Positions 1 through 64,000 of a stretch of DNA of 64,000 nt are shown one piece after another; position 1 is the stretch's first letter; each line of letters opens with the position of its first letter. Below the pieces are notes generated by a model, which did no database searches, had not been told where the DNA came from, and saw nothing but the letters and a program-made list of their open reading frames with translations. The translations under genes were made by a program, and so were the position numbers. This stretch comes from Pseudorhodobacter ferrugineus DSM 5888. Lineage in GTDB: Bacteria > Pseudomonadota > Alphaproteobacteria > Rhodobacterales > Rhodobacteraceae. Location of the stretch: positions 62,001 through 126,000 of the forward strand of contig NZ_ATVN01000006.1 in NCBI RefSeq assembly GCF_000420745.1, written 5' to 3'.

Positions 1-3000
1 CGATCAGGGCATTGGCGGCAAGCAGGGTCCATGTTGCCTCTTGCGTCGACAGGGTCCGCCCGTTGGGCCGCAGGGCCACGGCCAGCGCGTCACGGTCCAG
101 CACGTTGGACCCCGCCTCGACCGCCAAGGTCAGCACGGCGGCCACATCGCGGCGGCTGCTGCCATAGTCGGTGCGGAATACCTGCGCGTCGTTAAAGGTC
201 TGATACGCGGCGATCCGCGCGCCGGCTTTGCTGAACATCGCATCGGCGCGGCGCTGGTCGCCGTAGCTGGCCAGTGCAGCCCCCAGTTGCGCCTGCGCAA
301 TCGGGGTGGCAAAGGCATCACCTTTCACATCGGCGTAATAGCGCAAATCGCCAATCGCCGCCGCCCCTTCGCGCGCCAGAACCATCAGCGCATAGGCCAA
401 ATCTTCGCCGCCTTCGTCAAAGTCGGCGGTATAGTTGACGCGGTTGCGCAGGTTATCGAGGGCCGAACGGAAGGCGATATCGGGCACCGCGTAGCCTTGC
501 GCCTTGGCACGGCTAAGGAAGTCGGTGACATAGGCATCGAGCCACGCATCCCCTTGGGATGGACCCCAAAGGCCAAAGCCGCCTTCGGACCCTTGGTTCG
601 TCAACACCTCGGCCACCGCTTGGGAAATGCGGGTGCTGATGTTTTCAGCGCCTTTCAACTGCATCGCCTGCGCCACTTGGTCGAAATAGATCAACGGCAA
701 GGCACGAGAGGTGATCTGTTCGGTACAGCCGTAAGGGTAACGGTCAAGAGCGGCGAGAAGCCCTGGGGCGTCGAGCCGCGCGATGGGCCCAACGGCCATT
801 GTGGCAAGGCCGGACCCCGGCGCAAACCCGTCAAACGCCGTTTGGTCCAGCGTAAAGGTTTGGCCAGCCGCCAGTTCCAGCCGCGTGGTGCGGGCAATTT
901 CGGGATCACCGCGTTGCACGGGGATTTGCAGGGTTTTGGTCAACTGCTTGCCATCGGGTGTGGTCAGGGTAATTGCCACCGATTGCAGCCCTTCCAGACC
1001 TGCAACGACAGGAACGGAAAACACCGCTTTGCCCCCCTCAGCCAGATCAAAGCCAGACGGCACCGCACCCAATGCCAGACCATTGGCGGTAACATCAAGG
1101 CCCATGCGGCCCGCTGGCCCCTTGGCATGAACGATTTCCAGCAAAACCCGGCTTTCATCGCCCGGGGCCATGAAACGCGGCACCGATGCGGTCACGACCA
1201 CAGGATCGCGGACCAACACATCGGCCGTGGCCTGCCCCACGCCGCGCGCAGACCAAACCACGGCCATGATCCGCACGGTGCCGTTAAAGGAGGGCATATC
1301 GAACGTGGCGCGGGCGTATCCATCGGCGCCCACGGTCACAGGGCCGGTGAAATAAGCCACCAACTCTTCGGTCGGGGGTGGGGCGTCAAGCCGTGCTTGG
1401 GCGGCACTGTCGCCACCCGATCGAACCACACCTTCGGCACCGTTCAACCCGTCAATCAAGCGACCATAAACATCGCGGATGCCCACACCCAGCTTGCGCT
1501 GGCCAAAGTAATGGCCCTTGGGGTCGGGCGATTTGAAAGAGGTCAGGTTCAGGATGCCGACATCAACAGCGGCAATCGTGGCATAGGCGGTATCGCCTGC
1601 TGTCAGACCATCCACCTTGATGGCCACATCCATCGGGCCACGCGGGGCAACTTCGGGCGACACCTCGACAGCTGCGACCAGCGCCTTATCGCCGGGATCA
1701 ATGCTGGCGTGGGCAAGACCCATTGCACGGGCAGGGTTGCGGCCTGCGGCCACATCCATTGGCCGCAGAACCGACGCGGTGACGTAAACGCCAGCGCCCC
1801 AATCATCGGTCACGTCCAGCGGGATTGTGTTTTCACCTTCCGAAACCTCAACCATTTTCATCGTGACCAAACGGTTTGACAGCACGGAAATCAGCGCCGT
1901 TCCCGCCGCACGCGGCACGATGCGCAGTTGCGCCACATCACCAGGTTTGTAGGCCGGTTTGTCCAATGACAGTTCCAGCGTATCTGGCGTGCTGGTCACA
2001 TCGGCAGGGGCGTACCATCCGGCATAGAACCGCACCGATGTAGCGGCAGCCCCACCGCTGACCTGTTCGACCACCAGTTCATATTCGCCCCAAGTCACAG
2101 CGCCCGCAATCTGCACGGGGTCTGTGCCCAAGTCGGCCATACCATCCGCCACACGTTCGCGGCTGGTCACAGGTTCCCAATTCCAGTTGCCGTATTCCTG
2201 ATACCACTGATACCGCGTGTCTATGCGCGACAGCTCCCATTTTACGGCCATAGGAACGGCCACCTCGTCGGGCCCAACAGCAAGCAGCGCAAACTGCGCG
2301 TCTGCGCCTTCGCCAACCACGCCGTCAAACATCGGTTTCACCCCGATCATCGCCGCCGCTGGTTGCAAGGCGCGAGTCACACGGCGTTCCACGGGGCGGC
2401 CAGACCCTTCGGCAATGCGGGTCACGACTGCCAGTTCCAAGGGGCGCGCGGGGTCTGCGACATCGGGCATGGTCAGGGCCACGACCGCGCGACCATTTGC
2501 ATCGGTCGTCTGACCGCCAAACCCTTCGATCCGTGTGTTGAACGGCTCATCTGCGCGGCCAAACTGATAGTCCGGAAAGGCGGCAAGCCCTTTGGCTGCG
2601 CGCAAGATCACCTCGCCTTCGATGGCGAGATCGGCACCCGGGGCGCCAAACAGGTATTTGGCATCAACCGTCATGTCAGGCGCATCGCCCAAACGCACGG
2701 GGGTGTCGGGCAAGGTAAGGGTAAAGTCGATACGTTCGGGCAGAAAATCCTCGACCAGAAACGTCTGCGCGGCCAAAGGGGCGGCATCAAGATCGGCCCG
2801 CAGTTCCAGCCGCCACGTGCCACGCGGGGCGCTGCCTGCGATGGGCAAGGCAAACACATGGCCACCCGCGCCTGCATCCGCCACTTGCGCGCGGGAATAT
2901 TCCACCCCGTCAGGACGTTTTACAATCGCGGTCAGCGGCAGACCAGTGATCGCAGCCGCATCTGCATCGCGTGACAAGGCTGTGGCATAGACGGTTTCAC

Positions 3001-4846
3001 CGGCACGGTAGGCACCGCGATCGGTGGTCAGGAACACATCAATCGGCGGGGCCGGTTCGCGCCCTTCGACCCCGCGATCCGACAGATCGAATTCGGGATC
3101 GGTCAGCGACAAAAACGCCATGTCATCGCTGCCGTCCTTGGCAACGATCATCGCAGGCGCAAGCCCGCCTGTGCCCCGCGCCAAAGCGGCTGGAAACATC
3201 GCATATCCCTGCGCATCGGTTTGTACCGTGGCCAGCACCTCATTGCTGCGGCTTAACAGTTCGACCGCGACGTCAGGCTTTGCGCCTGCCGTGCCAAGGC
3301 TGCGCACAACCACATGCAACCCGTCCACGCCGCTAAGCGTGGTCAGCCCCAGATCGGACACGACAAACCACTGCCATGCGGGGGCCACATCATCCGAGGC
3401 TTTGCCCGGGATCTGGGCGCGCAGGGCAAAAATGCCTGCCCCCTGCCCTGCCAAGGCGGCCGTCATAGGCAAGCGGGTGGTCATATCCTTGTTCACCTCG
3501 ACCGCCAGATCGGCCTGCCCCTGCCATATTTGCGCGCCGACGCCACGGGTAAATTCATCTTCGCGCCAATAGGGCATCGGGTCGCCGAAATAATCACCTT
3601 GGATCGCGCGCAGAATGTTGCGGTCGGTCACGCGGTAGAGCGTCAGGTCCACCAATGCGGCATTGACAGACTCGATGGGAAGGGCGGCACCATCACCAAG
3701 TTTTGGCAACACATAGGCGCGACCTGCAAAGCTGACCGCTGGGTTACGGTCGCGGACATAGGCAGTGATGGTGACGGGCTTGATCGTGACTTGCCCGTCA
3801 GCAGCAGGAATGCCCGCACGAAAGGTCAGGTTATGGCGTTCGCCATGCGCCACGCCTTCGACACACAGCTGGTTATCGCCCGCGCGTTCCACTGTTAGGC
3901 CCGACTGATCCATCTGGACGAATTTTTCAAAATCAGCGGTTTTAGCCAGCTGGTCCGAGAAGGCCACACAAATACGCGGGCGGGCGGAATCGGATTGCAC
4001 GTCATGTTCCGTCACGCGGAACCCGAATTTCGCCACGGCCGCATCCAGCGCCATTTCGGTGTCGGTGCGGGGCTGGATTTCTTGGGCCAAGCGCAAGGCA
4101 GGCACCATGTCGCGGCCTCGGCCCATAGCCTCCAACAGCTCTGCCATATCGACCAAAAGCGTGTGGCGCAGGCCTGCGTTATCGGCCCGCAAATAGCCGT
4201 TGATGGCGGCCTGAAAGGCGCGCGCGTCGAATTCGGACTTATTATTGGTATTGCGCTGCCCCGCAAGGCGCAGCAGCCGCACATATTCTGCCCAATCGGC
4301 GGGGGCATCGGTGATGTTCAGCGCCGCCCCGACAAAATCGCTGGCGCGACTGGCGTTGCCGCTCGTCTCGGCATTCGTGGCGGCGGCCAAGTGTTCAGCC
4401 GCGCTCCACGGACCAGTGATATGCTGCATCCCAAGCCCTGCGGCCTGTGTCTTGGCCGAGTCGGTATCATAAGGGCGCAGAAATGACAGATCCGTTGCGC
4501 GGTTTGCGGCCAAGGCCTGCACCCCGGGTGCGGCAGTCACCATAAAGCCGGAAAACGCACCCGCGTAATCGGCAGGCGCACCCGGATCAGCCTTGAGGAA
4601 ACACGACCCGTTGCGGGAATTAAAGGTGAGCGCGGTACAAGATGCGTTGGTCGTGCAGGCTTTTTGGCACGATTCCAGCGTTGTATCAAACATCGACGCA
4701 ATATCGCCACCCGGCAAATCGGCATCGCGAGTCATCAAAAAACGCTTTTCAGGGATCAAATCCTGTGCCGCGCCAAGGCTGGGAAAGCCAAGCGCCAAAC
4801 CGCACATAATCACCGCACCAAAACCGAGTTTTTTGAAAAATGACAT
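1..4846 (-). CDS. Alpha-2-macroglobulin family lipoprotein-like protease inhibitor, 3' end outside window
   Basis: Large periplasmic thioester protein of the bacterial alpha-2-macroglobulin (YfhM-like) family, thought to trap attacking proteases. The frame is open from the ATG at 4846 to the window edge, giving 1615 codons with no stop, so the C-terminus is missing. The N-terminus is a signal peptide (MSFFKKLGFGAVIMCG..., small residues near position 27). Residues about 30-100 carry several cysteines (ESCQKAC, SCTALTF, GSCFLK) and resemble a PAN/Apple domain. Macroglobulin beta-sandwich repeats follow. The thioester motif is YPYGCTEQ with Cys1374, then an alpha-helical barrel region begins. 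No lipobox is obvious, so it may be soluble rather than lipid-anchored. In many bacteria the next gene is pbpC, which would lie outside this window. The gene is divergent from the histidine kinase. Family assignment is firm; the PAN call is moderate. Confidence 0.9.
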   Translation of the reverse strand, partial: MSFFKKLGFGAVIMCGLALGFPSLGAAQDLIPEKRFLMTRDADLPGGDIASMFDTTLESCQKACTTNASCTALTFNSRNGSCFLKADPGAPADYAGAFSGFMVTAAPGVQALAANRATDLSFLRPYDTDSAKTQAAGLGMQHITGPWSAAEHLAAATNAETSGNASRASDFVGAALNITDAPADWAEYVRLLRLAGQRNTNNKSEFDARAFQAAINGYLRADNAGLRHTLLVDMAELLEAMGRGRDMVPALRLAQEIQPRTDTEMALDAAVAKFGFRVTEHDVQSDSARPRICVAFSDQLAKTADFEKFVQMDQSGLTVERAGDNQLCVEGVAHGERHNLTFRAGIPAADGQVTIKPVTITAYVRDRNPAVSFAGRAYVLPKLGDGAALPIESVNAALVDLTLYRVTDRNILRAIQGDYFGDPMPYWREDEFTRGVGAQIWQGQADLAVEVNKDMTTRLPMTAALAGQGAGIFALRAQIPGKASDDVAPAWQWFVVSDLGLTTLSGVDGLHVVVRSLGTAGAKPDVAVELLSRSNEVLATVQTDAQGYAMFPAALARGTGGLAPAMIVAKDGSDDMAFLSLTDPEFDLSDRGVEGREPAPPIDVFLTTDRGAYRAGETVYATALSRDADAAAITGLPLTAIVKRPDGVEYSRAQVADAGAGGHVFALPIAGSAPRGTWRLELRADLDAAPLAAQTFLVEDFLPERIDFTLTLPDTPVRLGDAPDMTVDAKYLFGAPGADLAIEGEVILRAAKGLAAFPDYQFGRADEPFNTRIEGFGGQTTDANGRAVVALTMPDVADPARPLELAVVTRIAEGSGRPVERRVTRALQPAAAMIGVKPMFDGVVGEGADAQFALLAVGPDEVAVPMAVKWELSRIDTRYQWYQEYGNWNWEPVTSRERVADGMADLGTDPVQIAGAVTWGEYELVVEQVSGGAAATSVRFYAGWYAPADVTSTPDTLELSLDKPAYKPGDVAQLRIVPRAAGTALISVLSNRLVTMKMVEVSEGENTIPLDVTDDWGAGVYVTASVLRPMDVAAGRNPARAMGLAHASIDPGDKALVAAVEVSPEVAPRGPMDVAIKVDGLTAGDTAYATIAAVDVGILNLTSFKSPDPKGHYFGQRKLGVGIRDVYGRLIDGLNGAEGVVRSGGDSAAQARLDAPPPTEELVAYFTGPVTVGADGYARATFDMPSFNGTVRIMAVVWSARGVGQATADVLVRDPVVVTASVPRFMAPGDESRVLLEIVHAKGPAGRMGLDVTANGLALGAVPSGFDLAEGGKAVFSVPVVAGLEGLQSVAITLTTPDGKQLTKTLQIPVQRGDPEIARTTRLELAAGQTFTLDQTAFDGFAPGSGLATMAVGPIARLDAPGLLAALDRYPYGCTEQITSRALPLIYFDQVAQAMQLKGAENISTRISQAVAEVLTNQGSEGGFGLWGPSQGDAWLDAYVTDFLSRAKAQGYAVPDIAFRSALDNLRNRVNYTADFDEGGEDLAYALMVLAREGAAAIGDLRYYADVKGDAFATPIAQAQLGAALASYGDQRRADAMFSKAGARIAAYQTFNDAQVFRTDYGSSRRDVAAVLTLAVEAGSNVLDRDALAVALRPNGRTLSTQEATWTLLAANALI

Positions 4847-4981
4847 GATAAATACCCTTTGCAATCACGGTGTGCGGCGCCTTGCCGATTGGGTCGCAAC
4901 TTGCACAACACTGGCACAAGGTGCTGCGAAAACGCAAGGAGTCTGCTAAATTCCTTTCACGTTAACTATGGCTTCATCTTG

Positions 4982-7612
4982 ATGGGCGAGTGTCAGAATT
5001 TGCAGGGGCAGAATGCCCTGAAGCAGGACAGACTTGGGGCACTGGTTGGTTTGGTTATGGATATTGTCGACAGGCTGGCAAAGGAACGGCGCGCCCGCAT
5101 GGCCGCTGAACGGCTTTTGGAACAAAAGCAACGCGAACTTTTTGCTGCCAATGAAAAATTGGCGCTGCATGCCCGTGCCTTGTCAGAACAGATTGTTGAA
5201 CAACGCCATATGACCAAGGCGGCGGTATCCGAGGCGCAGATGCTAAAAGGCCAGAATTCGCGTTTTTTGTCGGATCTTGAGGCGGCGCATACATCAGCAG
5301 TAATGGCGGAACGGCGACTGCGGGATTCGGTGAACGCGCTGTATGACGGGTTTGCGGTGTTTGACCCTGATCAGCGGCTTTTGATCGCCAACCGCGCCTA
5401 TCTTGCCCCCTATTCCGATTATAATGTCGGACCAGGCACACCGTATCGCGAAATACTGAAGCTGACCGCAGAGGAGGGGATGGCCGACATTGGCAGCGCC
5501 ACCCCCGACGAATGGGTTGCACGTATGCTGAACCGCTGGGAAAGCGACCCGATAGAGCCCGAGGTGGTCCATACGACGGCGGGTCAATGGCTTCGTCTTG
5601 TGGATCGGCGCGCGCGTGACGGGGATATGGTTTGTCTTGCCCTGAATATCACCGAACAAATGCGCACTTGGGCAGCGATTGAGGCGATTCCAGACGGGTT
5701 CGTCCTGTTTGACCGGCGTGAACGGTTGCTTGCCTGCAATCAACGATTTCGGGAAATTTATCCCGAATGCGCTGCGGTCATGCAGCCGGGCGTGAGTTAC
5801 GAAAAAATCTTGCGCGCGGGGCTTGATGCCGGCGCATTTGCTGATGCGATCGGGCAAGAGGACGCGTGGCTTGATGCCCGCATCGGCCGCCCGCTTGACG
5901 GCCCCGAGGAGCGGGAACAATTGCTTTCAAATGGCCGTTGGCTGCGGATTTTGGAACAGCCTACGCCCGATGGCGGGCGCGTGGGCCTGCGGGTCGATAT
6001 CACCCATCAAAAAGAGCAGCAGGCCGCCTTGGAAGAGGCGCGCAAACAGGCCGAGGCCGCAAACCGCGCCAAATCTGCCTTTCTTGCGAATATGAGCCAT
6101 GAAATCCGCACCCCCATGAACGGTGTCGTCGGCATGGCCGAGCTGCTGTGCGATACCGGATTGAACGAAGAACAACGCCTGTTCGCCGAAACCATCCGCT
6201 CATCCGGTGAGGCGTTGCTGGTTATTATCAACGACATTCTGGACTATTCCAAAATTGAGGCAGAGCGCCTGACACTGCACCCTGAACCCTTTGATCTGGA
6301 ACGCATTATTCACGAGGTGGCGATGTTGCTACAACCCCGTGCGCGCGAACGGGGGCTGGACCTGATGATCGATTATGATCTGTTCTTGCCCACCCGTTTC
6401 ATTGGCGATGCCGGACGTCTTCGTCAGGTTTTCACCAATCTTATCGGAAATGCGGTGAAATTTACCGAAAAGGGCCATGTTCTGATCCGTATCGTCGGTT
6501 TGGAAACCGACCCCGGCCACCAACAATTGCATATTTCCGTTGAAGATACCGGCATTGGCATCCCTGCCGATCAGCTTGACCATGTGTTTGGGGAATTCAA
6601 TCAGGTGGACTCCGAGGCCAACCGCAAGTTTGAGGGCACGGGGCTTGGTCTTGCCATCACCAAAAGCCTGATCGAGCGGATGGAAGGGTCTGTTTGGGTG
6701 GATAGCGAATTGGGCAAAGGCTCTTGCTTTGGGTTTCGTCTGTCGCTGCCGATCGCCGAGGAGCAAACCCCGATCCAGGTGCCGGTGTCGCTGCGCCGCG
6801 CCCTTGTTGTTGATGATCAATTCATCAACCGGACGATTCTGGAACGCCAATTGGTCACTTGCGGGATGAAGGTTACGCTGTGTCGGTCGGGGGCTGATGT
6901 TATTACAGAACTGGCGCGTGATAGCGATTATGACGTGCTGATCACCGACCATGAAATGCCGGAAATGAACGGGTTGCAACTGGCCGACCGCGTGCGCGAT
7001 TTGGGCTATGACCTGCCAATCGTTTTGTTCTCATCCAACCCCGCCGCCGCCCGCGATGGCAATGCCCACGCCCATCTGGCCGCCGTGATGCAAAAACCCT
7101 TGCTGCGGTCGGAACTCTACCGCCGTTTGCGCGAACTCACGACGCCTGCACCCCAACCCGCGCCAATCGTAACCCCTGTGAAATCGGATGATCTGCGCCA
7201 GATGCGGGTTCTGGCGGCCGAAGATAATCGCACCAACCAATTGGTGTTCCGCAAAATGGTCAAAGATCTGAACATTGACCTGACCTTTGCCCACAATGGT
7301 CACGAGGCTGTGGATCTGTTTGAATCCTTTCAACCTGATTTGATTTTTATGGATATCTCCATGCCGGAAATGGACGGCAAAGAGGCCGCTCGCGCCATTC
7401 GCCTGCGTGAAGAAACCCTTGGTGGCCATGTGCCCATCATCGCCTTGACGGCGCATGCAATGGACGGGGATGATACGTCGATCCTGGCGGCAGGGATTGA
7501 CGAATATCTGACCAAACCGCTGCGCAAAACGGCAATCACCGCGGCATTGGTCGCCCATTCCCCCGCCGATGTTTTACCTGTTCTGGAACACCAAGAGGCA
7601 GAGTGGGCCTGA
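4982..7612 (+). CDS. Hybrid sensor histidine kinase with two PAS domains and two receiver domains
   Basis: Cytoplasmic hybrid kinase of about 876 residues; no membrane segment is visible. The N-terminus (about 20-110) is a charged, probably coiled-coil region (AKERRARMAAERLLEQK). Two PAS-like domains follow, starting near NALYDGFAVFDPDQ and AIPDGFVLFDRRER. The HisKA box is SHEIRTPMNGVVG with phospho-acceptor His373. The ATPase part has N- and G-box motifs (NLIGNAVKFTEKG, DTGIGI, GTGLGLAI). Receiver 1 has Asp656 (LITDHEMPEMNG) and receiver 2 has Asp791 (IFMDISMPEMDG). Receiver 1 has SSN where the conserved Thr/Ser is expected and ends in KPL; receiver 2 has ALTAHA and KPL. I chose the ATG at 4982 (MGECQNL) because the residues before it are not protein-like. 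It has no clear ribosome binding site, and the ATG at 5057 (MDIVDRL) is possible. Signal and output are unknown; no partner regulator is adjacent. Confidence 0.88.
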   Translation: MGECQNLQGQNALKQDRLGALVGLVMDIVDRLAKERRARMAAERLLEQKQRELFAANEKLALHARALSEQIVEQRHMTKAAVSEAQMLKGQNSRFLSDLEAAHTSAVMAERRLRDSVNALYDGFAVFDPDQRLLIANRAYLAPYSDYNVGPGTPYREILKLTAEEGMADIGSATPDEWVARMLNRWESDPIEPEVVHTTAGQWLRLVDRRARDGDMVCLALNITEQMRTWAAIEAIPDGFVLFDRRERLLACNQRFREIYPECAAVMQPGVSYEKILRAGLDAGAFADAIGQEDAWLDARIGRPLDGPEEREQLLSNGRWLRILEQPTPDGGRVGLRVDITHQKEQQAALEEARKQAEAANRAKSAFLANMSHEIRTPMNGVVGMAELLCDTGLNEEQRLFAETIRSSGEALLVIINDILDYSKIEAERLTLHPEPFDLERIIHEVAMLLQPRARERGLDLMIDYDLFLPTRFIGDAGRLRQVFTNLIGNAVKFTEKGHVLIRIVGLETDPGHQQLHISVEDTGIGIPADQLDHVFGEFNQVDSEANRKFEGTGLGLAITKSLIERMEGSVWVDSELGKGSCFGFRLSLPIAEEQTPIQVPVSLRRALVVDDQFINRTILERQLVTCGMKVTLCRSGADVITELARDSDYDVLITDHEMPEMNGLQLADRVRDLGYDLPIVLFSSNPAAARDGNAHAHLAAVMQKPLLRSELYRRLRELTTPAPQPAPIVTPVKSDDLRQMRVLAAEDNRTNQLVFRKMVKDLNIDLTFAHNGHEAVDLFESFQPDLIFMDISMPEMDGKEAARAIRLREETLGGHVPIIALTAHAMDGDDTSILAAGIDEYLTKPLRKTAITAALVAHSPADVLPVLEHQEAEWA

Positions 7613-7629
7613 CACCTCTTTGACCCCAG

Positions 7630-7676
7630 ATTTCATTTTGGCAAAAATACCTCGGGGTCCGGGGCCGCGCCCCGCT
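7630..7676. repeat. Intergenic repeat, copy A (TTTCATTTTGGCAAAAATAC with GC-rich arm)
   Basis: Copy of a short dispersed element seen seven times in this window. The AT-rich core TTTCATTTTGGCAAAAATAC is followed by a GC-rich stretch (CTCGGGGTCC, GGGGCCGCGCCCC) that can fold on itself. It sits 17 bases after the kinase stop codon. Read on the minus strand it is a GC hairpin followed by TATTTTTG, which resembles an intrinsic terminator. Role not established. Confidence 0.6.
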
Positions 7677-7760
7677 CCGGCATATCAGCAAAAACCAATT
7701 ACATTTTGCACAGACAGGACGCCAAGGCAGCAGGGGTTGGCCAAAAGCCGCCCCAAACGA

Positions 7761-7793
7761 AAAAGACCCGGCGCAACTGCGACCGGGTCTTTT
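7761..7793 (-). terminator. Intrinsic terminator, probably of the DEAD-box helicase gene
   Basis: Perfect 11-bp inverted repeat AAAAGACCCGG / CCGGGTCTTTT around an 11-base loop. It lies 21 bases beyond the stop codon of the minus-strand helicase gene, and the minus-strand stem ends in a run of T. The plus-strand copy also ends in TTTT, so it could act on both converging transcripts (helicase and kinase). Confidence 0.85.
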
Positions 7794-7813
7794 CAAACTT
7801 TTCCTAAACCAAA

Positions 7814-10168
7814 TCAGCCCTTTTTCGGCGGAACAAAGCGTTTGCTGGTGTCGTTCGGGTTCGCCTTGGGCTTGGAAGGTTTGGCGAATGGCTTGCCACC
7901 CGGCTTACCAAAGCTTTTGCCTTCACCCGAATGCGACTTGAAACCCGCCGAGCGTGCAGGGCGTTCACCACCCGCAGCGGCCCCGCCGCCGTGCGATTTA
8001 AACCCTGCCGAACGTGGCTTGGCTGCTGCACCTTCTTCGGGCTTCCAACGTGGCTTGCGCTCGCCGCCGGCCTCGGGGCTCGCCCCACGGGGCGCGTAAG
8101 GCTTAGCACCCTCACTGCGTGGGGCATAGGGCTTTGCGCCCTCTTCGCGCTTGGCATAGGGCTTTGCACCTTCCGCCGCATCACCGCGCTTTACATAAGG
8201 CTTGCGAGGGGCCGCATCACGCTTTTCCCATGGCTTGCCGTCACCTTCTTCGCGCTTGACCCAAGGCTTTTTGTCGCCATCGGCCTTTTTGGCATAGGGT
8301 TTGGCACCATCCGCTTTGGCATAAGGCTTGGCACTCTCACCATAGGGTTTTTTCGCGGCTGGCGCACGCTTTGGCTTTTCGCCTTCACGCACTTCAAACC
8401 CTTTGGCCGGACCATCATCAGCGGCCCACGCAGGCTTGCCCGCTGGCTTTGCGGCAGGTTCGCGCTTGGTATAAGGTTTGCGTTCGGCCAATGGCGCGTC
8501 ATCTTCGACAAAGCGCGATGGCTTGGCTTTGTACGCGGGCTTTTCCGCACGCGGTGCACGGGCAGGGCGTTCGGGGCGGTCCAAAAGAGGCTCGCCGTCC
8601 ATCCGCGTCATTTCAACGCCTTCTTCCAGCGCCAAACCGGCACCGAATTTCGCCGCAACATCCTTGCCAATCTGCACATAGGTCAGGTCGGTCTGCACGC
8701 GGATCGCGCCGATGCCGTCTTTGGTAATACCGCCTGCTTCGCAGATTTTAGGCAGCAACCAACGCGCTTCGGCACGGCCGGAATGGCCCACCGAAATCGT
8801 GTACCATACCGATGCGCCAAATTCCGCACGGGGCTTTGGCTCTGGCCGCTCGCCTGCGTTTGCCACATCCGACAGCACCTCGGGCGAAGACCGCCCTTGC
8901 CGCCACATGGTCACAAAGGCCTGCGCCACTTGTTCGGCACCGAAACGGTCCAGCAAGGTTGCGGCCAACGTGCCGTCTTCGCCGTCATTCGGGCCAAGGG
9001 CGGGATGTTCCAAAATGCGTTGATCGTCGCGTTCCTGCACTTCTTCGGCAGACGGGGCAGAGCCCCATTCCACCACCAATTTCGCGCCTTGCACCAAACG
9101 CTGTGCCTTGCGGAATTCCGATGGCACCACGATCAGCGCCGAAACACCCTTGGACCCCGCACGCCCGGTCCGGCCCGAACGGTGCAACAGCACCTCGGAA
9201 TTGCTTGGCAAATCGGCGTGGATCACAAGGTCCAACCCCGGAAGGTCGATCCCGCGCGCGGCTACATCGGTCGCGATACACACATTGGCACGGCCATTGC
9301 GCAGCGCCGACAGCGCATTGGTGCGTTCGGCCTGGCTCAGCTCACCCGACAGGGCCACAACCTTGAACCCACGGTTGCCCATGCGGCCCATAAGCGAGGT
9401 GACAGCAGCGCGGGTTTTACAAAACACAATCGCGGAAGGCGATTCATAGAACCGCAGCAAGTTGAAAATCGCATTTTCACGGTCGCGCATTTGCACCGAC
9501 AGCGCACGGTATTCGATATCGACGTGCTGCTTTGCCTCGCCCGCCGTTTGAATGCGCAGGGCGTCGTTCTGGAATTCCTTGGCCAGCATCGCGATTGCTT
9601 TTGGCACGGTGGCCGAAAACATCAAGGTGCGGCGTTCGGCAGGCGCTTGGCCCAGAATATACTCAAGGTCATCACGGAACCCGAGGTCGAGCATTTCATC
9701 GGCTTCGTCCAGCACGGCGGCTTTCAGCCCCGATAGGTCAAGCGATTTGCGGTCAATATGGTCGCGCAAACGGCCCGGCGTACCAACAACGATATGCGCG
9801 CCACGGTCCAGCGCGCGTTTTTCGGTGCGGTAATCCATACCGCCCACACAGGTCGCAATCCGCGCGCCAGCTTCGCCATACAGCCAGTCCAATTCACGCG
9901 CCACTTGCAGCGCCAGTTCGCGGGTTGGTGCAATGATCAACGCCTGCGGCACATCGGCGAACAAGAACCGATCCGCGCCGTTCAGCAAATCTGGGGCAAT
10001 CGCGATGCCAAAGGCAACTGTTTTGCCCGAACCCGTTTGGGCCGATACCAGCAAATCGCGGCCATCCACTTCGGGGGCCAACATCGCTTCTTGGACGGGG
10101 GTAAGGGACGCATAGCCCTTGGCTTCGAGCGCCGCAGCCAAAGGCGCAGCGATATCCATTTTTTCCAT
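7814..10168 (-). CDS. deaD: DEAD-box ATP-dependent RNA helicase with long basic repetitive tail
   Basis: Unwinds structured RNA during ribosome assembly or RNA turnover, often at low temperature. The N-terminal 380 residues hold the helicase core: AQTGSGKT (motif I), PTREL (Ia), DEAD (II, in DEADEMLDLGF), SAT (III) and HRSGRTGRAG (VI). Residues about 450-530 resemble the DbpA-type RNA-binding domain (SVGHSGRAEARWLLPKICEA). From about 560 to 784 the protein is low-complexity and strongly basic, with many copies of KPYAK, KPYVKR, KPYAPR and AGFKSH, presumably an RNA-binding or condensate-forming tail. The start ATG at 10168 follows TAGAAGATA; the ribosome binding site is weak. The length of 784 exceeds a core helicase because of the tail. 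The symbol is by family; csdA-like naming is equally possible. Confidence 0.92.
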   Translation of the reverse strand: MEKMDIAAPLAAALEAKGYASLTPVQEAMLAPEVDGRDLLVSAQTGSGKTVAFGIAIAPDLLNGADRFLFADVPQALIIAPTRELALQVARELDWLYGEAGARIATCVGGMDYRTEKRALDRGAHIVVGTPGRLRDHIDRKSLDLSGLKAAVLDEADEMLDLGFRDDLEYILGQAPAERRTLMFSATVPKAIAMLAKEFQNDALRIQTAGEAKQHVDIEYRALSVQMRDRENAIFNLLRFYESPSAIVFCKTRAAVTSLMGRMGNRGFKVVALSGELSQAERTNALSALRNGRANVCIATDVAARGIDLPGLDLVIHADLPSNSEVLLHRSGRTGRAGSKGVSALIVVPSEFRKAQRLVQGAKLVVEWGSAPSAEEVQERDDQRILEHPALGPNDGEDGTLAATLLDRFGAEQVAQAFVTMWRQGRSSPEVLSDVANAGERPEPKPRAEFGASVWYTISVGHSGRAEARWLLPKICEAGGITKDGIGAIRVQTDLTYVQIGKDVAAKFGAGLALEEGVEMTRMDGEPLLDRPERPARAPRAEKPAYKAKPSRFVEDDAPLAERKPYTKREPAAKPAGKPAWAADDGPAKGFEVREGEKPKRAPAAKKPYGESAKPYAKADGAKPYAKKADGDKKPWVKREEGDGKPWEKRDAAPRKPYVKRGDAAEGAKPYAKREEGAKPYAPRSEGAKPYAPRGASPEAGGERKPRWKPEEGAAAKPRSAGFKSHGGGAAAGGERPARSAGFKSHSGEGKSFGKPGGKPFAKPSKPKANPNDTSKRFVPPKKG

Positions 10169-10513
10169 TATCTTCTACCTATCAGGGGGCGTCGCGTTGC
10201 CCGTTCAAAGGCCGCTCACCCCTGACTGGCATCAGGCATCCACGCCCGCCAGCACCGGAATATATCGGGCCAAGCGCGTCGTCTACGCGCAAATTGCGCA
10301 AGAGTCCAACGAAACCTTGGGTAATGGTACAATGCGAAAAACCGTTACGTTTATTACCAAATGCGATGGGGCCGCACATGGTCTCAATAGGGCCAATTTA
10401 CTCATCAAAGGGGAATAAAACCCTCAGCGGTTCCGGTTTTGGCCTTATGATGATAGAAAACTCTTAGAGCGCGCCAAAATGGCCTTCTCACAGCTAACCA
10501 ATCTGGAACTATA
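10169..10513. other. 345-base region without a gene between divergent genes
   Basis: Separates the helicase gene (leftward) from the amidase operon (rightward) and must carry both promoters. I see a near-palindrome GCGCAAATTGCGC (about 10288-10300) and a spaced GGTAAT...ATTACC pair (10320-10325 and 10353-10358). No convincing coding frame, tRNA or terminator was found. The short open frames here lack ribosome binding sites and family features. Confidence 0.5.
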
Positions 10514-11521
10514 ATGACCCCTTTCGCGATCGCCGGCGTTCAAATGTACGTCAATGCTCTGCAACCCAATGTCGAAGGCATGTTGGAGCGGCTTGATGTT
10601 TTGATGAACGTGTATCCTTGGACCCAGATGGTGGTGTTTTCGGAACTGGCGGCCTTTGGCCCGCTTACGAAAAACGCCCTGCCCCTGATCAACGAACATG
10701 TTGAACGCTTTCAGGCCGCTGCCGCCAAGCACAACATCTGGCTGATCCCCGGTTCTATGTACCAGCGCACCGAAGACGGGCGCATCCTGAACACGTCGCT
10801 TGTGATCAACCCTGCGGGTGAGATTGTTAAGGTCTACAGCAAGATGTTCCCCTTCATGCCATATGAAGTTGGCGTATCGCCGGGCACTGAATTTTGCATC
10901 TTTGACGTGCCGGATGTGGGCCGTTTTGGTCTGTCGATTTGCTATGATGTTTGGTTTCCCGAAACCACGCGGCAACTGACCTCGCAAGGGGTAGAGGTGT
11001 TGATCCTGCCCATTCTGACTGGCACCGCCGACCGTGATGCCGAAATTGCGATTGCCCGCGCGACTGCGGCGCAGTTCCAATGCTATGTGTTCGGCGTCAA
11101 CGGCTTGGGCGCCGGTGGCAATGGCCGCTCTTGCGTGGTCGACCCCACCGCAACCGTCATCCACCAATCCGCTGGCCAAGAAGATATGTTCCCGATTGAG
11201 GTCGATCTTGACCATGTGCGCCGCCAGCGTGTGGCTGGTATGCGTGGTTTGGGTCAGGTGCTGAAAAGCTTCCGTGACCGCCCCGTCGATTTTTCGATCT
11301 ATGACCGGACCAGCGGGGCAGATGCCTATCTTCACACCTTGGGCGAGCTGAAAAAGCAGCAACAAGGGTCGCGCGCCGAGCTTCAGATTGACCAGCGCGA
11401 TGTGCCGCTGGGGTCAGCCGAGGCGGAAGCCGTGGGATATGGCGTGCCATTTCCAAAGGGCGACAGCGTGACAGCGCCTGCCGATGTGCCGCCGCTGATC
11501 GGCAAAATAATTACCGGCTAA
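10514..11521 (+). CDS. Nitrilase-superfamily carbon-nitrogen hydrolase (amidase)
   Basis: A 335-residue CN-hydrolase that cleaves a C-N bond of an amide, N-carbamoyl compound or nitrile, or forms an amide in reverse. The catalytic triad is visible: Glu44 (FSELAAFG), Lys110 (YSKMFPF) and Cys143 (SICYDVWFPE). SICYDVWFPE fits aliphatic-amidase or carbamoylase members rather than true nitrilases, so amidase is the better reading. Cytoplasmic, with no signal peptide. The ATG at 10514 has only a weak purine-rich site (TGGAAC) upstream. The decarboxylase gene begins 57 bases after the stop, so they are probably co-transcribed. Next to a decarboxylase, an ATP-grasp ligase and a C45 hydrolase, its likely substrate is an amine or amide made by those enzymes. 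Superfamily firm, substrate unknown. Confidence 0.88.
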   Translation: MTPFAIAGVQMYVNALQPNVEGMLERLDVLMNVYPWTQMVVFSELAAFGPLTKNALPLINEHVERFQAAAAKHNIWLIPGSMYQRTEDGRILNTSLVINPAGEIVKVYSKMFPFMPYEVGVSPGTEFCIFDVPDVGRFGLSICYDVWFPETTRQLTSQGVEVLILPILTGTADRDAEIAIARATAAQFQCYVFGVNGLGAGGNGRSCVVDPTATVIHQSAGQEDMFPIEVDLDHVRRQRVAGMRGLGQVLKSFRDRPVDFSIYDRTSGADAYLHTLGELKKQQQGSRAELQIDQRDVPLGSAEAEAVGYGVPFPKGDSVTAPADVPPLIGKIITG

Positions 11522-11578
11522 TCGCGGCGCAGGCCTATTGCCTGCATCACAAAGCGACCGGATGAAAGGGACGACACG

Positions 11579-14308
11579 ATGCAGTCAATGAATGAATACT
11601 ATTCAGCGGTTCAGCTACGCGCTGACCGCTGGAGCAGCCTGCGCGAAAAAACAGAATTTTTGGTTCGCAATCCGGATGGCAAGCGCACCAAAGCCATCCA
11701 CGCCGAAGCGGTCAAGCTGTTTGAATCGCTAGAGTTGATCGAACGCTATTGGGCCTTTCCCGGCATGGCGGCGTTCGAAACCATGCGCCGCCAGTTTGAA
11801 CACAGCCATCTGGGCGAGCTGTCGCACGCTGTGCGCCGCGTTAACCGCGCGCTATCGACGGGTGCATACCGCCGTCGCGCCGTTCCGCTGGATCGGGACG
11901 GATTTGACGATGACCACGACGAAGAGGGGTTGTTACCCCCCGATGCCCGCGCGCTGGCAAAACCCTATTTCGAGGTGATGATCGTTGATGACGTAAACGA
12001 ACATCAGGAACGCTGGCTGCGCGCCAATATGGTTGCGATGCGCCGCCCCGAGGATGATTTCATCTATGAACCCGTGATCGTGCCCAGCCTGCAAGACGCG
12101 CTGATCGGGGTTTTGTTCAACCACAACATCCAAGCGATCATCGTCCGCCCGGGACTAAAACGCGAATCCGATGTCGAATTGCCCATCCTGACCCGCTATT
12201 TGAACCCCGCCGCCAGTGCCGAGGAAATGGACGATATCGCCCCCCAAGATCTTGGCCCGGAACTGTGCCGATTGATCGCCAAGGTGCGGCCCGAACTGGA
12301 TGCGTACCTTGTGACGGACCGGTCGGTTGAAGATATCGCAGGGCTTGATTTGGGCATCTGCCGCCGCGTGTTCTATAACCAAGAAGATTTTATGGAATTG
12401 CACCTGAACATCCTGCGCGGCGTTCAGGCCCGTTACAAAACCCCGTTCTTTACCGCGCTGAAAGAATATTCCCGCCAACCCACGGGCGTGTTCCACGCCA
12501 TGCCGATCAGCCGCGGTAAATCCATCACTCGCAGCCATTGGATTCAGGATATGGGCGCGTTTTATGGACCCAATATCTTCCTCGCCGAAACCTCGGCCAC
12601 ATCGGGCGGGCTGGACAGTTTGCTGGAACCCCACGGCACGATCAAAGAGGCGCAAGAACTCGCCAGCCGCGCTTTTGGGTCCAAGCAGACGTTTTTTGCC
12701 ACTAACGGCACATCGACCTGCAACAAAATCGTCGTGCAGGCGCTGGTTCGGCCCGATGATATTGTGCTGGTCGACCGTGATTGCCACAAATCGCACCATT
12801 ACGGCATGGTGCTATCGGGGGCGCAGGTCTGCTATCTCGACAGTTATCCGCTGAACGAATATTCGATGTATGGCGCCGTGCCGCTGCGCGAAATCAAGGC
12901 GCAGCTGCTGAAACTAAAAGCGGCCGGTAAACTTGACCGCGTGCGCATGTTGCTTTTGACCAACTGCACCTTTGACGGCATCGTCTATAACGTCGAACGC
13001 GTGATGGAAGAATGCCTCGCCATCAAACCCGATCTTGTGTTTCTGTGGGATGAGGCGTGGTTTGCCTTTGCCCGTTTTGGCCCGATCTACCGCCAACGCA
13101 CGGGCATGAACGCCGCTAACAACCTGCGCGAACGCCTGCGCAGCCCGGCGCATGAAAAGGCCTATGCAAAGCAGCAGGAAAAATTGGCCGACGCCGACGA
13201 TGAGACTTTGCTGAAAACACGTCTTATCCCGTCACCCAAGGCGCGCGTGCGGGTTTATGCCACGCAATCGACGCATAAAACGCTGACCAGTTTGCGCCAA
13301 GGGTCGATGATCCACGTCAACGATCAGGATTTTAAAGGCGAGGTCGAAGAAAGCTTTCACGAAGCCTATATGACCCACACGTCAACCAGCCCGAATTATC
13401 AGATCATCGCCAGTTTGGATGTGGGCCGCCGTCAGGTGGAACTGGAAGGCTTTGAATTCGTGCAGCGGCAGGTCGAGGCGGCGATGTCGATGCGCCGCGC
13501 CATTTCCACCCATCCGCTTTTGCAGAAATATTTCAAGGTGCTGACCGCAGGCGATATGATCCCCGAGGAACATCGCGAAAGCGGCGTGCACAGCTATTAC
13601 GACCCCGAACAGGGCTGGACGGACACGTGGCACTGCTGGGAAAAGGATGAATTCGTGCTGGATGCCACCCGCGTAACCCTTGCCGTGGGCGGCACGGGTT
13701 GGGATGGCGACACGTTCAAGACCGAGATTTTAATGGATAAATACGGCATCCAGATCAACAAAACCTCGCGCAATACCGTGCTTTTTATGACCAATATCGG
13801 TACCACGCGGTCATCCGTGGCCTATCTGATCGAGGTGCTGGTCGAAATTGCCAAAGGCCTTGATGAAAAGCTGGATGACGCGTCGAAAATGGAACTTTTG
13901 TCGTTTGAAAAGCGGGTCAAAAACCTGATGCAAGACTTGCCACCCTTGCCCGACTTTTCCTATTTCCACACCGCCTTTTGCCCTGATGCCAACACTGGCG
14001 AAGGTGACATCCGCACACCGTTCTTTCTGTCTTATGACGAAAACAACTGCGATTACCTTGATCTGAACGGCGAGATTTTGGCCGAGCTGGAAAAGGGCCG
14101 TGAGGTGGTTTCCGCCTCGTTTATCATCCCTTATCCGCCCGGCTTTCCAATTCTTGTGCCGGGGCAAGTCGTTAGCCCCGAAATCCTAGCCTTTATGCGC
14201 GCCTTGGATGTCAGCGAAATCCACGGATACCGCGCCCATCTTGGCCTGCGCGTTTTCACAGATGAGGCTTTGGCCAAGCAAATAGAAAAGAATAATTCAA
14301 AAAAATAG
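11579..14308 (+). CDS. PLP-dependent ornithine/lysine/arginine decarboxylase family protein
   Basis: A fold-type I PLP enzyme of 909 residues, of the group that decarboxylates basic amino acids to diamines or agmatine. The N-terminal part includes a receiver-like segment (FEVMIVDDVNEHQERWLRANM), as in inducible bacterial arginine and lysine decarboxylases. The PLP domain has FFATNGTSTCNKIVVQAL, DRDCHKSHHYG, WDEAWFAFARFGP and the Schiff-base motif STHKTLTSLRQGS, with Lys567. It is roughly 150 residues longer than classical AdiA or CadA, mostly N-terminal to the PLP lysine. GAAAGGGA upstream supports the ATG at 11579; an ATG at 11588 is also possible. It lies 19 bases before the ATP-grasp gene, implying co-translation. 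Which amino acid it decarboxylates cannot be read from the sequence; arginine or ornithine is a guess. Confidence 0.88.
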   Translation: MQSMNEYYSAVQLRADRWSSLREKTEFLVRNPDGKRTKAIHAEAVKLFESLELIERYWAFPGMAAFETMRRQFEHSHLGELSHAVRRVNRALSTGAYRRRAVPLDRDGFDDDHDEEGLLPPDARALAKPYFEVMIVDDVNEHQERWLRANMVAMRRPEDDFIYEPVIVPSLQDALIGVLFNHNIQAIIVRPGLKRESDVELPILTRYLNPAASAEEMDDIAPQDLGPELCRLIAKVRPELDAYLVTDRSVEDIAGLDLGICRRVFYNQEDFMELHLNILRGVQARYKTPFFTALKEYSRQPTGVFHAMPISRGKSITRSHWIQDMGAFYGPNIFLAETSATSGGLDSLLEPHGTIKEAQELASRAFGSKQTFFATNGTSTCNKIVVQALVRPDDIVLVDRDCHKSHHYGMVLSGAQVCYLDSYPLNEYSMYGAVPLREIKAQLLKLKAAGKLDRVRMLLLTNCTFDGIVYNVERVMEECLAIKPDLVFLWDEAWFAFARFGPIYRQRTGMNAANNLRERLRSPAHEKAYAKQQEKLADADDETLLKTRLIPSPKARVRVYATQSTHKTLTSLRQGSMIHVNDQDFKGEVEESFHEAYMTHTSTSPNYQIIASLDVGRRQVELEGFEFVQRQVEAAMSMRRAISTHPLLQKYFKVLTAGDMIPEEHRESGVHSYYDPEQGWTDTWHCWEKDEFVLDATRVTLAVGGTGWDGDTFKTEILMDKYGIQINKTSRNTVLFMTNIGTTRSSVAYLIEVLVEIAKGLDEKLDDASKMELLSFEKRVKNLMQDLPPLPDFSYFHTAFCPDANTGEGDIRTPFFLSYDENNCDYLDLNGEILAELEKGREVVSASFIIPYPPGFPILVPGQVVSPEILAFMRALDVSEIHGYRAHLGLRVFTDEALAKQIEKNNSKK

Positions 14309-14327
14309 GACCAAAAGGGAGACAAAA

Positions 14328-15788
14328 ATGAACGATAAAAAACTCGGGAACATCTCAGAGATTCGTCGCTTTTTTCACCGCAACGAAGACCCAGTCTACT
14401 TCATTTCAGCGACCAACTTTAACCTGTTGGGCATTGATGAATGGTGCAAGAACTTCAAATATATCTGCTACCTCGACTGCTATGATGGCCGCCACCCCAA
14501 CGTGTTCTGCCCGGCCGAAGAGCCTCACGCAGAATTCCAAAGCATCGAAGACATCAACAACTATCTGCTGCAACATAAAGAGGTCATCGACCTTGTGAAA
14601 CGTCGCGGCGGCAAGCCCAAGTTTGTGTTCCTGATGTTTGATGAAGAAACCGAACGGCTGGCCAAAGAACTGGGCGCCGATGTCTGGTTCCCCAAGGCGA
14701 AACTGCGCAACAAGCTGGACAACAAAATTGAAACCGTCCGTGTTGGCAACAAGGCGGGTGTGCCATCGGTGCCAAACGTGCTGGCCGAGGTGAAATCCTA
14801 CGCCGGCCTGCGAAAAACCTGCGAAAAGGCCGGCATCGGCCATGACCTTGTGCTGCAATCGGCCTATGGCGATAGCGGCCACACCACATTTTTCATCAAA
14901 TCCGAAGCCGATTTCCGCCGGCATGAGCATGAAATCATCGGCGAGGGTGAGATCAAGATCATGAAGCGCATCAATTGCCGTGGTGCGGCGATTGAAGGCT
15001 GCGCGACCAAAGAGGGCACGATCGTTGGCCCCTTGATGACCGAACTTGTCGGCTTTAAAGAACTGCCCCCCTACCGCGGCGGCTGGTGTGGCAACGAAAT
15101 CCTTTCCACCGCTTTCCCGCCCAAAGTGCGCCAAACCGCCCGTGATTTGACCTTCAAATTCGGGGAACAGCTGCGCAAAGAGGGCTATCGCGGTTACTTT
15201 GAGCTCGACTTCCTGATCGACAAGAAATCTGGCGAGATTTATCTGGGCGAATTGAATCCCCGCATCACGGGTGCCAGTTCCATGACCAACCACGCCGCCT
15301 TTGCCCATGCTGATGCGCCGTTGTTCCTGTTCCACCTGCTTGAATTTTCCAAGGCGCAGTTCAAACTGGACGTGGCCGAATTGAACAGCCGCTGGGCCAA
15401 CCCGAACATGATTGACGGGTGGAGCCAGATGGTCATCAAACACACCGATGACAGCGTCGATATGCTGACAGACGCACCGCAAACCGGCATCTATAAAATG
15501 AAGGAAGATGGCTCGGTCGTCTTTGACCGTTTCGATTATCACCGCCGCGCTGTGGAATCGGAAAACGAGGCATTCTTCCTGCGCATCCTCAAGCCCGGTG
15601 ATTACCGCTATGAAGGCGCTGATCTTGGTATCTTGGTCACGCGTGGTCGGTCCATGACCAACAACTTCATGCTGAACGAACGCGCAAAGCGCTGGATTCA
15701 TGGCATCAAATCGGCCTTCAAGGCCAATCCGTTGCCCGTGGCCGAGGCAGGCCCGGCCTTTGCCGATCCGGCCTTCAAGATCATGTAA
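14328..15788 (+). CDS. ATP-grasp domain ligase (biotin-carboxylase-like)
   Basis: A 486-residue cytoplasmic ATP-grasp enzyme, a family that activates a carboxylate as acyl phosphate and joins it to an amine or thiol. The middle of the protein has the expected elements: KLRNKLDNKIETVRVG (start of the ATP-binding lobe), DLVLQSAYGDSGHTTF (glycine-rich loop), and GELNPRITGASS with metal ligands Glu308 and Asn310. The N-terminal 130 residues form an unassigned pre-ATP-grasp domain. No biotin-carrier domain or carboxyltransferase is encoded nearby, so true biotin carboxylase activity is unlikely despite the similarity. GGGAGACAAAA precedes the ATG. Its stop overlaps the next start (TAATG), so it is translationally coupled to the C45 hydrolase. 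Coupling an amine from the preceding decarboxylase to a carboxylate is a reasonable inference. Confidence 0.82.
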   Translation: MNDKKLGNISEIRRFFHRNEDPVYFISATNFNLLGIDEWCKNFKYICYLDCYDGRHPNVFCPAEEPHAEFQSIEDINNYLLQHKEVIDLVKRRGGKPKFVFLMFDEETERLAKELGADVWFPKAKLRNKLDNKIETVRVGNKAGVPSVPNVLAEVKSYAGLRKTCEKAGIGHDLVLQSAYGDSGHTTFFIKSEADFRRHEHEIIGEGEIKIMKRINCRGAAIEGCATKEGTIVGPLMTELVGFKELPPYRGGWCGNEILSTAFPPKVRQTARDLTFKFGEQLRKEGYRGYFELDFLIDKKSGEIYLGELNPRITGASSMTNHAAFAHADAPLFLFHLLEFSKAQFKLDVAELNSRWANPNMIDGWSQMVIKHTDDSVDMLTDAPQTGIYKMKEDGSVVFDRFDYHRRAVESENEAFFLRILKPGDYRYEGADLGILVTRGRSMTNNFMLNERAKRWIHGIKSAFKANPLPVAEAGPAFADPAFKIM

Positions 15789-16780
15789 TGGAACTGATCT
15801 GGCGCAGCATAAGCGAGCCAGAGCCCGGCCCCAAGTGGGCTGGGCTCTTCGCTGAGCTATGGCCAGAATACAAAACATGGTGGATGCGCGAAGGAATCGA
15901 CGCGCGCCCAACCTATTGGGAAAGCCTGAAGGCGATCAAAACCCATATGCCGGAAATCCTGCCGCTGTACGAACAGCTGTGCGCGCTGGCTGGTGGCGGT
16001 GATCTGGCGGCGCGGTTCCTTAGCTTTTACCGCCCGCCGCCTTATCTTTCGGGCTGTAGCCAAGCGATCTGGCCGGGCAAAGAGCCGATGCTGGTGCGCA
16101 ACTACGACTATAACCCCAACGCCTTTGAACGCTTGGTTCTGCACACCCGCTGGCAGGGCCGCAATGTCATCGGCACCTCTGATGGGCTGTGGGGGCTGGT
16201 GGACGGCATGAATGATGCGGGCCTTGCCGTGTCGCTTACCTTTGGCGGCAGGCGCGTGGTGGGCGATGGTTTTGGCGTGCCCCTTATCCTGCGCTATGTG
16301 CTGCAAACCTGCACCACGACCGAACAGGCGGCGGCCGCCCTTGCCCGCTTGCCCACACATATGAGCTATAACGTCACCGTGCTGGATGCGCGTCGAAACT
16401 ATATCACCGCTTTTATGGCCCCCGACCGCCCCGCCATCATCACCCATGCCGCCGTAGCCACCAACCATCAGGAAAAGGTGGAATGGGATGCCCACGCCCG
16501 CATGACCGCCACAGTGGAACGCGAGCGTTTCTTGCTGCAACGCCTGACGGGCCATGTCGAACCCGAAGAAAAATTCATCGCGGCCTTCCTGCGCCCGCCG
16601 CTGTATTCCATCGAATTTGATCGCGGGTTTGGCACGCTTTACACCGCCGTGTACCGCCCGCGTCTGGGCCAGATGGAACTGCGCTGGCCCCGCGCCATCT
16701 GGGCGCTAAACCTCTATGGCGGGCCGGATGAAACGCGGATCATCTACACGCCGGAAACGGGCAAGGCGGCGGCCGGATAA
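15788..16780 (+). CDS. C45-family autoproteolytic acyltransferase/hydrolase (Ntn-hydrolase)
   Basis: A 330-residue protein of the peptidase C45 / acyl-CoA:6-aminopenicillanate acyltransferase-like family. These enzymes cut their own chain before a cysteine, which becomes the N-terminal nucleophile, then cleave or transfer acyl groups on amides. Here the scissile bond is Gly89-Cys90 (YLSGCSQAIW), leaving an 89-residue pro-segment. Family-type downstream motifs are MLVRNYDYNPNAFE, GLWGLVDGMNDAGLAVSLTFGGR, GFGVPLILRYVLQTC and VTVLDARRNYI. No signal peptide, so cytoplasmic. The ATG overlaps the stop of the ATP-grasp ligase by one base. Within this operon it could act as an acyltransferase building an N-acylated amine, or as the amidohydrolase that removes the group. 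The family call is strong and the reaction open. Confidence 0.82.
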   Translation: MELIWRSISEPEPGPKWAGLFAELWPEYKTWWMREGIDARPTYWESLKAIKTHMPEILPLYEQLCALAGGGDLAARFLSFYRPPPYLSGCSQAIWPGKEPMLVRNYDYNPNAFERLVLHTRWQGRNVIGTSDGLWGLVDGMNDAGLAVSLTFGGRRVVGDGFGVPLILRYVLQTCTTTEQAAAALARLPTHMSYNVTVLDARRNYITAFMAPDRPAIITHAAVATNHQEKVEWDAHARMTATVERERFLLQRLTGHVEPEEKFIAAFLRPPLYSIEFDRGFGTLYTAVYRPRLGQMELRWPRAIWALNLYGGPDETRIIYTPETGKAAAG

Positions 16781-16863
16781 ATCCAACCCATTGCGCCCCT
16801 TTCGCCCAATCGCTGGTCAGGCTACCCTAGCGCAAATCGCAACGACCCAGACCGGAGACAGTC

Positions 16864-17109
16864 ATGACCCAACGCCTGCACCTTGTATTCGGGGGTGAAC
16901 TTATCAGCACCCAAGGCACCGCGTTCAAAGACCCCGACAATATCCATATCGTCGGCATGTTCCCCAACTATGACGCCGCGTTCAAGGCATGGAAGGCCGA
17001 GGCGCAGCGCACCGTGGATGAGGCGCAGACCCGCTATTTCATCGCCCATATCCACCGTCTGCGCGAAGAGGGCAAGGAATCCTCCTCGACCGAAGAGCTG
17101 GGAGGCTAA
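16864..17109 (+). CDS. DUF4170 domain protein, 81 residues
   Basis: Small conserved alphaproteobacterial protein of unknown function that I recognise as DUF4170. Visible features are LHLVFGGELI, IVGMFPNYDAAFKAWKAEAQRTVDEAQTRY written in parts (IVGMFPNYDAAF; RYFIAHIHRL) and a Glu/Ser-rich tail. Charged and soluble. GGAGACAGTC precedes the ATG. It ends 9 bases before waaA, so it heads a lipid A/Kdo operon with waaA and lpxK, which suggests a link to envelope biogenesis. No direct evidence for a biochemical role. Confidence 0.75.
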   Translation: MTQRLHLVFGGELISTQGTAFKDPDNIHIVGMFPNYDAAFKAWKAEAQRTVDEAQTRYFIAHIHRLREEGKESSSTEELGG

Positions 17110-17118
17110 TCGCAACCC

Positions 17119-18315
17119 ATGGCCTATTCGCTTGGCCTGACCCTTTATAACCTCGCCAATCGGGCTGCGGCGGCCACTGCGATGGACCGCCCGCCCCGCC
17201 CTGCGGGCAAGCTGGTTTGGCTGCATGCCCCCGGCCCTGATAGTGCGGCGCAAATGATCGGGCTGGCCGCAAAGCTGGAGGAAGAGCACAGCCTGAACAT
17301 CCTGCTGACCTGCCCTGTGCAGCCATCAATCCGCCACCCCGGGGTGATCTGGCAACCTGCACCGATGGATACCAGCGCAGACAGCCGTGCGATGCTTGAC
17401 CACTGGAAACCCGATCTAGTCGCTTTTTCCGAGGGCGAATTGCGCCCCGCCCTCCTGCATGAGGCGCATGAACGCCGCATCCCTGTGGCGCTGGTCGATG
17501 CCCGCAGCCCCGCCATTCTGCGCGGGCGCGAAGGTTGGTGGCCGGGCCTGCAACGCGGCCTTTTGGGCAGCTTTAGTGCCGTTTTGGCGGTGGACCAAGC
17601 CGCCGCGCGGGCGTTACGCAGGGCTGGCGCCAATGCCAAAAACCTGCAGGTCACGGGCCGGATGGAATACCCGAGCGCCGTGCTGCCTTGCAAGGAAGCC
17701 GAACGCGCCAAAATTGCCCATATAGTGCACACCCGCCCTGTCTGGTTTGCCGCTGGCCTGCCCGAAGGCGAAGAGGCCGCCGTCATCGCCGCCCATCGCT
17801 CTGCGATGAAGCTGGCCCACCGCTTGCTGCTGATTGTGTCACCGCAAGACCCCGACCGCGTGGCAGCGCTGGCCGAACAGATGGAGCAAGCCGAAGGTTG
17901 GACCGTTGCGTGTCGCACCAAGCAAGAGGAACCCGATGCCGATGTGCAGGTGCTGATAGCTGGTCCGGATGCCGATTTCGGCCTGTGGTATCGCCTTGCC
18001 CCCATCACCTATATCGGTGGTGGCCTTACGGAGGTGGGCATTTCGCGCGACCCGATGGAGGCAGCCGCGCTGGGCTCTGCCATCATCCATGGCCCTCGTG
18101 GCGGGCAGTTCGGGGCGGCGTTGGGGCGGCTTGCGGCGGGGTCTGCCACCAGCCTGATTGCGGATGAAAGCAGCCTTGCCATCAGCTTGGGCGAATTATT
18201 GTCGCCCGACCGCGCGGCACGGCTGGCACAAATGGCCTGGGCGGTTGAATCGGATGGCGCCGAGGCGACAGATAAAACCGTGGCCGCCCTGTGCAAAATT
18301 CTGGATACAGACTGA
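17119..18315 (+). CDS. waaA: 3-deoxy-D-manno-octulosonic acid (Kdo) transferase
   Basis: Glycosyltransferase family 30 enzyme that adds Kdo from CMP-Kdo to the lipid IVA precursor at the inner face of the cytoplasmic membrane. It has 398 residues, slightly short for the family. The N-terminal acceptor domain contains [11 protein letters not shown] and [15 protein letters not shown]. The C-terminal donor domain has [24 protein letters not shown], seen in two parts ([27 protein letters not shown]), which fits the conserved nucleotide-sugar site of WaaA. The start at 17119 is 9 bases after the DUF4170 stop. Its TGA overlaps the lpxK ATG (TGATG), so the two are translationally coupled. Confidence 0.88.
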
Positions 18316-19301
18316 TGCAGGCCCCTGCGTTCTGGTATCGCCCCCCAAGTGCCCCAGGCTTGCGTGCGCGCCTGTTGGCCCCGCTAGGCTGGGCTTATGC
18401 CGCTGCAACGGCATATCGTTTGCGCAATGGAAACGGGTTCAAGACGGGTATTCCGGTGATTTGCATCGGCAATCTGAACGCAGGCGGCACAGGCAAAACG
18501 CCCACGACCATCGCGCTGATCGAACGCCTAACCGCGCGCGGGGTGGTGGTGCATGTGGTGTCACGCGGGCACGGCGGGCAGCTGGCGGGACCCGTGCGGG
18601 TAGACGAGCGCGCCCACATAGCGGCGGATACGGGGGATGAGCCGCTGTTGCTGTCGGCCTTTGCCCCCACTTGGGTCGCCCGCGATCGGGCAGCAGGGGT
18701 TAAGGCTGCACAGGCAGCAGGGGCGCAGGTTGTGTTGCTGGATGACGGGTTCCAAAACCCCGCGGTGGTCAAAGATTTTTCAATCGTCGTCGTTGATGCC
18801 CAACGCGGTTTTGGCAATGGTCGCTGCCTGCCCGCAGGCCCGTTGCGCGAACCTGTGGCCACAGGACTTGCCCGTGCCGATATGGTGCTGTCGATTGGCG
18901 CGGCCCCGGCCCAAGCGCAGTTTTCGGCGCTATGGCCCGTGGATTTGCCGCATGTGGCGGGGCAGTTGGATGTGCTGCAAATGGGCATGGATTGGGCGGA
19001 TCAAACCGTGCTGGCCTTTGCAGGCATCGGCCACCCCGAAAAGTTCTTTGCCACCCTGCGCGCAACAGGTGCCCGCGTGCTGCGCACCGAGGCCTTGAGC
19101 GACCATCAACCCTTTTCCGATGCGCTGTTGCGGCGGTTGGAACATGAGGCCGCTTCCGTTGGTGCCCAGCTTGTCACAACGGAAAAAGACGCCGTGCGCC
19201 TGCCGCCCGCCTTTCGGCCAAAGGTGTTGACCCTGCCTGTGCGATTGCGGTTGGACGATTGGCAGGCGTTGGATGCGGCCTTTGACCGTTTGGGCCTGTG
19301 A
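18315..19301 (+). CDS. lpxK: Tetraacyldisaccharide 4'-kinase
   Basis: Phosphorylates the 4' position of tetraacyldisaccharide 1-phosphate to give lipid IVA, at the membrane surface. The 328-residue protein has the P-loop [13 protein letters not shown] about 50 residues in, preceded by the amphipathic segment typical of LpxK ([17 protein letters not shown]). Further family motifs are [33 protein letters not shown] and [11 protein letters not shown] chose the ATG at 18315 because it overlaps the waaA stop; the in-frame ATG at 18291 lies inside waaA. The downstream 90 bases hold an intergenic repeat copy and then the convergent SDR gene. Confidence 0.93.
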
Positions 19302-19314
19302 CTACGGTTTCATT

Positions 19315-19340
19315 GAGTGTTTTTGCAAAGATGAAATCAG
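19315..19340. repeat. Intergenic repeat, copy B
   Basis: GAGTGTTTTTGCAAAGATGA followed by AATCAG, the reverse orientation of the family core CATCTTTGCAAAAATACTC with one difference. It lies 13 bases after lpxK and before the convergent SDR gene. Also present nearby is a GGATTTGAGCC segment without obvious stem. A 3'-end or terminator-like role is possible, but the T-run is not preceded by a strong hairpin here. Confidence 0.6.
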
Positions 19341-19394
19341 CTCGATTTTTGGATTTGAGCCATTTAACAGGCTCTAACTTGGCGCAATTTGGCC

Positions 19395-20144
19395 TTAGAG
19401 TGATGCGGTAATGCCTCCGTCGACGTATAGAATGTGACCGTTCACAAAGCTGGACGCGGCCGAGGAGAGGAAGACGCAGGCCCCCACAAGTTCCTCGACA
19501 TTGCCCCAACGGCCTGCGGGCGTGCGCTTTTCCAACCAAGCACTGAAATCCTTGTCAGCGACCAAGGCGGCGTTCAGCGGTGTGTCGAAATAGCCGGGCG
19601 CGATGGCGTTGCATTGCAGGCCGTGCTTGGCCCAGTCGGTTGCCATGCCCTTGGTCAGGTTGCCCACAGCGCCTTTGGTTGCGGTATAGGGCGCAATCCC
19701 GGGGCGGGCGAGCGCGGTTTGCACGCTGGCGATGTTGATAATCTTGCCCGCCTTGCGCACAATCATATGCCGCGCGACGGCTTGGCCCACGTGGAACACG
19801 CTGGCGATATTGGTTTGCAGCAGGCGTTCAAACGCGTCGGCAGGGAAATCCTCCAGTGCTGTGCGATGCTGCATGCCCGCGTTATTGACCAGAATGTCAA
19901 TCGGGCCGACATCGGCCTCAAACCCGTCCACCGCAGCACGCACGGCATCATGGTCTGTAGCGTCAAAGGCCAGCGTTTTGGCCCCTGCGATTTGCGCAGC
20001 GGCAGCGGCAAGTTTTCCGGCATCACGCCCGTTCAACACCACCTCGGCCCCTGCCGCGACCAGACCCTTTGCCAAGGCAAAGCCAATCCCTTGCGACGAT
20101 CCGGTGATCAGCGCGCGTTTTCCCTTTAGGCTGAACAGTTCCAT
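19395..20144 (-). CDS. SDR-family oxidoreductase, gluconate 5-dehydrogenase-like
   Basis: Short-chain dehydrogenase of 249 residues. It has the cofactor motif TGSSQGIG, NNAG (residues 87-90), and the catalytic set Ser140, Tyr153 and Lys157 (IASVQTALARPG, YTATKGAVG). The C-terminal part ends YVDGGITASL, typical of classical SDRs. Closest recognisable type is gluconate 5-dehydrogenase (IdnO/Gno), reducing 5-ketogluconate with NAD(P)H. The adjacent divergent gene is an L-idonate 5-dehydrogenase-like enzyme, which makes 5-ketogluconate from idonate, so the pair fits a two-step idonate/gluconate route. The ATG at 20144 has AAGGAAAG upstream; a longer reading to 20366 is unlikely since it runs into the control region. 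The substrate could be another sugar acid. Confidence 0.82.
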   Translation of the reverse strand: MELFSLKGKRALITGSSQGIGFALAKGLVAAGAEVVLNGRDAGKLAAAAAQIAGAKTLAFDATDHDAVRAAVDGFEADVGPIDILVNNAGMQHRTALEDFPADAFERLLQTNIASVFHVGQAVARHMIVRKAGKIINIASVQTALARPGIAPYTATKGAVGNLTKGMATDWAKHGLQCNAIAPGYFDTPLNAALVADKDFSAWLEKRTPAGRWGNVEELVGACVFLSSAASSFVNGHILYVDGGITASL

Positions 20145-20214
20145 CCGCTTTCCTTTTCTATCTGGTTGGGCAATTGGACCGCCCGAACTTTGATCATTCC
20201 GTTGCTGAAAATTA

Positions 20215-20224
20215 TGGTATACCA
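20215..20224. promoter_or_regulatory. Perfect palindrome TGGTATACCA, likely GntR-type operator
   Basis: Perfect 10-bp palindrome in the 112-base divergent region between the SDR gene and the idonate-dehydrogenase gene, in the context ATTATGGTATACCAAAAATA. FadR-subfamily GntR regulators commonly bind TGGTnnACCA-type sites, so this may control both genes. No GntR gene is present in the window; the regulator would act from elsewhere. Confidence 0.5.
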
Positions 20225-20256
20225 AAAATACGCCGCCGCCATTCAGGAAATGCATT

Positions 20257-21297
20257 ATGCCGCAAACAACCAAAGCCATTGTCATCCATGCCGCCCGCGA
20301 CCTGCGCATCGAGGACGTGCCGATTGCGGATATCGGTGCCGGAGAGGTGCGGTTGCGGCTGGCCACTGGCGGGGTGTGCGGGTCGGATTTGCATTATTAT
20401 AACCACGGCGGTTTTGGCGCGATCCGGCTGCGGGAACCGATGGTTCTGGGGCATGAAGTGTCGGCCTATGTCACCGAATTGGGGCTTGGTGTGGATGGGC
20501 TGCAAGTGGGCCAACTGGTGGCCGTGTCGCCTTCGCGTCCCTGCGGCAATTGTCGCTATTGCGCTGAGGGGCTGCAGAATCAGTGTCTAAACATGCGGTT
20601 TTATGGCTCGGCCATGCCATTCCCCCATATCCAAGGCGCGTTCCGCCAAGATCTGGTTGCTATGGCAAGCCAATGCGTGCCCGCCGATGGGTTAACGGCG
20701 GGAGAGGCGGCGATGGCCGAGCCGCTGGCCGTTACCCTGCATGCCACACGCCGCGCGGGCGATATATTGGGCAAGCGGGTGTTGGTGACGGGGTGCGGGC
20801 CCATCGGGGCACTGTCAATCCTGTCGGCGCGGCGCGCGGGGGCGGCCGAGATCGTGGCGACCGACCTGTCCGATTTCACGCTGGCTTTGGCCAAAACCGT
20901 CGGCGCGGATCGCACCATCAACACCGCGAAAGACCCCGAGGCGCTTGCCGAATACAGTGCCAACAAAGGCTATTTCGACGTGCTGTTTGAATGTTCGGGT
21001 GCCGCCCCCGCCCTGAGCGCGGGCATCATGGCGATGCGCCCGCGCGGGGTGATCATGCAGCTTGGCCTTGGTGGTGATATGTCGCTGCCAATGATGGCGA
21101 TCACGGCCAAAGAGCTTGATCTGCGCGGATCGTTCCGCTTTCACAGCGAATTTGCGACAGGTGTGGGGCTGATGCAAAAGGGGCTGATCGACGTAAAGCC
21201 CCTGATCACCCACACCTTGCCGCTGGACCGCGCGGTCGAGGCGTTTACCGTCGCCTCGGACCGCGCCGTCGCGATGAAGGCACAAATCGCGTTCTAA
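20257..21297 (+). CDS. L-idonate 5-dehydrogenase-like zinc alcohol dehydrogenase
   Basis: Medium-chain dehydrogenase/reductase of 346 residues that oxidises a secondary alcohol with NAD(P)+. Catalytic zinc ligands are Cys41 (GVCGSDLHYYNHG), His66 and Glu67 (LGHE). The structural zinc site is intact: Cys96, Cys99, Cys102 and Cys110 (CGNCRYCAEGLQNQC). The Rossmann motif is TGCGPIGALS. SDLHYYNHGGFGAIRLREP, here cut as SDLHYYNHGG and FGAIRLREP, is typical of the IdnD group. It is divergent from the gluconate 5-dehydrogenase-like SDR, and both probably answer to the palindrome between them. Preceded by AGGAA at suitable spacing. Symbol idnD is plausible but not assigned because substrate range in this family is wide. 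Confidence 0.83.
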   Translation: MPQTTKAIVIHAARDLRIEDVPIADIGAGEVRLRLATGGVCGSDLHYYNHGGFGAIRLREPMVLGHEVSAYVTELGLGVDGLQVGQLVAVSPSRPCGNCRYCAEGLQNQCLNMRFYGSAMPFPHIQGAFRQDLVAMASQCVPADGLTAGEAAMAEPLAVTLHATRRAGDILGKRVLVTGCGPIGALSILSARRAGAAEIVATDLSDFTLALAKTVGADRTINTAKDPEALAEYSANKGYFDVLFECSGAAPALSAGIMAMRPRGVIMQLGLGGDMSLPMMAITAKELDLRGSFRFHSEFATGVGLMQKGLIDVKPLITHTLPLDRAVEAFTVASDRAVAMKAQIAF

Positions 21298-21313
21298 TGC
21301 ATTAGGGTCGTTT

Positions 21314-22231
21314 TCACCCCAATTCAGCCAAACGCCGCTCTAGACGGCCCATCAACAGCTCGACCTCGGCCACGCCAGCGGGCGACAGCGCCGCACCTGG
21401 TCTGCGTTGGGTGGCGTGGGCAATCACGCCGCGCTTGGCCAGAACATGTTTGCGAATGGCCAGCCCCAAGCCTGGCTGCTGTTCAAACCGCGCCAACGGC
21501 AGATAGGCGTCGAACAAATCGCGCCCGCGGTCGGGCGTGCCGGCCAGATGATTGTTCACCACCGACACCATCATTTCAGGATAGGCAAAGCCGGTCATTG
21601 CCCCATCCGCCCCGCGCGCCATTTCCTCGGGCAAGAACACCCCGCCATTGCCGCACAGAATCGAAATCCGGCGGGTCAGCGTGCCCTCTTTGCGCAAAGT
21701 GCCGATTTTCTCCAAGCCTGGCCAATCCTCATGCTTCAAACACACGCAAGTCGGCAAATCCCGCACAATCCGCGCGATCACCGGCACCGACATTTGCACG
21801 CCCGTGACCAAGGGGAAATCCTGCACCACAAAAGGTGCGTCACTGATAAATTCAACCGCTTGGTGGTAATAGCCGACGATCTGGTCATCGGTGCGCAAAT
21901 GGCTGGGGGGCGCGATCATCACACCCGCAGCACCATCATGCATCACCGATTTCGTCAGGCCTTCCATCTGGGCAAAACCGGGCGCCGATACCCCGACTAT
22001 CACGGGAACACGCCCCGCAACCCGATTGACGATCCGCTTAACAAACGCGGCACTTTCGGCACCTGTTAACTTTGGCGCCTCGCCCATGATCCCCAACACG
22101 GTCAGGCCTGTGGCACCTGCATCCAGATAGAAATCGACCATCCGGTCGGTGCTGTCCATATCCACCGAACCGTCCGGCAAAAACGGCGTCACCGCGATCA
22201 CATAAACGCCATTCGCGCTTTCATCCAACAT
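21314..22231 (-). CDS. Dihydrodipicolinate synthase (DapA) family lyase
   Basis: Class I aldolase-superfamily lyase of 305 residues that forms a Schiff base with a keto acid. The active lysine is Lys166 (CVCLKHEDWPG). The N-terminal motifs are IAVTPFLPDGSVD and LGIMGEAPKLT. Where true DapA has a catalytic tyrosine in YNVPSRT, this protein reads VVQDFPLVTG (about 136-145) without a tyrosine, and its glycine-rich GEAPKL differs from GTTGES. It is therefore unlikely to make lysine precursors and more probably cleaves or hydrates another substrate. GGGAGAAG precedes the ATG at 22231, which is only 11 bases after the racemase stop. The two genes form an operon opposite a hydantoinase. Exact reaction unknown. 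Confidence 0.8.
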   Translation of the reverse strand: MLDESANGVYVIAVTPFLPDGSVDMDSTDRMVDFYLDAGATGLTVLGIMGEAPKLTGAESAAFVKRIVNRVAGRVPVIVGVSAPGFAQMEGLTKSVMHDGAAGVMIAPPSHLRTDDQIVGYYHQAVEFISDAPFVVQDFPLVTGVQMSVPVIARIVRDLPTCVCLKHEDWPGLEKIGTLRKEGTLTRRISILCGNGGVFLPEEMARGADGAMTGFAYPEMMVSVVNNHLAGTPDRGRDLFDAYLPLARFEQQPGLGLAIRKHVLAKRGVIAHATQRRPGAALSPAGVAEVELLMGRLERRLAELG

Positions 22232-22242
22232 CGTCTTCTCCC

Positions 22243-22902
22243 TTATTGCGCACGTGCCAACGCCACGCGCCCCACGGCCATTGCTGCGGCGGCCTGACAC
22301 GGCTCTACCACCTTTATGTTCAATTCAATCTCTAACCTTGCCCGAAAGGCGGTCATTCCGGCACAACCAAGGATAAGTACCTCGGCCCCGCGTGTATCGC
22401 GCAAGGCCGTGCCAACCTCAACCAGTCGCGCAAAGGTTCTGTCCTCATCCGCCAGCGCTTGTACACCTAACTCTAGCGGCAAATCGCCCGCAAGCCGGTC
22501 CAAAACCCCCATCGCGCCCAGATACCGCATATGCCGCGGGATGGATTTGGACAGGATAGAGATGATCCCAAATCGTTGCCCCATCGTCATCGCCGTCAGC
22601 ACCGCCGATTCGGCAATACCCAGCACCGGCACGCGGGATTGTTCGCGCAACGCCGCAAGCCCCGGATCGGAAAAACAAGCAATAACAAAAGCCGAAGCGC
22701 TTGTTTCCAACGCTTTTGCCTGTGCCAGCAAGGGCGTCACCACCCCGTCGACATGCGCCTGTGTTTCAATGCCAGGCGGCCCCACGGCCAGCGTATGACA
22801 CATAATCGGCACGGGTGACGCCGCCGCAATCGGGGCCACGGCCCGCGTGATACCGTCGGTCACTTGGACCAAGCTGTTCGGGTTCAAAATATGTATCGTC
22901 AT
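22243..22902 (-). CDS. Asp/Glu/hydantoin racemase family protein
   Basis: Cofactor-independent racemase of 219 residues. The two catalytic cysteines are visible at Cys76 (VIACFSDPG) and Cys180 (LILGCAGM), as in hydantoin and aspartate racemases, which use a two-thiol proton relay. The N-terminus HILNPNSLVQVTD is typical of the hydantoin racemase branch. I chose the ATG at 22902 because it follows a strong GGGGGGCAG site; the longer frame to 22989 runs into the divergent promoter. Its neighbours, a divergent hydantoinase and a DapA-like lyase, suggest that it interconverts enantiomers of a hydantoin or related cyclic substrate. Confidence 0.83.
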   Translation of the reverse strand: MTIHILNPNSLVQVTDGITRAVAPIAAASPVPIMCHTLAVGPPGIETQAHVDGVVTPLLAQAKALETSASAFVIACFSDPGLAALREQSRVPVLGIAESAVLTAMTMGQRFGIISILSKSIPRHMRYLGAMGVLDRLAGDLPLELGVQALADEDRTFARLVEVGTALRDTRGAEVLILGCAGMTAFRARLEIELNIKVVEPCQAAAAMAVGRVALARAQ

Positions 22903-23000
22903 CACTGCCCCCCCTGTGCGCGCATCTTGGGGGCTGTTTCGCGCCCTTGCAACACCGCCTTTTGCGCATAGACTGGCAGCACACAACAAAGGCCAATCCC

Positions 23001-24407
23001 ATGCCCAGCTATGACCTGATTATCCGTAACGGCACCCTCGGAACATCAACCGGAACCTTGCCCGCTGATCTGGCGATCAAAGACGGCAAGATTGCCGAAA
23101 TAGGCTCTAACATCGCCAAATCAGGTCCTGAAATGGATGCAACCGGCCTTCTAGTTCTGCCGGGCGGGGTGGACAGCCATTGCCATATTGAACAGCTTTC
23201 GGGCGCGGGATTGATGAATGCCGATACGTTCGAGTCTGCAACGCGGTCTGCGGCCTTTGGGGGCACCACCACGACCATTTCCTTTGCTGCCCAGCATCCG
23301 GGGATGCGCTTGCGCGATACAGTGTCTAACTATGCCAAACTGGCCGAAAAAGGCGCGCTGATTGACCATGCGTTTCACGCCATCGTGGCCGATGTTTCGG
23401 GCGAAAACCTGACCCATGATTTGCCCGCGCTAATCGCAGCTGGACATCGGTCGATCAAAATCTTTACCACCTATGACAAGGTGCGGCTGGATGATGAGGC
23501 CATATTAGAGACGCTTTGCACCGCCCGTGATCACGGCGCGCTGGTGTGTTTTCATGCCGAAAATGACGGGTTGATCCGCTGGGCGACCAAGCGATTGTTG
23601 GCGGCGGGCAAGGTCGCGCCAAAATACCACCCCGCGTCGCACCCGCGTCTGGCCGAGGTCGAGGCGATCAGCCGCATGTGCTATCTGTCACAGGCCGCCG
23701 ATCAGCCTATCATGATCTTTCACGTCTCAACGGTTGAAGGGCTGGAGGTATTGGCCCAAGCCCGCGCGCGGGGCGTGCAAGTTGTGGCCGAAACCTGCCC
23801 GCATTACCTACTGCAAGGCCCCGAACTTCTGGACCAACCCAATGGAGCCGCCTTTATGTGCAGCCCGCCACAGCGCGAACCAACAGACCGCGCGGCACTG
23901 TGGGCGGCTTTGGCAAACGGCGATCTGCAAGCCGTCACATCCGATCATGCGCCTTACCGGATGGACGAAACCGGCAAATTCGCGCATGGCAGCGATGCGC
24001 CGTTCAACCGCATCGCCAATGGCATGCCAGGGTTAGAGGCCCGTTTGCCCCTAATGTTTGACGCGATGATGCAGCGCGGTCTGTCCATCGCTGATTTCGT
24101 GCGTCTGACCGCCACAAATCCTGCGCAAGTCTTTGGTCTGGCTGGCAAGGGCGACATCGCCATCGGAATGGACGCCGACATCGCGATTTGGGATCCTGCA
24201 CACAAACGCACCTTTGGCGAAAACGATCTACATGATAATTGCGGCTATAACCCCTTTGCGGGGTATACGGTGACGGGCTGGCCCGTGACAGTGCTGTCAC
24301 GCGGCGCGGTGGTGGTGCAGAATGGAAAAATCATCGGCAAACCCGGCCAAGGCCGCCGTGTTCCGATGCAGATCAGTGACGCGATGAAACCTGCAAACAG
24401 GCTCTAA
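23001..24407 (+). CDS. Dihydropyrimidinase / D-hydantoinase family amidohydrolase
   Basis: Metal-dependent cyclic amidohydrolase of 468 residues that opens hydantoin or dihydropyrimidine rings. The binuclear site is intact: His60 and His62 (DSHCHIEQ), carbamylated Lys153 (SIKIFTTYD), then FHAEN, IFHVST and the aspartate of SDHAPY. The CHIEQ variant differs from the usual HTHLD or HTHFD, suggesting an altered pocket. The start at 23001 (MPSYDLIIRNG) is preferred over an upstream in-frame ATG because the family begins here. It shares a 98-base divergent region with the racemase operon. Its TAA overlaps the TAG of soxT on the other strand within CTAA. The natural substrate is not known; it may act with the racemase on one nitrogen ring compound. 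Confidence 0.88.
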   Translation: MPSYDLIIRNGTLGTSTGTLPADLAIKDGKIAEIGSNIAKSGPEMDATGLLVLPGGVDSHCHIEQLSGAGLMNADTFESATRSAAFGGTTTTISFAAQHPGMRLRDTVSNYAKLAEKGALIDHAFHAIVADVSGENLTHDLPALIAAGHRSIKIFTTYDKVRLDDEAILETLCTARDHGALVCFHAENDGLIRWATKRLLAAGKVAPKYHPASHPRLAEVEAISRMCYLSQAADQPIMIFHVSTVEGLEVLAQARARGVQVVAETCPHYLLQGPELLDQPNGAAFMCSPPQREPTDRAALWAALANGDLQAVTSDHAPYRMDETGKFAHGSDAPFNRIANGMPGLEARLPLMFDAMMQRGLSIADFVRLTATNPAQVFGLAGKGDIAIGMDADIAIWDPAHKRTFGENDLHDNCGYNPFAGYTVTGWPVTVLSRGAVVVQNGKIIGKPGQGRRVPMQISDAMKPANRL

Positions 24408-25450
24408 TCCGGCTGAAACCCGCCAATCAACTGGCGCAAGCCGAACATGGCACCCACCGCAATTGCCGCCAAGGTAACAGGCCCAGACCATGCCAATGTG
24501 GCAAAGGCCGAAACGCCTTGGCCCACCGAACAGCCCAGCGCCACCACACCACCCACGCCCATCATGGCCGCGCCCGACACTTGGCGGCCCAATTCACGCG
24601 GGTCTTCGCACGCCTCCCAGCGAAACATTCCGCGCCACAGCGACCCTGCCAGCGCGCCGACCAAAACCCCGCACACCGTGCCCACCGAAAACGAAATGCC
24701 CCCCGCAGTCGAGGTCATCAACCAAATCAATGTGCGGCCCAAAGGTGCGGTAAAGGACAAGCCTTCGACCTGTACCGCGCCGAAACTTTCGCGCGCCAAC
24801 CAGCTTGTCGCGGCGAAAGACCATACGACTGCCAGCCCTGCCGCCACACCCCATGCCAATTGGCGGGGCGAGCCGCGCAAACCCTTATGTGCCAACGCCC
24901 AGATCAAAAACCCCATCGCGATCACCGCTGCGGTGACAACGGGCGCAAAGCCGGTCAGCGCCTGAACGCTTGCCGCAATCCCTTGGGGGCCGGTCGCATC
25001 GGCCTGCGCAAACAGTGCAATCCGCAACGGGGCCAGCGGGCCGGACAAGGCGACAAAGGCAAACACCCCCATCACCACGACCACAACCAACGACCGCAAG
25101 TCGCCACCCCCAAAGCGCACCAACGCGCCAAAACCACAATTGCCCGCCATCGCCATGCCATAGCCAAACAGCAACCCACCAAAGATAGAGGCCAGCGGGT
25201 TCCACGCGATTTGATGGTAAAAACTGTCTGCGATGTTGATGAACCCCAACACGCCGCCCAGATAGGTGCCAAAAATCGCTACGGCCAGCACAATACCCCA
25301 CAGCCGCAAGCGCCGCTGATCGTCACCATACAGCGCGGATTCCAGCGCGCCGAGGGTACAAAAATCGCCCAATCGCGCAGCAAGTCCCAGCACGATACCC
25401 GCCATCAGCCCCGCCAAAGCCGCCAAAACGCCAAAGGGTAGATTTTCCAT
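24404..25450 (-). CDS. soxT: SoxT, YeeE/YedE-family sulfur-compound permease
   Basis: Polytopic inner-membrane protein of 348 residues of the YeeE/YedE (TsuA) family, which moves thiosulfate or another sulfur compound. About nine to ten hydrophobic segments are visible. Conserved cysteine motifs of the family are present: GDFCTLGALESALYGD, AGNCGFGAL and LGCSVGQG. It is the most distal gene of the minus-strand soxR-soxT pair, matching the soxT-R-S order of Paracoccus. The ATG at 25450 (MENLPFG) is chosen; the longer reading to 25603 enters soxR. A direct role in thiosulfate uptake, or in supplying sulfur to SoxR as inducer, is inference from the family. Confidence 0.85.
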   Translation of the reverse strand: MENLPFGVLAALAGLMAGIVLGLAARLGDFCTLGALESALYGDDQRRLRLWGIVLAVAIFGTYLGGVLGFINIADSFYHQIAWNPLASIFGGLLFGYGMAMAGNCGFGALVRFGGGDLRSLVVVVVMGVFAFVALSGPLAPLRIALFAQADATGPQGIAASVQALTGFAPVVTAAVIAMGFLIWALAHKGLRGSPRQLAWGVAAGLAVVWSFAATSWLARESFGAVQVEGLSFTAPLGRTLIWLMTSTAGGISFSVGTVCGVLVGALAGSLWRGMFRWEACEDPRELGRQVSGAAMMGVGGVVALGCSVGQGVSAFATLAWSGPVTLAAIAVGAMFGLRQLIGGFQPD

Positions 25451-25472
25451 GCGAAGCCCCTGTTGTTTGCTG

Positions 25473-25835
25473 TCAGCTTGGGTTGCAGAACATATCGTAA
25501 ACCAGCGCCACGGCCCGAATGACCTTGGGGTCTTGCAAGGAATAAAAAATCGCCTTGCCATCCCGCCGCGCCGAAACCAAACCTTCAAGCCGCAAGCGGG
25601 CAAGCTGCTGGCTGACCGCCGCCTGGCGTGAGGCCAGCAAATTTTCCAATTCAGTCACGCTTTTGGGGCCAGAAGACAGGTGACACAAGATCATCAGCCG
25701 CCCTTCATGCGCCAATGCTTTGAGGAAGTTTGACGCCTCAACCGCGTTTTCCATCATTTTTTCAGGAGGAATGGCGGCGCAAGTGGCGCCGGTATGGGTC
25801 TCTGGTCTGGCTGTGTCAGGCGACATTTCCTGCAC
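25473..25835 (-). CDS. soxR: SoxR, ArsR-family sulfur-responsive repressor
   Basis: A 120-residue winged-helix repressor of the ArsR family that shuts off sox genes when reduced sulfur is absent. The recognition helix is SRQAAVSQQLARLRLEGLV. Two cysteines, Cys51 (LMILCHL) and Cys117 (YDMFCNPS), are 66 residues apart, the same spacing as the Cys41-Cys107 pair of the persulfide sensor SqrR. This supports sensing by a polysulfide bridge. A third cysteine (Cys19) lies in the extended N-terminus. The ATG at 25835 or 25826 could be used. Probable targets are the palindromes between soxS and soxV and between soxW and soxX, the same intergenic positions reported for SoxR of Pseudaminobacter. Confidence 0.9.
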   Translation of the reverse strand: MQEMSPDTARPETHTGATCAAIPPEKMMENAVEASNFLKALAHEGRLMILCHLSSGPKSVTELENLLASRQAAVSQQLARLRLEGLVSARRDGKAIFYSLQDPKVIRAVALVYDMFCNPS

Positions 25836-25925
25836 TCCCTTTCCCTTTGGCGCGTGTTGCTGTTCGCTTTTCAGGGCTTATGGCATGAAACACCAACCAC
25901 CTGCAAAAACAATGCGCGTTCCTTG

Positions 25926-26300
25926 CTATTCGGGCGTAACACCCGCGCTTTTCAGCATCACCCCTAGCAATCCATAAAAGAAGTCCTCGCCGGGATAGCC
26001 CTCGATCCGGTCCAATTCTTGCCCGTCGCGCACCAGAACAAAGGTTGGGGTAAAGGTGGCTTTGCGGGCAAAGGTGACATCTTCGGGCAAAGGGTCGCGC
26101 AATTGGATGCGCGCAAGCGGTGCGGCACGCCCCTCGGCGGTTTTGTGATAGGCGTCGCCAACCTCATGATCCCAGCGATCGCAATAGATGCAGCCGGGCT
26201 GTTCGACCATATAAAGTGTAAGGTCTTGGGCCAGGGCAGACACCGCAGTCAGGGCAGAAAATGCTAATGCAGCAAAGACGGTTTTGACGGTGATGCGCAT
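25926..26300 (-). CDS. soxS: SoxS, periplasmic thioredoxin-like protein
   Basis: Periplasmic thioredoxin-fold protein of 124 residues with a Sec signal peptide (MRITVKTVFAALAFSA..., cleavage near SALAQD). The redox motif is CIYC (QPGCIYCDRWDHEVG), and the cis-proline region is TFTPTFVLV. In Paracoccus, SoxS reactivates the SoxYZ carrier by reducing its inappropriate disulfide. It is the first gene of the leftward soxS-soxR-soxT set, 90 bases ahead of soxR, and shares its upstream region with soxV, where a SoxR-like palindrome lies 23 bases from its start. Confidence 0.9.
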   Translation of the reverse strand: MRITVKTVFAALAFSALTAVSALAQDLTLYMVEQPGCIYCDRWDHEVGDAYHKTAEGRAAPLARIQLRDPLPEDVTFARKATFTPTFVLVRDGQELDRIEGYPGEDFFYGLLGVMLKSAGVTPE

Positions 26301-26322
26301 GATTGACGTTCCAATGAAATAT

Positions 26323-26342
26323 ATTCACATTGTAATATGAAT
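26323..26342. promoter_or_regulatory. Probable SoxR operator in the soxS-soxV divergent region
   Basis: Inverted repeat ATTCACATT-GT-AATATGAAT with one mismatch in nine paired bases, AT-rich as ArsR-family operators usually are. It is 22 bases from the soxS start and about 114 from soxV. Its centre, ATTGTAATAT, matches the centre of the soxW-soxX palindrome (ATTGAAATAT) at nine of ten positions. The location fits published SoxR control of this region in Pseudaminobacter. The binding is inferred. Confidence 0.68.
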
Positions 26343-26385
26343 CGATACTGGTGCAAGCCCCCAGCCGTCTGTTTTCATTGGACAG

Positions 26386-26442
26386 GCCGGGGGGGGTCGC
26401 ACCCCCGGACCCCCCGTGGGATATTTGTGTCGAAAAGAAAGG
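26386..26442. repeat. Intergenic repeat, copy C, in the soxV leader
   Basis: Degenerate copy of the dispersed element: a GC-rich inverted repeat (GGGGGT CGC ACCCCC) followed by CGGACCCCCCGTGGGATATT and TGTGTCGAAAAGAAAGG. It lies between the likely SoxR operator and the soxV start, so it should be transcribed in the soxV leader, and its purine-rich end may supply the soxV ribosome binding site (GAAAGG). Confidence 0.5.
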
Positions 26443-26455
26443 TGTCGGGTGCGCT

Positions 26456-27193
26456 ATGTTTGAGATCAGTTACGGCGGTGCGGCGCTGGCCGGATTGTTG
26501 AGTTTTCTGTCGCCGTGCATTTTGCCGATGGTGCCGTTTTACCTGTCCTATATGGCGGGGATTTCGATGCAGGAATTACGCGGGGATGGTGGTATTGCCC
26601 CCGGCGCGCAAAAGCGGTTGGTGGGGTCTGCGATTGCCTTTGCGCTGGGGGTCACGTCGATCTTTGTATTGTTGGGCCTTGGGGCCACGGCTTTGGGGCA
26701 GGCGTTTATTCAGTGGAAAGATCAGCTGTCTTATGTGGCGGCTGCTGTGTTGCTGGTATTTGGTTTGCATTTTCTGGGTATTATCAAAGTGCCGTTTTTG
26801 TACCGTGAGGCGCGGCTGGATGCAAAAACCGAACCGTCGAGCTTTATTGGTGCCTATGTGATGGGGCTTGCCTTTGGCTTTGGCTGGACGCCTTGTGTTG
26901 GGCCTGCATTGGCGGCGATTTTGTTCATGGCCTCGGCCTCGGGCGATTTGTGGTTGGGCGGGTCGTTGTTGCTGGTCTACGGGCTGGCGATGACGCTGCC
27001 CTTTGTGATCGCAGCCCTTTTTGCCAAGCCGTTCCTCGCTTGGGTTGGGCGCAACCGCAAATACCTTGGTTATGTGGAAAAGATTATGGGGGTGATGCTT
27101 ATTGTGTTCGCCATTCTGATCGCCACAAATTCGGTCAATTACATCGCCGATTTCATGATCCGCAATTTTGACTGGTCCGGAACCCTTAAATAA
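26456..27193 (+). CDS. soxV: SoxV, CcdA-family thiol-disulfide membrane transporter
   Basis: Inner-membrane protein of 245 residues with six hydrophobic segments, of the CcdA/DsbD-beta family. It carries electrons from cytoplasmic thioredoxin to periplasmic SoxW/SoxS. The two membrane cysteines are in SPCILPMVPFYLSY and TPCVGPALAAILF. The start at 26456 (MFEISYGG) is chosen because the upstream in-frame segment is the intergenic repeat. Followed 21 bases later by soxW, with which it forms the VW unit known from Paracoccus. Confidence 0.92.
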   Translation: MFEISYGGAALAGLLSFLSPCILPMVPFYLSYMAGISMQELRGDGGIAPGAQKRLVGSAIAFALGVTSIFVLLGLGATALGQAFIQWKDQLSYVAAAVLLVFGLHFLGIIKVPFLYREARLDAKTEPSSFIGAYVMGLAFGFGWTPCVGPALAAILFMASASGDLWLGGSLLLVYGLAMTLPFVIAALFAKPFLAWVGRNRKYLGYVEKIMGVMLIVFAILIATNSVNYIADFMIRNFDWSGTLK

Positions 27194-27214
27194 CCCCGTT
27201 TACAGGAGGCCCCT

Positions 27215-27775
27215 ATGACACGCCTTTTCGCCACTTTTGCCACACTGATCGCCCTTGCCCTGCCCGTCCATGCTGCCGAACTGGGCGATGATGGATTGCA
27301 CAAACCCACTTGGCTGCGTGACACGTTCAAAGACCTGCGTGAGGATCTGACCGAGGCAAATGCGACCGGCAAGCGCCTGTTGGTGATCTGGGAGCAGCGC
27401 GGCTGCATCTATTGCACCAAGATGCATGAAGAGGTGTTTCCCGACCCCGCGATCGACGCATTGATACGTGAGAATTACTTTGTCGTGCAGATGAACCTGT
27501 TCGGCGACATCGAGGTCACAGATTTTGACGGCACCGCCCTGCCGGAAAAGGATATGGCACGGCGTTGGGGCATCGTTTTCACCCCCACCATGATGTTTTT
27601 TCCCGAAACCGTGACGGATGGCCAGACCGCGGCCCAAGCCGCAGTCGTGTCTATGCCCGGCGCTTTTGGCACGGGAACCACCGCGGCGCTTTTGACTTGG
27701 GTCAAGGACAAAAGCTATGACAGCGGCGAACACTTTCAAAAGTACCTTGCCCGCACAATGGCGGATCAGGGTTGA
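27215..27775 (+). CDS. soxW: SoxW, periplasmic thioredoxin
   Basis: Periplasmic thioredoxin of 186 residues, with signal peptide ending near VHAAEL and redox motif CIYC (EQRGCIYCTKMHEEVF). The cis-proline loop is FTPTMMFF. It receives electrons from SoxV and passes them to the Sox system. AGGAGG is well placed before the ATG. The last gene before the soxW-soxX control region, which holds the second palindrome. Confidence 0.9.
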   Translation: MTRLFATFATLIALALPVHAAELGDDGLHKPTWLRDTFKDLREDLTEANATGKRLLVIWEQRGCIYCTKMHEEVFPDPAIDALIRENYFVVQMNLFGDIEVTDFDGTALPEKDMARRWGIVFTPTMMFFPETVTDGQTAAQAAVVSMPGAFGTGTTAALLTWVKDKSYDSGEHFQKYLARTMADQG

Positions 27776-27871
27776 TGAAAGGCAAAACTGCGCAAGACGC
27801 CCCTGCCAACAGACCCGTTTGATACAATCGTAACCGTTGGCCGCCTTAGATAGCGCTAACGGGCAGGAAGA

Positions 27872-27902
27872 TATGCAATAATTGAAATATCATTATTGCA
27901 TA
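27872..27902. promoter_or_regulatory. Probable SoxR operator in the soxW-soxX region
   Basis: Perfect 11-bp inverted repeat TATGCAATAAT / ATTATTGCATA separated by nine bases (TGAAATATC), ending 53 bases before the soxX start. Strongly AT-rich in a GC-rich neighbourhood. Its centre, ATTGAAATAT, is nearly identical to the centre of the soxS-soxV palindrome. It is placed to control the soxX-to-soxH transcript, matching where SoxR acts in Pseudaminobacter. Confidence 0.72.
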
Positions 27903-27955
27903 CCAAGGCATGCATGGTCTATCGTCGGATTCGGAGGAAACAGGGAGGTCTTCGA

Positions 27956-28429
27956 ATGAAGCGCCAATTTATACTTGGCATGGCTATTTCTGCGCTTAGC
28001 GCTGGCATGGCGATGGCACAGGTTGCACCGGAAAACGTGGAATACACGGACGGGGCAATCGAACAATCACTATCCGGCACGCCGGGCGATGCGGTTGAAG
28101 GCAAAAAAGTCTTTGCGACCGCTGCTTTGGGCAATTGTGTGGCTTGCCACGCCGCTGAAATCAGCAAGGACATTCCGTTCCCCGGCACCGTAGGCCCCGC
28201 CCTTGACGGCGCGGCAGACCGCTGGACCGAAGCACAGCTTCGCGGCATCATTGCGAAATCGAAAATGACGTTCGAAGGCACCATTATGCCGTCGTTCTAT
28301 CAAACTGCGGGATATATCCGCCCCGGCGATGCCTATACCGGCAAAGCAGGCACCGAGCCGCTTCCACCCATCCTTAGTGCCCAGCAGGTCGAAGACGTTG
28401 TCGCCTATCTGCTGACGTTCAAAGAATAA
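27956..28429 (+). CDS. soxX: SoxX, monohaem cytochrome c of the SoxXA complex
   Basis: Periplasmic c-type cytochrome of 157 residues; together with SoxA it joins thiosulfate oxidatively to the SoxY cysteine. Signal peptide ends near AMAQVA. Haem motif is Cys61-x-x-Cys64-His65 (NCVACHAAEIS). A likely distal methionine is in GTIMPSFY. The start at 27956 is chosen because it follows GGGAGG and begins the signal peptide. First gene of the structural sox operon. Confidence 0.93.
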   Translation: MKRQFILGMAISALSAGMAMAQVAPENVEYTDGAIEQSLSGTPGDAVEGKKVFATAALGNCVACHAAEISKDIPFPGTVGPALDGAADRWTEAQLRGIIAKSKMTFEGTIMPSFYQTAGYIRPGDAYTGKAGTEPLPPILSAQQVEDVVAYLLTFKE

Positions 28430-28483
28430 ACCCGTAAACACCCCTGTCCGGCAAAGGCCCGGACGTGACTGAGGAGTGATGAG

Positions 28484-28903
28484 ATGATCCTTTCAAGACG
28501 AGAAGCCCTTGTGCTTGCTTTGGGAAGCGTGGCTGCGGCTGCAATCCCAATGGCAGCCCTTGCCAGTGTGGATGACGCCGTTGCCGCCTTTACAGGTGGT
28601 GCTGCTGTGACCGATGGCGCAGGCGTTACACTGACCGCACCGGAAATCGCTGAAAACGGCAACACGGTTCCCGTGTCCGTCGATGCACCCGGCGCATCTG
28701 CCATTCTTATTCTGGCAGCAGGCAACCCGACACCGGCAGTTGCCACCTTTAACTTTGGCGAATTGGCAGGGGCACATATGGCCTCGACCCGTATTCGTCT
28801 GTCCAAGACCCAAGACGTTGTTGCCATCGCCAAACTGGCAGACGGCACCTTCGTGCGCACGTCTTCGGAAGTTAAGGTCACCATCGGCGGCTGCGGCGGC
28901 TGA
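28484..28903 (+). CDS. soxY: SoxY, covalent sulfur carrier subunit
   Basis: A 139-residue periplasmic protein that carries pathway intermediates on a C-terminal cysteine. The swinging arm GGCGG is intact, with Cys137 third from the end. The N-terminus MILSRREALVLALGS is a twin-arginine signal, so it is exported folded, probably with SoxZ as hitch-hiker. The ATG follows a GAGG site (TGAGGAGTGATGAG). SoxZ begins 17 bases after its stop. Confidence 0.95.
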   Translation: MILSRREALVLALGSVAAAAIPMAALASVDDAVAAFTGGAAVTDGAGVTLTAPEIAENGNTVPVSVDAPGASAILILAAGNPTPAVATFNFGELAGAHMASTRIRLSKTQDVVAIAKLADGTFVRTSSEVKVTIGGCGG

Positions 28904-28920
28904 GTTAGGGAGAGAAACAC

Positions 28921-29250
28921 ATGGCAAACGACGTAAAACCCCGCGTAAAAGTGCCGAAGTCAGCCAAGGCTGGCGAGGCAGTTGTTCTGAAAACGCTGAT
29001 CAGCCATCCAATGGAATCCGGTCAGCGCAAGGACAAGGACGGCGCATTGATCCCACGTTCGATCATCAACCGTTTCACTTGCGATTTTAACGGCAAAAAC
29101 GTGATCGACGTCACGCTTGAACCCGCAATTTCAACCAACCCTTACATCGAATTCGAAGCGATGATCGGTGAAGCAGGTGAATTCAAGTTCACTTGGTATG
29201 ATGATGATGGCTCTGTCTATGAAGACAGCAAGCCAATCGAATTCGCCTGA
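28921..29250 (+). CDS. soxZ: SoxZ, partner of SoxY
   Basis: A 109-residue beta-sandwich protein that forms the SoxYZ heterodimer. It lacks a signal peptide, in line with co-export by the SoxY Tat signal. Family motifs are PRVKVPKSAKAGE, LISHPMESGQR and FKFTWYDDDGSVYED. Single cysteine in RFTCDFNGK. Preceded by GGGAGAG. Confidence 0.95.
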   Translation: MANDVKPRVKVPKSAKAGEAVVLKTLISHPMESGQRKDKDGALIPRSIINRFTCDFNGKNVIDVTLEPAISTNPYIEFEAMIGEAGEFKFTWYDDDGSVYEDSKPIEFA

Positions 29251-29281
29251 TTTTCCGTAGCAAAAATAGGGAGGAAACACT

Positions 29282-30142
29282 ATGAAGCAGCGGAAAATCA
29301 CAACAGCGCTTGCCGCAACCGCTATGCTTGGCTTTGCCTTCACGGGCGCAGCCTTTGCCGAACCCGTGGATGACGCGCTTGTCATCGACGGTACAGAAAT
29401 TACGATTCGTGCCCCGGCCCCGGCGCACCTTAACGGCGCGTTGCCTGATCTGGTTTCGGGCTGGGCATTTCGCGATACAGAAACCCGCGCCATGCAGATG
29501 GACGATTTCGACAATCCCGGCATGATCTTTGTCGATCGTGGGCTGGATACGTGGAACGCCGTGGACGGGACCGAAGGTAAATCCTGCGCGTCCTGCCACG
29601 AAGGGCCTGAAAGCATGGCTGGCCTGCGCGCTGTTACCCCGCGCGTCGATGAAAAGACCGGCAAGGTCATGAATATCGAGGCCTATGTCAACGACTGCCG
29701 CACCACCCGTATGGGGGCCGAGGCATTGAACCTGCGCGGTGCTCAGATGACAGATATGCTTGCGCTTATCTCGCATCAGTCGCGTGGTCAGTTGATGAAT
29801 GTGGCGATTGATGGTGCCAATGCCCCGATCTATGAACAGGGCAAGGAAATCTATTATACCCGCTACGGTCAGCTAGAGATGTCTTGCGCCAACTGTCACG
29901 AAGACAACTACGGCAATTACATCCGTTCGGACCATTTGTCCCAAGGTCAGACCAATGGCTTTCCAGTGTACCGCCTGAAAGATGCGGGTCTTGTTTCGCC
30001 GCAAAGCCGCTTTGTCGGTTGCGTTCGCGATACCCGCGCCGAAACCTTCAAGGCTGGATCGGATGAATTCAACGCGCTGGAACTCTATGTCGCTTCGCGC
30101 GGCAATGGTCTGGCTGTTGAAGGCGTTTCTGTCCGTCACTAA
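29282..30142 (+). CDS. soxA: SoxA, dihaem cytochrome c of the SoxXA complex
   Basis: Catalytic subunit of 286 residues. Two haem motifs are present, Cys102-x-x-Cys105-His106 (SCASCHEGPE) and Cys202-x-x-Cys205-His206 (SCANCHEDNY), so this is the dihaem Paracoccus/Rhodovulum type. Cys247 (FVGCVRDTRAE) is the expected cysteine ligand of the active-site haem, seen as a persulfide in known structures; Cys139 likely ligates the other. Signal peptide ends near AAFAEP. Preceded by GGGAGGAAAC. Confidence 0.95.
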   Translation: MKQRKITTALAATAMLGFAFTGAAFAEPVDDALVIDGTEITIRAPAPAHLNGALPDLVSGWAFRDTETRAMQMDDFDNPGMIFVDRGLDTWNAVDGTEGKSCASCHEGPESMAGLRAVTPRVDEKTGKVMNIEAYVNDCRTTRMGAEALNLRGAQMTDMLALISHQSRGQLMNVAIDGANAPIYEQGKEIYYTRYGQLEMSCANCHEDNYGNYIRSDHLSQGQTNGFPVYRLKDAGLVSPQSRFVGCVRDTRAETFKAGSDEFNALELYVASRGNGLAVEGVSVRH

Positions 30143-30148
30143 CTATTT

Positions 30149-30175
30149 CGGGCGCCTCCTAACTTGGGGCGCCCG
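30149..30175 (+). other. Hairpin between soxA and soxB
   Basis: Inverted repeat CGGGCGCC / GGCGCCCG with an 11-base loop, 7 bases after the soxA stop. A T-run (TTTTTT) occurs only about 14 bases beyond the stem, so it is not a standard terminator. It may cause partial termination or protect the soxXYZA message, giving more carrier and cytochrome than SoxB and later products. Confidence 0.55.
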
Positions 30176-30268
30176 CATTTGTTTGGAACTTTTTTGATAA
30201 TCTAAAAGGCCTTGCCCGTCCATTTTGGACGCATTGGTAAGGTTTGCCTGAAACGAAAGGATCACAGC

Positions 30269-31960
30269 ATGATCTCGCGGCGCGAGTTTTTACAGGCCTC
30301 GGTGGCCGCATCCGCCCTGTATGGCGCTTCTGGCGTTGGCAATTGGTCCCGCCTTGCGGCCCAACAGGTCCTGACACAGGATCAACTGTTGCAGTTTGAT
30401 GCCTTTGGTAATGTGACCCTGATCCATATCACCGATATCCACGCCCAGCTGAAACCGATCTGGTTCCGCGAACCTGAAATCAACATCGGTGTGGGCGATG
30501 TAAAAGGCATTCCGCCGCATGTGACAGGTGCCGATTTTATCAAGCAATTCAACCTGACACCGGGCTCTCCCGAGGCCTATGCCCTGACCTATGAGGACTT
30601 TACCGCACTGGGTAAAACCTACGGCAAAATGGGCGGCATGGACCGCGTGGCCACCGTTGTCAAAGCGATCCGCGCAGAGAGGCCAGAGGCGATTATCCTT
30701 GATGGCGGCGATACATGGCACGGCTCGATGACCAGCCTTTTGACCAAAGGTCAGGATGTGGTCAATGTCATGAACAAACTGGGCGTCGAGGCGATGACCA
30801 GCCATTGGGAATGGACCCTTGGCACCGAACGGGTCAAGGAGATCGTTGACGCGCTTCCATTCCCATTCCTTGGCCAGAACATTTTTGACGCCGAGTGGGA
30901 TGAACCCGCGTTTGAGCCCTACACATGGTTCGAACGCGGTGGCACCAAAGTTGCCGTAATCGGTCAGGCCTTCCCCTATATGCCCATCGCCAACCCCGGC
31001 TGGATGTTCCCCGAATATTCCTTCGGTATTCGTGATGAACGCATGCAGGAAATGGTGGATGAAGTGCGCGCAGCGGGCGCAGGCCTTGTCGTCGTTCTGT
31101 CGCACAACGGCTTTGACGTTGACCGCAAAATGGCGTCCCGCGTCACGGGTATCGACGTCATCCTGACCGGCCACACCCATGACGCCATCCCTGAACCCGT
31201 GCTGGTCGGTGAAACCATCCTCATCGCGTCCGGTTCGCACGGCAAATACGTTTCCCGCGTGGATCTCGACGTGCGCGATGGCAAAATGATGGGCTTCAGA
31301 CACAAACTGATCCCGATCTTCGCGGATGTCATCACCCCTGATGCCGAAATGGCCACCCTGATTGATGCGGAACGCGCACCGTTCAAGGACCAGTTGGAAG
31401 AGGTTATCGGCACCACCGACAGCCTGCTGTATCGGCGCGGCAACTTTAACGGCACATGGGATGATCTGATCTGCGATGCCATGCTGTCCGAGCGTGACGC
31501 CGAAATCGTAATGTCGCCCGGCGTGCGCTGGGGGGCATCCGTAATGCCCGGTGAAAACATCACCCGTGAAGATATCCACAACGCCACCTCGATGACTTAC
31601 CCCGCCTGCTACCGCACCGAAATGACAGGCGAATTCCTGAATGTTATTTTGGAAGACGTGGCCGATAACCTGTTCAACGTCGACCCCTATTACCAACAAG
31701 GCGGCGATATGGTTCGGGTTGGCGGCATGGGCTATACCATCGACGTGAACGCTGCGATGGGCAGCCGCATTTCCAACATGACCCTTCTGAAATCCGGCGA
31801 GGCAATCGACCCCGCCCGCACCTATACCGTGGCCGGCTGGGCCAGCGTCAACGAAGGCACCGAAGGCCCCCCAATCTGGGATGTGGTCGAGGCGCATATC
31901 CGCAAAATCGGCACCGTTAAACTTGAACCCAACACCTCGGTCAACGTGATCGGGGCCTAA
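30269..31960 (+). CDS. soxB: SoxB, dimanganese thiosulfohydrolase
   Basis: Periplasmic 5'-nucleotidase-superfamily enzyme of 563 residues that releases sulfate from the SoxY-bound thiosulfonate. The N-terminus MISRREFLQASVAA is a twin-arginine signal. Metal-binding motifs are ITDIHAQLKP, LDGGDTWHGS, TSHWEWTLG, VVVLSHNGFD and LTGHTHDAIPE. The start at 30269 follows GAAAGG; an earlier in-frame ATG at 30212 lacks a site and would bury the Tat signal. Followed 27 bases later by soxC. Confidence 0.96.
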   Translation: MISRREFLQASVAASALYGASGVGNWSRLAAQQVLTQDQLLQFDAFGNVTLIHITDIHAQLKPIWFREPEINIGVGDVKGIPPHVTGADFIKQFNLTPGSPEAYALTYEDFTALGKTYGKMGGMDRVATVVKAIRAERPEAIILDGGDTWHGSMTSLLTKGQDVVNVMNKLGVEAMTSHWEWTLGTERVKEIVDALPFPFLGQNIFDAEWDEPAFEPYTWFERGGTKVAVIGQAFPYMPIANPGWMFPEYSFGIRDERMQEMVDEVRAAGAGLVVVLSHNGFDVDRKMASRVTGIDVILTGHTHDAIPEPVLVGETILIASGSHGKYVSRVDLDVRDGKMMGFRHKLIPIFADVITPDAEMATLIDAERAPFKDQLEEVIGTTDSLLYRRGNFNGTWDDLICDAMLSERDAEIVMSPGVRWGASVMPGENITREDIHNATSMTYPACYRTEMTGEFLNVILEDVADNLFNVDPYYQQGGDMVRVGGMGYTIDVNAAMGSRISNMTLLKSGEAIDPARTYTVAGWASVNEGTEGPPIWDVVEAHIRKIGTVKLEPNTSVNVIGA

Positions 31961-31987
31961 TTCCAACCGCTTTAGAAAGGTTTCGTC

Positions 31988-33268
31988 ATGTCAAACGAAC
32001 CCCTTAATGACAAAGCCATGATAGGCACCACACGGCGCGGTTTTCTTGCCGCGACCGCCGCCACTGGCACCGCCCTTGTCGCCAATGCCGCCAGCGGGGC
32101 CACGCCCGACCCGCTGATTACCGAAGTACAGGAATGGGGCTCGGGTCTTGGTGATGGTGTTGATGCCAACCCTTACGGCCTGCCCATCCGCTTTGAATCC
32201 GATGTGGTGCGCCGCAACGTGTCGTGGCTAACGGCTGATGTGATCTCGTCGATCAACTTCACCCCGATCCACGCGCTGGATGGCACGATCACCCCGCAGG
32301 GTTGCGCCTTTGAACGCCACCACTCCGGCGCGATTGAGCTATCAAAAGATGATTATCGCCTGATGATCAACGGGCTGGTCGACACGCCTTTGGTCTTTAC
32401 CTACGCCGATCTGGAACGCATGCCCCGCGTCACCCGCACGTTTTTCCTCGAATGCGCGGCCAACACGGGCATGGAATGGGCTGGCGCGCAGCTGAACGGT
32501 TCGCAATTCACCCACGGCATGATCCACAACATGGAATACACTGGCGTGACCCTTCGCACGCTGTTGGAAGAGGCGGGCGTCCAACCTACCGCCACTTGGC
32601 TGTTTGTCGAAGGTGCCGATGCGTCCTCCAATGGCCGCTCCATCCCGATGGAAAAGGCGCTGGATGATTGCATGATCGCCTTCAAGGCGAACGGCGAGGC
32701 GCTGCGCATGGAACACGGCTATCCCGTGCGCCTTGTCGTGCCGGGCTGGGAGGGCAATCTGTGGGTCAAATGGCTCCGCCGGATGGAGGCGACAGATGCC
32801 CCCGTCGAAAGCCGCGAAGAAACCTCGAAATACACCGACACCATGGCAGATGGCACATCGCGGAAATGGACATGGGTGATGGATGCAAAATCCGTCGTCA
32901 CCTCGCCCAGCCCGCAAATGCCCATCACCCACGGCAACGGCCCCTTGGTCATCACCGGCCTTGCATGGTCGGGCCGCGGCGCGATCACGGGCGTTGACGT
33001 GTCGATGGATGGCGGCAAAACTTGGAAACCCGCGCGGCTTGCCGCACCGGGCACGGAAATGGCGCTGACACGGTTCTATTTCGATCACAACTGGCAGGGC
33101 GAGGAAATGCTGCTGCAAAGCCGCGCAACCGACAGCACGGGCTATGTTCAACCGACCAAGGCACAGCTGCGCGAAGTGCGCGGCGAAAACTCGGTCTATC
33201 ACAACAACTGTATCCAAACCTGGTGGGTCAAACCAAACGGCGAGGCTGAAAATGTCGAAGTATCGTAA
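31988..33268 (+). CDS. soxC: SoxC, molybdenum subunit of sulfane dehydrogenase
   Basis: Sulfite-oxidase-family molybdoprotein of 426 residues; with SoxD it oxidises the remaining sulfane sulfur on SoxY, so this organism should convert thiosulfate fully to sulfate without storing sulfur. Twin-arginine signal is TTRRGFLAATAATG. The molybdenum-ligating cysteine is Cys156 (FLECAANTGMEW). The dimerisation domain follows (TGLAWSGRGAITGVDVSMDGG in part: VDVSMDGGKTWKPA). It overlaps soxD by 17 bases. Confidence 0.95.
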   Translation: MSNEPLNDKAMIGTTRRGFLAATAATGTALVANAASGATPDPLITEVQEWGSGLGDGVDANPYGLPIRFESDVVRRNVSWLTADVISSINFTPIHALDGTITPQGCAFERHHSGAIELSKDDYRLMINGLVDTPLVFTYADLERMPRVTRTFFLECAANTGMEWAGAQLNGSQFTHGMIHNMEYTGVTLRTLLEEAGVQPTATWLFVEGADASSNGRSIPMEKALDDCMIAFKANGEALRMEHGYPVRLVVPGWEGNLWVKWLRRMEATDAPVESREETSKYTDTMADGTSRKWTWVMDAKSVVTSPSPQMPITHGNGPLVITGLAWSGRGAITGVDVSMDGGKTWKPARLAAPGTEMALTRFYFDHNWQGEEMLLQSRATDSTGYVQPTKAQLREVRGENSVYHNNCIQTWWVKPNGEAENVEVS

Positions 33269-34349
33269 TCTCACAACCGCAGCCCTGCTGGCAGCAACCC
33301 TCTCCACCCCCGCTCTTGCGGGTGGCTTGGGCCTTGGCCGCGCGGCACTCCCCGAAGAAATCGCCGCATGGGACAAAGACGTCCGCCCCGATGGCGTGGG
33401 CCTGCCCGTAGGCTCGGGCGATGCGATTGTCGGCGAGGAAGTGTTTGCCGACAAATGCGCGGCCTGCCACGGTGACTTTGCCGAAGGCGTGGACAACTGG
33501 CCCAAACTTGCGGGCGGCATGAACACGCTGAACCGCGATGATCCCCTGAAAACCGTGGGCAGCTATTGGCCGCATGTGTCGACGCTGTTCGACTACATCA
33601 ACCGCTCCATGCCGTTCGGGGCCGCCCAAACCTTGGAACCGGATGAGGTGTATGGCATCGTCGCCTATATCCTTTATTCCAATGATTTGATCGAGGATGA
33701 CTACGTTATCTCGAATGAAAACCTGGCTGCGTTTGAACTGCCCAACGCTGCTGGTTTCTTTGTCGATGACCGTGAAACCACCGAATACGCCCAGTTTTCC
33801 GCGCCCGCCTGCATGGAAAACTGCAAGGATGAGGTGAAAATCACAATGCACGCCACCGTGCTGGATGTCACCCCCGGTGACCCAACTGATGGCGAAGGCG
33901 CACCTGCCGGGGCCTCCGGTGAAGGCGGTGCTGCACCCGCAGCCGCCGAGCCTGAAACCAAGGCCGAAGAGGCGGCGCCCGCAGCCGAACAGGCCGCACC
34001 AGCCGCAGTTGAAGTTGCCGCCGCAGACCCTGCGATGATTGCCGCAGGCGAAAAGGTGTTCAAAAAATGCGCCGCCTGCCACAAGGTTGGCGAAGGCGCG
34101 AAAAACGGCACTGGCCCAATGCTCAACGGTATCGTCAACAGCCCAATGGGCATGGTCGAAGGCTTCAAATACTCGGCCGAAATGGCAGCGGCTGGGACTG
34201 ATGGCATGATCTGGGATGATGCAAACCTGCATACCTTCCTGGAAAAGCCAAAATCCCTGATCGCCAAGACCAAGATGTCCTTTGCGGGCCTGAAAAAACC
34301 CGAGGACCGCGATGCCGTCATCGCCTATCTCGGCAGCTTGGGCAAATAA
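33252..34349 (+). CDS. soxD: SoxD, dihaem cytochrome c of sulfane dehydrogenase
   Basis: Electron-accepting partner of SoxC, 365 residues. Signal peptide ends near TPALAGG. Two haem domains each carry CAACH (KCAACHGDFAEG and KCAACHKVGEGAK). Between them is a CMENC pair and an Ala/Pro/Glu-rich linker (about residues 213-260), a flexible tether. The second domain resembles a short cytochrome c550-type electron shuttle. The start at 33252 is inside the end of soxC, implying translational coupling. soxE begins one base after its stop. Confidence 0.94.
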   Translation: MSKYRNLTTAALLAATLSTPALAGGLGLGRAALPEEIAAWDKDVRPDGVGLPVGSGDAIVGEEVFADKCAACHGDFAEGVDNWPKLAGGMNTLNRDDPLKTVGSYWPHVSTLFDYINRSMPFGAAQTLEPDEVYGIVAYILYSNDLIEDDYVISNENLAAFELPNAAGFFVDDRETTEYAQFSAPACMENCKDEVKITMHATVLDVTPGDPTDGEGAPAGASGEGGAAPAAAEPETKAEEAAPAAEQAAPAAVEVAAADPAMIAAGEKVFKKCAACHKVGEGAKNGTGPMLNGIVNSPMGMVEGFKYSAEMAAAGTDGMIWDDANLHTFLEKPKSLIAKTKMSFAGLKKPEDRDAVIAYLGSLGK

Positions 34350-34350
34350 C

Positions 34351-35058
34351 ATGGGCAAAGGGCGCATCCTCGCCCTGCTCCTCGCCGCGCTGGGGGCAGC
34401 CCCCGGCGCGGCAGAAACTCTTGGCGATGCCACCAAAGGCGCCGCCGTTTTTGATAAACAGTGCAAACAGTGCCACATGATAGGCGAGGGTGCCAAAACC
34501 CGCATTGGCCCCGTTCTGAACGGCATCTATGGCCGTCGCGCAGGCGCGGTTGACGGGTTCAATTACTCCAAATCGATGGCCCGCATGGGTGCAGACGGGC
34601 TGGATTGGACCATCGAACGCCTCGATGCTTATATCGAAAACCCCAAGGCGCTGGTATCGGGCACCCGCATGAATTATCGCGGATTGTCAGACCCCGACCA
34701 GCGTCATGACCTCATGGCATTCCTGCGCGACTATTCCGACCAACCGCAAAATATCCCCGAATCCGAACCGACTGCGCTGCGCACAGTGCCTGACCTCGCA
34801 CCCGACATTCTGGCCCTTCAGGGGGATCCCGAATATGGCGAATACCTGTCTGCAGAATGCACGACATGCCACCAAAAAGATGGCAGCGCCGATGGCATCC
34901 CGTCCATCACCAACTGGCCCGAAGAAGATTTTGTCGCGGCCATGCATGCCTATAAGGTAAAACTGCGGCCCCATCCCGTCATGCAAATGATGGCAGGCCG
35001 CCTGTCGAATGAGGAGATAGCGGCGCTTGCCGCCTATTACGCCAAGATCGAAAACTAA
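34351..35058 (+). CDS. soxE: SoxE, dihaem cytochrome c
   Basis: Periplasmic cytochrome of 235 residues with two haem motifs, CKQCH (DKQCKQCHMIGEG) and CTTCH (SAECTTCHQKDGS). The N-terminal domain is c550-like and close to the SoxD C-terminal domain. Signal peptide is short (GRILALLLAALGAAPGAAE). SoxE pairs with the flavoprotein SoxF encoded next, in the manner of flavocytochrome c sulfide dehydrogenase. The ATG is separated from the soxD stop by one base. Confidence 0.9.
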   Translation: MGKGRILALLLAALGAAPGAAETLGDATKGAAVFDKQCKQCHMIGEGAKTRIGPVLNGIYGRRAGAVDGFNYSKSMARMGADGLDWTIERLDAYIENPKALVSGTRMNYRGLSDPDQRHDLMAFLRDYSDQPQNIPESEPTALRTVPDLAPDILALQGDPEYGEYLSAECTTCHQKDGSADGIPSITNWPEEDFVAAMHAYKVKLRPHPVMQMMAGRLSNEEIAALAAYYAKIEN

Positions 35059-35078
35059 AACACAGGGAGGAAGACAAG

Positions 35079-36332
35079 ATGACACTGAACAGAAGACTAT
35101 TCCTAGCCACGCTGACAGCCACACTCGCCGCCCCCATGGTACAGGCCCAAACCCGCCCCCGCGTTGTCGTGGTCGGCGGCGGCGCGGGCGGTGCCACCAT
35201 CGCCCGCTATCTGGCCAAAGACGCCAAAGGCGCTTTGGATGTCGTGCTGATCGAACCAGCCCGCACCTATTACACCTGTTTCTTCTCCAACCTCTACCTC
35301 GGCGGGTTCCGCACCTTTGAAAGCCTTGGCCACACCTATGGCAAACTGGCCGCCGATTATGGCATCAACGTCGTGCATGACTATGCCGTGGGCGTGGACC
35401 GTGACGCCAAAATCGTCACGCTCGCGTCCGGTGTGGCGTTGGCCTATGACCGTCTGGTCCTGTCACCCGGTATCGACTTTGTCGAAGACTCGGTTCCCGG
35501 CTGGTCCACAGCGTCCCAAAACGCCATGCCCCACGCCTACAAAGGCGGCAGCCAAACCCAACTGCTCATGGCGCAACTGGCCGCAATGCCCCAAGGCGGC
35601 ACCTTTGCTATGGTCGCCCCGCCCAACCCCTACCGCTGCCCGCCTGGCCCATATGAGCGTATCTCGATGGTCGCGCATCACCTGAAAACCAACAATCCCA
35701 CCGCCAAAATCCTGCTGCTGGACCCTAAGGATAAATACTCCAAACAAGGGTTGTTCGAGGAAGGCTGGAACAAACATTACCCCGGTATGATCACCCGCAT
35801 CGGCCCCGATATGGGCGGCAATGCGATTGAGGTGCGCCCCGACACGATGGAGGTGATCGTCGATGGTGACGCCGAAAAGGTTGATGTCTGCAACGTCATC
35901 CCCGCCCAGCGCGCGGGCAATATCGCCATGCTTGCGGGCGTGACCGATGCCAATTGGGCCCCCGTCCACCCCGACAGCATGCTGTCGAAAATGGATGAAA
36001 ACATCTATGTTCTGGGCGATGCCACCAACCAAGGCGACATGCCGAAATCCGGCTTTTCCGCCAATTCACAGGCCAAAGTTGCCGCCAATCACATCCGTGG
36101 CGCGCTGACGGGGTCCAAGGTGTTCCCCGCCAAATATTCCAACACCTGCTGGTCGCTGATCACCACAGATGATGGGGTAAAGGTCGGGGCAAGCTATGAA
36201 CCCACGCCGGAAAAAATCGCCAGCGTGGAAAGCTTTGTGTCCCAGACCGGCGAAGACGCCGCCCTGCGCAAAGCAACCTATGAAGAAAGCCTTGGCTGGT
36301 ACACCGGCATCACCACCGACATGTTTGGCTAA
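35079..36332 (+). CDS. soxF: SoxF, FAD-containing sulfide dehydrogenase
   Basis: Flavoprotein of 417 residues of the flavocytochrome c sulfide dehydrogenase family. The FAD-binding motif is VVVVGGGAGGATIARYL after an RR-containing signal (LNRRLFLATLTATLAAPM). A conserved cysteine is seen in YYTCFFSNLYLGG and a second redox cysteine may be in NPYRCPPGPYER or SNTCWSLI. The ADP-binding end has YVLGDATNQGDMPKSG. In Paracoccus, SoxF has sulfide dehydrogenase activity and speeds reactivation of SoxYZ. Confidence 0.92.
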   Translation: MTLNRRLFLATLTATLAAPMVQAQTRPRVVVVGGGAGGATIARYLAKDAKGALDVVLIEPARTYYTCFFSNLYLGGFRTFESLGHTYGKLAADYGINVVHDYAVGVDRDAKIVTLASGVALAYDRLVLSPGIDFVEDSVPGWSTASQNAMPHAYKGGSQTQLLMAQLAAMPQGGTFAMVAPPNPYRCPPGPYERISMVAHHLKTNNPTAKILLLDPKDKYSKQGLFEEGWNKHYPGMITRIGPDMGGNAIEVRPDTMEVIVDGDAEKVDVCNVIPAQRAGNIAMLAGVTDANWAPVHPDSMLSKMDENIYVLGDATNQGDMPKSGFSANSQAKVAANHIRGALTGSKVFPAKYSNTCWSLITTDDGVKVGASYEPTPEKIASVESFVSQTGEDAALRKATYEESLGWYTGITTDMFG

Positions 36333-36400
36333 AGCGTGTTGCGCTAAAACGAAAAGGCGGGTCGCACAAACGCGGCCCGCCACGCCCAAAGGATACCACG

Positions 36401-37288
36401 ATGAAAAGACGCGACTTTCTGGCCCTCGCCGCCGCTTTTGCCCTGCCCCGCGCAGGCTTTTCCGCCACCGAACTTGCCTTGCCCAATGCCAAACTGACCA
36501 TGCTGTCCGATGGCAACCTGACCCTGCCCGGTGATTTCGTGCTGGCCCAGATGGATGCAGCCAAGGCCACAGCCATGCGCCAGAAATTCAACCTCTTGGC
36601 CGACAGCTACACCCCGCCCTGCAATCTGACCTTGTATCAAGATGGCACCCGCAACGTGCTGTTTGATGTGGGCGCCGGCCCCGATTTCATGTCCTCGGCG
36701 GGCAAGCTGGATGCAGCCCTTGATGCCGCAGGCCTAACCCATGACGACATCACCCATGTCATCTTTACCCACGCGCACCCCGATCACCTTTGGGGCCTGC
36801 TCGATGACTTTGATGAACCAAAATTCGCCAATGCCGACTACCTGATCGGTCAGGCCGAATTCGACTATTGGACCAACCCCGAAACCGTCAACACAATTGG
36901 CGCGGCGCGCACCACATTCGCCGCAGGCGCTGCCCGCAGGCTGGACGTGATTGCCGAACAGCTCCAGTTCTTTAACGATGGCGATGAACCCGTCACCGGC
37001 ATCACCGCCCGCCTGACCGCTGGCCATACCCCCGGCCACATGTCCTTTATTCTGGGCGGCAAGGCGCTGGTCACGGGCGACGCTATTTCCAACAATTTCG
37101 TGGCCTTCGAACAACCCGCATTTGCCTCCCCCTCCGATCAAGACCCAGACATGGCCGCCGCCACCCGCGTGGCCCTGCTCGATCAGATCACGGCTGATGG
37201 CCTTGCAGTTGCAGGCTTTCACCTCCCCGGCGGCGGCCTTGGTTCCGTGACCCGCCAAGGCGACAGCTATACCTACATCGAAGGATAA
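36401..37288 (+). CDS. soxG: SoxG, metallo-beta-lactamase-fold hydrolase
   Basis: Periplasmic MBL-fold protein of 295 residues with a twin-arginine signal (MKRRDFLALAAAFALP). The metal motif is complete: His124, His126, Asp128 and His129 (THAHPDHLWG), followed by TAGHTPGHMSF and VTGDAISN. Its role in sulfur oxidation is not settled; a thiol-ester hydrolase or sulfur-dioxygenase-like role is possible by fold. It lies 68 bases after soxF and 4 bases before soxH. Naming follows gene order in the Paracoccus cluster. Confidence 0.82.
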   Translation: MKRRDFLALAAAFALPRAGFSATELALPNAKLTMLSDGNLTLPGDFVLAQMDAAKATAMRQKFNLLADSYTPPCNLTLYQDGTRNVLFDVGAGPDFMSSAGKLDAALDAAGLTHDDITHVIFTHAHPDHLWGLLDDFDEPKFANADYLIGQAEFDYWTNPETVNTIGAARTTFAAGAARRLDVIAEQLQFFNDGDEPVTGITARLTAGHTPGHMSFILGGKALVTGDAISNNFVAFEQPAFASPSDQDPDMAAATRVALLDQITADGLAVAGFHLPGGGLGSVTRQGDSYTYIEG

Positions 37289-37292
37289 ACCA

Positions 37293-38234
37293 ATGCGCGC
37301 CCTTGCCCTTCTCGCCCTCATCGCCACCCCCGTTTTCGCATCCGAAGATATCCCCGACCAATACCCCCAGTCCCTCCTCTATTCCAAACCGGTCGAGGTG
37401 ATCCCCCACGTCTTCTCCTCGATCGGCGCCACAGCACCCCCGACCTATGAAAACGCAGGCCACAACAACAACCTGTCCTTTATCATCACCGGCGATGGCG
37501 TGGTCGTGGTCAATTCCGGTGCGTCTTACCTGCTGGCGCGTGCGCTGCATGATGAGATTAAGATCCAAACCGACCAACCCGTGAAACTGGTCATCAATGA
37601 AAACGGCCAAGGCCACGCCATGCTGGGTAACAATTACTGGATCGAACAAGGCGTCCCCGTCCTTGCCCATGTCGATGCGGCGGCTGAATTTGAACACAGC
37701 GCGGGGCAATCGCTAACCTCGCTGAAAGCATACGCAAAGGAAAACGCCGAAGGCACCAACCCGATGGGCCCGACCGAAACCTTTACCGACAAGCGTGAAA
37801 TCACGATGGGCGATTTCCGGATCGAAGTCCTCCACCTCGGCCCCGCCCATTCCCCCGGCGACACCCAAGTTTGGCTGCCCGATCAAAGCTTCATGATCGC
37901 AGGCGACATTGCCTTTCACGAACGCATGCCCCCGATTTTCCAAGGCACCTGCACAAGTTGCTGGATTGAAACATGGGAAGGCCCGCTGACCGACCTGTCG
38001 CCCACCTATATCATCCCCGGCCACGGCCACCCCACCAATTTCGCCCAAGTCACCCGCTACACCCGCGACTACCTCGTCTATCTGCGTGAAAAAATCGGGG
38101 AACATCTTGATGCAGGCGGCGACCTTGCCGGTGCTTATTACGTCGACCAATCGCCTTATGTTTTGCTGGATACATTCGAAGAACTGGCAACCAAAAACGC
38201 AGGTGTGGTCTTTGCAGAAATGGAGTTTGAGTAA
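37293..38234 (+). CDS. soxH: SoxH, metallo-beta-lactamase-fold protein with altered metal motif
   Basis: Secreted MBL-fold protein of 313 residues (signal peptide ends near PVFASED). Later fold motifs are present: LGPAHSPGDTQVW, FMIAGDIAF and IIPGHGHPT. The first metal motif is not: lining up VIN and LGN with the usual VINTHGHPDHVLGN pattern puts Asn104, Gln106, His108 and Ala109 where His, His, Asp and His belong (VINENGQGHAMLGN). Either one metal site is lost or SoxH binds metal differently. Last gene of the sox transcript, dispensable for thiosulfate oxidation in Paracoccus as far as I recall. Confidence 0.82.
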   Translation: MRALALLALIATPVFASEDIPDQYPQSLLYSKPVEVIPHVFSSIGATAPPTYENAGHNNNLSFIITGDGVVVVNSGASYLLARALHDEIKIQTDQPVKLVINENGQGHAMLGNNYWIEQGVPVLAHVDAAAEFEHSAGQSLTSLKAYAKENAEGTNPMGPTETFTDKREITMGDFRIEVLHLGPAHSPGDTQVWLPDQSFMIAGDIAFHERMPPIFQGTCTSCWIETWEGPLTDLSPTYIIPGHGHPTNFAQVTRYTRDYLVYLREKIGEHLDAGGDLAGAYYVDQSPYVLLDTFEELATKNAGVVFAEMEFE

Positions 38235-38307
38235 CCTCGAATTTTCCCCGAAAACTCCCCTCCCCCCTTGCGGTCGCTTTAGAACCTGCAACACTCTGCC
38301 CCAAAGT

Positions 38308-38326
38308 GAATTTTCAAAGAAAATTC
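38308..38326. other. Perfect AT-rich hairpin GAATTTTC-AAA-GAAAATTC
   Basis: An 8-bp perfect inverted repeat with a 3-base loop, 22 bases before the suhB-like start. Part of it echoes CGAATTTTCCCC at 38237. No T-run follows on the plus strand. It could be an operator or a weak terminator of the sox message; its role is unknown. Confidence 0.4.
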
Positions 38327-38347
38327 GGGACTGCAAACGGGGGAACC

Positions 38348-39145
38348 ATGACAATTGAAATCACGAAACGCTACACCGCCGCACAATCCATCGCCCGCGA
38401 TGCAGGCGCGCTTGCCCTGAAATACTTCAACAGCTTTGACACCCTGACAATCGAATCCAAATCCCATCAGGACTTCGTATCCGAAGCCGATAAAAACGTC
38501 GAAACCCTTGTCCGTGCCGCCATCGCACAGGCCTTCCCCGATGATGCGATCGTGGGCGAGGAAGACGCGCCGACCACAGGCACATCTGGCTTTACTTGGG
38601 TCATCGACCCCGTCGACGGCACCACCAATTTCATTCACGGCATCCCGCAATGGTGCGTCGCCATCGCCATCGTGCAAAACGCGCAGACCGTGGCGGGGGT
38701 AATTCACGACCCCGTTCACGGCGAATGTAACCACGCCATGCAGGGCGGTGGTGCTTTCACTAACGACAAACCCATCCGCGTGCTTGCGGGTCGCCCCCTG
38801 ACCAACGGATCACTTGGCGTGGGCTTTTCAGGCCGCACCCGCGCGTCTGGCAATGTCATCACCCTGATAGATGATCTGACCAAAGCAGGCGGCGTGTTCT
38901 GGCGCAACGGCTCGGGCGCGCTCAGCTTGGCGTATGTCGCCCAAGGCAAGTTGCTGGGCTATGTCGAAGAACACATGAACGCATGGGACTGCCTTGCAGG
39001 CCAGTTGATGATTGCCGAGGCGGGTGGCAAAATCGAGACCCAAAACGCCGATGATATGATCGCAAACGGCGGTCGCGTGTTGGTTGCGACCGCCGAAGTT
39101 TTCGATCAGGTGCAGGCCTTGGCAGATGCGGCTTACGGGCGCTAA
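38348..39145 (+). CDS. Inositol monophosphatase family protein
   Basis: Mg-dependent, Li-sensitive phosphatase-family protein of 265 residues. Metal-site motifs are intact: GEEDA (residues about 77-81), WVIDPVDGTTNFIHG and NAWDCLAGQLMIAEAGG. Possible substrates include inositol-1-phosphate, histidinol phosphate and 3'-phosphoadenosine 5'-phosphate. The latter would fit sulfur metabolism, but position beside sox is the only hint. The start at 38348 (MTIEITKRY) has GGGGGAA upstream. The stop overlaps the ribH stop on the other strand within CTAA. Confidence 0.88.
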   Translation: MTIEITKRYTAAQSIARDAGALALKYFNSFDTLTIESKSHQDFVSEADKNVETLVRAAIAQAFPDDAIVGEEDAPTTGTSGFTWVIDPVDGTTNFIHGIPQWCVAIAIVQNAQTVAGVIHDPVHGECNHAMQGGGAFTNDKPIRVLAGRPLTNGSLGVGFSGRTRASGNVITLIDDLTKAGGVFWRNGSGALSLAYVAQGKLLGYVEEHMNAWDCLAGQLMIAEAGGKIETQNADDMIANGGRVLVATAEVFDQVQALADAAYGR

Positions 39146-39588
39146 ACCCCCGCCAAATCCAGATCGACCACACCCAAAACCGCCTGCGCAGCCTCGGCCC
39201 CTTTTTTCAGGAAATGCTGGGTGTAAAACCCGATATGTTCCGGCGTGGACTGGAAATGATGCGGCGTCAGGCTCACGGAAAACACCGGCACGCCGGTTTT
39301 CATCTGCACCTCCATCAACCCGTTCACCACGGCGGCGGCGACAAAATCATGCCGGTAAATGCCACCGTCCACCACCAAAGCCGCGGCAACAACGGCATCA
39401 AACTTCCCCGTCGCCGCCAGCTTTTGCGCCAGCAACGGCATCTCAAACGCGCCGGGCACATCGTAACTGACCACCCGCGCATCGCGCCCCGTGGCCTTCA
39501 TTTCCGCCACAAACCCCGCATGCGCCTGATCAACGATCTCGGCATGCCAGCGCGCTTTGATAAAGGCGATTTTCAGTGTTTTAGTCAT
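39142..39588 (-). CDS. ribH: 6,7-dimethyl-8-ribityllumazine synthase
   Basis: Penultimate enzyme of riboflavin synthesis, condensing ribulose-derived butanone phosphate with a ribitylamino-pyrimidine. The 148-residue protein has the family blocks IAFIKARWHAEIVD, YDVPGAFEMPLLAQ, GGIYRHDFVAAAVVNG and SVSLTPHHF. The PHHF segment with a long N-terminal strand resembles the RibH2 type of Brucella and rhizobia, but that subtype call is weak. It stands alone and is controlled by an FMN riboswitch 70 bases upstream. A second ribH in the main rib operon would be expected elsewhere in the genome. Confidence 0.9.
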   Translation of the reverse strand: MTKTLKIAFIKARWHAEIVDQAHAGFVAEMKATGRDARVVSYDVPGAFEMPLLAQKLAATGKFDAVVAAALVVDGGIYRHDFVAAAVVNGLMEVQMKTGVPVFSVSLTPHHFQSTPEHIGFYTQHFLKKGAEAAQAVLGVVDLDLAGV

Positions 39589-39657
39589 AGGAACCTTCCT
39601 TTACATGTCAGGCCCCCAAGGCGCGGCCAAGGCGGTAAAAACCACCAAAACCGTTGT

Positions 39658-39793
<136 letters not shown>

Positions 39794-39823
39794 ACCTAAA
39801 ACCATCGCCCCAAAAAACACAAG

Positions 39824-40159
39824 TCACCCCAGCGGGCTAAACTCATCCGCTTCAAACACCGTGTGGATCACATAACCGTCCAGCATATCAATCAACGGCT
39901 TGGACGCCGCCTTACTGGCCCAGCGCACATCCGATGCCAGCGCCTCGGCGATATGCCCACGCTCGGCAAACTTCATCGCCATGACCAAGGGAAAGCGGCT
40001 GGTATCATCATCGCTTTCCACATCCCGCATCACGCGCAATTCTACCAAATGCGGAAACGCCCGCCAATGCGGCAAGACATGTTCGCGCCAATGGGCATGA
40101 AACGCCTCTTCCATCCCTGCCTTGATTGTCCCTTTAAAATACGCACAGCGCACGAACAT
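39824..40159 (-). CDS. Small alpha/beta-barrel protein, EthD/Dabb-like
   Basis: A 111-residue protein without signal peptide. The opening MFVRCAYFKGTIKAGMEEAF and the HWREHVLPHWRAFPHLVELRVMRD region (in parts: HWREHVLPHWRAF; HLVELRVMRD) look like a ferredoxin-like dimeric barrel of the EthD or stress-response A/B type. The start at 40159 follows a strong GGGAGGAAAG site; the longer frame to 40252 is not needed. It lies upstream of the riboswitch in the same direction. Catalytic function unknown; family call moderate. Confidence 0.65.
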   Translation of the reverse strand: MFVRCAYFKGTIKAGMEEAFHAHWREHVLPHWRAFPHLVELRVMRDVESDDDTSRFPLVMAMKFAERGHIAEALASDVRWASKAASKPLIDMLDGYVIHTVFEADEFSPLG

Positions 40160-40333
40160 AGCTTTCCTCCCGATGTTCCAACCAGCTGATAACGCTAACA
40201 ACACCTGCTCAAAAGAAAAGATGCCAGCCGCCTGTTCCAGCCAATTTGACACGAATTAGGCTAAATTCCCTCTTAATTCTTACATCTTCCATCCGTACCT
40301 ATCGCCAACACGGCAAAAGGCAGACCCCTTCGG

Positions 40334-42253
40334 ATGGTAACGAACACAAACACAAATCCCGGTTCACAGGGCAATCAAACGATCACCGCGTCCAGCGGGA
40401 CCGATACCCTGACGGGTGGGCTTGGCAATGACACCATCAATGGGCTGGCCGGAAATGACCTGCTGCGCGGTGACGGCGCGGTGCAAGGCGCGTGGCATTA
40501 TGAAACCTTCAACTATAACTTCTCCTCGGCCAATGGTCAGGCCTTTACCCCCGCCGCCTTTTCCACAGCCACCCGAACCGGATCGGGCTATGTCACCGAC
40601 TTTGACGAAGGCGGCATCACAAACACCATGCGCGGCGTCCCCGCCGCAACCAACCCCGAAGATTTCGGCGTCGTCTACACCTCGACCCTCAACATCGCGA
40701 CAGGTGGTACCTACCGGCTAACCACCTCGTCCGATGATGGCTCGACCATCCAAATCTTCAATTCCTCCGGCGTTCCGCTAAATTTCAACAACCAAACCGG
40801 CGGCACGCTGAACTACCTCAACAACGATTTCCACCAAGGCACGACTCAACGCTGGGGTGATGTCGTGATGACGGCGGGGCAGACCTACACCATCCAAATC
40901 CGCTATTGGGAAAATGCGGGCGGCGATACCCTTGCAGCCACCATCAGCGGGCCGGGCACGGGTGGCACGCAAAACCTGCTCACCTCATCCCTGCTGGGCA
41001 CGCCGCCACCCCCCACTTATTCTGTCACCGGTACGGCGATGGGCGTTGAAGGCAACGACAGCCTTGATGGCGGCGCAGGCAATGACACACTGTACGGCGA
41101 TGGTGGCAATGACCGGCTTTATGGCGGGGCCGATAATGACCTGCTCTATGGCGGCACAGGCGCCGACTCGCTGTTCGGCGGCACGGGCAGCGATACGCTG
41201 TATGGCGACGACGGCAATGACACGATCAACGGCGATGACGGCAACGACCTGCTGTTTGGCGGGTTTGGCAATGACAGCTTGCTGGGTGGCATTGGCGCAG
41301 ATGTGCTGTACGGCGACGGCGGCAACGATGTGCTGTTTGGCGATGCGGGCAATGACAGCCTGTTTGGCGGCGCGAACGATGATACGCTCAGCGGCGGCAC
41401 CGGCAATGACACGCTGACAGGCGGCGCAGGCAATGACCGCTTTATCTATACTGCTGGCAACACCCTGACGGTGACCGATTTCAACACTGGCAACACCGGC
41501 AACATCACCAATACCAGCCAGACCGATAACGACTTTCTGGACCTGTCGCCCTATTACTCCAGCATAAACGAACTGCGCAATGACCTGTCCGATGATGGCA
41601 TCCTGAACCAGTCGGTTGGAGACTACTCCGATAACATCGCACTGGGCGGCACGATCACCCTGACAGGGGTCACCCGCGACAACCTGACCTTTGATAACGT
41701 CAATGTCGCCTGCTTTACCACAGGTACACTGATTGACACCGCCAACGGCCCGATGCCGATTGAAACCCTGACCTCCGGCACCTTGATCCGCACAATGGAT
41801 CACGGCTTTCAACCCCTGCGCGCTGTCCTGTCTCGGTCTGTCCCCGGCGATGGCCGCTTTGCCCCGATCCTGTTCAAGGCGGGCGCGCTGGGCAATACCC
41901 GTGACATGGCCGTATCACCGGCCCACCGCATGCTGATTTCTGACTGGCGTGCCGAATTGCTGTTTGGCGAACCGGAGGTGCTGGTTTCCGCCCGCGCCCT
42001 GCTGAACGACCATTCCATCACCCGCGCGCCTTGTGCAGAAGTCACCTATTTCCACCTGCTGCTAGACCACCACGAAATCGTCTTTGCCGAAGGCATTGCC
42101 ACCGAAAGCTATCAACACGGCGCTTTCGCTGGCGATGTGGATGTGCAGGCCGAACTTGACGCCTTGTTCCCTGGGTTCCTGCCCCCGACCAGCCCCAGCG
42201 CCCGGCCCAGCCTGCGTGGGTACGAGGCAGCGGCCTTGCTGGCAATGGCCTAA
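40334..42253 (+). CDS. Secreted RTX calcium-binding protein with PA14 and Hint domains
   Basis: A 639-residue protein probably secreted by a type I system: no N-terminal signal, Asp/Gly-rich nonapeptide repeats. Residues 24-46 hold a first RTX pair ([20 protein letters not shown] in part). About 50-215 resembles PA14, a carbohydrate-binding sandwich ([30 protein letters not shown]). Residues about 240-375 hold some 13 RTX repeats of the form GGxGNDxLxG, which would bind calcium outside the cell. From about 455 a Hint domain starts with Cys in [20 protein letters not shown] and contains [10 protein letters not shown]. Hint_2 domains of this kind are common in roseobacters; self-cleavage is not proven. 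No TolC/HlyB/HlyD genes are adjacent. Confidence 0.88.
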
Positions 42254-42287
42254 GCTGTTTCGCGTCTGTAGCGTTTCGTCTTTAACT

Positions 42288-42380
42288 TGACCCAGCATAT
42301 ATCACATAACGCGTTGAAATCTTGATTGCAGGCAGCGTTATGTGATTCAGGTGTAAATCAAAACGCTTTGGTTTGGGTCA
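42288..42380. repeat. Nested inverted-repeat element in intergenic space
   Basis: A perfect 12-bp inverted repeat ATCACATAACGC / GCGTTATGTGAT (42301-42312 and 42335-42346, 22-base loop) sits within an outer 7-bp pair TGACCCA / TGGGTCA (42288-42294 and 42374-42380). The 93-base unit lies between the ends of two convergent genes, in AT-rich DNA. It may be a small transposable remnant or a bidirectional termination structure. No matching copy was noticed elsewhere in the window. Confidence 0.5.
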
Positions 42381-42522
42381 TTCCGCGTACGCTGTCAGGC
42401 AGTTGCCAAGTAGTCGCGCTCATGGTTTCAGCGGGTTGTACGCATTAAAATTCAGTTAACAAAAAACGTAATATCGCTTTAAATCAATATGTTACAAAAA
42501 TGTCCGCGCGCGAACATTCGGC

Positions 42523-43590
42523 CTATTCCGGCACCAAAACCGGCCCCGATTGAGCAAAAGACAGCATCACATCCTGCCCGATTTTCAACGGTTCGGTCAC
42601 ATCATCCAGCACCGCAAAAAGACTGCCAAATTCGGCCTCAACCGTATATTCCATCCGGCTGCCCACATAGGTCGCCTTGGCGATTTTGGCGGGCATTCCC
42701 TGCCCTTCAGCCCCGATCCGGACCCGGCTCGGCCGCACCGCAACCCGTGCTTTTCCAGGCTTTAATCCCCTAGAAATCAAGGAATGCCGGAACGACCCGA
42801 TCCCGATTTCGGCCATATCCCCCGAGACGCTCAAAATCTCACACGGGATCAGATTCGCCTCACCAATAAAGTCGGCCACAAAGGCGCTGGCCGGCGCTTC
42901 ATACAAATCCCGCGGCGTACCTTTCTGGGCAATCCCTGCGTTTCTCATCACCACTATCTCGTCAGAAACCGCCAAAGCCTCTTCCTGATCATGGGTCACA
43001 TAAACCACCGTCAGCCCCAGATTCTGTTGGATTTCACGGATTTCCTCGCGCACCTGCCGCCGCAATTTCGCGTCCAAATTCGACAAGGGCTCATCAAACA
43101 GCAATACTTGCGGTTCCAAAACCAACGCCCGCGCCACCGCAACCCTTTGCTGCTGCCCGCCCGAAAGCTCGCTTGGCAAGCGGTCCCCATATCCGGTCAA
43201 TCCGACCAGCCCAAGGCCAGCAATCGCCCGATCCTTGGTTTCCGATTTATCAAAGCCAGAAAACTTCAGCCCGTAACTCACGTTTTCCATAACCGTCATA
43301 TGCGGGAAAAGGGCGTAAGATTGGAACACCATTGAGACATCCCGATCCGTCGCGGGCAGGGTCGATACATCCTTGTCCCCGATAAAGATCTGCCCCTGCG
43401 TCGGCATTTCCAGCCCCGCAATCATCCGCAAAGTGGTGGTTTTCCCACACCCCGATGGCCCCAAAAGCGTGACCAAAGACCCCGCCGCGACCTCAAGGTC
43501 AATATTATCCACGGCCACCACATCGCGGCCATAAACCTTACTGACCCCCCGAAAACTGACCGAGGCCGCCTTGGCGTTGATTTTGACCAT
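42523..43590 (-). CDS. ABC importer ATP-binding protein, iron(III)/AfuC type
   Basis: ATPase of 355 residues. Motifs are LLGPSGCGKTTT (Walker A), LSGGQQQRVAVARAL (signature), VLLFDEPLSNLD (Walker B) and YVTHDQEEA (switch His). The C-terminal 110 residues form the MalK-like regulatory TOBE region. The start at 43590 (MVKINAK) is one base after the permease stop, so the frame continuing to 43662 is not used. Energises the adjacent fused permease. Confidence 0.88.
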   Translation of the reverse strand: MVKINAKAASVSFRGVSKVYGRDVVAVDNIDLEVAAGSLVTLLGPSGCGKTTTLRMIAGLEMPTQGQIFIGDKDVSTLPATDRDVSMVFQSYALFPHMTVMENVSYGLKFSGFDKSETKDRAIAGLGLVGLTGYGDRLPSELSGGQQQRVAVARALVLEPQVLLFDEPLSNLDAKLRRQVREEIREIQQNLGLTVVYVTHDQEEALAVSDEIVVMRNAGIAQKGTPRDLYEAPASAFVADFIGEANLIPCEILSVSGDMAEIGIGSFRHSLISRGLKPGKARVAVRPSRVRIGAEGQGMPAKIAKATYVGSRMEYTVEAEFGSLFAVLDDVTEPLKIGQDVMLSFAQSGPVLVPE

Positions 43591-43591
43591 C

Positions 43592-45802
43592 CTAGTGCCC
43601 CCCGGAATTTGAACTGCGCCGCCCGATTTTTGTCCGCCCCACCCCAAATTGAAGCATTCCAACAGCGAACAGCATCACGAAAATCAGCGCGGTAGAGTAG
43701 GCAATCGCCAGCCCGTAGTCGTTATTTTCTACCCGCCCGATGATATAGCTGGTGGCCATGTCATAGCGGGCCGATACCAGAAAGATTACCGCTGAAATCG
43801 CCGTCATTGCGCGCACGAAACTATAGACCAGCGCCGCCAAAATCGCTGGCCGCAGCAAGGGCAAGATCACCAGCCGGAACGTCTGCCAGCTATTTGCGCC
43901 CAAGGTCAGACTGCTTTCATCCAGCGATTTATCCAGCTGGCTCATTGACGCGATCCCCGCACGCACGCCGACCGGCATGTTGCGGAACACAAAGCTAATG
44001 ACCAGAATAATCCCCGTCCCCGTGATCTCTATCGGGGGGACGTTGAAGGCCAGAATATAGGCCACGCCGATCACAGTGCCCGGAATGGCAAAGGACAACA
44101 TCGTGCCAAATTCAAACGACTTTTTGCCTGCGAAATTCTGGCGCGTTAGCAGATAGGCGGTGATCAAACCCACCGCGGCGGTAAAGGGTGCGGCGATGGT
44201 GGCGATCATGATGGTGGTAAAGAAACTGTCCCACGCTGACCCCGTCCAGCGGAACCCGTTATCGCCCCAGCTGACCGCAAAAGCGGTTTTGTAATGGGTC
44301 AGCGTTAGGCTGTCATCAACGCCCCAAAGCTGCACAAATGAGCCGTAAACGATGTAGACATAAACACCGATTGTGAACAGCGCCCAAAGCCCCGCGATCA
44401 CATAAACCGGCAACGCAAGGCCAAGTGGCATTTGCGGATGCACGCCAGCATCGCCCTTGCCAGTCACCGTGGTGTAGCTTTTGTTGCCCAACCAGAACCG
44501 CTGCAAATAAAACGCGCCGAGGGTAAAGCCGAGCAAGACCATCGCCAGAATTGCCGCACGGGATTGGTCGTATTGCGCGCCGACGATGGCGAAAAAGATC
44601 TCGGTCGAAAGCACATCGAAATTGCCGCCAAGCACCAGAGGGTTGCCGAAATCGGCCATCGATTCAATGAAGCCCAAAAGAAACGCATTGGCCAAACCGG
44701 GGCGCATTAGAGGCAAAGACACGGTGCGGAAGGTTTGCCAACGGTTGGCACGCAGGGTTTGCGCGGCCTCTTCCATACTGGGGGAGACGCCTTCGACCAC
44801 GCCAATCATCACCAAAAACGCGATGGGCGTGAAGGCAAGCACCTGCGCAATCAGCAAGCCCGGCATGCCATAAAGCCAACGGGTTGGCTGCATATCAAAC
44901 AGGCCTGCAACCCATTGCGTGACCGTACCGGACATGCCGAACAAAAGGATAAGGGCAAGGCCGATCACGAAAGGCGGGGTGATGATTGGCAGCACCGTCA
45001 GCGCGCGGAGCGCTTGTTTATACTTAAAATTTGAACGGGTTAGGACGAGGGCAAAGATCAGGCCCAGAACGGTGGTAATAACCCCGACCAGCACAGCCAA
45101 AATCAACGAATTCCACGCAGCCCCGCAGTTGGTGCCGGAAAAACAACCAAGGCCCCAGATGCGGCGATCAACGAATTTTCCAAAAAATTCAATAACCGAA
45201 TAGCCGCCATCATCCGAAATAAACGCAGCGCCCAGCATCTTAACGATTGGCAAAAACACGAAGATACTGACGATGGTGATGACCCCGCCAATCGCTGCCG
45301 TAACGAAAACATCACCGTTGACAGCGCCACGAGCCGCGATGCCTTGGGTGAACAGGAACAGAAAAGCGCTTGCCACGATTAACGCGCCGTAGCCCATGCC
45401 AAATTGCCGGTCACCAAGATCGCCAAGCAGTGCCGTCAGCCAGCCAAAGTTATAGCCGCGCAGGCCAATGCCCAGCCCTTGCGCGATCATCCATGCGAAA
45501 CCAAAGCCGCCCGCAATAATCAGAACCTTGCCATAGATTGGGTCGGTTTTGCGCCGCCGCATCACGAACAATGGCGCAATCAGCGCAGGCAACAGCGGGG
45601 CCAGCCACAGCTTTTGTCCTTGCGCGATCAGAAACGCGGCGGGGGCATAATCGCCATCCAGCGGCCAGCCATCAACCAGCCATTCAAAGGTATAAAAATC
45701 CTCCACCCCGTACCAGGGGAGGAGGAGGAAACCCACCCATCCGGCGATGATCCAAAAGGTCAAAACCGGATGAGAGTTGCTTTCACTTGTGACGGTGCGC
45801 AA
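43592..45802 (-). CDS. ABC importer permease, two fused permease domains
   Basis: A 736-residue inner-membrane protein holding two permease halves in one chain, as in FbpB/AfuB proteins. Each half has an EAA loop: EAAQTLRANRWQTFRTVSLPLMRPG in the first half (parts: EAAQTLRANRW; VSLPLMRPGL) and DESSLTLGANSWQTFRLV in the second. About twelve or more hydrophobic segments are visible. It lies 5 bases after the binding-protein gene and 1 base before the ATPase gene, so the three form one operon. Confidence 0.88.
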   Translation of the reverse strand: MRTVTSESNSHPVLTFWIIAGWVGFLLLPWYGVEDFYTFEWLVDGWPLDGDYAPAAFLIAQGQKLWLAPLLPALIAPLFVMRRRKTDPIYGKVLIIAGGFGFAWMIAQGLGIGLRGYNFGWLTALLGDLGDRQFGMGYGALIVASAFLFLFTQGIAARGAVNGDVFVTAAIGGVITIVSIFVFLPIVKMLGAAFISDDGGYSVIEFFGKFVDRRIWGLGCFSGTNCGAAWNSLILAVLVGVITTVLGLIFALVLTRSNFKYKQALRALTVLPIITPPFVIGLALILLFGMSGTVTQWVAGLFDMQPTRWLYGMPGLLIAQVLAFTPIAFLVMIGVVEGVSPSMEEAAQTLRANRWQTFRTVSLPLMRPGLANAFLLGFIESMADFGNPLVLGGNFDVLSTEIFFAIVGAQYDQSRAAILAMVLLGFTLGAFYLQRFWLGNKSYTTVTGKGDAGVHPQMPLGLALPVYVIAGLWALFTIGVYVYIVYGSFVQLWGVDDSLTLTHYKTAFAVSWGDNGFRWTGSAWDSFFTTIMIATIAAPFTAAVGLITAYLLTRQNFAGKKSFEFGTMLSFAIPGTVIGVAYILAFNVPPIEITGTGIILVISFVFRNMPVGVRAGIASMSQLDKSLDESSLTLGANSWQTFRLVILPLLRPAILAALVYSFVRAMTAISAVIFLVSARYDMATSYIIGRVENNDYGLAIAYSTALIFVMLFAVGMLQFGVGRTKIGRRSSNSGGH

Positions 45803-45807
45803 AGGGC

Positions 45808-46836
45808 TTACTGCGGCAACGTGGAAACGTCGTTATCCCACTTGGACAGAAGGCGCTTGCGTTCATCGGACGAGCCATAGAGCTTGAAATCATAGTCGAT
45901 CAGCTTGATCTGGTCCATTTTTGGCGCAAGATCCGACGAGGTGGCCCCCTTGTTCGACATCACCTGAAACGCGTTCACTTGCAGTGCCAAGGTTTGCGCC
46001 TCGGCCGAAAGCGCCCAGTCATAGAACACCTTGGCTTCGTCCATATTGCGCGCGCCTTTGATGATCGACATCGAGCCGATTTCATAGCCCGTACCTTCGC
46101 ATGGTGCGACGGTCACGACCGGAAAGCCTGCCACCGTTTGCGCCACGCTGTCATGCATAAACACGATGCCAACGGTGGTTTCGCCTTGGCCCGCCGCTTT
46201 GATCGGGGCAGAACCGGATTTGGTGTATTGGTTGATGTTGGCATGCAGGCGCTTCATGTAGTCAAAGCCGTTATCCTCGCCAAACAACTGCACCATCGTG
46301 GCCAGAGTGGTGTAGGCGGTGCCCGACGAATTGGGGTTCGCCATCTGTACCTTGCCTTTGAATTCCGGCTTGGTCAGGTCTTCCCAGCAGGCAGGGGCGG
46401 GCAGGCCGTTATCGGCCAGCAGCTTGGTGTTATACCCAAAGCCCAGCGCACCGGAATAGATGCCGATGGTTTTGTCGCCCGCCGATGTGGCCTGCGCGAT
46501 GGCCCAAGGGTGGAGCTGGTCGCGCATTGGCGACACATAGGGTTCGGTCAGGTCTTCCTCGGCGGCTTGCAGATGCGGATCACCCGTGCCGCCCCACCAG
46601 ACATCGCCCTTGGGGTTCACTTCTTCGGCCTTGATCTGGGCAAAGGTTTCGCCCGACGATTTGCGGGTCATATCGACGTCGATGCCGGTCTTTTCTTCAA
46701 AGCTGCGGGCCATAAGCTGGCACCAATCTTCTTGGGCCGAGCAGTAGAGGTTGAGTTTGCCAGCCGCCATTGCGCCAGTTGCGGACAGCCCCGTTGCCAG
46801 CGCCAAGACTGACGCGGCCAAAGTATATTTACGCAT
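45808..46836 (-). CDS. ABC importer periplasmic binding protein, AfuA/Fbp-like
   Basis: Periplasmic binding protein of 342 residues with a Sec signal ending near GAMAAGK. Recognisable parts are LNLYCSAQEDWCQLMARSFE, VWWGGTGDPHLQAAEEDL and YSGALGFGYNTKLL. These fit the AfuA/FbpA group often called iron(III)-binding. The paired tyrosines that coordinate Fe in classical FbpA are not obvious near the C-terminus (LIDYDFKLYG), so phosphonate or another anion is possible. First gene of the importer operon; GGGAGG precedes the start. Confidence 0.83.
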   Translation of the reverse strand: MRKYTLAASVLALATGLSATGAMAAGKLNLYCSAQEDWCQLMARSFEEKTGIDVDMTRKSSGETFAQIKAEEVNPKGDVWWGGTGDPHLQAAEEDLTEPYVSPMRDQLHPWAIAQATSAGDKTIGIYSGALGFGYNTKLLADNGLPAPACWEDLTKPEFKGKVQMANPNSSGTAYTTLATMVQLFGEDNGFDYMKRLHANINQYTKSGSAPIKAAGQGETTVGIVFMHDSVAQTVAGFPVVTVAPCEGTGYEIGSMSIIKGARNMDEAKVFYDWALSAEAQTLALQVNAFQVMSNKGATSSDLAPKMDQIKLIDYDFKLYGSSDERKRLLSKWDNDVSTLPQ

Positions 46837-47013
46837 GATTCCCTCCCAGGACGTGAAAAGATTTTTGTCTTTTGTCAGGATGCTGCAACGTTTGCGCTAA
46901 CCTTGCAACCCATTTGTAACAGTTGGATGACGGGGAAATGGCCCCTTTATCGGCGTTGACAGGGTGGGGCCTTGGGCAGCAGAGTGAAAGGGCACAGACA
47001 AAATGCGAGTCCT

Positions 47014-47853
47014 ATGGCCAGCTATTTGCATCCCGAAACAATGACCGACGCCTTGGGTGCCATTGGCGCTGGCACGCGTATTTTGGCAGGTGGCACAGAC
47101 CTTTACCCAGCCACCCAAAACGCCACACTTGCGGGTGATGTGATGGATCTGATGGCCCTGCCCAACCTACGGGGTATCATGCAAACGGATCAAGGGTTGC
47201 GGATCGGCGCCTGCACGACTTGGACCGAGATTGCGCGCGCCGCGCTGCCGCCTGCCTTGACAGCCTTGCAGCAGGCCGCGCTTCAGGTTGGTGGGGTGCA
47301 GATCCAAAATGCGGGAACGATTGGTGGCAATTTGTGCAATGCGTCACCCGCCGCCGATGGGGTGCCGCCGCTACTGGCTGTGGATGCCGTTGTGGAATTG
47401 GTTAGTGCGACAGGGGTGCGCGTACTTTCGTTGCAAGACTTTCTGCTGGGCCCGCGCAAAACAGCGCGTTTGCCGGATGAAATCATGACCGCGATTGTTA
47501 TACCGAACACGGCCCTTGAAGGGCATTCGACATTTATCAAACTTGGCGCGCGGGCATATTTGGTGATTTCCATCGCAATGGTCGCGGCACGGATCACCGC
47601 ACGGGATGGAAAGATCACGGGGGCCGCGCTTGCTGTTGGGGCCTGTTCCGCAACGGCACTGCGGATAAGGAGAGTTGAGGGTGCGCTGGTCGGCCAGTCC
47701 CTTGAGAACGCTGCCGCTACTATCAATGCAGCCGATGTTGCCGCCGCCCTGTCGCCGATGGATGACCTGCGGGCCACTGCCGCCTATCGCACCCATGCCG
47801 CGGCCGAGCTGTTGCGCCGTGCGGTCACCGAAACCTGCAAGGCGCTGGCATGA
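47014..47853 (+). CDS. Xanthine-dehydrogenase-family FAD-binding subunit
   Basis: FAD subunit (CoxM/XdhB-like) of a molybdenum hydroxylase, 279 residues. FAD motifs are AGGTDLYPAT and NAGTIGGNLCNASPAADGVPP (second part: GTIGGNLCNASPA). Passes electrons from the Mo/Fe-S subunit to NAD+ or a quinone pool. The start at 47014 (MASYLHPET) is chosen because the family begins there, although its ribosome binding site is weak; the upstream frame to 46972 is an alternative. Its stop overlaps the next start (ATGA). First gene of a 16-kb plus-strand run. Confidence 0.9.
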   Translation: MASYLHPETMTDALGAIGAGTRILAGGTDLYPATQNATLAGDVMDLMALPNLRGIMQTDQGLRIGACTTWTEIARAALPPALTALQQAALQVGGVQIQNAGTIGGNLCNASPAADGVPPLLAVDAVVELVSATGVRVLSLQDFLLGPRKTARLPDEIMTAIVIPNTALEGHSTFIKLGARAYLVISIAMVAARITARDGKITGAALAVGACSATALRIRRVEGALVGQSLENAAATINAADVAAALSPMDDLRATAAYRTHAAAELLRRAVTETCKALA

Positions 47854-50537
47854 AAATTACTCTGACCCTGAACGGCCAACCCGCCAGCTTTGACGCCCCG
47901 CCCAGCCTGCGCCTGTCGGACCTGCTGCGCGAAAAGGCGGGGCTGGTAGGCACCAAAGTGGGCTGTGACGCGGGGGATTGCGGGGCGTGTACCGTGTTGG
48001 TGGATGGGGCCGCGGTTTGCGCCTGCCTAACCCCTGCCGCCCGTGCGCAGGGCCGTCGCGTTGACACGATTGAGGCGCAGACAGACACCTTGGCGCGGCT
48101 GCGCGATGCCTTTCATCGTCACGGCGCGGCGCAGTGCGGCATCTGCACCCCCGGCATGTTGATGACCGCCAGCGCGTTGCTTGCCGAAAACCCGGCCCCT
48201 ACGCCGGATCAGGCCAAAGCGGCGTTAGGTGGCGTTTTGTGCCGCTGCACAGGCTATACCAAAATCATCGCGGCAGTGTGTGATACCAATCCAGCCCCAA
48301 TCACGCTCATGCCCAGCGCGGGCAAGGCGGTGGGTGCCGCAACCCCCCGTCTTGATGGTGCCGCCAAGGTGGCTGGCGACATCTTTGGCGCGGATCTGTG
48401 GCAAAAGGGTGGGCTGATTGTGCGGGCCATCCGCTCGCCTCACCCTTCGGCGCGGTTTATCTTGGGCGACACGGCAGCTTGGGCAGGGCCGAACAGCGCA
48501 CAGGTCTTCACCGCCGCCGATATTCCCGGCATCAACCGTTTCGGCGCGATCCCCCCGTTTGCCGACCAACCCGCCCTTGCCGCATCGCATGTTCGTTTGC
48601 GCGGAGAAGCCGTTGCCCTTGTAGCGCATGAAGACGGCAGCCCAGCGCCTGATTTATCTGATTTCCCGATCACATGGCAGGTTTTGCCTCCGCTTCTGTC
48701 GCCTACCGATGCAAGCGCCGAAAACGCCCCCCAAATCCACGACACCCGCCCGAACAACACCCTTATCAAAGGCGTGGTCCGGCGCGGTGATGCGGCGGCG
48801 GCCCTTGCCAATTCCGCCCACATCGCAAGTGCCACCATCGATACCGCCTTTGTCGAACACGCCTATATTGAACCTGAGGCGGGGGCGGCTTGGATGGACG
48901 GCGATGTGCTGGTGATCCGCGCCTGCACCCAAGCCCCGGTCATGGACCGTGATGAAACTGCTGGCGTCTTGGGCCTGCCCCATGACCGGCTACGCATCAT
49001 CCCCTCGGCCGTGGGCGGCGGGTTTGGGTCAAAACTGGATGTATCTTTGCAGCCTTTAATTGGTTTGGTCACTCTCAAAACCGGGCGGCCGTGCCGCATG
49101 ACCTTTACGCGCGCTGAAAGCATGGCTTCAACCACCAAGCGCCACCCGGCACAGATGACAGGGCGGATAGGCTGTGATGCGGATGGGCGGATCACGGCGC
49201 TGCAATTTGATGGCGTGTTTGACACTGGCGCTTATGCGAGTTGGGGGCCGACTGTGGCCAACCGCGTGCCCGTCCACGCATCCGGCCCCTATTTCACGCC
49301 CAATTATTCGGCCACTGCCCATGCCGTGCACACCAACAACCCCATCGCCGGCGCCTTTCGCGGCTTTGGCGTGCCCCAAGCCGCGATCTGGCAAGAGACG
49401 ATCTATGACAAACTGGCCGATCAAGTGGGCATGGATAGGCTGGAGTTTCGCCTGCTGAACGCGATCCGAAATGGGAAAACCACCGTCACGGGGCAGGAAT
49501 TGCAGGCGGCGGGCATATCGGAGTGTTTGACCGCCCTGCGCCCCCACTGGCAACGCGCCCTTTTGGCGGCGCAACAGACGCCGGGGCGTGGGGTGGGGAT
49601 TGCGTCGTGCTGGTACGGTTGCGGCAATACGGGCCTGCCTAACCCGTCGACCATCCGGCTGGGGATCACGCCCCAAGGTGCGCTGATGCTGCACCAAGGC
49701 GCCACCGATATCGGCCAAGGGTCCAACACCGTTATCACCCAGATCGCCGCCGATGCGCTGGGCCTGCCACTGGCACAGTTCCAACTGATCGGGCCGGATA
49801 CGTTCCTTACCCCAGATGGTGGCAAAACCTCAGCCAGCCGCCAAACCTATGTCACAGGCCGCGCGGCCCATGCGGCGGGTGCTGCATTGCGCGCTAATAT
49901 CTTGCGCCGTCTGAATATGGGCGATGGGGCGACCCTATCGATGCACGACAGCACCATAACCGCGACCGAAGGCACCCAAACTGCCACACTTGCCCTCATT
50001 GCCCTGCCCCCCAACACCCAAGGCTATGCGCTGATGGCAGAGGAAACCTATGACCCGCCCACTACCGGCCTTGATACCAACGGCCAAGGCACCCCCTATG
50101 CCGTCTACGGCTTTGGTGCGCAAATGGTGGAGCTTGATGTCGACACGAAACTTGGCACCGTCAAGCTGCTCAAAATCACCGCAGCCCATGATGTGGGTCG
50201 CACCATCAACCCGCTCCTCGCCACCGGGCAAATCGAAGGCGGCATCGCTCAAGGGATTGGTTTGGCCCTGATGGAAGAATACCTGCCGGGCCGCACCGAA
50301 AACCTGCATGACTATCTTATCCCCACCACTGGTGACATGCCCGACATCGAAAGCCTGCTGATCGAAGTGCCTGACCCGCACGGCCCGTTTGGCGCAAAAG
50401 GCCTTGGCGAACATGTCCTTATTCCCACAGCCCCGGCCATCCTGAACGCTATCCGCCACGCCACCGGGGCCGAAGTCACCCGCCTCCCCGCCCTCCCTCA
50501 CCGCGTTCTGGCCGCGATGCAAAAGGCAAACCCATGA
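47850..50537 (+). CDS. Molybdenum hydroxylase, fused Fe-S and molybdopterin subunits
   Basis: An 895-residue protein that hydroxylates a carbon beside a ring nitrogen. The first 150 residues are the two-[2Fe-2S] subunit (GCDAGDCGACTVLVDG, QCGICTPGM, LCRCTGY). A short linker leads to the Mo-binding subunit with GGGFGSKLD, GAFRGFGVPQ, ATDIGQGSNT and GAKGLGEHVL, the last containing the catalytic glutamate. These two parts are separate genes in most CO/xanthine/nicotinate dehydrogenases. The reduction chain needs the FAD subunit encoded upstream. No MocA/XdhC-type maturation gene is adjacent. Substrate unknown; a pyridine, pyrimidine or purine is likely from the neighbours. Confidence 0.9.
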   Translation: MKITLTLNGQPASFDAPPSLRLSDLLREKAGLVGTKVGCDAGDCGACTVLVDGAAVCACLTPAARAQGRRVDTIEAQTDTLARLRDAFHRHGAAQCGICTPGMLMTASALLAENPAPTPDQAKAALGGVLCRCTGYTKIIAAVCDTNPAPITLMPSAGKAVGAATPRLDGAAKVAGDIFGADLWQKGGLIVRAIRSPHPSARFILGDTAAWAGPNSAQVFTAADIPGINRFGAIPPFADQPALAASHVRLRGEAVALVAHEDGSPAPDLSDFPITWQVLPPLLSPTDASAENAPQIHDTRPNNTLIKGVVRRGDAAAALANSAHIASATIDTAFVEHAYIEPEAGAAWMDGDVLVIRACTQAPVMDRDETAGVLGLPHDRLRIIPSAVGGGFGSKLDVSLQPLIGLVTLKTGRPCRMTFTRAESMASTTKRHPAQMTGRIGCDADGRITALQFDGVFDTGAYASWGPTVANRVPVHASGPYFTPNYSATAHAVHTNNPIAGAFRGFGVPQAAIWQETIYDKLADQVGMDRLEFRLLNAIRNGKTTVTGQELQAAGISECLTALRPHWQRALLAAQQTPGRGVGIASCWYGCGNTGLPNPSTIRLGITPQGALMLHQGATDIGQGSNTVITQIAADALGLPLAQFQLIGPDTFLTPDGGKTSASRQTYVTGRAAHAAGAALRANILRRLNMGDGATLSMHDSTITATEGTQTATLALIALPPNTQGYALMAEETYDPPTTGLDTNGQGTPYAVYGFGAQMVELDVDTKLGTVKLLKITAAHDVGRTINPLLATGQIEGGIAQGIGLALMEEYLPGRTENLHDYLIPTTGDMPDIESLLIEVPDPHGPFGAKGLGEHVLIPTAPAILNAIRHATGAEVTRLPALPHRVLAAMQKANP

Positions 50538-50543
50538 CTTTGC

Positions 50544-50566
50544 ATTTCATCTTTGCAAAAATACTC
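50544..50566. repeat. Intergenic repeat, copy D
   Basis: ATTTCATCTTTGCAAAAATA followed by CTC, the cleanest forward copy of the dispersed element. It begins 6 bases after the hydroxylase stop, inside the presumed operon and 48 bases before the next start. It lacks the GC-rich arm seen in copies A and C. Confidence 0.65.
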
Positions 50567-50613
50567 AATTCTGCGGCGAAACCCTGCACTGGCCATGGGA
50601 AGTTTGACCTGCC

Positions 50614-52053
50614 ATGACCCAGCCCGAAAAAATCCGCTGCGATGCTTGTCCGGTGATGTGCTACATCGCGCCCGGCCAAACAGGAGCTTGCGACCGCTAT
50701 GCCAATGACGCAGGGCGCATCATTCGTACAGATCCTGTCGTCTTTTTGTCTAAAACGCTGGCGGGCGGTGGCCGTGTGGTGCCGTTTGCGGCGCGTGATT
50801 GGGACGGTGATCCCTTTCCAGATGATGCCCAGATCACAGGCATCGGCTCTGGCACCACTTACCCTGATTACAAACCGGCACCCTTCATCATCGCGTCCGA
50901 AGTTGACGGCGCCGAGATGGTGACGGTCGTGACCGAGGCGATCTTTTCCTATTGCGGCGTAAAGGTGAAAATTGACACAGACCGCTTTCTTGGCCCCGAA
51001 GGTGCCACCGTGCGTGCGGGAGAAGAGGCGATAGGCCATGTGACCACTGCCGAATATGGGAGCCAAATGCTGTCGCTGGGTGGCGTGCACCACCTGACCG
51101 GGGGCGAGAAATCCGAAGGCCGCGTGACTTGTGCCGCCCTTTTGGCGCTGTGCAACGGTGAAGCGGTAGAGCTGGTGATCGACCAAGGCAGCGCAGTTAC
51201 CGTCCAAGCCGGCCGCGCCCCAATCGTTGATGGCCGGGTTGAAAACCGGATGCGGGTGGGTTGCGGGTCGGCGACGATTGGGATGTTTGCCGATCAATGG
51301 CAAGGGTTGGTGGATGAGGTGGTCGTGGTCGATGACCATATCACTGGCGTCGTGTCAGAACACCAAGCGGGTAAGGTGCTGGGCTGGGCAGATACTGGCA
51401 TCAAGATCCTTGGCCGTCGTTCCACCCCCGGTCGCTATTTCCGGGTGTCCGAGCCGGGGTTGGGCTGGGGCGGCACGCAGGTCAGTGATCCACTGGAAAT
51501 TCTTGGTCCATGGAACGCCAAAAAGGGCGCACGGGCTGGGCTGCGGTTGTTGATGGTATCCACCACGGGCGAGGAGTTTGCGTATTACGAGCTGGATGAA
51601 GCGCTGACGCCGCAATCAAAACCCATCCCTGACGCGCTGATGCCATCGGTCAAATTGATTGATGAAAACTGCGAGCCGTCGCTGTGTAGCGTTCTGTTTA
51701 TGGGCGGTGCGGGCGGGTCTTTGCGGGCAGGCGTCACGCAAAACCCAGTGCGTTTGACGCGATCTGTGCAGGCCCGGCAAACCCGACTGACTTCGGGAGG
51801 GGCAGAGTGTTATGTTTGGCCGGGTGGCGGGATTACCTTTATGGTCGATGTTTTGCGCCTTCCTGCAGGTGCCTTTGGCTATGTACCCACCCCTGCGCTG
51901 GTGGCCCCGCTGGAATTTACCTTGTCGCGTGCTGAATATTTGGCGTTGGGCGGGCATGCGGGCGCGATCAAGTCGCTGGCCGAGATGATGCGGGATGGTG
52001 GGGAATACCCGACGGAGGCAAAGCTGGTTCCACACACAGGCGGCTTGGGGTGA
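50614..52053 (+). CDS. 6-hydroxynicotinate reductase-like iron-sulfur protein
   Basis: A 479-residue protein that I recognise as the family named after 6-hydroxynicotinate reductase of Eubacterium barkeri, which reduces the pyridine ring with ferredoxin. An N-terminal cluster motif is formed by Cys9, Cys12, Cys16 and Cys26 (RCDACPVMCYIAPGQTGACD). The rest has GVHHLTGGEKSEGRV, YCGVKVKIDTDR and a C-terminal GGGITFMVDV block. No signal peptide. In an aerobe it would need a low-potential donor or act in another way. Next to a Mo-hydroxylase and a hydantoinase A/B pair, partial ring reduction is a logical step. Exact reaction unproven. Confidence 0.72.
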   Translation: MTQPEKIRCDACPVMCYIAPGQTGACDRYANDAGRIIRTDPVVFLSKTLAGGGRVVPFAARDWDGDPFPDDAQITGIGSGTTYPDYKPAPFIIASEVDGAEMVTVVTEAIFSYCGVKVKIDTDRFLGPEGATVRAGEEAIGHVTTAEYGSQMLSLGGVHHLTGGEKSEGRVTCAALLALCNGEAVELVIDQGSAVTVQAGRAPIVDGRVENRMRVGCGSATIGMFADQWQGLVDEVVVVDDHITGVVSEHQAGKVLGWADTGIKILGRRSTPGRYFRVSEPGLGWGGTQVSDPLEILGPWNAKKGARAGLRLLMVSTTGEEFAYYELDEALTPQSKPIPDALMPSVKLIDENCEPSLCSVLFMGGAGGSLRAGVTQNPVRLTRSVQARQTRLTSGGAECYVWPGGGITFMVDVLRLPAGAFGYVPTPALVAPLEFTLSRAEYLALGGHAGAIKSLAEMMRDGGEYPTEAKLVPHTGGLG

Positions 52054-52067
52054 AGGGCTTGATTTTT

Positions 52068-52093
52068 GAGTATTTTTGCAAAGATGAAATCAG
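52068..52093. repeat. Intergenic repeat, copy E
   Basis: GAGTATTTTTGCAAAGATGA followed by AATCAG, the exact reverse complement of the core in copy D. It starts 15 bases after the reductase-like gene and 37 bases before the UPF0280 gene. Same operon as copy D, opposite orientation. Confidence 0.65.
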
Positions 52094-52129
52094 GGCGTTG
52101 GGCTTTGTAAACGCAGTTGGGCGGGCAGG

Positions 52130-52963
52130 ATGAACGGACCGCAGATCACGCGGCTTTCTGGGGATCGGTTGCATCTGCATCATGGGCCGATTGACCTGAT
52201 CCTTTGGGCCGAGGGGCGCAGGCGGGCGCAAGCTTATCATCAAGCAATTGCCCGGTTTGACGGTTTGCTAGAGGAATTGGTCGCCGAGTTGCCTGTGTTG
52301 CGCAGTCCGGATCCGGCACCGCTGCGAGGGGTAATCGCACAGTCGATGGCGGTGGCTGTGACGCCCTTTCGCCCAGCGTTTATTACACCCATGGCCGCCG
52401 TGGCAGGGGCTGTTGCCGATGCGGTTTTGGCGGCGATGTGCCAAGGCACGAACCTGACCCGCGCCTATGCCAACAATGGCGGCGATATTGCTGTGCATCT
52501 GGCAACGGGGCAAAGCCTGACTGCCGCGATGTTAGGGGCGGGCAGTTCGCAGTTGACGTTGAAATATGACCACCCCGCACGCGGAATTGCGACATCGGGG
52601 TGGGGCGGCCGCAGCTTGTCGCGCGGGATTGCCGACAGCGTGACTGTTGTAGCGCGGACCGCTGCAATGGCGGATGCCGCCGCGACGATGATCGCCAATG
52701 CGGTGCATTTGGGCGAACATCCAGCCATTACCCGCCGTCCTGCGCGCGACGTGAAGGCTGATAGTGACCTTGGCAATATTCTTGTCACCACTGCGGTTGG
52801 CACGCTGACACGCACCGAGATTACCCGCGCGCTGAACAATGGCTATGCGGCGGCACAAACCTATGCCGACAAGGGCCTTATTGCGGGGGCCGCGCTTTTC
52901 CTGCACTCTCAATCTTGCACCCTTGGCACTCTCAGCCTTGTAAAGGACCCCGAATATGTCTGA
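52130..52963 (+). CDS. UPF0280 family protein (ApbE-superfamily fold)
   Basis: A 277-residue protein of the UPF0280 family, distantly related to ApbE flavin transferases. Visible features are TPMAAVAGAVADAVL, NNGGDIAVHL and GIATSGWGGRSLSRGIADSVTVVA (part: ATSGWGGRSLSRGIADS). NNGGD resembles the NxGGD block of ApbE, so binding of FAD or metal is conceivable. The ATG follows GGGCAGG. It overlaps the next gene by 8 bases, so the two are coupled. Function unknown; repeated company with the reductase-like gene suggests a shared pathway role such as cofactor attachment. Confidence 0.78.
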   Translation: MNGPQITRLSGDRLHLHHGPIDLILWAEGRRRAQAYHQAIARFDGLLEELVAELPVLRSPDPAPLRGVIAQSMAVAVTPFRPAFITPMAAVAGAVADAVLAAMCQGTNLTRAYANNGGDIAVHLATGQSLTAAMLGAGSSQLTLKYDHPARGIATSGWGGRSLSRGIADSVTVVARTAAMADAAATMIANAVHLGEHPAITRRPARDVKADSDLGNILVTTAVGTLTRTEITRALNNGYAAAQTYADKGLIAGAALFLHSQSCTLGTLSLVKDPEYV

Positions 52964-53537
52964 CTTTGCCTTGCGCAAAACCTTGCTGTTTATCGAAGAC
53001 ATCCTGCATGAAGGCGGACCCGCGCCGGCAAGCACGCACCAACGCGGGGCAATCGTGGCGGTGGTCAAGAACCCATTCGCCGGCCGGTTTGAGGGCGAGT
53101 TGCAACCCGCGATGGATGTGCTGAAACCCTTGGGCCTGATGCTGACGGATCAGTTGATTGCCGCGATGGGCGGGCGGGACGGGATTGATGGCTATGGCAA
53201 AGGTGCAATTGTCGGGGCGGCAGGTGAGATTGAGCATGGCGCGCTGTGGCATGTGCCTGGCGGCTATGCGATGCGCGAACGATTGGGGACCAGCAAAGCG
53301 ATTGTGCCAAGTGCAATGAAGGTTGGGACGCTGGCCACCACGTTGGATGTGCCCTTGGGCCATATCAACGCGGCCTATGTCCGCAGCCATTTTGACGCCT
53401 TTACCGTGTCAGTCCCCGATGCCCCGCGCGCCGACGAAATTGCGTTTATTCTTGCGATGGCACGCGGCGGACGGGTCCATTCGCGTATGGGCGGGTTAGA
53501 AGCATGGGACGTAAAGGGCGAGGATGGTTTGCGCTGA
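52956..53537 (+). CDS. 'Amino acid synthesis' family protein (DUF1185)
   Basis: A 193-residue protein of the poorly characterised 'amino acid synthesis' family. Recognisable parts are RGAIVAVVKNPFAGRF, YGKGAIVGAAGEIEHGALWH and MKVGTLATTLDVPLGH. No signal or membrane segment. It starts inside the UPF0280 gene and its TGA overlaps the start of the membrane protein gene (TGATG), so all three are translationally coupled. Possible role in processing a ring-opened or cyclic amide; no biochemical evidence is known to me. Confidence 0.75.
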   Translation: MSDFALRKTLLFIEDILHEGGPAPASTHQRGAIVAVVKNPFAGRFEGELQPAMDVLKPLGLMLTDQLIAAMGGRDGIDGYGKGAIVGAAGEIEHGALWHVPGGYAMRERLGTSKAIVPSAMKVGTLATTLDVPLGHINAAYVRSHFDAFTVSVPDAPRADEIAFILAMARGGRVHSRMGGLEAWDVKGEDGLR

Positions 53538-54922
53538 TGCGCGGCGCCATCCTCATCGCTTTACTGCCAAGCGCGGCATTCGCCTGCGCCTTGCCGCCTT
53601 CGATCATCATGACGCTGCCAACCGGATATTATATGCTGGGGGCGGCGGTCACGGTAGCCGTGACCGGCCTACTGGCAACCACCCCGCGGCTTGTGCCCGA
53701 CATGACGCTACGCACGCTGCTGACGCGCAGGGTTTGGCTGCCTGTATCCGTGACCAGCTATGCCGCGTGGATCGTGCTTTTGGCGCTTGTGCTGATCGGG
53801 TTTGTCGGCGCGCGTGACCCGATGCACAACCTGCTGACGTTGATTATCTGGACGATTGTTTGGGTCGCCCTACCGATGGGATGTATGGTTTTTGGCAACA
53901 TGTGGCGCGCGGTGAACCCGTGGACCGCCCCCATTCAGCTGACCCGTCAAATCCTTGGCCGCACGAGGGGCGCGGGCATTGCACGGCTGGGCCATTTGCC
54001 TGCCGTTGCGGGCCTGTTCGGATTTTTCTGGTTTTACATTGTATCGATGTCGCCCGACGATCCGCAAACCCTTGCCCTTGCTACGGCAAGCTATTGGACC
54101 GTGATTTTCGTGCTGGGCGTGGTTGAAGGCGAGGACTGGCTGGAACAAGGCGAGTTTTTGACCGTGTATTTCGGGTATTTGTCCAAAATAGCGCCGTTCT
54201 GGTTAGAGGTAGAAGGCCCCCGCGCCACATTGCATATGGGCTGGCCAGGGACACAGGTGCTTGCCATGCCACCGCTGTCACCTTCGGCGATCGGTTTTGT
54301 CACGCTGGCATTGGCGGGCCTGACATTTGATGGTTTGCGAGAAACGTTTTGGTACATGGCGGTAATTGGCGAAAACCCTTTGGAATTTACCGGACGGTCG
54401 GCAGTTATCGGGGTGAACAGTTTTGGTTTATTGCTTACTTGGGCGCTGACAGCGGCAACCATTTTGGCGGCATTGCGCCTTGGACCTATGCTGCAAACGC
54501 AGGCGGTTGGTGCCTTTGCAGGGGGCGCTGGGACCACGGCAGTGCGGGCAAACCTGATGCCGGTGATGCTGTCATTTTTGGCAATTTCAGCGGGCTATCA
54601 TGCCGCACACTACCTGACGACCTTGTTGACGGCGGGTCAATATACGCTGGCTGCGCTGAATGACCCCTTGTTTCGCGGCGATGATTTTCTGGGGCTGCCT
54701 GCGTTTTATGTGTCTATGGGGTTTTTGACCGACCGCTGGACGATGACGCTGATCTGGAACACGCAATTTTTGCTGATCCTTGGCGCGCATGTTTTGGCTG
54801 TGATCCTGGCGCTGCGGTTAACGCCCGAGGGGGTACAGGCGCGCGTGCATTTCCCCCTGACCGCCTTGATGGTGGGGTATACCGTGCTGGGGCTATGGTT
54901 GCTTGCCTCGCCCACGGGGTAG
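53537..54922 (+). CDS. Polytopic membrane protein of unknown function
   Basis: A 461-residue protein with a signal-like start (MRGAILIALLPSAAFACA) and about eleven hydrophobic segments. Distinct parts are FGNMWRAVNPWTAPIQLTR, GGWGGT-free loops, VVEGEDWLEQGEFLTVY, GYHAAHYLTTLL and FYVSMGFLTDRW. I do not recognise it with certainty; the GNMWRAVNPW segment faintly resembles proteins labelled fenitrothion hydrolase in actinobacteria, a name of little functional value. The start at 53537 is preferred over 53504 because it overlaps the previous stop and begins the signal. Could be an importer, an exporter or a membrane redox protein; paired histidines in GYHAAHY may bind metal or haem. Confidence 0.7.
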   Translation: MRGAILIALLPSAAFACALPPSIIMTLPTGYYMLGAAVTVAVTGLLATTPRLVPDMTLRTLLTRRVWLPVSVTSYAAWIVLLALVLIGFVGARDPMHNLLTLIIWTIVWVALPMGCMVFGNMWRAVNPWTAPIQLTRQILGRTRGAGIARLGHLPAVAGLFGFFWFYIVSMSPDDPQTLALATASYWTVIFVLGVVEGEDWLEQGEFLTVYFGYLSKIAPFWLEVEGPRATLHMGWPGTQVLAMPPLSPSAIGFVTLALAGLTFDGLRETFWYMAVIGENPLEFTGRSAVIGVNSFGLLLTWALTAATILAALRLGPMLQTQAVGAFAGGAGTTAVRANLMPVMLSFLAISAGYHAAHYLTTLLTAGQYTLAALNDPLFRGDDFLGLPAFYVSMGFLTDRWTMTLIWNTQFLLILGAHVLAVILALRLTPEGVQARVHFPLTALMVGYTVLGLWLLASPTG

Positions 54923-55021
54923 GCGCTTGGCTAAAACCATAGACAATAGGGTTACATCGGTTCATTCTTTCCCCCAAGGCCTGTCAAAAACGGCCACTCC
55001 CAACAGACAGAGGACACTGAC

Positions 55022-56302
55022 ATGACGAAGCTGATCGGAATGACCCCCTCACGCCGCACTTTGCTTAAGGGTATGGCGGCAACTGCATCTGCGTTGGCCC
55101 TGCCAGGGTTCGTGCAAGCGCAAAGTTCTGCGCCCATCAAACTGGGCTTTCAGCTGCACCGCACAGGGATTGGTGCAGCCTATGGCCGTTGGTACGAGCG
55201 CACAACCCAAGCGGCGCTGAAGGTGCTGAATGACCAAGGTGGCATCAATGGCAGGCCGGTTGAAGTAATTTTCGAGGATGATGGCACCGACCCTAAGCGC
55301 GGGGCGGAAGTGGTGGAAAAGCTGGCATCGCAAGCGGGTTGCGATGCAATCTTCGGGCCGCTGTTCAGCCATGTGGTTAACGGATCGGCACCACGCGCGG
55401 GCGAATTGCAGGTGCCCTATTTGGTCTGTTCCGAAGGGTTCCACGTGGCATCGGGCAAGTTGAACCGCTGGACCATGCAGCCAGGCATTACGGATGTGCG
55501 GGCACAGGTGTCATCAATGGCGCCTTGGGTGGCCGCGAACCTTGGCAAAAAGGTTACGATGGTGTTTCCCGACTATGCCTTTGGCCATGATCACCGTGAC
55601 TATTTTACGGCGGCGATTGAAGCACAAGGTGGGGAGGTGATCAAGCACATCGCGATTCCACCAACCGAAACCAGTTTTACACGCTATTTGCCGCAGATCC
55701 CCAAGGAAACTGAAGTGCTGTATCACGTCATGGTGGGCCCTGCCGTTCTGACCTTTGTAAAGGAATTGGGCGAGTTTTATGGTACGGGAACACGACCCGA
55801 AATCTTTGGCTTTATCGACAGCCTAGAAGCGGTGGATACCGCCTCACCCGGGCTTGAGTTTCTGGAAGGCACGCATTTCTGGGAAGGCCATTGCCGCGTG
55901 AAACAGGCCGATGCGAGCGAGCATGAAGCGTTTTACCGCATGGCAGTGGGCGTGGATGACACTGGCGCATCGGTGTCGGATTCCAAAGACGTGGCGACCT
56001 ATGCACATATGTTTTCCACTTGGGAAACGCTGTTTGTGCTGAAAAAGGGGATGGAGGCGGCCGGCTATCAAACCACCGCCGACAGGCAAAAGCTGATCGA
56101 GGCGATTGAGGCTATGACCAATATGCCTGAAAGCATGGAGCATCCGCAAGGCGCCAAGGTGTTTAATGGCAAGACGCATCAAGTGTTCGGGCATCAGAGC
56201 ATCTCAAAAGTAGAGGGCGGCAAGTTGGTGCGGGTTCATATGACCAGTATCGAGGACGGCATGTATGAGGACGCTGTCGATTACACTACAATGTCGTTTT
56301 GA
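55022..56302 (+). CDS. Branched-chain-type ABC importer substrate-binding protein
   Basis: Periplasmic binding protein of 426 residues of the LivJ/amide-binding (type I fold) family. The N-terminus MTPSRRTLLKGMAATASALA is a twin-arginine signal, seven residues after the ATG at 55022. Parts of the fold are KLGFQLHRTGIGAAYGRWYE, VIFEDDGTDPKRGAEVVEKL, GPLFSHVVNGSAPRAGE and FGHDHRDYF. The extended members of this family take amides, urea, aromatic acids and small heterocycles, so the pathway substrate is the likely ligand. GACAGAGGACACTG precedes the start. Confidence 0.88.
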   Translation: MTKLIGMTPSRRTLLKGMAATASALALPGFVQAQSSAPIKLGFQLHRTGIGAAYGRWYERTTQAALKVLNDQGGINGRPVEVIFEDDGTDPKRGAEVVEKLASQAGCDAIFGPLFSHVVNGSAPRAGELQVPYLVCSEGFHVASGKLNRWTMQPGITDVRAQVSSMAPWVAANLGKKVTMVFPDYAFGHDHRDYFTAAIEAQGGEVIKHIAIPPTETSFTRYLPQIPKETEVLYHVMVGPAVLTFVKELGEFYGTGTRPEIFGFIDSLEAVDTASPGLEFLEGTHFWEGHCRVKQADASEHEAFYRMAVGVDDTGASVSDSKDVATYAHMFSTWETLFVLKKGMEAAGYQTTADRQKLIEAIEAMTNMPESMEHPQGAKVFNGKTHQVFGHQSISKVEGGKLVRVHMTSIEDGMYEDAVDYTTMSF

Positions 56303-56352
56303 GGGATTAGGGTCGTGAGGGGGTACTGCCCCCTCGCCGCTGCGCGTCTCAC

Positions 56353-56380
56353 CCCCGAGGTATTTAGACAAAGATGAAAT
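56353..56380. repeat. Intergenic repeat, copy F
   Basis: CCCCGAGGTATTTAGACAAA followed by GATGAAAT, a diverged reverse copy of the dispersed element. A GC-rich inverted repeat (GAGGGGGTACTGCCCCCTC at 56318-56336) precedes it, matching the arm of copies A and C. It ends 14 bases before the first permease start. Confidence 0.55.
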
Positions 56381-56394
56381 ACAGGGATTGCTGA

Positions 56395-57273
56395 ATGGAT
56401 TTCGGGCCGTTTTTGCTGTTGGCCTTGATGGAAGGCATGGTCATGGCCGCCGTTCTGGCATTGACCGCTGTGGGGCTGTCGCTTGTGTTTGGCGTGATGC
56501 GCGTGGTTAACGTGGCACATGGCGAGTTTTTTATGCTGGGTGCCGTAATTGCATGGTTTGTGACGCATTTTATGCCCGGTCCACCCGCTGTGGCATTCGC
56601 CGCGGCCTTGGTAATTTGCCCGTTGCTGGTGGGGGGCATCGCGGCGCTGTCGGATACACTGATCCTGAAGCGGCTGAACTATGACCCCGAGGCGACGATC
56701 GTGGCGACGATTGGGTTGAGTTATATCTTTCAGCAAACAGCGCTAACATTTTATGGGCCTGATGCACGGCCGGTTTTGGCACCCTTTGATTTGCGCATTC
56801 AGCTGCCGTGGTTTGGGTATTCAGGTTACAAGATCGCTGTGGTCTTTGCGGCCCTTGCGATTTTGCTGGCGGTGTGGCTGTTGATGACCCGCACGCGCGC
56901 GGGGCTGATCATGCGCGCTACGCAGCTTGACCGCAACACGGCACGCGCCTTTGGCATCAATGTAGACCGGGTTTATGCCGCCGTTTTTGCGTTGGGGGCG
57001 GGGTTGGCGGCGGTGGCGGCGGTGTTGATCGTGCCTATTCAGCAGGCCCATTACCTGATGGGGCACGACCCGCTGCTGCTGTCGTTTATTGTGGTTATCA
57101 TCGGGGGCCTTGGGTCCTTGCGCGGCACATTGGTTGCCGCCTTGGTGATCGGGTTGTCAGACGGTGTGATCTCGGTGTTCTTTTCCCCGACACTGGCGAA
57201 AATCCTAGCCACCTTGCTGGTCGCCATGGTGTTGGTGTTTCGCCCCCAAGGCCTGTTTGGAACCAAGCCATGA
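56395..57273 (+). CDS. Branched-chain-type ABC importer permease (LivH-like)
   Basis: Inner-membrane permease of 292 residues with about eight hydrophobic segments. Family motifs are GLSLVFGVMRVVNVAHGEF (cut: VFGVMRVVNVAHGEF) and GALGSLRG-like IIGGLGSLRGTLVAALVIG. Starts 92 bases after the binding-protein stop, with the repeat copy F in between. Its TGA overlaps the next ATG (ATGA). With the second permease it forms the pore; the substrate is the same unknown compound. Confidence 0.9.
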   Translation: MDFGPFLLLALMEGMVMAAVLALTAVGLSLVFGVMRVVNVAHGEFFMLGAVIAWFVTHFMPGPPAVAFAAALVICPLLVGGIAALSDTLILKRLNYDPEATIVATIGLSYIFQQTALTFYGPDARPVLAPFDLRIQLPWFGYSGYKIAVVFAALAILLAVWLLMTRTRAGLIMRATQLDRNTARAFGINVDRVYAAVFALGAGLAAVAAVLIVPIQQAHYLMGHDPLLLSFIVVIIGGLGSLRGTLVAALVIGLSDGVISVFFSPTLAKILATLLVAMVLVFRPQGLFGTKP

Positions 57274-58205
57274 CCCGCGCACTTGCCCTTCATCTTGCGG
57301 TCCTTGCCGCGCTGTTTGCCGCGCAATTCCTGCTGCCATCTTATCATCACACCAACATCGCCCGCATCATGGTGCTGGCTGTGTTTGCGATGGGGTACAA
57401 CATTGCCTTTGGCTATACTGGCCTTTTGTCCCTTGGCCACGCGCTTTTCTTTGCCGCAGGGATGTATGCCACAGGTTTGGGAATAGAGCTTTGGGGCCTG
57501 TCCGCCGCACCGGCCTTGGTGTTGGGGCTGCTGGCGGGGGCGGCGATCGCCGCAGCCACGGGGGTTTTGGCCCTGCGCACCGGTGGTGTCAGCTTTATGA
57601 TTGTGACACTGATGTTTGCTCAGGCGGGGTATCTGACCATCCTTTATTTCGGGGCCTATACGCGGGGCGATGAGGGTATCGTGATTACCCGCGCCGCCCG
57701 CAGCATCGGTAGCCTTGATCTGTCGTCTGATACCCCGCGCTATTTCGCGGCGTTGGCGCTGTTTTCGGTCGGCCTGCTGTTGAACCTTGCACTGACGCGG
57801 TCCAACCTTGGTCGCGCAATGATCGCGATGCGCGAGAATGAAGAACGGTCCCGTATGCTGGGCTATAACCCGTTCAAAATAAAGCTGACAGCGTTGCTGA
57901 TTTCCGGCCTTTATGCGGGGGCAGCGGGGGCGGCCTATGCCGTTCTATTTGGCTATGTCGGGGCCAGTTTTGCGACGATCCAATATTCGATCCTGCCATT
58001 GCTATACGTCTTGCTGGGTGGGGCAGGCACAACCCTTGGGCCGTTTCTTGGGGCGTTGTTGATGTTTTATCTGATTGATATTTCATCCGGCTATACCACC
58101 GCACATCTGTTCGTGGTGGGAGCGGCGCTGCTGATTCTGGTGCTGTTTGCGCCCAAGGGCATCTTGGGTTGGGTGCGGGACAGGGGAGCAAAATGGCTGC
58201 CATGA
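57270..58205 (+). CDS. Branched-chain-type ABC importer permease (LivM-like)
   Basis: Second permease, 311 residues, about nine hydrophobic segments. Family motifs are NIAFGYTGLLSLGHALFFAAG (cut: GYTGLLSLGHALFFA), AMIAMRENEERSRMLGYNPF and LLGGAGTTLGPFLGA. Start overlaps the previous stop. Its end overlaps the ATPase gene by 13 bases. RENEERSRMLGYN is the usual EAA-like coupling loop. Confidence 0.9.
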   Translation: MTRALALHLAVLAALFAAQFLLPSYHHTNIARIMVLAVFAMGYNIAFGYTGLLSLGHALFFAAGMYATGLGIELWGLSAAPALVLGLLAGAAIAAATGVLALRTGGVSFMIVTLMFAQAGYLTILYFGAYTRGDEGIVITRAARSIGSLDLSSDTPRYFAALALFSVGLLLNLALTRSNLGRAMIAMRENEERSRMLGYNPFKIKLTALLISGLYAGAAGAAYAVLFGYVGASFATIQYSILPLLYVLLGGAGTTLGPFLGALLMFYLIDISSGYTTAHLFVVGAALLILVLFAPKGILGWVRDRGAKWLP

Positions 58206-58915
58206 TCCTGTCTGCCCCCCTTTTGTCAGCGCGCGGTTTGACCAAGCATTACGATGGTATCAAAGCGGTCGAGACTGTGGATTTTGACCTGACCGCAGGT
58301 CAAGTTCATGCGCTTATTGGCCCAAATGGTGCGGGCAAAACCACTTTTGTCAGCTTGCTTTCGGGCCGCATCACGCCCAGCGCGGGCACCATCCAATTCG
58401 ATGGGGCCGATATCACCCGCTTGCCCGCCCATAGCCGCGTGGCGCGCGGTATCGCCTATACGTTCCAGATCACCTCTATCTACGCCAATCTGCCAGTATT
58501 TGATAACGTAGCCTTGGCAATTCAGCGCCAAGGCAGCACCAATTTGCGCGCGAAAACGATGGCCGCATTGGCCCGCGTGGGTTTGGACGGTCGTGCAGAT
58601 CAAAACGCGGGTACGCTGGCTTATGGACACCAGCGCCTGCTTGAAATCGCAATGGGGCTGTCGATGGCGCCCAAGCTGCTGATATTGGATGAACCGACCC
58701 AAGGTCTTGCGAATGCGGAAATTGACGCCTTTAACACCTTGATCCGCGAAGTGACGCCGCAGACCACCGTGTTGTTGATCGAACATAATATGGATGTGGT
58801 GATGGATCTTGCCGACCAGATCACCGTTTTGAGTTTTGGTGAAACGCTCGCCACTGGCACCCCTGCCGAAATTCGCAGCAATCCGGCGGTGCAAGCCGCC
58901 TATTTGGGGGGCTAA
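58193..58915 (+). CDS. Branched-chain-type ABC importer ATPase (LivG-like)
   Basis: ATPase of 241 residues. Walker A is GPNGAGKTTF, the signature is LAYGHQRLLEIAMGL (LivG proteins use a YG form in place of LSGGQ), Walker B is LLILDEPTQGL and the switch is IEHNMDVVM. I chose the ATG at 58193 since GGGGAG lies 5 bases upstream; the ATG at 58202 overlaps the permease stop but has poor spacing. The second ATPase gene follows after 3 bases. Confidence 0.9.
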   Translation: MAAMILSAPLLSARGLTKHYDGIKAVETVDFDLTAGQVHALIGPNGAGKTTFVSLLSGRITPSAGTIQFDGADITRLPAHSRVARGIAYTFQITSIYANLPVFDNVALAIQRQGSTNLRAKTMAALARVGLDGRADQNAGTLAYGHQRLLEIAMGLSMAPKLLILDEPTQGLANAEIDAFNTLIREVTPQTTVLLIEHNMDVVMDLADQITVLSFGETLATGTPAEIRSNPAVQAAYLGG

Positions 58916-58918
58916 CGG

Positions 58919-59614
58919 ATGCTGGAGCTTTCAAACATCAACGCGGGTTACGGCAATGTTCAGGTGTTACGCGGGTTGTCGTTAACGGCAGGGCCGGGGC
59001 AGGTCACATGCGTTATGGGCCGCAACGGTGCTGGCAAAACCACCATGCTGCGGGCCATCATGGGGCAGATTTCCACGACAGCGGGCAGCATCACCCTGAG
59101 TGGTACGCCGCTGCAAACCCTACCCGCACATGAAGTGCCACGCGCGGGCATCGGCTATGTCCCCCAAGGCCGCAGACTGTTTGGTGAGCTGACGGTGGCA
59201 CAAAATATCGAGATTGGGTTGATGACACGAGGCAAAGGGCGCGCCACACGCGATTATGTGCTGTCGCTGTTTCCCCGCCTGCGCGAACGGCTGTCGCAGC
59301 GCTCAAGTACCCTGTCGGGTGGCGAGCAACAAATGCTCGCCATAGCCCGCGCGCTGTGTCTCGAACCGAGCGTTTTGTTACTGGATGAGCCGACGGAAGG
59401 GTTGCAACCCTCTATGATCACGTTGATCCGCGACACATTGTTGACGTTGAAATCCACGGGGGTGGCAATAGTGCTGGTAGAACAGCGGGTCGATGCCGTG
59501 CTGGCGATGGCCGATCATATCGCCTTTGTCACGGCGGGCAGTGTTGCAGAAACTGTGCCTAACACGGGTCTAAGCACCGATTCTGCACAATTCAAAACCT
59601 ATGTAGGGGTATAG
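58919..59614 (+). CDS. Branched-chain-type ABC importer ATPase (LivF-like)
   Basis: ATPase of 231 residues. Walker A is GRNGAGKTTMLRAIMG, the signature LSGGEQQMLAIARAL, Walker B VLLLDEPTEGL, switch EQRVDAVL (Gln in place of the usual His). GYVPQGRRLFGELTV is typical of LivF. It completes the five-gene importer with the binding protein and two permeases; the hydantoinase A gene follows after 3 bases. Confidence 0.9.
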   Translation: MLELSNINAGYGNVQVLRGLSLTAGPGQVTCVMGRNGAGKTTMLRAIMGQISTTAGSITLSGTPLQTLPAHEVPRAGIGYVPQGRRLFGELTVAQNIEIGLMTRGKGRATRDYVLSLFPRLRERLSQRSSTLSGGEQQMLAIARALCLEPSVLLLDEPTEGLQPSMITLIRDTLLTLKSTGVAIVLVEQRVDAVLAMADHIAFVTAGSVAETVPNTGLSTDSAQFKTYVGV

Positions 59615-59617
59615 GAA

Positions 59618-61654
59618 ATGGCCGCAACCCTGATCGCTGGCGCAGATGTTGGTGGCACCTTTACTGATCTTGTTATCCTGAACCCCGCAACGGGTGAGGT
59701 GCGACTCGCCAAAACCCCGACGACACTGGACCCGAATGCAGGCGGCCAAGCGGCGGGCGTCCTGTCCGCCCTCGATAAGTCGCAAACGCCCCTGTCTGAC
59801 CTTGCCCTTATCGTGCATGGCACAACGACAACGACCAACGCTGTGCTGGAACGCAAGCTAGCCAAAACTGGCCTTATAACCACGCGTGGTTTCCGGGATA
59901 TTCTGGAACTTGGTCGCCGTACACGCCCCAACGCTTACGGTATGACGGGCCAATTTATGCCGATCATTCCCCGTGATCTTCGGTTAGAAGTATCCGAGCG
60001 TATGGATGCCAAAGGCCGCGTTTTGACCGCCTTGGATGAAGATGAGTTTTGCCAAAACGTCACTAAACTGGCGGAAATGGGCTGCGAATCCCTCGTCATC
60101 CACTTTCTGCACGCCTATGCAAACCCCGCACACGAACTACGCGCCGCAGAACTCGCAACCCAGATTTGGCCCACGCGCTACATCACTTGCGGCCACGCCC
60201 TTTTGTCTGAATCCCGAGAGTTTGAGCGCGGCGTGACCGCTGCCGTCAATGCTTCGGTCCAGCCGCTGCTGGAACGTTATATCCAATCACTTGCCACAGC
60301 CCTTGAAACCAAAGGCTATCAAAACGACCTTTTGGTCATGAACGGCAACGGTGGCATGGTTCCGGCATCACAAGTCAGCGCCGAGGCGGTAAAAACCGTG
60401 ATGTCCGGTCCCGCATCCGGTGTTATGGCAGCCGTCGCTACCGGCCGCCGTGCTGGCATTTCCAACCTGATTACATATGACATGGGTGGGACATCAACCG
60501 ATGTAGCACTCATCAAAAATGCTCGCGCCCCAGTTTCAAACGAGATTGAGGTCGAATATGCGATGCCAATCCATGTGCCGATGGTCGATGTGCGCACGGT
60601 TGGCGCGGGTGGCGGGTCCATCGCGCGTGTTGATGCAGGCGGCATGTTGCGAGTTGGACCCCATTCGGCGGGTTCTGTCCCTGGTCCGATTTGCTATGGC
60701 AACGGCGGCACCGAACCCACCATTTCCGATGCAAACCTTTTGCTCGGGCGCCTTCCCGCCACACGCTTTGGCGCCGATGAATCCGAACTTTCTGCAATAT
60801 TCGAGACCAAAATTGGTAAACCCCTCGGTCTTTCACCCCATGCGGCAGCGGAGGCTGTGATCCGCATTGCCAACACTCATATGGCGGGTGCGATCCGCAT
60901 GGTTTCATTGTCCCTCGGCGCCGATCCACGCGATTATGCGCTGTTTGCCTTCGGGGGCGCAGGCCCGCTGCACGCCACGGCTTTGGCTGCCGAACTGGGT
61001 ATTCCACGGGTGTTAGTGCCTGCCAGACCAGGCATGACCAACGCTTTGGGCTGTGTTGTCGCCGATCTGAGACATGATTCTGTTCGCACCCTGAACCGCC
61101 CACTCGACAGCGTGGACATAGCCGATGTTCACAACATTCTGGCCAATCAGATTGCGACTGGCACCAACCGTATCAAGGCGGCAGGCATCAATCTGACGCA
61201 AATCCAAACCGAACTTTCCGCCGATATGCAGTTTATCGGTCAAACCCACCTGCTGCGCGTGCCCTTGCCCAACGCCACGCCAACGCGCAAAGATTTGCAG
61301 CACAGGTTTGAAGCCGCCTATCACGCCCGTTTTCGTGTGAACCTACCGACGATTCGCGCCAATCTGGTAAACCTCAATACCTCTGTTATCGGTCAGCGCC
61401 CCGAAATGGACCTCTCTCGTCTAATTGACCCAGCAGGCCGCCACGTGACAGCGAAACCACACTCCACACGCAAGGTTTGGTTCAACGGGTGGCATGACAC
61501 GCCGATTTATTGGCGCGACCATCTGCCCTTGGACCTGCATCTTATTGGCCCTGCTCTGATCGAACAGATGGACACAACAACCCTTGTGCATCCGGGTTGC
61601 ACCGTCACATCCGATTCCGATGGAAACCTGATCATCACGGTGCCGCATGTCTAA
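59618..61654 (+). CDS. Hydantoinase/oxoprolinase family, subunit A
   Basis: ATP-dependent cyclic amide hydrolase subunit of 678 residues (HyuA type). The actin-like ATP-binding fold shows GADVGGTFTDLVIL (phosphate 1), VHGTTTTTNAVLE and TYDMGGTSTDVALI (phosphate 2) and FAFGGAGPLHA. With subunit B it opens a five- or six-membered lactam, hydantoin or oxoproline at the cost of ATP. It starts 3 bases after the importer ATPase stop and overlaps subunit B by 8 bases. Cytoplasmic. Likely the ring-opening step for the product of the Mo-hydroxylase and reductase-like gene. Confidence 0.9.
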   Translation: MAATLIAGADVGGTFTDLVILNPATGEVRLAKTPTTLDPNAGGQAAGVLSALDKSQTPLSDLALIVHGTTTTTNAVLERKLAKTGLITTRGFRDILELGRRTRPNAYGMTGQFMPIIPRDLRLEVSERMDAKGRVLTALDEDEFCQNVTKLAEMGCESLVIHFLHAYANPAHELRAAELATQIWPTRYITCGHALLSESREFERGVTAAVNASVQPLLERYIQSLATALETKGYQNDLLVMNGNGGMVPASQVSAEAVKTVMSGPASGVMAAVATGRRAGISNLITYDMGGTSTDVALIKNARAPVSNEIEVEYAMPIHVPMVDVRTVGAGGGSIARVDAGGMLRVGPHSAGSVPGPICYGNGGTEPTISDANLLLGRLPATRFGADESELSAIFETKIGKPLGLSPHAAAEAVIRIANTHMAGAIRMVSLSLGADPRDYALFAFGGAGPLHATALAAELGIPRVLVPARPGMTNALGCVVADLRHDSVRTLNRPLDSVDIADVHNILANQIATGTNRIKAAGINLTQIQTELSADMQFIGQTHLLRVPLPNATPTRKDLQHRFEAAYHARFRVNLPTIRANLVNLNTSVIGQRPEMDLSRLIDPAGRHVTAKPHSTRKVWFNGWHDTPIYWRDHLPLDLHLIGPALIEQMDTTTLVHPGCTVTSDSDGNLIITVPHV

Positions 61655-63356
61655 AACAGTCTCTAATATAGCTAAAATTGACCCGATTACCCTTGCCGTG
61701 ATCCAAGCAGGCCTGCAACAATGCTGCGATGAGATGGACCTGACCTTCAGCCGCGCTGCATTTTCACCCGTAATTGCCGAAGCAGATGATCGCTCCGATG
61801 GTATCTATTCTGCAACCGATGGCGCGCTGATCGCCCAAGGCGCCCGGGGCCTACCAGTATTCGTCGGCACCATGCAGTTTTCCACCCGCCATATCATTGA
61901 ACGCATCGCCAACGGCGAAACCTTGCCTCCTGAAGAGGGTGACATTTATATCGTCAACGACCCCTACCTTGGCGGCACGCACCTCATGGATGTACGATTT
62001 GCGATGCCGTTTTATCGCGATGGTGAGATCTATTGCTGGCTGTCGAACACTGGCCATTGGCCTGATACAGGCGGGGCGGTGCCAGGCGGGTTTTCCGCAT
62101 CGGCCACAGCTGCGGAACAAGAAGGTCTACGCCTGCCTCCCGTTAAACTTTTCAAAAGGGGCGTGTTAGACACTGAAATTTGGGCAATCATACGCTCTAA
62201 CATCCGCGTATCCGAACAGCGGATCGGTGATGTGCAGGCGCAAGCCTCGGCCCTGTTGGTCGGCGCAGATCGGCTCACCGAGCTCCTCAACCGTTACGGC
62301 GATGATACTGTCACCGCTGCCATCGCGGAAATCCGTACGCTCGCCGCTGCCCAGATGCGGGCCAAAATCGCAATGATCCCGCAAGGCAGCTACCAATCGC
62401 GCGCTTTTATTGACAGTGACGGCGTGGTCAATGAACCCCTGACCATCGCGCTGACTGTGACCCGCCATGACGACAAGCTAACCTTTGATTTCACGGGCTC
62501 GTCTTTGCCCTGCGCCGGCCCCATGAACTCTGTCCGCGCCACCACATTTTCCTCTGTCTACCTTGCCCTGCGCCACATTTTCCCCGATGTGCCCTTGTCG
62601 GCAGGCGCGTTTGAGCCGCTTGAGATCATGGGGCATGTGGGCACGTTCTTGGATGCCCATTACCCTCGCCCTGTGTCGGGGTGTGCCGCCGAAGTATCGC
62701 AGCGCATCGCCGAGGCGGTTTTTGCCGCCCTTGTCCAAGCTGTGCCCAATCTTGTAACCGCGGCCCCCGCAGGCACTTCAGGGAATTTCGGCCTTGGCGG
62801 GTACGACCCCGAAAAGGGCCGCGATTTCGTGATGTATCAAATTTCGGGCGGCGGCTACGGTGGCAATGCCAATCATGATGGCCTGTCAAACGGCTGTTCG
62901 ACCATTGGCATATCCAAGGCCCCTCCGGTCGAGATTATGGAACAAACCTATCCCGTCCTTTACCGTCGCTACGCTCTGCATGAAGGGTCAGGCGGCGCGG
63001 GCCAGCATCGCGGCGGCTTTGGGCTGGACTATGAATTAGAGCTGCTGCGCGGCACCGCGCGGGCGAGCTTTGTCATGGATCATGGCCGCACTGGCCCCCA
63101 AGGGGCACTCGGCGGTGCAGATGGCGCTGTGAACCGTGTTGAAATTACCCGAGACGGTGAGGTTTTCATCCCGCCGCACCTATCCAAAGCCCAGGATATC
63201 ACCTTGCACCCTGGCGACAGCGTGCGTGTCCGCACGCCCGGTGGGGGCGGCTATGGTGACCCGCACCTGCGCGACCCATCTCTGGTGGCCGAAGACGTCC
63301 GGCTTGGCCGCTATTCCAAGGCGCAAGCAGATCAGCTTTTCGGCCGGAAAACCTAG
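61647..63356 (+). CDS. Hydantoinase/oxoprolinase family, subunit B
   Basis: Subunit B (HyuB type), 569 residues. Motifs include RAAFSPVIAEADDRSDGIY, DIYIVNDPYLGGTHLMDV, GHWPDTGGAVPGGFSASATA, GSGGAGQHRGGFGLDYEL and the C-terminal RVRTPGGGGYGDP. DPYLGGTH is a conserved metal-site segment. Acts as a complex with subunit A. It is the last gene of the run; a diverged repeat copy and a convergent sugar-transferase gene follow. Confidence 0.9.
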   Translation: MSKTVSNIAKIDPITLAVIQAGLQQCCDEMDLTFSRAAFSPVIAEADDRSDGIYSATDGALIAQGARGLPVFVGTMQFSTRHIIERIANGETLPPEEGDIYIVNDPYLGGTHLMDVRFAMPFYRDGEIYCWLSNTGHWPDTGGAVPGGFSASATAAEQEGLRLPPVKLFKRGVLDTEIWAIIRSNIRVSEQRIGDVQAQASALLVGADRLTELLNRYGDDTVTAAIAEIRTLAAAQMRAKIAMIPQGSYQSRAFIDSDGVVNEPLTIALTVTRHDDKLTFDFTGSSLPCAGPMNSVRATTFSSVYLALRHIFPDVPLSAGAFEPLEIMGHVGTFLDAHYPRPVSGCAAEVSQRIAEAVFAALVQAVPNLVTAAPAGTSGNFGLGGYDPEKGRDFVMYQISGGGYGGNANHDGLSNGCSTIGISKAPPVEIMEQTYPVLYRRYALHEGSGGAGQHRGGFGLDYELELLRGTARASFVMDHGRTGPQGALGGADGAVNRVEITRDGEVFIPPHLSKAQDITLHPGDSVRVRTPGGGGYGDPHLRDPSLVAEDVRLGRYSKAQADQLFGRKT

Positions 63357-63364
63357 CTCAAATT

Positions 63365-63392
63365 CTCTTTGGAGAAATATCCCCGCCGGAGG
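63365..63392. repeat. Intergenic repeat, copy G (diverged)
   Basis: CTCTTTGGAGAAATATCCCC followed by GCCGGAGG. Aligns to the element core as CTTTGgAgAAATA with a GC-rich arm. It lies 8 bases past the hydantoinase B stop, at the convergent end of two operons. Later GC-rich bases (GCCTTGGGCGCTTGGCC) may form part of a terminator. Confidence 0.5.
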
Positions 63393-63423
63393 CATCACGC
63401 CTTGGGCGCTTGGCCGCACATGT

Positions 63424-64000
63424 TCAAGCGTCGCGCCCCTTCAGGAAGCGTTTGATTAAAATACCAGTTCCCGTTTCCCAGATCAGTTTCAAATCCAAAC
63501 AGATCGACCATTTCCGTTGATACAGCAAATCCAGACGTGCCTTGGCCGGCACACAGATCTGGGCATAAACGCGGTCAGTTTCTTCGGCAGTCTGACACGC
63601 CGCCAAAAGCCTTTCCTCGGTCGCGTGATACCGCAGGCTTGCAAGTCCGGTTATTCCCGTTGGGCTGTTCAGTACTTTTGTATAAATTTCAGGAAATCGT
63701 TCGACGTATTCTGGCAAGGGCGGGCGGGGGCCGACAAAGCTCATGTCACCCTTCACGACGTTCCAAATCTGCGGCACCTCATCCATTCGCGCCCGCCGAA
63801 CAAAGGCGCCTAAAGGTGTAATGCGCGCCGATTTATCACCACCCGAAACGCCCTTTTCAGGTCCTACCATCGTCATCGTCCGCAACTTCCACAGCCAAAA
63901 CGGCTGCCCAACGCCTTTCATGCGCTTTGCCACATAGAACAGCGGAAAGCCTTCTTTATAAATCATCACCACCAACAGAATCGAGAAGGGAACCACAAGA
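63424..64000 (-). CDS. Bacterial sugar transferase (exopolysaccharide), 5' end outside window
   Basis: C-terminal 192 codons of a polyprenyl-phosphate sugar-1-phosphate transferase of the WbaP/WcaJ type, which starts exopolysaccharide or O-antigen units at the inner membrane. The frame runs through the window edge, and the usual opening (KRxxD with a membrane hairpin) is missing, so the protein is cut. Visible motifs are FWLWKLRTM, DKSARITPLGAFVRR, DEVPQIWNVVKGDMSFVGPRP (cut: DEVPQIWNVVKGDMSF) and SPTGITGLASLRYHATEE. An ATG at 63996 exists, but it is inside the family sequence. Convergent with the heterocycle operon. Confidence 0.88.
   Translation of the reverse strand, partial: LVVPFSILLVVMIYKEGFPLFYVAKRMKGVGQPFWLWKLRTMTMVGPEKGVSGGDKSARITPLGAFVRRARMDEVPQIWNVVKGDMSFVGPRPPLPEYVERFPEIYTKVLNSPTGITGLASLRYHATEERLLAACQTAEETDRVYAQICVPAKARLDLLYQRKWSICLDLKLIWETGTGILIKRFLKGRDA

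Follow-up and report, generated by a model that had tools for sequence, protein, structure and literature searches.

A thirteen-gene run in Pseudorhodobacter ferrugineus with a hydantoinase-like pair where the known nicotinate cluster has an enamidase: a putative operon for pyridine carboxylate catabolism

Which ring compound does a thirteen-gene run of Pseudorhodobacter ferrugineus DSM 5888 degrade, and which of its proteins opens the ring? The window, that is, the whole stretch of 64,000 nucleotides that was analysed, carries thirteen reading frames at positions 47014-63356, all on the plus strand, as seen in the list of open reading frames and in family searches. An initial annotation had described an unbroken plus-strand run of the families treated below, with many overlapping stops and starts and no regulator, and this description was confirmed: all thirteen frames and their families were recovered, six of the twelve junctions overlap, and no regulator gene was seen in the run or in the adjacent genes of the window. 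The overlaps measure 4 bases between the genes of the FAD and molybdopterin subunits, 8 between those of UPF0280 and PF06684, 34 between PF06684 and the membrane protein, 4 between LivH and LivM, and 8 between HyuA and HyuB; LivM/LivG is the sixth overlapping junction, and at the remaining junctions the genes stand 3 to 99 bases apart. ATG 47014 is the start codon of the FAD gene and ATG 58193 that of the LivG gene, for which an in-frame start at 58178, 15 bases upstream, was used in the later comparisons of relatives. Gene order is kept among relatives of the run, and all thirteen genes stand in the same order in 25 of 80 related loci, these being the 80 best-matching out of at least 575.

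The first two genes encode the subunits of a Mo-hydroxylase. The FAD subunit (47014..47853, plus strand) matches PF00941 at 139 bits and PF03450 at 61 bits (FAD_binding_5/CO_deh_flav_C), and the fused [2Fe-2S] and molybdopterin subunit of 895 amino acids (47850..50537, plus) holds Fer2, Fer2_2, MoCoBD_1 and MoCoBD_2 in one chain. Neither reaches a xanthine dehydrogenase cut-off: for the FAD subunit the top NCBIfam equivalogs describe FAD subunits of xanthine dehydrogenase, the best at 173 bits against a cut-off of 310, while the fused subunit, which passes no NCBIfam cut-off, scores 564 bits with its best xanthine dehydrogenase equivalog against 830. Both genes lie directly upstream of that of a 479-residue protein resembling 6-hydroxynicotinate reductase (HNR; 50614..52053, plus), so named from the annotation of plasmid relatives. 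The label "6-hydroxynicotinate reductase" is carried by 17 of 26 plasmid records with an HNR relative, and the protein is 60-79% identical to proteins so annotated at the 7 plasmid loci compared. In Pseudorhodobacter wandonensis, the closest relative with a name, the reductase is 91% identical. HNR gave no Pfam or NCBIfam match at E 0.001, and its predicted structure (mean pLDDT 70) gave no fold match at E<=0.001; in a 30-row alignment, cysteines 9, 12, 16, 26, 114, 173, 217 and 353 are invariant. A weak hint of a part resembling the glycine-cleavage T-protein was also seen, namely Pfam PF08669 at E 0.005, under its cut-off, and T-protein-like structures at Foldseek ranks 10 and 14 (E about 1).

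The surroundings of the reductase were compared in 127 HNR loci of at least 14 kb, shorter loci and L163 (same genome as L014) being left out. These loci are partly non-independent: three pairs have identical reductase genes, and the 65 loci with names are closely related to that of the window. A MarR-like gene occurs in 93 of the 127 loci and a ferredoxin-NADP reductase gene in 18. The gene calls used to list neighbours in relatives retain some antisense frames. The two genes that follow the reductase encode a UPF0280 family protein (52130..52963, plus; NF003322 at 342 bits, cut-off 290), with a weak match to the solved 2o34 (E 0.0019), and a PF06684 'amino acid synthesis' protein (52956..53537, plus; 225 bits, cut-off 27), with the solved relatives 3byq (E 3.3e-52) and 2qtp (E 2.1e-39). 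PF06684 received its name from fold and gene context (PMC2954203). The conserved neighbourhood of reductase-like gene and UPF0280, proposed for checking in the initial annotation, was found in 127 of 127 loci, and PF06684 accompanies the reductase in 111. Among the papers searched, none joins any two of 6-hydroxynicotinate reductase, UPF0280 and the amino acid synthesis family.

The importer block begins with a membrane protein (53504..54922, plus) that has no match in Pfam, even at E 10, or in NCBIfam. Its model is helical (mean pLDDT 85) with no solved relative at E<=0.001, and 49 of the 52 loci having this protein also have a Liv-type permease. The periplasmic substrate-binding protein (55022..56302, plus; PF13458, 174 bits) perhaps has a twin-arginine leader, its TAT_signal score being 19.5 bits, below the cut-off of 22.7. 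Then come a permease of UrtB/LivH type (56395..57273, plus; PF02653 126 bits, UrtB 195 bits, cut-off 250), a permease of UrtC/LivM type (57270..58205, plus; UrtC 119 bits, cut-off 296), an ATPase of UrtD/LivG type (58193..58915, plus; ABC_tran 107 bits, UrtD 205 bits, cut-off 304) and an ATPase of UrtE/LivF type (58919..59614, plus; UrtE 242 bits, cut-off 286). These four match urea (Urt) and branched-chain (Liv) ABC models, Urt best and none over its cut-off.

The last two genes encode the candidate ring opener, with HyuA (59618..61654, plus; PF01968 and PF05378, Hydantoinase_A) as the ATP-using and HyuB (61647..63356, plus; PF02538 at 519 bits, Hydantoinase_B) as the metal subunit of a proposed lactamase. 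HyuA aligns with a solved N-methylhydantoinase at E 1.1e-119 and with a solved 5-oxoprolinase at E 2.7e-111, and has the ATP motifs DxGGTxTD, D(M/V)GGT and GxxPGP at residues 10, 288 and 352. In HyuB, His112, Asp115 and His137 are spaced as His99, Asp102 and His124 of CapB; the first Asp of the Asp-His-Asp-His tetrad is perhaps residue 47, 48 or 51. The motifs are kept in 57 of 57 HyuA and 28 of 28 HyuB copies of sufficient length; in the related HyuA copies the first ATP pattern is a non-independent test, since it also fits the second ATP site. OplAB, which is related to HyuAB, opens a six-membered lactam according to PMC11033972. HyuAB is like CapAB, OplAB and N-methylhydantoinase in its two-subunit make-up, its ATP motifs and most of its metal site; however, it scores far under the caprolactamase equivalog cut-offs (475 bits, HyuA with the alpha model, and 306 bits; cut-off 1000 each), and in 17 of the 18 family genomes that have HyuB it occurs together with the reductase.

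At the level of predicted proteins, the core of the run, made up of reductase, UPF0280, PF06684, Mo-hydroxylase and importer, corresponds to the reductive nicotinate cluster that PMC3511419 describes for Azorhizobium caulinodans, Bradyrhizobium and strain SG-6C, where the SG-6C HNR is given as 42% identical to the E. barkeri enzyme. UPF0280 and PF06684 would then be the two unknown proteins of that description. The third step of the described cluster is an enamidase, whereas the window run has HyuAB. The window run also has an FAD subunit and a fused Fe-S/Mo subunit, whereas the NicA/NicB form is found in five large genomes fitting the described layout; its importer is of another type, with its own membrane protein, and a MarR gene was not seen beside it. 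The Eubacterium barkeri pathway (Hnr, enamidase Ena) hydroxylates, reduces and opens the ring in the same sequence as we propose here, but it belongs to an anaerobe and uses the enamidase. The novelty of the window run is HyuAB where the known nicotinate cluster has enamidase.

The distribution of the two openers was followed in 100 genomes of the one family, one per genus, the window's own included. HNR was found in 41, and of these 17 have a HyuB ortholog only, 24 an enamidase only, none both and none neither (Fisher 6.6e-12 for the complementarity among the 41); among the 59 genomes lacking HNR, one has a HyuB ortholog and none an enamidase ortholog. The identity limits for orthologs were 60% for HyuB and 75% for enamidase, set after the gaps of 61%/44% and 76%/42% had been seen. 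The counts include G022, whose reductase and HyuB copies are broken and which was taken as HyuAB, copies whose matching stretch contains one stop (HyuB of G592, G603, G648 and G654; enamidase of G627 and G645) and partial copies (reductase of G016; enamidase of G598; HyuB of G592 and G599). The opener lies on another contig or more than 20 kb from the reductase in 6 of the 17 HyuB genomes (on different contigs in all 6) and in 9 of the 24 enamidase genomes, and in fragmented assemblies another contig need not mean a distant one. For the 127 loci, which were judged by local view, the rest-of-genome search having covered the 100 genomes, HyuA/B is in view at 65, enamidase at 18, both at none and neither at 44. 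The amidohydrolase counted here as enamidase is related to the solved enamidase 2vun (E 4.9e-105). The window's genome, rated 99.98% complete, has no enamidase match at E<=1e-40, and one genome of its own genus is of the enamidase type (G008, L156). On a quick reductase tree with 126 HNR rows, of which 82 carry a label, the openers were exchanged at least seven times. Among the literature matches listed, no paper had enamidase together with hydantoinase or oxoprolinase; one of them, a fungal nicotine transcriptome study (PMC6346535), has oxoprolinase alongside a term beginning with hydroxynicotin-.

These results bear on the initial annotation, which had joined transport, hydroxylation, reduction and ring opening in one new pathway for an unknown nitrogen heterocycle. 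The unit is supported: gene order is conserved and 17 of the 18 family genomes with a HyuB ortholog also have the reductase, so that the refuting condition named there, hydantoinase genes in unrelated contexts, did not refute it. Neither the unknown heterocycle nor the newness of the pathway is supported, as the core matches the known nicotinate cluster; nicotinate is the front runner as putative substrate.

The computed evidence consists of gene content, synteny and the complementary distribution of the two openers; from it we infer the following reactions and their substrate. The operon, judged from its sequence, is somewhat probably one for the catabolism of a pyridine carboxylate, most likely nicotinate, with an ATP-dependent lactamase opening the reduced lactam ring. 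The acid would be imported by the Urt/Liv-type importer together with its own membrane protein, and the Mo-hydroxylase would oxygenate the carbon beside the ring nitrogen to give 6-hydroxynicotinate. With electrons that probably come from reduced ferredoxin, the HNR-like enzyme would reduce this to the lactam 1,4,5,6-tetrahydro-6-oxonicotinate (THON). HyuAB would then act in place of enamidase: the lactam carbonyl would be activated with ATP in HyuA and hydrolysed at the metal site of HyuB, and the ring-opened enamine would yield 2-formylglutarate and ammonia. UPF0280 and the PF06684 protein may be helpers of the pathway. Nicotinate is favoured because a nicotinamidase-like gene stands at the cluster in 21 of the 127 loci (HyuAB is present at 7 of these, enamidase at 2, and neither can be seen at 12), though not in the window's own; nicotinamidase-like means here 52% or more identical to the protein of L085, the only one scored against the curated model (218.6 bits, cut-off 174).

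The same chemistry might serve another ring isomer. As a tentative possibility, HyuAB would mark a second branch of reductive pyridine degradation whose substrate is another pyridine carboxylate (picolinate, isonicotinate or an N-methyl form). For the window run itself, such an acid (picolinate, N-methylpicolinate, that is homarine, isonicotinate or similar) seems rather unlikely, but it has points in its favour. HyuAB-type enzymes use ATP, and enamidase is ATP-free. A lactam from another acid, lacking the conjugated carboxyl that eases THON hydrolysis, would need an ATP-driven opener rather than an enamidase, and ATP use would suit such a more stable lactam. A second PF06684 paralog is present at 18 of 18 enamidase loci versus 5 of 65 HyuAB loci, and some hydroxylase columns track the opener type, which may reflect a different substrate; an independent-pairs test on the paralog had too few pairs to discriminate, no column separates the two sets of loci perfectly (best balanced score per protein 0.87 to 0.96), and such columns follow descent too, so that no substrate conclusion was drawn from them. 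However, the nicotinamidase-like gene occurs at loci of both types, a Rieske oxygenase likewise lies beside 2 HyuAB and 5 enamidase loci, and the repeated exchanges on the tree fit an interchangeable step better than a repeated change of substrate.

Homarine deserved separate attention, HNR relatives being present in marine SAR116 and Roseobacter-group bacteria (among the best 80 of at least 575 loci), a setting in which homarine degraders have reportedly been found. The homarine catabolism operon (Ferrer-Gonzalez et al. 2026, a paper cited in PMC13390433) degrades a pyridine carboxylate, as the proposed run would, and reportedly has N-methylglutamate as a product. This product has a five-carbon skeleton, whereas hydroxylation, reduction and hydrolysis keep all six carbons. 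Moreover, the window's genome gave no hit above the cut-off for gmaS (type III glutamine synthetase), and gmaS is not associated with HNR in the 100 genomes (14 shared, 12.7 expected, p 0.66); on these three grounds homarine was set aside as the leading candidate. A search for N-methylglutamate dehydrogenase in the window's genome returned three sarcosine-oxidase-like sets, of which the one on contig 22 shares 54% (alpha) and 67% (beta) identity with a set linked to gmaS. Its relatives at 60% or more are common (56 of the 100 genomes, two partial); their link with the reductase is weak (29 of 41, p 0.015), they show none with HyuB (p 0.43), and the set was rejected as not decisive.

It is improbable that HyuAB acts on a later amide or lactam, the ring being opened by the PF06684 or UPF0280 protein or non-enzymatically. 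The constancy with which UPF0280 and PF06684, neither with an assigned reaction, accompany the reductase (127 and 111 of the 127 loci) would suit such a scheme, but HyuA and HyuB retain motifs known from caprolactamase, and UPF0280, present with either opener, fails to explain why each of the 41 genomes has exactly one. A non-pyridine substrate (purine, hydantoin, pyroglutamate, urea derivatives or caprolactam) is very improbable: xanthine dehydrogenase, caprolactamase and urea transporter are the nearest-scoring models for Mo-hydroxylase, HyuAB and importer, but none of their cut-offs is reached, and hydroxypyridine chemistry is indicated both by the family of the reductase and by the exchange of HyuAB with enamidase.

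The presence of exactly one of two unrelated openers in 41 of 41 sampled genomes provides a clear-cut function to test for a hydantoinase-like clade named only by family. UPF0280 and PF06684, two old families without an assigned function, are tied to pyridine breakdown and can now be tested in a defined pathway. The HyuAB route would cost ATP, whereas the described enamidase route does not. If HyuAB does form a second branch of reductive pyridine degradation, that branch would be carried by 17 of the 41 sampled reductase-bearing genera of the family.

Thirteen open reading frames follow one another on the plus strand at 47014-63356, with overlaps at 6 of the 12 junctions and gaps of 3 to 99 bases at the remainder, and family searches matched the gene list of the initial annotation (FAD subunit, fused [2Fe-2S]/molybdopterin subunit, UPF0280, PF06684, binding protein, HyuA and HyuB). 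The four importer genes came closest to models of urea transporters (Urt), followed by those of branched-chain transporters (Liv), all below cut-off, and searches of Pfam and NCBIfam at E 0.001 gave no match for the 6-hydroxynicotinate-reductase-like protein (the reductase, 50614-52053). Among 26 plasmid records containing a reductase relative, 17 carry the annotation '6-hydroxynicotinate reductase', as do all seven plasmid loci inspected, where the protein is 60-79% identical to that of the window; among the matches listed, the closest relatives of the locus are from Pseudorhodobacter. Residues 114-150 of the reductase show a weak sequence likeness to the C-terminal barrel of the glycine-cleavage T-protein (E 0.005), with fold likeness at chance level. 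Directly upstream of the run, a permease and a binding protein on the minus strand (43592-46836) are closest to 2-aminoethylphosphonate transporter models, below cut-off; downstream, on the opposite strand, lies a sugar-transferase-like gene, its score also below cut-off.

The synteny sample comprised the 80 top-ranking loci among at least 575 related ones. All thirteen genes kept their order and shared a strand in 25 of these loci, and the first five did so in 62; other loci were ended by contig ends or the 10-kb view, or had the importer upstream rather than downstream. Seven plasmid loci and 58 further stretches were added, and counts were made on the 127 loci that span 14 kb or more. The initial annotation had proposed a neighbourhood search for the reductase-like gene with UPF0280, and UPF0280 was found in all 127; a Mo-hydroxylase of either type was present in 123, a PF06684 gene in 111, MarR in 93 and a ferredoxin-NADP reductase in 18. 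In 18 of the 80 loci (L018, L022, L026, L029, L040, L042, L050, L052 and others), some with a TetR gene, the opposite strand upstream of the FAD gene encodes an old-yellow-enzyme family oxidoreductase; mycofactocin-type models match these enzymes below cut-off. In a SAR116 single-cell genome (L076), the reductase occurs with different hydroxylase and importer genes, 23-37% identical to those of the window, a possible further variant.

Five large genomes (L149-L153) carry a NicA/NicB-type hydroxylase, reductase, UPF0280, PF06684, importer and MarR, with an amidohydrolase and ferredoxin-NADP reductase in view in two; the amidohydrolase type is an enamidase relative (Sulfitobacter member against the solved enamidase 2vun, E 4.9e-105). 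We infer that these loci belong to the cluster kind described for reductive nicotinate degradation (PMC3511419), and that UPF0280 and PF06684 are its two unknown proteins. The initial annotation had read the run as one new pathway for an unknown heterocycle; the run is real and conserved, but its core matches a cluster already described, and what is new is the proposed ring-opening enzyme. Where the described pathway has an enamidase, the window has an ATP-dependent lactamase-like pair, HyuAB, and we regard the run as a real, conserved, new variant in which this pair replaces the enamidase.

Of the 127 loci, 65 showed HyuA/B and 18 showed enamidase within view; none showed both, and 44 showed neither (Fisher, HyuAB against enamidase, 5.7e-7, which overstates independence); the 62 loci beyond the near kin of the window gave 23, 18, 0 and 21 (3.6e-5, likewise overstated). 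A cleaner test searched 100 Rhodobacteraceae genomes in full, with a single genome for each genus. The reductase was found in 41, HyuB orthologs (at least 60% identical, against at most 44% for paralogs) in 18, and enamidase orthologs (76% or more) in 24, with a 42% relative in one further genome. The reductase genomes divide into 17 with HyuB alone and 24 with enamidase alone, none having both or neither (6.6e-12), while the 59 others held one partial HyuB (in a genome 85% complete) and no enamidase ortholog. Since the opener lies on a separate contig or at a distance above 20 kb in 6 of the 17 HyuB and 9 of the 24 enamidase genomes, the one-opener rule seems to reach beyond gene order. A quick tree was built from 126 reductase sequences; among its 82 labelled rows openers switch at least seven times, five of the switch pairs sitting on well-supported branches. 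Within the window's genus one genome (G008) is of the enamidase type, the other five that carry the reductase being 87-92% identical to the window's. Together, the exclusive genome pattern, the tree switches and the same-genus exchange say that HyuAB and enamidase fill the same pathway job, or jobs that exclude each other. In one genome (G022, locus L165) stop codons break both reductase and HyuB and enamidase was not found; there the whole pathway seems to be decaying.

The proposed reduced lactam, 1,4,5,6-tetrahydro-6-oxonicotinate (THON), is six-membered. The phosphate and adenosine motifs are conserved in HyuA, as is the metal-site His-Asp-His in HyuB, spaced as reported for caprolactamase (PMC8453981), and these patterns hold in 57/57 HyuA and 28/28 HyuB copies of testable length. 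Caprolactamase is reported to require bicarbonate and roughly one ATP for each turnover, the activated lactam being thought to undergo hydrolysis at the metal site (PMC8453981). As the related OplAB is reported to open six-membered delta-valerolactam (PMC11033972), ATP-driven opening of the reduced ring of THON by HyuAB would, by analogy, be chemically reasonable.

Judged from sequence, the substrate is somewhat more probably nicotinate than not. The family of the reductase and the swapping of HyuAB and enamidase point to it, as does a nicotinamidase-like gene that accompanies the cluster in 21/127 loci (7 of the HyuAB type, 2 of the enamidase type and 12 showing neither opener within view); the one protein scored lay above the nicotinamidase cut-off. 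The main rival, another pyridine acid, is rather unlikely. The second PF06684 paralog accompanies 18/18 enamidase loci versus 5/65 HyuAB loci, and several hydroxylase columns follow opener type, patterns that may point to differing substrates or may reflect descent. A Rieske oxygenase (for example L102:17535-18605), perhaps an N-demethylase for trigonelline-like compounds, is present at 9/127 clusters (2 HyuAB, 5 enamidase, 2 with neither in view). Homarine, an initial lead, is unsupported, and no gmaS (type III glutamine synthetase) scored above cut-off in the window genome. Three sarcosine-oxidase-like gene sets lie on its contigs 12, 18 and 22 (L168, L167, L166); that of contig 22 is 54-67% identical to a gmaS-linked set, and 56/100 family genomes hold relatives of it with identities of at least 60%.

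The orphan membrane gene (53504-54922), present in 52/127 loci, probably has a role in transport, because a Liv-type importer accompanies it in 49 of the 52 (8/8 among loci beyond near kin); its product has no Pfam match, and its good fold prediction (pLDDT 85) found no solved relative.

The solved structure closest to the window PF06684 protein is BB2672 (3byq), SPO0826 (2qtp) being less close, and the second paralog, represented by the protein of a Sulfitobacter locus, is closest to 2qtp (E 5e-106 versus 8.7e-31), so the two structures would represent one paralog each. Both paralogs stand in tandem at L102:16353-17512, L104:16326-17488 and other loci. The role of the PF06684 family was reportedly derived from fold and neighbouring amino-acid transport genes (PMC2954203). 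Our results suggest that transporters near PF06684 genes can be part of gene clusters for pyridine acids, and that the name given to the family may be misleading.
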